Assembly (NCBI GenBank): GCA_002189035.1
Contig: NEEC01000135.1
Location: 1-28,630, forward strand
Direction: 5' to 3'
Length of the DNA: 28,630 bases
Source of the DNA: Utricularia gibba
Lineage: Eukaryota; Streptophyta; Magnoliopsida; Lamiales; Lentibulariaceae
Shown here: positions 1-28,630 of the stretch, piece after piece
Position numbering within the stretch: position 1 is the first letter of the stretch
Layout: each line of letters starts with the position of its first letter
Translations under genes and position numbers: made by a program
The notes under the pieces: model-generated
Told to the model about the DNA's origin: nothing
Databases searched by the model: none
Seen by the model: the letters and a program-made list of their open reading frames with translations, nothing else

Positions 1-1108
1 TGCAATCAGGCTGCATAGCGATCATTCTGAAACTGCGGTTTCGATTCTCTTGTTAGGAAAAGGAAACCTTCTCCGTTCCGGTGACAGTAGAGGATACCAA
101 TCTATGGCCAGAATGTTGCTGACATGCCCACGAAAGGCTAGAGTGAGTAGGATATACTGGTTTCATGCACATCTCGAGTTCCATCATACCAATAACCGCT
201 CTCGACTTAAAACCGGCCCGGTTTTATAAGTCGAAAACCGGTTGATCGATATTTGACTAAAGGCTACATTGAAAAATATTTACTTCTTGGGAGATCAGGA
301 AATGGTCCAAATTGATGGACGATATTTAATTCCAAATGGGCAGCCGGGTTGAACGGTTTTCGAAGTCAATCCCAAAATAAAATTCTACCCAATCACAATT
401 CTCCATTTTTCGAAATATTTAAATCGATTTATGGTTTTCGTCTCAGGACGTCGTCAAGACGACGTCGTAACGGCCCCCACCTCCCCCAACGACGACACTC
501 ATCTTGATGCATCATCAATCGACTGGCCACCGTTCTCGACCGTTGTCTCTAATACATTCGTTGCGGCTTTTTCTCCGTTCACTTTTTCAGGTTACTTATC
601 TGATCGCTCTTACTTTTTGATTGTGTTGGCTGTTGGGTACGGGTTTCTGTACACGTATAAATGTGAGCGTAGTATACAATTTGGGGATGGAATTTTGGGT
701 TTTGGGTGTGCATGCGGTTTTCTTCTTGGTATTTCAGCTTGATCGTCGAATAATTGATCGATGGGCATCCAACGGTTGAGCGTCGTTCTGGGTGTCACGC
801 GCTTCAGCTGCGAAAACTATTTTCGTTTGATTTTGTGAAAGTTGTCCTTTTTTTTTTCTGGCGTTGCACTAGCTGAAATTCATTTTATCGTATAGCAGAA
901 AATATTTTGCGTGAGTTGAGGTTTTCTTCTGCTGCAAGAGAATGTCTGGCATGCCTTTTTGATTCTGAACCAATTCCACCATAAATTGTGTTTCGGATGC
1001 TATCTTTATATGACTAGTCTTGTATTTTGTTAGTGCTGATTAGTTTCTACTCGTATTTCATGACTCCAGTATTTTCTAAATACAAGATTGGCTAGAAAGC
1101 TGATTCCA
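1..1108. other. upstream region and probable 5' leader of the ABC1K gene
   Basis: No recognisable gene lies here. The left part is ordinary AT-rich DNA with a near-perfect hairpin at 203-233. An open frame of 103 codons at 431-742 has no recognisable similarity. It is followed by T-rich, intron-like sequence up to the first conserved codon of the ABC1K gene at 1109. I think the stretch holds the promoter and a 5' untranslated leader, possibly with an intron, but no splice pair or TATA box is convincing. Confidence 0.4.
203..233. repeat. short inverted repeat (hairpin)
   Basis: The left arm CGACTTAAAACCGG (203-216) is followed after one base by CCGGTTTTATAAGTCG (218-233). The second arm is the reverse complement of the first except for an extra TA. 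A further AAAACCGGTT follows directly at about 234-243. It could be a cruciform, a transcription-factor site pair or a remnant of a small transposon; the sequence does not decide. Confidence 0.6.
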
Positions 1109-4100
1109 ATGGGGTGGGGAAACATATACAAGAGACGCATGAAAGTATTCACTTTAGCGGTTGTTATCTACATGGATTATATGGTGATTTTGTCTTTTCT
1201 CTGCTGTTCTTGGCTTAATTGTGTATTGTAGAGCTCCATTCTCCCAGTTAAAAATTTTGTGTATGCAGGCCTTGCAACAGCGAGAAAAATTTACAAAGAA
1301 ACCCAAGATGGCTGAGCTCTGGGAAAAGCTCATGAGCGTAATGCTAAGCGTCTTCTCAATTTGATAGTAGAGCTTGAAGGCTTGTGGGTGAAAATGGGAC
1401 AGTACCTATCCACACGTGCTGACGTGCTTCCCACAGCATATATCCGTCACCTGCGGCAGCTGCAGGATTCTCTTCCTCCCAGGCCACTAGAAGAGGCAAT
1501 TTCAGATTATGTGTTTATTGTGAATGTAAATGATGGTCGTATCTTGTACCTTCTCTAAAAAAACGAATTTCCCTCTCGTCAGGTTTGCAAGACTATCAGC
1601 AGAGAGTTAGGGAAAACGATGGAAGATCTTTTTACTTACTTTGATAAAATACCTCTGGCTACTGCATCTGTGAGATCTTTATCCTATAGCCATTGTAAAA
1701 CTGAATGCTTGATTATTGGAGGTCTATGGGGAAAGCGGAAGCCTCTTGAACTTCTGAGAATCAGCTAACAGAAGTTCTAGTTACCTAACTTTTGTATTTC
1801 ATGTTTACTCAGATTGCGCAAGTTCATAGGGCTACTTTGATTGATGGCCAGGAAGTTGTTGTTAAAGTTCAACACGAGGGCATTAAAGAAGTCATACTGG
1901 AGGTTATTTTGGATTCTAGTGGATCGTATGATAGGTTTATAATTCTTCTTTTCCACACAGCATAACATGTTTTCTTAACTGCACCCCAGGATTTGAAGAA
2001 TGCGAAGTCTATAGTTGACTGGATTGCATGGGCTGAGCCACAATATGATTTTAATGCAATGATAGATGAGTGGTGCAAAGAAGCACCCAAGGAACTCGAT
2101 TTTAACCACGAAGCTGGTAGGCCATCTTTCTCAATGGGCCAGCTATCCCCACCTCCTTTTATGCTTCCTCTCTTATACTGTATGTATCTGTTGGTGTTTT
2201 TTTTGTAGAAAACACTCGAACTGTTTCTGAGAACCTTGGCTGCAAAAGAAATCGTGATGACTCCAAGATATATGGGGTTGACGTCTTGATTCCTGATATT
2301 ATAATGGTACTTCCTTTCTGATACCAGATCCCTTTAATGCCCTTCTTAGATTGTCAATGTACATTATGCCACTCAATTTTCTGATCGTTTTTTAGTTAAA
2401 GGATAGATTTTGTGAGGCGTGTTTGGATGGAATTCTCTTTGTACTAATTTATCTTTTTGAATACATTTCCTACTGCTCTTCCCTTTAGGGAAACTTGTGA
2501 ACTGCAGTATCTTTGTTGGCCACTTATGTTTTTGTAATGCAATATGCAGTCAACGGAGAAAGTGCTAATCTTAGAGTATATGGATGGAGTGAGACTAAAT
2601 GACACCGACTCTCTTGAAGCACTGGGCATTGACAAGCAAAAACTTGTTGAGGAAATCACACGAGCCTATGCACACCAAATATATGTCGATGGGTTCTTCA
2701 ATGGTGACCCTCATCCTGGTATCCTATCTTTTCATACTCTAGTTCACTGCATGCTAATTGATGTTCTGATTCCTTATGGGGCCATGTATTTGTGCTGTTT
2801 ATTCTTGCGGGTATTGTATAATTCACACCATATGCTCATTACGATTCTATTTATGATTACAATATACCAACTGGTCTTCATCAGGAAACTTTCTTGTAAG
2901 CAAGGCTTCTCCTCACCGCCCCATTTTGCTTGATTTTGGCCTTACAAAGTGCTTATCATTCCCTATGAAGCAAGCATTGGCAAAAATGTTTTTAGCATCT
3001 GCTGAGGTTTGTATCAATTTACTTACAGTTATCAATTGTAAGCCTGTTCAATTTTCAAGATACAGAAAGTTTGAAATATTCCCGTATGCCTTTTTTTTTT
3101 CCTGGAAAACTTACATATATCTTTTTATAGGGTGATCATGTGGCACTTTTATCATCCTTCGCTGAAATGGGACTTAAGCTGCGGTTGGACATTCCTGATC
3201 AAGTAATGGAAGTAGCTAGCTTGTTCTTCCGCAGTTCAACTGCATCAGATGAGGCTCGTGTGAGTAGCATTTTGTTTGCCAAACTAATCTTCATTGTTTC
3301 ATTAGCACTGAATCAATTGCACTAATTTTTTAGCAAAATATGAAAGTTTTAGCTGAGCAAAGAAATAGAAACATGAAGGTAATCCAAGAGAAGATGAGCC
3401 TCAATGAAAAAGAAGTCAAACGTTTCAATCCTGTAAGTCAATAGATGCCCAATTACTCCATTTGTTTACCCCTTTTCTCAAGTTTTGGGCTAAATATTTT
3501 CTTCAGGTGGATGCCTTTCCTGGTGACATAATCATATTTGGAAGAGTTATAAATCTTCTCAGAGGTAATTAGACCGTGCAGTTTTGTTTTTAGATCATGG
3601 ATTTTACTCTTATACGTGGATTGCAGGCCTTTCGGCTACAATGGGTGCACGAATTGTGTATGTTGATATCATGAGACCATTTGCTGAGTCTGTTCTGAAA
3701 TGGTATGATTTAAACTACGATTTGAACCTGTATATGAATGTGATCTTTTCCATCATCTACTTTTTGATACTTTGTTGCAGCAATTTGAACAGAGGACCAG
3801 CACTCAACTCAGACTGGATGCATGACACTCCAGTTATTTCCGTTGTTGAAGAGAAGTTGAGGAAGCTCTTAATTGAGCTTGGGGATGCTGAGAAAGTCCT
3901 CGGAATCCAGGTATATGCCATTCTCTTCTTGGACGCATGAAAATTTTGCCCCACTTGCTTACAAGAATTGATGAAGTTGAACCCCTTTTTTTGTGCTTGC
4001 AAAGGTTTGTGCATATAAAGATGGTCAGGTCATCATTGATACTGCGGCTGGGGTTCTTGGAAGATATGATCCTAGACCAGTTCAGCCAGATAGCTTATTC

Positions 4101-5822
4101 CCTGTCTTTTCTGTGACCAAAGGAATTACCTCTGGGATGGTTCATTGGCTGGTGGATCTAGGGTAGACAAAAATCTTAAATCTTATATCTGTATCTTAAA
4201 TTTTTTTTAAAGCTTTCCTCTAACATTTGTTGCAAGAACATGCCATGCTTTTGTTGATTTGAAATGTTGAAATTCAATTTTAACCATCTAGCCTTCATGG
4301 TAGCAGCACGTTGAAGCTGGATGATAGAGTTGAAAACATATGGCCAGGATTTGGGTGCCATGGCAAAGATCAAATCAAGGTAAATCATCAGTGCATCCTT
4401 GCAGAGAATCATGATATTATAGTGTTGTTTTAAAACAAGTTAAGTTGTTGATATTTTGTTGGTTTGTAGTATCTGTGTTGCATCTCATCATTTTATGATA
4501 GGTTTTATCATAATGTACTGATAATAGCTTTGGCTGTGCCTTACTGTTATTGCTATCATATTTTCATGGTTTGTTATGGTTCATTACATACTCGTCATGT
4601 TGCTCTAGGTTCATCATGTGCTCAACCACACCTCCGGTTTGCATAATGCCATGGCAAGTGTTACACGAGAGAACCCTCTCGTGATGACTGACTGGAAGGA
4701 ATGTCTAAAGTGTACGGCAAACGCATCCCCAGAGACTGATCCAGGCACTCAGCAGATTTACCACTATTTATCGTTTGGCTGGTTGTGTGGTGGAATTATC
4801 GAGGTATTGCACTTCATGGGTCTTACAAATAAATGGTTGTTAGCCCAACCTAGAATATACAACTGATGCCATTCCTAATGTGCAGCATGCCTCCGGGAGA
4901 AGGTTTCAGGAAGTTCTGGAAGAAGCACTTGTTCGCCCACTCAATATTGATGGCGAGTTGTACATTGGAATCCCTCCAGGCATGGTTTCGTTCTCTTTAT
5001 GCAACTCTTATCCTCTTCATTGGCCAGCGAGTAATGAATTTGGCTTGCCTTCCCCCTCCCACAGGTGTGGAGTCCAGGCTCGCAACCCTGACCGTCGATG
5101 TCGAGGATGTAAAATCCCTCTCTGTCATCCTTAATCGGCCAGACGTGCCATCAAGCTTCAGGGAACAGTTACAAGATGTGTCTAACTTGGTGGCAACTCT
5201 TCCAACAACATTTAACACACTTCTTGCCCGCCGATCCATTGTTCCTGCTGCTAATGCGCATTGCTCTGCAAGGGCTCTTGCACGCTACTATGCAGCTCTT
5301 GTGGACGGTGGCTCTATTCCACCACCACATTCTTCTCCCACCCAACCCCCATTGGGAAGCCACCTGCATACTCCCACTTTTGAAACTGAGAAGTCAAACA
5401 AGAAACGGCACACTCCCTTAAGCAGCTGCACAGACTACACCAGTGTCCCTGATGATGATGCAAACATGAGAAGAAGCAGCAACTCAGCACCAGGTGGCAA
5501 GCTCTTCCAAAACAGCAAGATTCATGATGCATTCTGTGGCTCCGGGGAGTATGAGCACCTGGTGCAACCGAGTGGGAGATGGGGGCTTGGGTTCAAGAGG
5601 AATCTCTCGCAAGATGGGAAGCTGATAGGCTTCGGACATTCCGGCATGGGTGGCTCCACTGGGTTCTGTGACATCGAACACAGGTTCGCCATTGCTGTAA
5701 CTCTCAACAAAATGAACATGGGCAGTGTCACTGCCAGGGTGATGCAGTTGGTTTGCTCGGAGCTCAACATTCCATTGCCAAGTGACTATCAAGGATTCAT
5801 TAACACAGCTGTTGGCCACTGA
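1109..5822 (+). CDS. ABC1K (UbiB-like) atypical kinase fused to a beta-lactamase-like domain
   Basis: Predicted protein is about 926 aa and resembles Arabidopsis AT5G24810 (family knowledge). Exons: 1109-1183, 1269-1495, 1583-1669, 1813-1902, 1990-2116, 2209-2306, 2550-2718, 2885-3006, 3131-3259, 3334-3432, 3507-3564, 3627-3702, 3781-3910, 4005-4162, 4292-4379, 4609-4803, 4886-4979, 5065-5822; all phases agree. ABC1/UbiB signatures are visible: KMGQ (about residues 67-70), the lysine of VVVKV (148), NGDPHPGN (286-293) and DFG (308). The C-terminal third carries a class C beta-lactamase/serine-hydrolase fold: SVTK (532-535, SxxK nucleophile), YLS (631-633) and HSG (866). ABC1 kinases act on quinone or lipid metabolism in plastids and mitochondria; the substrate here is unknown. 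The start MGWGNIYKRR matches the family. Oddities: one base is missing in an A-run at 1324-1327, giving a stop at 1362-1364, and introns 2 and 17 fit best as GC-AG. Confidence 0.93.
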
Positions 5823-6466
5823 GGCCCCCCAAGCAGCTCTCCTGATCAACTGATTTGAAGATTTTTGCTAACTTTGTAAGATACATATGTGATGAACAAA
5901 CAGCTGCTGGAAAGTTACATACCATACCAATACAGGTGATACATGTGCGTGTGTGAGGAGTTAGTGTGCACACCGACAACAGGTTGATGAAATCTGTCCG
6001 ATTGTCTTGTAACATATTTGTATTATTATCTTCCCATATCTGCAGATTTACCCAAGTTTGAAGTTTGAATTTAATAGAATGTTTGATAGTATGGTTTAAA
6101 AGATTTATATTTAAGTTTATACATATATCATTAATTGTTTAATATAATTCATACACTTATTTTTTTGTATTATATGAATGATATGCGAGAGAGATAATTA
6201 TATTTTATCAGTGAGTGCAATAAACTCCAATACAGAGTGGAAGTCAGAACATGCACATAGGTTTAGGGTTTTATGATTTTAAGATATAATGTAAACCCTA
6301 AACCCCAAATTCTTATAAGGTAAACCCTCTCCTCTCTTATTAAAATTAAAAAAAGGAAGCGAGCGACTCAAATTCGCTGTTGATCGCGCGTTGTACCAAT
6401 TTCGGACGCCACCGATTTTACGCACGGCTGGCGCTGCCGCTAATTTTGAGCTAGAGAAGGCGAAAG
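5823..6466. other. intergenic region between ABC1K and TAF10
   Basis: It holds the ABC1K 3' untranslated region and the TAF10 promoter and leader. The only notable structure is a pair of oppositely oriented telobox-like motifs at 6260-6304. No other gene is visible. Confidence 0.5.
6260..6304. promoter_or_regulatory. inverted pair of telobox motifs upstream of TAF10
   Basis: GGTTTAGGGTTT (6260-6271) and AAACCCTAAACC (6293-6304) are perfect 12-base inverted copies separated by 21 bases. Each contains the telobox AAACCCTA. In plants, teloboxes occur near transcription starts of growth and translation genes and bind TRB/Myb-type proteins (established knowledge). The pair lies about 160-200 bases before the TAF10 start codon. 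A role in TAF10 expression is inference. Confidence 0.55.
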
Positions 6467-7532
6467 ATGAATGGTCAAACAAGCCAGCAGCAACAGAAGG
6501 CCGGTCGCCACGACGATGATGCTGCACTTACAGAGTTTCTTTCATCGTTGTTGGACTATTCTCCACAGTATGTTACCGCGAATTTACTCGTTACCTGGAT
6601 CGGAGTTTGCCGGCAGCTAATTGGGTGATTTTGCAGATTCCAGATGAACTTGTGGAGCATTACCTAGCAAAGAGCGGATTTCAGTCCCCTGATGTTCGAT
6701 TGTAGGTACTCGATGCCCTAGTTTTTTTTTTTTTCTTTTGTAATCTTATTGGAGGACTGTTTCAATCCGAATATGTACATGGTTTAGCGGTAGCATAATC
6801 TTAATTTCGTGAAAAAGGGCGTTTCTTGAGGAGGCAAGGGCTGCGAAAGAAGCTGTTTTTCCGCTTCCATTGAAAAGTCGGAATCGTGATACTATGGCTT
6901 ATTGATATCTCGCTTTTGGCTTCTTACATTATTTCCACTGTTTTCTCAGGACTAGACTGGTGGCCGTCGCCACTCAGAAATTTATCGCAGATGTAGCAAC
7001 TGATGCTCTTCAGTATGTTTCCACCACCGCTGCTATGGGTCTTCTTTTTGTAACCGTATTTCCGTTGATAACGTGTTGAAATTCATAAATTCCTGTGTAA
7101 ATAATGAAATTCTGGTTACAGAACTAGTCTTTTTGTCTGCTTTGAGGATGACAACTATTGGCATTTCCTTTCAGACATTGTAAGGCCAGGCAATCGGCTG
7201 TAGTTAGGGACAAAAGAGATAGACAACAGAAGGTAAAGCTTCTCCTAACACTTTAAGATTCTCAGTGGCCTTTTGACATTTGACACATCACAGGATAAAC
7301 GCCTAATCCTAACTATGGAAGATCTCTCCAAGGCCTTGCGTGAGGTAACCCTTCTTTGATGATTTGCAGGAATCTGATGTTTGCTGCAATTCCTTTTGCT
7401 TCTTGAGTCACCCCATTGCTCCTTTTATTTTTCGCATATCAAAAACTTCAGTACGGCGTGAACGTCAAGCATCAAGAATACTACGTTGACAGTTCATCTG
7501 CTGGTTTAGAGCCCCCTTCAAAGGAAGACTGA
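6467..7532 (+). CDS. TAF10: transcription initiation factor TFIID subunit 10 (TAF10)
   Basis: TAF10 is a histone-fold subunit of TFIID and SAGA in the nucleus. Six exons: 6467 to about 6567/6571, 6637-6701, 6950-7012, 7175-7232, 7294-7344, 7452-7532. They give about 140 aa, against roughly 134 in Arabidopsis. Recognisable blocks are DDDAALTEFLSSLLDYSP, IPDELVEHYLAKSGFQ, LVAVATQKFIADVATDALQ, then a lysine/arginine-rich linker and LTMEDLSKALREYGVNVKH. The start is the ATG just ahead of a glutamine-rich leader, as in homologues. The exon 1/2 junction is awkward. The canonical donor GTATGT at 6568 gives the wrong phase, whereas a weaker donor at 6572 (GTTACC) keeps the frame with one extra residue. 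The remaining splice sites agree in phase. Confidence 0.93.
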
Positions 7533-8580
7533 GCTACATATTTCCCTTTCTGTGAAACTCTACTGATCTGCTACTCACATTTTAGTTGAATTCAAGTAAG
7601 ATGCCGCTAGTTCCCAACTCTCTTGTCTGTATTGAAGTTTTTCAGACCCTTTCTGTTCGTGCATCAGCTGTTCTATAGAAGCTTATGTTTGGCTTGTGCT
7701 TTAGCGCAATGTTTATAAACCAGTATTCAGTTTTGTTTTTTAATTCAAAATCAATAAATCAGGGAGGAGCCAGAGTTTCCTCCATTGTTGCAGGTCGCTG
7801 CTAGTCCAGTGGCTAAAGTTTCCACAGGTCAATTTCAGGAGGAAATGCACCATCACAGACTGTCTGCAACGCTACTTGATAAATCTTCCACGATTTCACC
7901 ATCGTTCCCTATACGACGTCGTTTTCCTTGAGAGTAAGACTTTTACCCGTGGTAAGCATACTCTAGGCGATAATAGTAATTCGAAATCAACCATGCATAA
8001 GAAATGTTCGAAAATAGGGGAATTTTTTAGTTTTGCGGAGACAGCTACCATTTTGAGAAAATTTCTAAAGTTAATTGAAAATTCGAATTTTTTAAAATTT
8101 TAAAACTTTATGCGGGTTTCAATCCAATCGGATGTGGTTAGGGTAACCCTTTATGTTTATTAAAAGAATTACACCAAAAGTTAAAAGCAGACACCGTATC
8201 TTGGGGTGGTGACGTGTCTGCTCATCCGTGTCCATGTGCATGCATTAAATGCGGATTCCGGGAATCCAGCTACTGGACCGCCCACGGGCCACGAGCCGGT
8301 CCTCCCACCCCAACAACCTTAACACCAGTAAATAATATATTTCACAAATTTATCAATCATTCATTTCGTTTTATGAAAGAAAAATCATTATTTCACATTA
8401 TAAAATATTTTTTAATTTGATTCCCCTGCAATGTCTACTCTTGTGTACCAAGGGAATGCCTAATTGCAGGCACGTTCTTCAAATAAAACATTGAATTATT
8501 ATTAATAATACTTATCAATAATGATTACCTAAGAAGATGGTCTGGCCACTTCGGTACAATGAGAGGGATGATGATGGAGA
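7533..8580. other. convergent intergenic region between TAF10 and the hydrolase
   Basis: It holds the 3' ends of two convergent genes. A 57-codon open stretch at 7758-7931 begins after a stop and has no recognised similarity. The rest, to 8580, is AT-rich. No repeat or RNA gene stands out. Confidence 0.4.
7753..7758 (+). terminator. candidate polyadenylation signal of TAF10
   Basis: AATAAA occurs about 220 bases after the TAF10 stop codon, a usual distance for a plant 3' untranslated region. Motif match only. Confidence 0.35.
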
Positions 8581-9828
8581 TCAAGAGATGCCGTTTAGCA
8601 GGAAATGGCTAACGATTTTGTTGAACTGGGTAGCGTTCTGGAGGTGTGGAATGTGGCCCGTGTTCTTGATCACCTGCAACCTCGCCTTTTCCCCGGCCAA
8701 CCTGCAACTCAGACAGACACCAGGATCTGCTTATTCGGCTTGCAAAAGTAGATTATTTCAGTTGGAATGTCTTACTTTAGTAGCTCGGTCGTCTTCTCCA
8801 CCAAGAAGATCTGATCTTGATCCCCCCATACGATCAGCACATCCTGCTTACTCGGGCAAGGAAGAGAAATGAGCTGGGTGGGTGAATATTCTTTGCTGGG
8901 GGTCAAAGAACGGTGGTAACTGGTTCCGGTGACAATGTGTTTACTGTGCGGTGGTGAGGATGGGATGAGACCTGGGAGAGGGGTGGTATGAGGACGTTTT
9001 CGTCGTGTCCGAAGCTGAGGCCTCCGATGAGTTCGGATTTCTCCTTCCTGTTCTCCATGTAAAGAACCTGGATCCCATTTCTCGCAATTTTTCGGTCTTG
9101 GTTTTCAGGAGCCGAGTGAGCGAAATGAACAGAGAGAAAACGGGTACCTCGATGAAGTCGTTGAGCAAGAACTCCGGGAGGTACGGAAGGCGGGGAATGG
9201 ATAGGCGGAGAACGTTGCGCAACTGTGCGGCTGTCGCCGGTAGCAACATTTCCTCCATTTTCGTCGCTTTCCCTCGACGCATCAGCCCCAAATTATCGCT
9301 CAGCCGCAGATTAACCGCCGAGCTAGCGATGACCACTTTCTCCACCCTATCCGGCCACATTTCCGCGATTCGATACGATATGAATCCGCCGTAGCTAGTC
9401 CCGATCAGTGAGTACCTAGAGATAAAATTGGTCACAGAAGCAGCATTTCACCGATTTAATCGGATTCAGGGAATACCTAGAAACCCTAGCTTTTCGAGAA
9501 GTTTCGCGACGCATGCCCCCTGAAAAACCTCCGACCTCTCTGACGAATTGGAGAAGGATCCTCCGAAGAAGACGAGGTCCGGGACGTAGACATTAAATTT
9601 CTGCGTGAAGAAGGTAACCTGTGGCCGCCACTGCCAGATCCCGGCGGGTCCAAAGCCGTGAACGAGAACAAGTGACGGCTTGGATGACTCCGGGGACAGG
9701 GGACCCCAGAAGTGAATCGTCGTGTCGCCGTCGATTTGTAGGGTTTGAGAAGTAAGCCCCGCCGCCGTTGCGCACCGGCGGAGGAAACTGGCGTAGAGCG
9801 AAACGACGCTGAGACAAGAGCCCGTCAT
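8581..9828 (-). CDS. alpha/beta-hydrolase fold protein (putative esterase/lipase)
   Basis: Read on the minus strand, five exons (9828-9485, 9415-9148, 9067-8972, 8843-8776, 8701-8581) give about 298 aa. The catalytic triad of the alpha/beta-hydrolase family is complete. VLVHGFG marks the oxyanion strand, GTSYGG the nucleophile serine elbow, VWGDQDQIF the acid, and NTGHIPHLQ the histidine. A short variable N-terminus, SLYASFLRRCATAAGL, precedes the core, as in plant proteins of this group. The substrate cannot be told from sequence. All phases fit with these coordinates, but the first junction is uncertain: the in-phase donor (GTTTCT at 9484) leaves the loop before YSLIGTSYGG about three residues shorter than usual, while the other donor (GTATTC at 9476) is out of phase by one. 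Codons are rich in G/C. Confidence 0.88.
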
Positions 9829-11301
9829 CCTTCACCTCAACTCACCTTCGTGCTCTGAGATCAGAAACATGGCTTCCCTCAACTGCATTTTGTATCACCC
9901 CGCGGGGCCCACTCTGTTGAAAATATCTGGGAATTGTCGCTTTCAATCCCAAACCAACTTCATTCCATTTCATTTGGGTAGTCCCAATTTATCCACTTTA
10001 CATCTTTAAAATAATTATATAGATATATATTATTTTTCGTTTTTTAATAATATAAAATTAATAAGAAAATATATAGAATTTTAAAAATAGATAGTTTTGC
10101 TGGTTTTGAAGATATTTTATTTAATATGAATAGAATTTTAAATTATTTTACCCAAAAAACACAATGTGTTTTATATTAAACTTTTTAGGCATATTTATGT
10201 AATATATTTAAATCAATCTATTAAATACATATTAAATTTAAATATCTTAAATCATATAACTAAACTTTTAAGCAAATTACTAAACAAACCTTAAATCACA
10301 TTGTTGACATACATCCGAATACCACAAGTTGTGAACATATATCATAAGCCACTTTAGGTGCAATATCCATGACAATTGTAACATGTCCTTATGTGTGTTG
10401 GGTCCTTTTCGGGTAGACGATGATGCAACATTTGACTATCGATTTTCAATATAAACAACTAGCCACCACGTAGCCATTAATGAAGACAACCATTAGACGT
10501 GCTCCATGGCAGTTGGCACCAATAATCATCTTATATTTAAAATTGAAAACTTGCTTCATCCCCACGCTAAATAATTATAGCAATAATAATAATAACATAA
10601 ACCACTTGAAAGAACAAATGAGAATGTGGAGTTTTCAAGGAAGCCCCAATCCAAGGAATGGTGGAAATATTTTAAACTAATCTTATATCGATTTAAAATA
10701 TGATAGAGGGAAGTTTTTTATAATTTTGCATGAGGGTTTTTTGTAAAACCATGAATATTTAGTGTCCAAATTAGACAATATTATGTAAATAAAAAATGAA
10801 TCGTTACATTCGTCTGGATTGAAAAGTAGTTTAACTTAACCATGGTTAAGCAATCTCAGCTTCAATGAAATTAGAGACCTTGCCCTCGGACTTAACAGAT
10901 ATGGCAAACGGGTGGCGAATGGAATCGTGCCGTTTGGAGTAAACTGAGTTTGTTTTTTTAGTGGAAGTATAAAATAATATTTTTAGGAGTCTGACTTTTT
11001 TGATTGCCCTCTTCTTTCGGCAACAGTAGAAGTTGGCTGTCTAGATTAAATTCTTAATATTTGTCCGTTTTGAAGAAGAATAGTATTTTCATAATAAATA
11101 TTTAATTCTACTACTTTCTATAAATAGGATAGGAGTGAAGCTCTAACTGTTTAATATTATAAATAATATTATATTAGAATCTTTTTTAATGAAAAAATAG
11201 TCAGAAGAAATGAGAGTCAAACTGCACAAGAAGACGTGAAGATGATAAATACAGCGCCACTCTCGTGTTGATTAGCTCGCTCCCTCTGGTTGCGAACCGG
11301 C
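9829..11301. other. divergent intergenic region between hydrolase and patatin genes
   Basis: It carries the promoters of two divergent genes. The middle (about 9980-11200) is strongly AT-rich, with simple TAA/ATT runs such as the one near 10580. The short open frames are chance. The only promoter element I would name is the TATA box at 11119. Confidence 0.4.
11119..11126 (+). promoter_or_regulatory. TATA box of the patatin-like gene
   Basis: TATAAATA, followed by GG, is a close match to the plant TATA consensus. It lies 183 bases before the patatin ATG, which would give a leader of about 150 bases. Confidence 0.55.
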
Positions 11302-13102
11302 ATGGCCTCGTCCCTGAACGCCATCCTTCCTCCGGTGAAAGGGAACCTCATCACGATTCTGAGCATTGATGGAGGCGGCATTCGCGGCATCATCCCGGCG
11401 AAAGTTCTCGATTTCCTGGAAGCCCATCTTCAGGTGGTCACGCCGTTTCCAGATCATCGTCCTCGGGGGGCCGACGACGATGGGTATACGTTTTTGATTG
11501 GGAGTGTTTTTTTGTAATATGTGACAGGAGCTTGATGGCGATGAAGTACGACTCGCTGATTACTTCGATGTGATCGCGGGGACGAGCACCGGCGGTCTTC
11601 TGGCCGCCATGCTAGCGACCCCCGGTGACAGTCATCGTCCTCTCTTTGCTGCCAAGGACATCGTTTCGTTTTACCAGCAACACGGACCTCAGATCTTCCC
11701 GCAGCAGGGGTGACGCTCTTGTTCAAACCAATGATTTTAAACACGACTTTCGTTTAAGGAAAAAAGGGATAGAGTTATTTATCTGTTGGTGCCTGAGCTT
11801 ACAGGGGGTTTGTGGGTTCATTGATGAGCACCATAAACAGACTAAAAGGGCCGAAGTACGACGGAAACCATCTTCACCGCGTGCTGAGGGAGAAACTCGG
11901 AAAGAAACGATTGAGCGAAACGTTGGCAAATGTCGTGATCCCACTTACGATATCAACAAGATGACTCCTGTGGTTTTTTCATCTTATCAGGTGGGTAGTT
12001 GTGTTTCTTGAACATTACAGAGGTTGGTGTCTTGTGAGAGACATTGAGGGTGAGATAATTTTCTGATTGAAACCCTAAGTGAAAGTGAATTGTCGTTGTA
12101 ACTTAGTGGTCTGGTTCCAGTTGAGTGAAGTTCCTCAGATCAATGCACTTATGTCGGATGTCTGCATCAGCACCTCTGCTGCACCGACTTATTTCCCGGC
12201 CCACTACTTCATCAACGAGGACTGGGAATTCAATCTCGTCGACGGCGGCGTTGCTGCGAACAACCCAGTATATTCTCTGTTCTACATATTTCCGGCACTT
12301 CTGTCCAAATTTATCAGGTTTTAAAGCGTAGTGAGTCTACAGACGCTGGTTGCTGTTCGTGAAGTCACGGAGCAACTTACCAAGAAAAACCCAGACTTTT
12401 CGGATTGCGATCCCATGGATTACACCAGGTTCCTGGTCATCTCTCTCGGCACAGGGACCCACAAGCAGAGTAAGAAATACACGGCGGAGGCGGCGGCGGG
12501 GTGGGGACTACTGGGCTGGCTGATCCAGGGGAACTCCGTTCCCCTTATTGACATCTTCAGCGAAGCCAGTGCTGATTTGGTGGATTACTTCGTAAGCACG
12601 GTGTTTAAAGCCCATGACAGCGAACAAAATTATCTCCGGATTCAAGTAAAGTGTTCGATCATCTTCTCGTCCACATCTCCTCTTGGAGTCATTTTTCCAT
12701 CTCCGCACGGCTGATTAAGTCAACCTTCACCAGGAGGACGCACTGCCCGAAGAGTACTCGTCGATGGACGTCGCGACGAGTATGAACATGGACGGACTTG
12801 TGAGAATTGGAGAAAACATACTGAAAAAACCCGTCGCGTCGCCGAACCTCTTCACCGGAAGCACTGAAGCTGTTCCGAATGGAGAAACCAATGAGGAGGC
12901 TCTGAAAAGGCAAGCATACCACCGCCCCCACTCCCCCTGGATCTAGTGTTGGTTAATGATGGGTTTATGTTGTTCATTGTTATTTAGCCTTTACCAATTC
13001 ATCGGAGACCACACGGTGTGTTTCAGGTTCGCCAAGTTGCTGTCGGAAGAACGAAAGCTCAGGATTTCAAGAACTCCGACCACCAGCTACAGACCCAGTT
13101 GA
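11302..13102 (+). CDS. patatin-like phospholipase (lipid acyl hydrolase)
   Basis: Patatin-like enzymes release fatty acids from membrane lipids with a Ser-Asp dyad. Seven exons: 11302-11433, 11528-11709, 11805-11990, 12121-12267, 12343-12645, 12734-12909, 13027-13102. They give about 400 aa, the usual size for plant PLP proteins. Visible motifs are DGGGIRG (residues 23-29, oxyanion hole), GTSTG with Ser64, and the DGG of [12 protein letters not shown] (Asp208). The last exon gives [12 protein letters not shown], a typical C-terminal segment of plant patatins. The start is the first ATG in frame ahead of the conserved [16 protein letters not shown] block. Two oddities: one C is missing in the run at 11940-11942, which shifts frame within NVVIPTYDINK and gives a stop at 11962-11964; and the last intron begins GCAAGC, so it is a GC-AG intron. 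Confidence 0.92.
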
Positions 13103-14112
13103 TGCAGTTGTGATCTGCTGCTTGCAGTGTGTTGGACACAACTCCCCTTGAAGTATTCACTCAAATAATGGGGAGTTTATCCCCAAAAAGGTGGATTATG
13201 AAGAGGATCACCAGAGACTAGGGTTACTCTGCAATACAGCCATCGATGGAGGATGCTCTCGATCATATTAGAAGACTAGGGTTTCGGTCTTACAGAACCC
13301 TAGCCCTAACCATTCTCACCCTTCTTCGTCTCGTGTGTTGTTCTTCATGAAGATACTTCAACATCATACAAACCTTCAATGCAGCAGAAAAAAGGCACAG
13401 AATTAATCAAAAAGTAAGCCCTAAGGACTCAGCCATCAAGAGAAGGTAATGAAGAACAAGTAGTGGAGCTTGTAAGAATTGGACAAAACAAAAATGGTGA
13501 AAAAAATTAATTATAAGTAACAGTAAAACCATACATGGGGGAAAATAAAAGTTTTTTTTTAGTGATTTAAGATATAAAATTAATTCTTTGAAAAAATTGT
13601 ATATAAGAAATGAATGAAATATTGGTAAAAAAATTAATGGAGAAAATATATTTTTCCATAATAAATTTTGAAAACCTTCATTATCTAAAGAGGAATATAA
13701 TAAATAATAATGCCTGGTTGCATGTGTGAACAGTGCATGTTAAAAAAAACACTGCATGTTTGCGAACTGGGACACACCCCCACTGCCCACTGGCAAGAAC
13801 CCATTTATTGCCTCCACAGAAAACCAGTGTTTTTGGTGATTTCCAGAATCCGTCGTCAATTTACTCGCATTTGTGAGACGCAACATTCGCATTTACTTAC
13901 CCATCTTCCCAACGCCCCAAGCCACTTCGTTTCTTTCTTTTATTTTTCAATCATTTCTTTTGCTCAAGATTAGAACTTGCTGCGGTTTTCCATGGCTTGG
14001 GCATCTGGTAATCATTTACATCTACCGCATAGCTACGAAATATCCAGTTTTCTGTAGAACCCCGGGCTCCCCAGTTCGAAAAAATTTCTTCTTTTCGTGC
14101 TGAATTCGGTGA
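13103..14112. other. intergenic region between patatin and peroxidase genes
   Basis: The first 400 bases include several CTAGGGTT / AACCCTAG telomere-like words (about 13218-13310) and a small TGGGGA...TCCCCA stem near 13169. The rest is AT-rich and includes the peroxidase promoter. I see no coding exon. A decayed repeat is possible at about 13130-13490, but no target duplication or terminal repeat is visible. Confidence 0.35.
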
Positions 14113-15489
14113 ATGGGGAAGTCGTTTGTGGAGGTCGTTTCCCGTAAATACGTTCTCCAGCTACTCTTTTTACTGTTGTTTGCACCCATTTGTTCCCCTC
14201 TGTCTGTGGGATTCTACGCGGGTTCCTGCCCAGCGGCAGAAATGATGGTGAAACAGACGGTCAGATCTGCTTCCCAGGCGGATCCAACGGTTCCGGGGAA
14301 GCTACTCCGCTTGTTGTTTCACGATTGCTTCGTCGAGGTAACAATGGGACGTGCATTTTCTTTGTCAAATAGGTCGAAAAATGTCATTCTTCAATCATGG
14401 ATTTTGTTTAGGGGTGTGATGCTTCTGTGCTGATACAAGGGAACAATACCGAGAGAAGTGATCCTGCAAACCAGTCACTTGGTGGGTTCTCAGTTATTGA
14501 TTCCGCGAAAAGGGTTCTGGAAATCTTTTGCCCTGGAACTGTATCTTGTGCTGATATTCTTGCATTGGCTGCTAGAGACGCAGTGGAGCTAGTAAGTACC
14601 AACAGAAATGGGATTAGCAATGAGTTTAACCTATTTCAATGTGGTAATCTGTGTTGTTAATTCCAGACAGGGGGACCAAGTGTTGTGATGCCCACAGGGA
14701 GAAAAGATGGGAGAGTTTCAGTGGATTCAAACGTGAGACCAAACATCATTGACACAAGCTTCACACTGGATGAGATGGCTCACGTTTTCTCTCAGAAGGG
14801 GTTATCCATGGATGACCTTGTGACACTCTCAGGTTAATCACCTTTCACTTGGGTTAAAAAATGCTCAACTTTGGTGTGTAAATGTCTCTACACTGCACTC
14901 ATTTATGCAGTAGGTGTGCTGCATTTAGAGCATTGTCTCTGTGGGCAACCTTTCATTTACTCTTCTCTATGATTGGGGTGCAACTGCACCATCCTTACTG
15001 TAATTTGTTGGGGATCGATCCCCTGATCAGCTAAAGTTCACCTGAAACTTAGATTCTGATTGTGTGGCAGGGGCTCATACAATCGGATCAGCTCACTGCA
15101 GTGCATTTGACGACCGGTTTGAGGTAGACACGAACGGAAACATCACGATGATTGATTCATCCCTGGACAGGGAATACGCAGTGCAGCTGATCAAAAGGTG
15201 CCCGCATGGAACTACCGACGATTCTGTGACGGTGAATAACGACCCTGGATCGCCTTTCTTGTTTGACAATGAGTACTACAAGGTTCTGCTGGAGAACAAG
15301 GGTCTGTTTCAATCGGATTCAGCTCTGGTGAGTGACAAGAGAACTGCAAGTAAAGTCAGTGAGTTTGCAAACAGTCAGGAAAGCTTCTTCGAGAGGTGGC
15401 AAGAATCCTTTTTGAAGCTCGCTAGTATTGGAGTGAAGAGCGAGGCTGACGGCGGCGAGGTTCGCCGGACATGTTCGTCGCCGAACTGA
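14113..15489 (+). CDS. class III secretory peroxidase (peroxidase 46-like)
   Basis: Secreted haem peroxidase that oxidises phenolics with H2O2 in the cell wall or vacuole. Exons 14113-14337, 14412-14591, 14667-14832 and 15071-15489 give 329 aa. This is the ancestral four-exon structure of class III peroxidases, with all phases correct. A hydrophobic signal peptide (about residues 1-30, [15 protein letters not shown]) precedes the mature start [11 protein letters not shown]. The distal site is [15 protein letters not shown] (catalytic Arg and His). The proximal haem ligand lies in [12 protein letters not shown]. The cysteines expected for four disulfides are present, ending with RRTCSSPN. The segments [19 protein letters not shown] and [21 protein letters not shown] resemble Arabidopsis PRX46 closely. 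No frame break was found. Confidence 0.96.
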
Positions 15490-15874
15490 GCAACTCATCG
15501 GTTGCATACGTCTGAAGCTTGACAGTTCTGAGGTTGAAGCTAACTTGGCACCAGTTGTTACAGCTAATATTTTGTATTTTAAAAATCATCAATTATGTTG
15601 TGTACGTTTCATAATATTCAATATATTACAATTTTATATTGTATCATTTTTTGAAAATATTTTTAACTTAAAATTTAATATTATAATTTTTAATTTCATT
15701 TATAATATTATTTAACTTCATGGGCGCATGGGCCTAGACTGTGATCCGGGTGCACAATCTCATGGGCCGTCTAGAGCCCAGTGTAGTTTCAAACATTTCT
15801 GTACGGTCTACACTTGCTTTTCTGGTTTTCCGATCATCAGAGATTGGAGATTTCATCGGACGACGAAAGTGACG
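15490..15874. other. short intergenic region between peroxidase and TMX2-like genes
   Basis: An AT-rich peroxidase 3' region (to about 15718) changes abruptly into a GC-richer promoter with site II motifs. The frame of the next gene stays open upstream to 15728, but the first methionine next to conserved sequence is at 15875. Confidence 0.45.
15729..15780 (+). promoter_or_regulatory. cluster of site II (TGGGCC/T) elements
   Basis: TGGGCC occurs at 15729-15734 and 15763-15768, and AGCCCA (reverse complement of TGGGCT) at 15775-15780. Paired site II elements bound by TCP factors are typical of plant housekeeping promoters (established knowledge). They lie about 95-150 bases before the TMX2-like start codon. 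Confidence 0.5.
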
Positions 15875-17772
15875 ATGATGAGCTTCAGCCGTGTAGCTTC
15901 CGAACCCTATTATTTGATCCACTTCTTTGTTTTTTTCTCGTACATTGTTGTTCGCTGCTCTGCGTCTGAACTACCGACTCCTATACTCCCAGCGCGTCTT
16001 TTTCGCCGAGTAAATTGTGATCCCTCATGCTCTGTTTATTTCGGCATCAATCATGTGGTAGTCTGTTTCACCTCAATTTGAAAAAAAAATTTCTATTCTA
16101 TTGTTTCCCAGGAGATTCAGTTGCTGCTGGCTTTTGTAGTTTTAACTGCTGTAAAGGTAAAACTTCATTTCGTTTTTTACTTTGCGTAATCCAGATTCTT
16201 TGCTGGAAAATTTGATAATTTAAGTTTTGGGAATTGATTAACATTACCTAGTTAATGCTTTATCTTGAGAAGGATCCAGTATTCCATTTTATTTTGACTG
16301 TACTTCACATATGCACTTGCAGCTTGTAAGAAAAGAATCTTGGGAGGATTTTGTAGGGTTTACTCTTTTCTCTGCTAAGGTGATTTATTTTGCAACATCT
16401 GCATTCTACCATCAGACGCACTGTCTTCTCATACATACTTGCTACCTGTTGGTATCTTCTTCAGATTTGTCTTGCTTGTGCTGCTCTGTTGATGGATTAC
16501 CACCTGGCTTTGTGGTATGCAGTTGCTTTTTTGGGTATGCGGCACTTGTGTCCTATTTATGTAGCTACTGACCTCTTATTCATTGACTTTGCTTCTTGAT
16601 AGATCAGCACTCTCTAGTCTTCATATTCTCAATATTTAAGCATCACTTCTTCTACTTGACAGTTATGTATATCATTGTTCAACAACCCGCTTTCAAAGAG
16701 CAAGGTAAAATATACACCTAGCTACTCTCAAGTTTTTCTCTTCTCCATCCTCCATTCTGTTTATTGCTTATCAGAGAACTATTTTTCATGCTGAGTATTC
16801 TGGGTTCCGTGCACATAATCTTTATAGGGACGGTAAGTTACTTAACACCATTGCAACTGGAGACTCTGCTAACCGAAGGGAGTAGCCCAAGATACTGGAT
16901 GGTGGGTCCACTGACTGGTCAGAGTTCTCGTTATACAGGATCCTTATTTAGCTTCTTTTTTCTTTTTTTTTTTTTAACTGTGTCGAGTGCATGATTGGAA
17001 GTGGTTTTGAAGAGATGACTTAAGTAATAGCTTGCAAGTTTCTCAATGCACAGGGAAGGGAGACCATCAAGATGCAGTTATAGGGTTCCCTTTTTCTCCT
17101 TTCTTGACAAAGTATGATTCCTTCTATTTCTTGGTGGAATTTTACAGGTGGAATTTCGTTCTTTATCTACATCCAGTTGTGTTAGATCAAGTTCATTTTT
17201 CCCAGAGCTATCAATCACGTGAGTCAGCTCGCCCCTTGCGCTTTCTTCAAGTTATTCTTTAAATTCATTGATCAACACAACTCTTCCTTCACTCTGAGTT
17301 GCTGTAATGTAGATTCTCCAACAAAAATTTATCATTCGGAACCGTTAATATCGGACTATTTCCAAATGCCGCAGAGAAATTCGGAGTTGCCCACAGTAAG
17401 AACCTGAGTCCCCTACATTTCTTCTTCACCATCCTTACCAGTTTCCACATATATCAAACTGGTCGCTTGATTGTACAGCCACATCTCAGCAGCTTCCAAA
17501 CTATGTGCTGTTTGATGATGGTGTTGAGGTTTCCCGGTTAACTCAAGGGGACCCTGAAGCATACTTCTTCAATATTCCCTTATCTAAGGTACTCGTATTT
17601 TCGATTCGACTTATATTTACACTCTCGAAGATGCGTAAAAAGGCCTAAATGTAAGTGGCCTTGCTTAGTTTATACTATAGCAGCTTATGCTCCATGGATG
17701 TTGTTGCAGAGACTAGTTTGCCAACACTTCCAGCTTGATAAGCTTCTGATTGATTATATCAGCGGCAAATAG
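15875..17772 (+). CDS. TMX2: thioredoxin-related transmembrane protein 2 (TMX2) homologue
   Basis: Ten small exons (15875-16009, 16112-16156, 16323-16379, 16465-16534, 16663-16704, 16828-16901, 17148-17218, 17313-17395, 17479-17588, 17710-17772) join in phase to a 249-aa protein. The N-terminal half is membrane-spanning: EPYYLIHFFVFFSYIVV, EIQLLLAFVVLTAVKLV and ICLACAALLMDYHLALWYAV. The C-terminal half has a thioredoxin-like fold: YWMVEFRSLSTSSC, then LSFGTVNIGLFPNAAEKFGV, QLPNYVLFDDGVEV (with the cis-proline) and the ending FQLDKLLIDYISGK. In animals TMX2 sits in the ER and mitochondria-associated membrane. The usual CXXC redox site is degenerate, keeping only the second cysteine. The start is the ATG before MSFSRVASEPYY; an in-frame upstream extension to 15728 is less likely. 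Confidence 0.88.
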
Positions 17773-17828
17773 GCAAGGGAAACCCGGCTAGCCGTTGATC
17801 TTTTTCATACTGATTTTACCTTATCAGC

Positions 17829-17834
17829 AATAAA
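17829..17834 (+). terminator. candidate polyadenylation signal of the TMX2-like gene
   Basis: AATAAA lies about 57 bases after the TMX2 stop. Because the next coding sequence starts at 18048, the transcript must end in this short gap. Confidence 0.45.
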
Positions 17835-18047
17835 TATGTATTACTTTTAATCGTCAATTTTATTATTTAATTTCATTTGAGTAATTAATGATATAAAATA
17901 TAGAAGCAAATCTTTGAATTCAAGAAACAAGTTTTGAGAGTGAATCTGTTTCCCTCCATTACAAAATTTCGTTCTCCCTCCCGAATTTTCTTTCAAAACC
18001 CTACTGAGATCTTCTCGGCCAAAATTGCAACCTGCGGCGTCATCGGA

Positions 18048-20588
18048 ATGTTACTCTCTGCTTCTTCGCCGCCGATGGTGGATAATCGCCTCGAATTGAC
18101 GTCTGAATATGAATCACCAAATTGCACATCTCTCGGCGGCGGTCACTCCGCTGATCGGTTTCGTCACGACGATAGCGGGATTGATCTGGTTAGCCAGTCG
18201 AACTCTCTTTCTTTTTTGTTCTTATGGCCAGTATTTGGATTTCTATTTGTCGGTGTGGTGGTGAATTATTTTCTGATGGTTATCTAAGTGAGTTATGACA
18301 GGGGGCGGGGCTCGAAAATCTGGGGAATACATGTTTCATGAATTCGGTGTTACAATGTTTCATGCATACTGTTCCACTTCTCAATCGAATCTTCTCAGAT
18401 AAACAGCGCACGCATTCTAATTGTACGTTAAGTCATGTTGTTTGTGCAGGAGTTGTATATAGATATATACAATATCGTTTTGATTGCAAAATTTTCTTAA
18501 TTTGCAGGTAGTGCTGATGAATTTTGCACGCTGTGTGATCTAAAGGATCTAGTTAAGCGTTCGCTGAAATGGAGAGTTCTATACCCAGGCAGAATCTTCA
18601 ATAACCTAAACTGTATCCTTTTCTGTTCACGTTCTGACTTGATCTTTTCTAGTATATTTTGCTTGAGTTTTTCCCAGTTTGGTCGTACTTTGTTACTTTA
18701 ACTTCGAGAACTATCAGATTTCTCTTCAAATTTTCAAATGTACCAGCAGGAAGATGCGCACGAGTTCCTTCAATGTTATTTGGACAAGCTCGAAAGCTCT
18801 TTTAATCCAAATTCTAAAGATTCTGCACCGCCTCGTAGTGAGACCCTAGTCAAAGAAGTGTTTGGTGGCCGTATCCTCAGCAAGGTACGAGCTTCAGTTT
18901 TGAATGTCGTCCTTTTTTCTAGCATTTCTGTTCTATAATGTTAGAGTTCAGAATTTTGATTTCTACAAGAAATTTCTTGTTTGCAGCTGACTTGCTGCAG
19001 CTGTGGTAACTGTTCTGAGACTTACGAGCTTTCAATTGATATGAGTTTGGAGATTGAGGATGCTGATACTCTTGAATCTGCCCTGAAATCTTTCACAAAG
19101 CTTGAGAAAATTGAGGATCCTGAAAATAAGTTCACTTGCAATGAGTGTAAGGAGAAGGTATTTGTAGAGAAACAACTTTCCCTTCACGAGACCCCGCAAG
19201 TGGCTGTATTTCATTTGAAGAGATTCAAAAATGATGGTCATTATGTTGAGAAAATTGATAAGCATGTGGCCTTCCCCACGGACTTGGATTTGCTTCCTTT
19301 CACTAGTGGAAATAGTGACGTGAGTCTCACTCTCTCTCCCTATTTTTTTTTTTTTGACTCATTGTTTTGTGACATTCTGCTTGAAATCTAATGTCATCAG
19401 CTGACTATGAAATCCTACTCCATGCTTCTGGTTTCCGTTTGCAGATAGACCTTCAGTACACTCTCTATGCCATTGTGGTGCACCGCGGATGGGCTTCCAC
19501 CTCCGGCCACTACTATTGCTTCAATCGCATATCACAAAATATGTGGTGCAAGTTTGATGACTCAAGTGTAAACATCTTGAGCTTCCAGCTTAATTATATT
19601 AACCCTGAAATCTAGTTTTTCTTTGGCTAATATTCCACATTTTTGGTCAGGTAACGGTGGTCGATGAAGAGTATGTGCTATCGCAGCAGGCTTACATTCT
19701 ATTCTACTCTAGGGAGGGGACCCCATGGTTTTCAACTTTCTATGAATCTCACAAACTATGTTTGGAGTCTGAGATTTCCAATACGTCGCCAACATCAGTT
19801 TTAGAAAAGCAGACTGCATTGCCAACGTCTCCTGAACAGAAACCTGAACTCCCTCCTTGCTTTGACATAGCTACCAAGTCACAAATTAGGAACACTTCTG
19901 GCAACGAGGAAGACCAAAGGATCGAGTTTTCACTGCATGAAGCCGCATGTATGCCTACCAATCAGCAATCTCAAAATATTTCTATGGTCACAAGTCATCA
20001 ACTCGAGACATCTGAGAGAATCAATAGATCGCCAAGTCCAGAGATTTACAGAGATGACCCATCTGACGGTATGTTTTAAGTTTAATGATGATTTTGTTGC
20101 AGTTGGACAAAATTTTGATTTCCCGTTTCAGACCCCTGCATTTCAGCTCCTCCAACTGTGACTGGTCACACACGTAGCAAGAGGCCATTGGATGACCACA
20201 CAGATAGTATGGAACGAAAGCAAGCATTCTTGCTCTTAAAAAAAAGATTCCAAGGTTCAAGGGCCCGGATGCTGAGGGCTGCAGTGATGGGAGATTACCC
20301 TTCTCCCCGCAGGAAGAAGACGTTCTCCCTAGTGCAAATGCTTTGCATCCAATGCTCTCTAGATCTTAGAGGTGAAACAACCAACCCCTGCTGTATTTAA
20401 TGTCCAGTCCTTGATCTGTAACATTCTCAGCTTGAGCCCAAATAATTAAGTTTTGAAGATCATATGATGAGCATGCTTATCAAGACTATTCTCGTTTTTC
20501 GTCTCTTGCAGCATACTATCAACTGAGAAATCTGAAAGGAATCAGGCAGTTACCGATCAAGGATGCCAGGTTCTGCAAAACAAAATAG
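18048..20588 (+). CDS. ubiquitin-specific protease (UBP20/21-like deubiquitinase)
   Basis: Cysteine protease that removes ubiquitin from proteins. Exons: 18048-18188, 18302-18422, 18508-18612, 18718-18884, 18987-19319, 19445-19567, 19651-20068, 20132-20371 and probably 20512-20588. They give about 574 aa. The Cys box is GAGLENLGNTCFMNSVLQCF (Cys58), followed by YQQEDAHEFLQC. Two CxxC pairs (CCSCGNC and CNEC) form the zinc finger. The His box is STSGHYYCF (His about 311), with the third active-site residue in KFDDSS. The C-terminal tail is basic (KRFQGSRARM, SPRRKKTF). The C-terminal end is uncertain: either splicing at 20371/20512 adds about 25 residues, or the frame reads through to a stop at 20398-20400 (558 aa). 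No frame break was found. Sequence most resembles plant UBP20/21 (from memory). Confidence 0.92.
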
Positions 20589-21126
20589 TGAATTCTTATC
20601 ATTCACACAAAATATGCAATTCACATCGTTGCAAAATATTAATTAATTATTGGATGGTCAATGAATGCAACTGCAGTGAATGCATCGATGCTCGATTTTG
20701 AATTTTACAGTGGGTTCCTAATTGTTCCTCTAACTTATGAATCCACTCATATGCTCCATTTCACGTGCCACTAGAGAGTTAGAGACGCCTTGGGTAAATT
20801 GATGACACCTGTTGTCCACTAATGTATTTCATGTGGTCGCTCATCTTGTTACGCATCTTAAATGGGATTACACGAAGTAGGTGCCTCGTGGTCGCTGGCT
20901 TTACTTCATTTCTTTTTGTGTCTACTCTGAATCTCACTAATCTCCAATTACAAGACCCTTCTTTTTCCACTTTTTAATGCAATGTCAGTCCTATAATACA
21001 TGCTTTTTTTTTAATTATCAATGATACGGTTGTGGATGCATGATATTGTCACCTTCCACTTTTATGCTTGGGGTATAAAGAGCCCTCTCCCAAGACAAAG
21101 TGTGCTTGCATTTGAGAGCATTCTTG
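20589..21126. other. intergenic region between USP and DUF599 genes
   Basis: USP 3' region and DUF599 promoter. AT-rich with no coding similarity on either strand. A good TATA box lies at 21074. Confidence 0.45.
21074..21079 (+). promoter_or_regulatory. TATA box of the DUF599 gene
   Basis: TATAAA within GGGGTATAAAGAGCCC lies 53 bases before the ATG. A start of transcription about 30 bases downstream would leave a leader of only about 20-25 bases. Confidence 0.5.
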
Positions 21127-21909
21127 ATGGCGTGGAACGCGGGGGACCTGGACATGGCTCTGGTGCCTTCAGGGTTCATGATCTTCATCGGGTACCATGT
21201 ATGGCTTTGGCACAGGGTCCGCTCTGATCCCCTCTCGACCATCATCGGAATCAATGCTCGCGTCCGCACCTATTGGGTGGCCGCCATCGTCAAGGTTCGA
21301 CTTCTGGATCTGTTTTTCTTGGAGTTCAGGCATCCCCCATAGCAGTGAATGATGGTGTTTTGGCAGGATAATGAGAAGAAGAACATCCTAGCCGTGCAGA
21401 CCTTGAGGAACACCATAATGGGATCGACGCTCATGGCGACGACCGCCATCCTGCTCTGCTGCGGCCTGGCTGCTGTGATCAGCAGCACCTACAGCGTCAA
21501 GAAGCCCCTCGACGGAGCCGTGTTCGGCGCCCACGGCGAGTTGATGGTGGCCGTCAAGTACGTCGTGCTCCTCATGGTCCTCCTCTTCGCCTTCCTCTTC
21601 CACTCCCTATCCATCCGCTTCATCAACCAAGTCAACTTCCTCATCAACTGCTGCTCCGTCGGAGCCGTCGCGCCGGAGTACGTCTCGGAGTTGCTGGAGC
21701 GGGCATCCGTGCTCAACATCGTAGGGAACAGGGTGTTCTACTCTGCACTCCCGCTTCTTCTCTGGATCTTCGGCCCTGTCGGCGTCTTCCTGTGCTTCTT
21801 CACTTTGGTGGCTTTGATGTACAATCTCGACGTCGTCTCTCGATTGGAGAAGACGAGATTCGGCAGCGATGATGAGAGTAGCCGCGCCGGTGGTGCTCAA
21901 AATGCTTGA
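21127..21909 (+). CDS. DUF599 family multi-pass membrane protein
   Basis: Two exons (21127-21294, 21367-21909) give 236 aa, about the family length. DUF599 proteins are plant membrane proteins without a known reaction. Hydrophobic helices are visible at ALVPSGFMIFIGYHVWLW, LMATTAILLCCGLAAVIS, VVLLMVLLFAFLFHSL and FYSALPLLLWIFGPVGVFL. Conserved words include NIVGNRVFYSALPLLLWIFGP and QTLRNTIMGSTLMATTAILL. The start ATG gives MAWNAGDLDMALVPSG, which matches homologues. The ending, after LEKTRFGSDDES, is hydrophilic. Third codon positions in exon 2 are strikingly C/G-rich compared with the BTAF1 and USP genes on either side. No frame break was found. Confidence 0.92.
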
Positions 21910-21996
21910 TGCAGAGAGCAATTTGTTTGTAGTAACCCCCACATCACTTCAATCTTTACACACGTAGCTCATAAAAGGCGTGTACTTGAAATTACT

Positions 21997-22002
21997 AATA
22001 AA
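21997..22002 (+). terminator. candidate polyadenylation signal of the DUF599 gene
   Basis: AATAAA lies about 88 bases after the stop codon. Confidence 0.4.
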
Positions 22003-22281
22003 GCCCTTGGCCTTGAGGATTGACTCCTCTTTGTTTATACAAGTGGTGCCTAATTTAGCATGTCCGAAGATGTGTACAAAAACTACAAATATTTTAAAAT
22101 TATTAGTATTTTTGTGGATAAAGGGTGCATTTACTATTTTGACCCTCCATACACGCACGCAGCAGCGGTGAACCGGGATTTTAAACGGGTCATCTGTAGA
22201 TCCGGTCAAATTCTATTTCGGGTTCGGATTCAGAATCGTGAAGGTTAAACTCTGAAGCCACCGTTTTCCCAACTTCTCTTC

Positions 22282-22288
22282 TATAAAA
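22282..22288 (+). promoter_or_regulatory. candidate TATA box of BTAF1
   Basis: TATAAAA is preceded by the pyrimidine-rich CTTCTCTTC. It lies about 550 bases upstream of the first codon, which fits a long leader or one with a 5' intron. Confidence 0.35.
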
Positions 22289-22830
22289 TGAGCGTCGTCC
22301 ACTGTTTATCACGACCTAAACCCTCGTTTTCGTCGCTCTATGAGACCGTGGGAAGCGCTTATCGGGGAGAAGAGCGATCGAGTTTCTCAGTTCTATATCC
22401 CTGTTTTGGTAATTTACGTTTTTTCCGGGTATTTTTTTGCACGATCTTTATGTATTTCTGGACAATTGATTCCTTGTTTATCTTGGTTGGAGGGATCCGC
22501 ATTCTGTGTGATTACCCAATACCGATGAAATTAAGATGTTTCACCATTTTTAGAAGGGCTTCTTTAGTGGTTAGTGTGCTTTGTAGTTATCCATTTATCA
22601 TTGTCGATGAGTAAACGATGATGTGAGGTTTTCTTCATTTTCTATGCGGCTCCGGTCTCTGCTATTTGATTTTGTGTGTCGATTTACTCGTATGGTCTCA
22701 GAAAGTTATTGTAATTCAATAGTCTCAGGGAACGGTTATTGGGATGCGAAATGGCCGCCCATGATAATCAATACTATCGGAAGTTAAGGTCTTTTTGAAA
22801 GAGTGAAACCTGGTGGTGGTAATTTACACC

Positions 22831-25800
22831 ATGGCTCAACAGTCATCTCGGCTTCATCGCCTCTTGACGTTGTTGGACAGTATCCTTGATATCATTTTGT
22901 TGCCTTCAATTTGGACTGCTACTATGCTGTAAATTCACATTAAATAGCAAGTATTTTTATTTATGAAATAGCAACAGAAAAGCCAAGTTTGTCTATTTCA
23001 ATGGAAAAAATATTTGTGCTCAAAATTGGTTTCGTATCTTGGATTCTTATCGACTGTTAATGTGGTTATTTTGTCTCTTTAACAACCTCTAAGCGGGATC
23101 CACCCAAGCAACACGGTTCTCTGCAGCGAAGCAGATCGGGGAAATTGCGAAATCGCATCCCAGGACCTGAGTGCGGTTTTAAGCAAGGTGAGTTCTGATT
23201 GTTCTGTGTACTTTTCAGTTGATGTTGAGCCCCCAGGAGGTGCTTTTAAGTGAAGCAAATTCGGGAGTAGATTAAGGATGAATGGTGACCTAAGTAGACG
23301 GAAAAACCCAAAGTCATACAATGTGGGTTGTGAGTTCCATGCAAGTTTAAATATTCTAATTTAGCCAATATCATACAACAGGTGGAGACTGGGGAGATCC
23401 TGGTAGATACTATTTATCAGAGTTGTTATCAGAGTAAAACCACGTTGTTGTAATTAGTGGTATGCCAAAGCTTAGTGAGAACTCCGGGGAAGAACCAAAA
23501 CCTCATGGAATGTTAAGTTCCTTGATTAGGCGTGGGGTACATGAATGTTTAAGTAAGATGATGGCACTAACCTTGTAGAAGTTGTTCTTGTCATGAGTGA
23601 GCGTAACTGATTCCATTAGAATTCCCAAATTAAACGTGTTTGAATCAAAATAGATTAGATATTGTTGGCTATCATAGAAGTTTCTGCACAGAAAAAATGT
23701 AAAAGATGCGATGTGGGTTGTGATCTTCATGTAGGCTGACTGGAAAAAATGGATAATATTGGGTACGGGGTGGACCATCAATGGCTTTCCCACCTCCAAT
23801 CACTGATGGAGGCTGAACTTTAATTTTTCCGAATTAACACTTCTGCCAAGCAGACTAATCTCTAATTGGGATGTTCATGCTCCGTCCATCTCTTTCTCCA
23901 GCTGATTCAGTTTTTGCACCATTTATTGTCGCTTCTCTATTCAGGTCCATATATTAATGGACATGTGACTGCTTTTCTATCACTTATTTTTTCTGGAATG
24001 ATGCAGGTATCACATTGTCTACATAGTAAAAAGTGGGATACTAGGGTAGCTGCTGCACATGCTGTGGGAGCTATTGCAGAGAACGTGAAACACATTTCTT
24101 TGTCTGATCTTTCTAGCCATATTGAAGCAAAGATGATTGAAGTTGGAATATCTTCCTCCTTCCACGATGCAGTGATTTTGCCTGCCTGCAATGCTAAAAT
24201 TAGATCAGAAACGATTTTTAGAAGGTCTCTTCTTCTTTTATTTGTTATTCAGCTTCATATCTTTGACTTCTTCTAACAGAAGCTCGCAACTTGCAGTTTT
24301 GATCTAAACAAGGTTCTGGATTTTGGGGCTTTGGTGGCATCTGGGGGTCAGGTACTTTACAATCAGTTTAAGCTTTATGTATCTAGAGCTTGCCATAATT
24401 ATTATCTTAGCATGAAAATATACATGATGGTTTGTTGAAATTTAGGATTTTATGTGTTGAATATTGAAATTTTTATGCGCTTATGTTTTTTTTTGTCCAC
24501 TCCAATGAAGTATATAAATTTTGATGTTCTTTATGTTTGATTCTGATATTCTGACATTGATGATCTCGTGAGTATATTTCAGGAGTATGATATTGCCACT
24601 GACAACATTAAAAATCCAAAGGAGCGATTGGCTAGACAAAAGCACAATCTTAAGCGCCGATTGGGTCAGTACCCTTTATACAACTTTTGTTATTAGACAT
24701 GAAGATTCTTCCTGTTTATTATTTTTTTTTTTTGGCATTACGTGAACTTTGCAGTCTACCTGTTCCCCTGAATATATTGTCGAAAGTTATGATGCAGCTA
24801 TTATGCAGCGTAGGAATGAGTTTATGGTTCCATATGATGTTTTTTTTGTGATTCCTATGGTTTTTCTAACTTGTTTGAATAATCTTTTTTGCAGGTTTAG
24901 ACATGTGCGAGCAGTTCATGGATGTTGATGATGTGATAAGAGATGAGGATCTCATATTGCAGAAAGATAGTCATAATGCGGTTGGAGGAATACAATACTT
25001 CTCATCACATCCCTCACATAATTTCCGGCAGCTTGTTACAAACATGGTGCCAACATCAAGATCTCGTAGGCCAAGTGCCAGGGAACTGAATCTCTTGAAG
25101 CGGAAAGCTAAGAATAACTTAAAAGATCAATCAAAGGGATGGCCAAAGGATGGGGATGCTGAGGTTGCAACATCTCATGATATGGTATCACCTAGGAGTA
25201 TATCTGTAGACTTATCTAGTTCAAATAAGGTAATGCTCATGCTTTTTCTGATTGTTCTTTCATTGTGCATGGCAATATCTCATATCCAGGGGTTGATTGT
25301 TTGGTTTCATCATAGCATATTCCAACTGGCTTGTGCCTGTTGTCTGCAAATCATCAATGGATCATCAAAGATGTATCCTGTGAACTCTATGTGAAACTTG
25401 TACAAGGTCTCTGTAAACTACCTTTTTTTGTTTGCTGCAGCAACTAGCAGATGCTGTTTCTGATGATGAGAGCATTGAGAGTGATGGAGATGGCAGTTGG
25501 CCTTTTCGCAACTTTGTTGAACAACTGCTTGTTGACATGTTTGACCCTGGTATAATTTCTTTATTCTCCATCTACTTTTTTGTACTTCTTACAAATGCGG
25601 AGTATACCATTTGCTTGTTTCCTCTCAGTTTGGGAAGTTCGCCATGGCAGTGTGATGGCACTCAGGGAGATATTAACCTATCAAGGAGCTTTTGCTGGAG
25701 TTGTTATGCCTGAAATGAGATGCCCTGGTGGACTGGCCCCTAAGAAAGAAAGTGTTAATGATAAATGTGAGATGGAAATTGACTTAAATATTCAAGTTTT

Positions 25801-28630
25801 ACATGATGATGTAGAACGTGATTTTAAAAGGCCAAAAATTGAAGATGAAACTTCTAGAGTTGGCAGCTCAATATGTGGAATCCTTTCTGGTGGTATTAAG
25901 GCAGAAGATGATGGAGGACAATGTTCGTCTGAGAAAGTTGACGGACTTGTTTGTAGTGTAGAGGAATCACTCTTGAGCAACAACACAAGAGGTGTAAATC
26001 ATTATTCTGAATGCAAAGGATCTTCAGAGAGTATTGGTGCATTGAAAAATATTCCTGTAAATTCAGAGATAATTAGCCTCATTCAAGATGCCAGGAGGTC
26101 TTGGCTGAGGAATTGTGATTTCCTCCAAGACTGTGCAATTCGAATCTTTGTGCCTCTTGTCACTTGATAGGTATATCTTCGAATAGTTTTTGAATGGAAA
26201 TGTTATAGAGATAGGGCATGGTTCCAAAGAGGTGGCTTTGAGATACAAGAGACTAGTCGATTTCCATCATGCTCACAACATTTTCATTCTCCATATCTTT
26301 TTGTTGTATTCAGAAGATCTAGCTCATGGATTTATCATTTCTCAGGTTTGGGGATTATGTTTCAGATCAGGTTGTTGCACCAGTAAGGGAAACATGTGCC
26401 CAAGCCTTAGGTGCAGTTTTGAAATACATGCATCCGACTATGGTTCATGGTACATTGACCATTTTATTGCAAATGCAGGTAAAGATAGAATAATGCTTTG
26501 ATTGCAATGCGCGTATGTGCATACTTTATTCCACAAGCAATTTTCTAATTATTTCTTGGTCGCTTGCAGCATAGGGCAGAATGGGAAATTCGCCATGGAA
26601 GCCTTTTGGGTATTAAATATCTGGTTGCTGTTAGACAGGCATGTCCAGTTACAGAAGCAATTTTTTATGATGAATGATATGTATTTTCTTACTGTGCACA
26701 ATTTGGTATCCATGTCTTTGTTTACAGGAGATGCTTAATGACTTGCTTATTTCTGTGCTCCCGGCTTGCAAAACTGGGCTTGAAGATCCTGATGATGATG
26801 TGAGAGCAGTTGCCGCTGAAGCTTTGATACCTACAGCTGCTGCTCTTGTTTCACTGAATGGACCGATTTTGCAATCTATCATTATATTGCTGTGGGACAT
26901 CTTGCTTGACCTTGATGATTTGAGCCCATCGACCAGCAGGTTCTTAATTGTTTATGAAATGAGAAAGATATCTAACATGAAGATAATCAAATGCTCTCAG
27001 TTTGGACGTGTGTTTGCATTTTATAATGATTCATGTAACAATGTTGCAGTGTGATGAATCTCTTAGCTGAAATCTATTCCCAGGAGCAAATGTTCCAGGT
27101 CGAGAAAGTCAACCTGGAACATAATGAAGTTCATCATATGGATGAGGATGAAATTGAAGGCAGAAAAAACTCTCTTGATGACCCTTATATGCTATCAACT
27201 TTAGCACCAAGGTTGTGGCCATTTATGAGACACAGTATCACTTCAGTTAGATTGTCGGCTATACGTACCCTGGTATTGCAACTGCACATAATTTACTATA
27301 ATTGAATGGAAACCGAACTGCACCTTTTAGTTTAGAAGTTGCTCTTATCTTTCTTTTGTTTTCGTTCTTTTACTTTTAAACTTCATTGATTCTTTTCTTT
27401 TTGTGAACATGTTATATTATAACTATGGGTAACTAATATGCAGGAACGTTTGCTTGAAGCTGGATACAGGAGGCGAGTTATAGATGGTTCTACATCATTT
27501 TGGCCTTCTTTCATATTTGGTGACACTCTAAGGATTGTCTTCCAGAATTTGCTCCTTGAGTCAAATGAGGAGATTCTGCAGTGCTCGGAGAGGGTTTGGA
27601 ATCTCCTAGTCCAAGTATGTGATTTGTTGGATGTTCTTGAAATTGCTCCAAAGTTCATTTTGCTTGGTATTTTTTATCACCCATTGGAAAATTTGTCCAC
27701 TTTCTGCTCCAAACTAGGTTTCTGGAGCTGTTTCTTCACCCTCATACACTTTGAAATATTTAACCTGGCGTCAAGTGATGCAATGCCTAAAATGTTCATA
27801 TTTTTCTGGATTTGTGCTGAAGTTTTATTTTAAATTTTCAGTGCAAGGTAGAAGACTTAGAAAGTGCGGCACAGTTATATTTCCCTTTATGGATTGAGCT
27901 TGCCACTACCCCTTTTGGTTCTCAACTGAATACAGCAAAAATGTTTTGGCCTGTTTCCTTGCCACGTAAAAGTCATTTCAAAGCTGCTGCTAAAATGAGG
28001 GCAGCCTGTCTTGAAGGTGAAAATTACCATTCAAGGACCTTTGACGCTAATGAGGGTGCCACTGCAGATCAAAATGGAGAGTTGTCTGCGAATTCCTCCA
28101 GAATTGTAGTTGGGGCTGACTTGGACATTTCAGTAACTTATACAAGAGTTATTACATCCTCAGCTCTTGGGGTGATGGCTTCCAAGTTAAGTAGTACAGC
28201 TGTGAATTATGTAGTTGATCCACTATGGACGCGACTCAATTCTTCCTCAGGAGTTCAGCGACAGGTGAGGTTTGAGTGAGAATGTCATTCAATGCGTATG
28301 CTTTTATCTAGCATCGTAGATTGGGAAGTTGGACTAATTCCATTTATTGCTCATGTCAGGTTGTTGCATTGGTGCTCATATCTTGGTTTAAACAATTTAA
28401 GTGCTCGTCAAGATCTGATGAATCGATTGCTAAAATTTCAAGCAGTTTTAGACAATGTTTGCTGGATTTGCTCACATGCAGCAACCCGGCTTTTCCTACA
28501 AAAGATTCACCTCTACCCTATTCTGAACTTACGAGAACCTATAGTAAGATGAGGAATGAGGCCAGCCAATTGTACACTTCTACCGAGAGATCTGGCATGT
28601 ACAATGAGTTATTGTCATCCCTCAAAATAA
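22831..28630 (+). CDS. BTAF1: TATA-binding protein-associated factor BTAF1/MOT1, N-terminal part (runs off the window)
   Basis: BTAF1 (yeast Mot1, Arabidopsis RGD3) is a SNF2-type ATPase that strips TBP from DNA. Only the N-terminal HEAT-repeat part is here. Exons: 22831-22879, 23094-23187, 24007-24224, 24297-24351, 24583-24664, 24895-25229, 25441-25549, 25629-26170, 26346-26478, 26570-26638, 26728-26939, 27050-27272, 27444-27614, 27842-28264, 28360-28630 (open). Recognisable parts are [47 protein letters not shown], the repeat motifs [15 protein letters not shown] and [33 protein letters not shown] and [19 protein letters not shown]. The ATPase domain lies beyond the right edge. Two single-base frame breaks are present, at 23159-23161 (loss) and 26147-26149 (gain); all other phases agree. 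Intron 10 is GC-AG. It is probably functional in life, with errors in this sequence. Confidence 0.93.

Follow-up and report, generated by a model that had tools for sequence, protein, structure and literature searches.

The window analysed here is the entire contig C509 of a Utricularia gibba assembly (28,630 bases), which carries nine genes and aligns over its full length within a larger contig, C508. Exon models were set by hand for eight of these genes (TAF10 and a hydrolase in part), the ninth being a TMX2-like gene at about 15,890-17,770. Features lie on the + strand unless marked, and sites in C508 are given by the window position that they face.

Genes and frame breaks

An ABC1-type (ADCK/UbiB-like) kinase plus beta-lactamase-like gene (1109..5822), which we take to be such from its motifs and from plant homologues, forms one open frame over 18 hand-set exons in C508 and is broken in the window at an A run in exon 2 (1324..1327). 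A PDB search with exons 1 and 2 returned non-significant matches only (5yjz, E 0.31; ABC1 family protein 7cy2, E 0.42; COQ8B, E 0.49), and Pfam gave nothing above cut-off, its sole match being to an unrelated family below that family's cut-off. This break is thus one with no significant database match behind its reading, which counts against an explanation by error. The first three exons of a TAF10 gene (6467..7012) match PF03540 (E 1.1e-21) as read from C508; the window is broken in exon 1 (6563..6564), and its own reading matched no Pfam family.

The first four exons of an alpha/beta hydrolase gene (8775..9828, - strand) are open in the window when the first-intron donor is placed at 9485, eight bases further upstream. 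That reading, the only one scanned against Pfam for this gene, matched PF00561 (E 1.6e-13) over residues 51-251 of 259, and the C508 copy breaks opposite 8822. A patatin-like phospholipase gene of seven exons (11302..13101; patatin-17 1oxw_A, E 2.5e-43; PF01734, E 1.2e-15) has one frame break in each copy. The window is broken at a C run in exon 3 (11940..11942), where C508 is open, and C508 is broken at another C run (11619..11623), where the window is open; across the latter the patatin-17 alignment continues in the window reading, and the Pfam match extends to profile position 118, versus 47 for the C508 reading.

A peroxidase gene (14113..15489; plant secretory type by eye) has four exons open in the window, the first two of which match PF00141 (E 2.9e-32), and is broken in C508 opposite 14295, with no Pfam match for the C508 reading. 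A ubiquitin-specific protease gene, named from motifs by eye, is open in the window as one frame over eight hand-set exons (18048..20371), and the sole difference between the copies in its span is intronic (18269). A DUF599 gene (21127..21909), scanned in its window reading alone, is open there and matches PF04654 (E 1.4e-67); in C508 it is broken opposite 21141 and the reading stops after 17 residues.

The N-terminal 15 exons of a BTAF1/Mot1 gene fill the remainder (22831..28630), with matches to Mot1 chain 7zb5_E (one of them weak) and to a HEAT repeat (E 2.4e-6). The gene extends on C508 into its SNF2 helicase part (SNF2 matches), where the exons appeared open by eye. A break at a T run in exon 8 (26147..26149) is found in the window only, and C508 exon 8 together with exons 9 and 10 aligns across this site with Mot1 (E 4.5e-18). 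A second break, at a C run in exon 2 (23159..23161), is common to both copies, which are identical here. Its presence in both copies would suggest that, unlike the others, this break is no error and stems from a true lesion or from unusual splicing. We consider this unlikely: the two halves of the exon align in order and with almost no gap on Mot1 residues 2-36 (E 0.0013) and 41-72 (E 0.068, non-significant alone), the downstream exons on C508, judged by eye, stay open as far as the SNF2 part and through it, and the site is again a C run. Because the break is identical in both copies, error is no more than the likely cause at this site.

Altogether, the window is broken where C508 is open in four genes (ABC1, TAF10, patatin, and BTAF1 at exon 8), and the reverse is seen in four (hydrolase, patatin, peroxidase, and DUF599). 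One copy thus keeps an open frame at eight of the nine coding breaks, the exception being that in BTAF1 exon 2. Pfam or PDB matches back the open-copy readings for TAF10, patatin, peroxidase, hydrolase, DUF599, and BTAF1. The original prediction had placed four clear one-base shifts in homopolymer runs without giving their positions; four breaks that fit this description are present, at the A run, the two C runs and the T run given above, with the qualification that at the A run C508 has a different base within the stretch. It had counted three broken genes, a number that rises to four of nine (five breaks, with the TMX2-like gene outside the models) because TAF10, listed with the hydrolase as a doubtful junction, is genuinely broken at 6563; the hydrolase junction resolves into an open frame in the window with the alternative donor. 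In the eight modelled genes, the nine breaks and an insertion in C508 are the only interruptions of the hand-set exon models, which are without the multiple lesions or substitution-derived stops of pseudogene decay.

Comparison of the two copies

End to end, the window corresponds to C508:133671-167652 at 99.8-99.9% identity, in two alignments (window 1-12509 and 12504-28630). Where these overlap by 6 bases (12504..12509), the window has the empty site of a copia LTR element, 5,346 bp long, which in C508 is inserted in patatin exon 5. The element is flanked by a GGGAC target-site duplication and has two LTRs of ~391 bases with gag, integrase, and reverse transcriptase domains, the integrase preceding the reverse transcriptase as in copia elements. 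An LTR pair, a 5-base target-site duplication, gag, integrase, and RVT_2 in one copy and an empty site in the other are what is seen in Ty1/copia insertion polymorphisms; the difference is that the C508 LTRs differ from each other at 2 of ~391 bases, more than expected from the flanking copies. We regard this young and probably still heterozygous insertion as a real, if minor, finding.

Because C508 has the copia insertion and the window the empty site, C509 is probably the other allele of this stretch, retained as a redundant contig. It resembles a haplotig in that a small contig lies wholly inside a larger one at near identity, has no flanks of its own, and carries a structural difference; it departs from a typical case in that allelism is deduced from the two contigs. 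Classical pseudogene decay, in which the window would be a degenerating segmental duplicate derived from the C508 locus, would likewise give two copies with broken genes in each, yet the larger, in-place C508 copy is broken equally often, only eight substitutions separate the copies, none of which creates a stop in the modelled exons, and C509 is wholly contained in C508 without flanks; decay is therefore very improbable.

Over 28,652 aligned columns (the 6 overlap bases counted twice), the copies differ by 28 indels and 8 substitutions. Twenty-five of the indels are of a single base, the window being shorter in 12 and longer in 13, and 22 of these 25 lie in runs of three or more, which make up 20.8% of window bases (binomial p 1.2e-12), a concentration beyond chance and one expected of long-read consensus error. 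Among runs of four or more, 11 of 110 G/C runs vary compared with 7 of 462 A/T runs (Fisher p 8e-5; variable runs measured in the longer copy, run totals in the window). Eight of the 25 single-base indels shift a frame within ~11.3 kb of modelled coding sequence (~40% of the 28.6-kb window), which is no clear deficit relative to the window overall. A 2-base difference at 5817 and a 3-base, in-frame difference at 21374 (DUF599 gene) look more like true polymorphism than error.

Two biological readings bear on these counts. The breaks could be real heterozygous null alleles in a mostly clonal plant, each haplotype having lost different genes that the other covers, and the nearly complementary pattern (four breaks private to each copy), between probable alleles distinguished by a retrotransposon and its empty site, agrees with this. 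Natural variation, however, is expected to hold more substitutions than indels, the reverse of the 28 to 8 seen here; the indels sit in homopolymers with a G/C bias, patatin is broken on both copies, and similar breaks occur at unrelated loci, so that we give this reading very little credence. Its stronger form, in which the haplotypes have lost different essential genes, neither is viable without the other, and the clone is thereby bound to stay heterozygous, is just as hard to credit. Alternatively, the plant or its lineage may lack efficient mismatch repair and truly accumulate single-base homopolymer indels. Loss of mismatch repair generally leaves homopolymer indels with few substitutions, as here, and should strike the longest A/T runs hardest; here, A/T runs of at least seven bases vary in 2 of 26 cases and G/C runs of at least four in 11 of 110, and conserved housekeeping genes could hardly survive it, which leaves this reading barely credible.

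Similar frame breaks at other loci

A restriction of the breaks to this one locus had been named as an outcome that would speak against consensus error; similar ones were found in HSP70, EMP70, and GRAS genes elsewhere. Across the three families, at least 17 contiguous (abrupt) frame changes were seen in 54 counted loci, and 14 of these changes are on contigs longer than 1 Mb. Loci were classified visually by their coordinates, and break sites were located visually in translations. Excluded from the counts were, for HSP70, C241 (a copy of C304) and every locus that lacked the long exon (profile about 61-599); for EMP70, those on C328, C255, and C244:452520-454808, which have several stops or many exons, together with short 5' exon pieces; and for GRAS, C316 (score equal to C412), two intron-split loci, and eight fragmentary loci. 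In GRAS, 11 of 34 classable loci change frame within the domain, and GRAS breaks lie close to G/C runs, a closeness given without control for run frequency. Five of the changes, each in a different gene, coincide in profile position (about 131-150), where the sequence is C/G-rich. GRAS locus C244:1855140 apparently has two breaks and was scored as one. Two split GRAS loci (C414 and C480) have a stop within a matched piece, and some split loci of the three families may be true pseudogenes. Break density is 5 per copy in the ~11.3 kb modelled here, compared with 17 in roughly 65 kb elsewhere.

Over ~27.5 kb, a second redundant pair, C241/C304, differs by 39 indels (37 single-base) and 30 substitutions and also structurally; the two contigs share one HSP70 frame change in identical form. 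Ambiguous mapping between near-identical duplicates, which would let errors escape polishing, was considered as a necessary cause and set aside, because the breaks at other loci are mostly on large contigs, only that of C304 on one known to be duplicated; such mapping may add to the break rate in redundant stretches. One EMP70 break is on C385, which is 41 kb long and may be a redundant contig too.

Interpretation

We put the probability at about 94% that the frame breaks are long-read consensus errors, that the window is a redundant, probable second allele, and that the genes are intact in the plant. Long-read assembly would have left residual errors, mostly one base extra or missing in short homopolymers and especially in G/C runs. 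C509 duplicates a stretch of C508 and is most likely its second allele, assembled separately because a patatin exon of the C508 allele holds the copia retrotransposon; each copy would then have gained errors of its own, breaking frames at different places. Run-length mistakes are very probable because the second copy is open at most breaks (four of the window's five) and has different mistakes of its own, at four other sites, among indels that outnumber substitutions and are homopolymeric; on these grounds the preference of the original prediction for consensus error over decay is supported. Beyond the reach of that prediction were the redundancy of the window with C508 and the polymorphic retrotransposon by which the two differ. 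As the breaks are very probably such mistakes, the essential genes have probably not been lost.

Several observations weigh against this reading. The BTAF1 exon 2 break and the HSP70 change in C241/C304 are each shared between copies, so that some breaks could be real, and substitutions are not rare in C241/C304 (39 indels versus 30). C508 is not a fully independent witness because it comes from the same assembly as C509.

Homopolymer indel errors have been described for bacterial long-read assemblies (PMC8812927), and assembly errors have been described as fragmenting genes (PMC12007338). Like the residual indels of long-read-only assemblies, those reported here are of a single base, associated with runs, go in both directions, and break the frames of conserved genes; we see no essential difference, the bias here being toward G/C runs. 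A review gives the U. gibba genome as 82 Mb (PMC5793159), versus 100.1 Mb in this assembly.

Redundant contigs such as C509 artificially raise gene counts, and proteins predicted from this assembly would include truncated or merged models and false gene losses. In a plant with a small genome, such false losses could pass for real gene loss.

The assembly comprises 516 contigs (100,091,633 bases in total), and the window is the whole of one of them (C509:1-28630). An entry in a review lists U. gibba with an HGAP assembly at 88-fold coverage, a contig N50 of 3.4 Mb, and a size of 82 Mb (PMC5793159). Window 23866-28630, searched against the assembly, had, besides itself, a single match on a larger contig (C508:133671-138433), from which C508:124000-171600 was taken for alignment. 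The full window aligned with C508:133671-167652 (minus strand) in two blocks, 1-12509 (99.80% identity) and 12504-28630 (99.91%), with 28 indels and 8 substitutions over 28,652 columns (6 overlap bases counted twice). Between the blocks, patatin exon 5 of C508 holds 5,346 additional bases (at window 12504-12509); because C508 carries this insertion and the window the empty site, the two contigs are most simply inferred to be alleles. The insertion, a retrotransposon, would explain why the assembler retained both.

Exon models were set by hand for eight of the nine genes (~11.3 kb coding; the ninth is a TMX2-like gene, named by eye), and both copies were read through them uncorrected. The frame is broken in the window and open in C508 at 1324-1327 (ABC1-type kinase plus beta-lactamase-like gene, ABC1), 6563 (TAF10), 11940 (patatin), and 26147 (BTAF1), and broken in C508 and open in the window opposite 8822 (alpha/beta hydrolase), 11619 (patatin), 14295 (peroxidase), and 21141 (DUF599). 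The original prediction of frame breaks thus holds, with TAF10, a doubtful junction there, now counted as a break and the equally doubtful hydrolase struck off for the window. Pfam matches support the open readings of five genes: TAF10 (C508, E value 1.1e-21; window, no match), peroxidase (window, 2.9e-32; C508, no match), patatin (profile positions 1-118 from the window versus 1-47 from C508), and, scanned in the window reading alone, DUF599 (1.4e-67) and hydrolase (1.6e-13). Alignments of the window patatin with Patatin-17 and of the C508 BTAF1 with chain 7zb5_E of its homologue Mot1 (E value 4.5e-18) run across the 11619 and 26147 sites, respectively. The ABC1 call is based on frame continuity across 18 exons in C508 and on plant homologues; Pfam and PDB searches with ABC1 gave no significant matches. 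No break interrupts the window copy of the ubiquitin protease gene, and the sole difference from C508 inside its span is intronic.

Single-base indels made up 25 of the 28, the window being shorter at 12 and longer at 13, and 22 of the 25 lay within runs of ≥3. Among runs of ≥4, 11 of 110 G/C runs and 7 of 462 A/T runs varied. With each private break open in the other copy, these indels support the original reading of consensus error over gene decay, and the broken frames are very unlikely to be a biological feature. Next to the ABC1 stop codon (5817-5825), a 2-base and a 1-base difference give the two copies different C-terminal ends, and a 3-base in-frame difference in DUF599 (21374-21376; the window has KK where C508 has a single K) is possibly a genuine polymorphism. 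GC donors replace GT at 4 of the 53 modeled introns (last exon bases 1495, 4979, 12909, and 26638), higher than the roughly 1% in plants.

One break, in BTAF1 exon 2 (23159-23161), is common to both copies. Its halves match Mot1 residues 2-36 (E value 0.0013) and 41-72 (0.068, ranked under designed repeat proteins), and on these matches the shift seems to sit within a continuous conserved stretch. The remaining BTAF1 on C508, beyond the duplicated part, has SNF2 matches and exons open one by one (by eye). This break is likewise read as error, with less certainty.

The insertion (C508:149788-155135) is a polymorphic copia element with a GGGAC target-site duplication, one long open frame, and gag, integrase, and RVT_2 domains of copia type. 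Its LTRs (149788-150178 and 154745-155135) differ at 2 of ~391 positions, two flank positions set aside, a divergence higher than expected for an element inserted in a single young allele, the flanking copies having 8 substitutions between them over 28.6 kb. The assembly holds at least 10 correctly spaced LTR pairs of 99 to 100% identity, this element included, a lower bound defined by spacing and LTR identity, not interiors; judged from these sequences, the family would have undergone a recent burst. Two pairs lie on contigs C234 and C245.

A second small contig, C241, duplicates part of a large one, C304: C241:1-30000 (of 31,221) aligns with C304:2224057-2256999, the upper C304 end being the limit of the compared piece. 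Over ~27.5 kb there are 39 indels, 37 of them single-base, as well as 30 substitutions. The middle parts, inside an HSP70 array, are unequal (about 1.9 versus 5.5 kb), as are the arrays. At one HSP70 site, C241 and C304 carry the same frame change; shared breaks therefore occur in this pair also.

Breaks are not confined to the window. A single frame was found at 4 of 7 HSP70 loci with a long exon (gapless frame change at 3), 11 of 13 EMP70 loci (one with TAG inside the match; frame change at 2), and 23 of 34 GRAS loci (frame change at 11, with at least 12 breaks), the GRAS count following removal of one duplicate and standing apart from two intron-split and eight too fragmentary loci. Together the 54 loci hold at least 17 breaks, over roughly 65 kb as estimated from match lengths, compared with 5 per copy in ~11.3 kb for the window and C508; 14 are on contigs of >1 Mb. 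Break-site sequences were inspected at five HSP70/EMP70 and 12 GRAS sites, and 9 of the 12 GRAS breaks were at or adjoining a G/C run of ≥4 (by eye, no control). Five of the GRAS breaks, each in its own gene, share one profile position; the contigs that carry them measure 2.1 to 8.5 Mb. Some split loci may be true pseudogenes, and those on contigs C414 and C480 have a stop within the matched piece. GRAS matches at C316:31414-32541 and C412:853787-854914 score equally, but their open frames are 412 and 615 residues long; this may be a further case of redundancy in which the frame differs between copies. The finding calls for caution among users of gene-loss counts drawn from this assembly.
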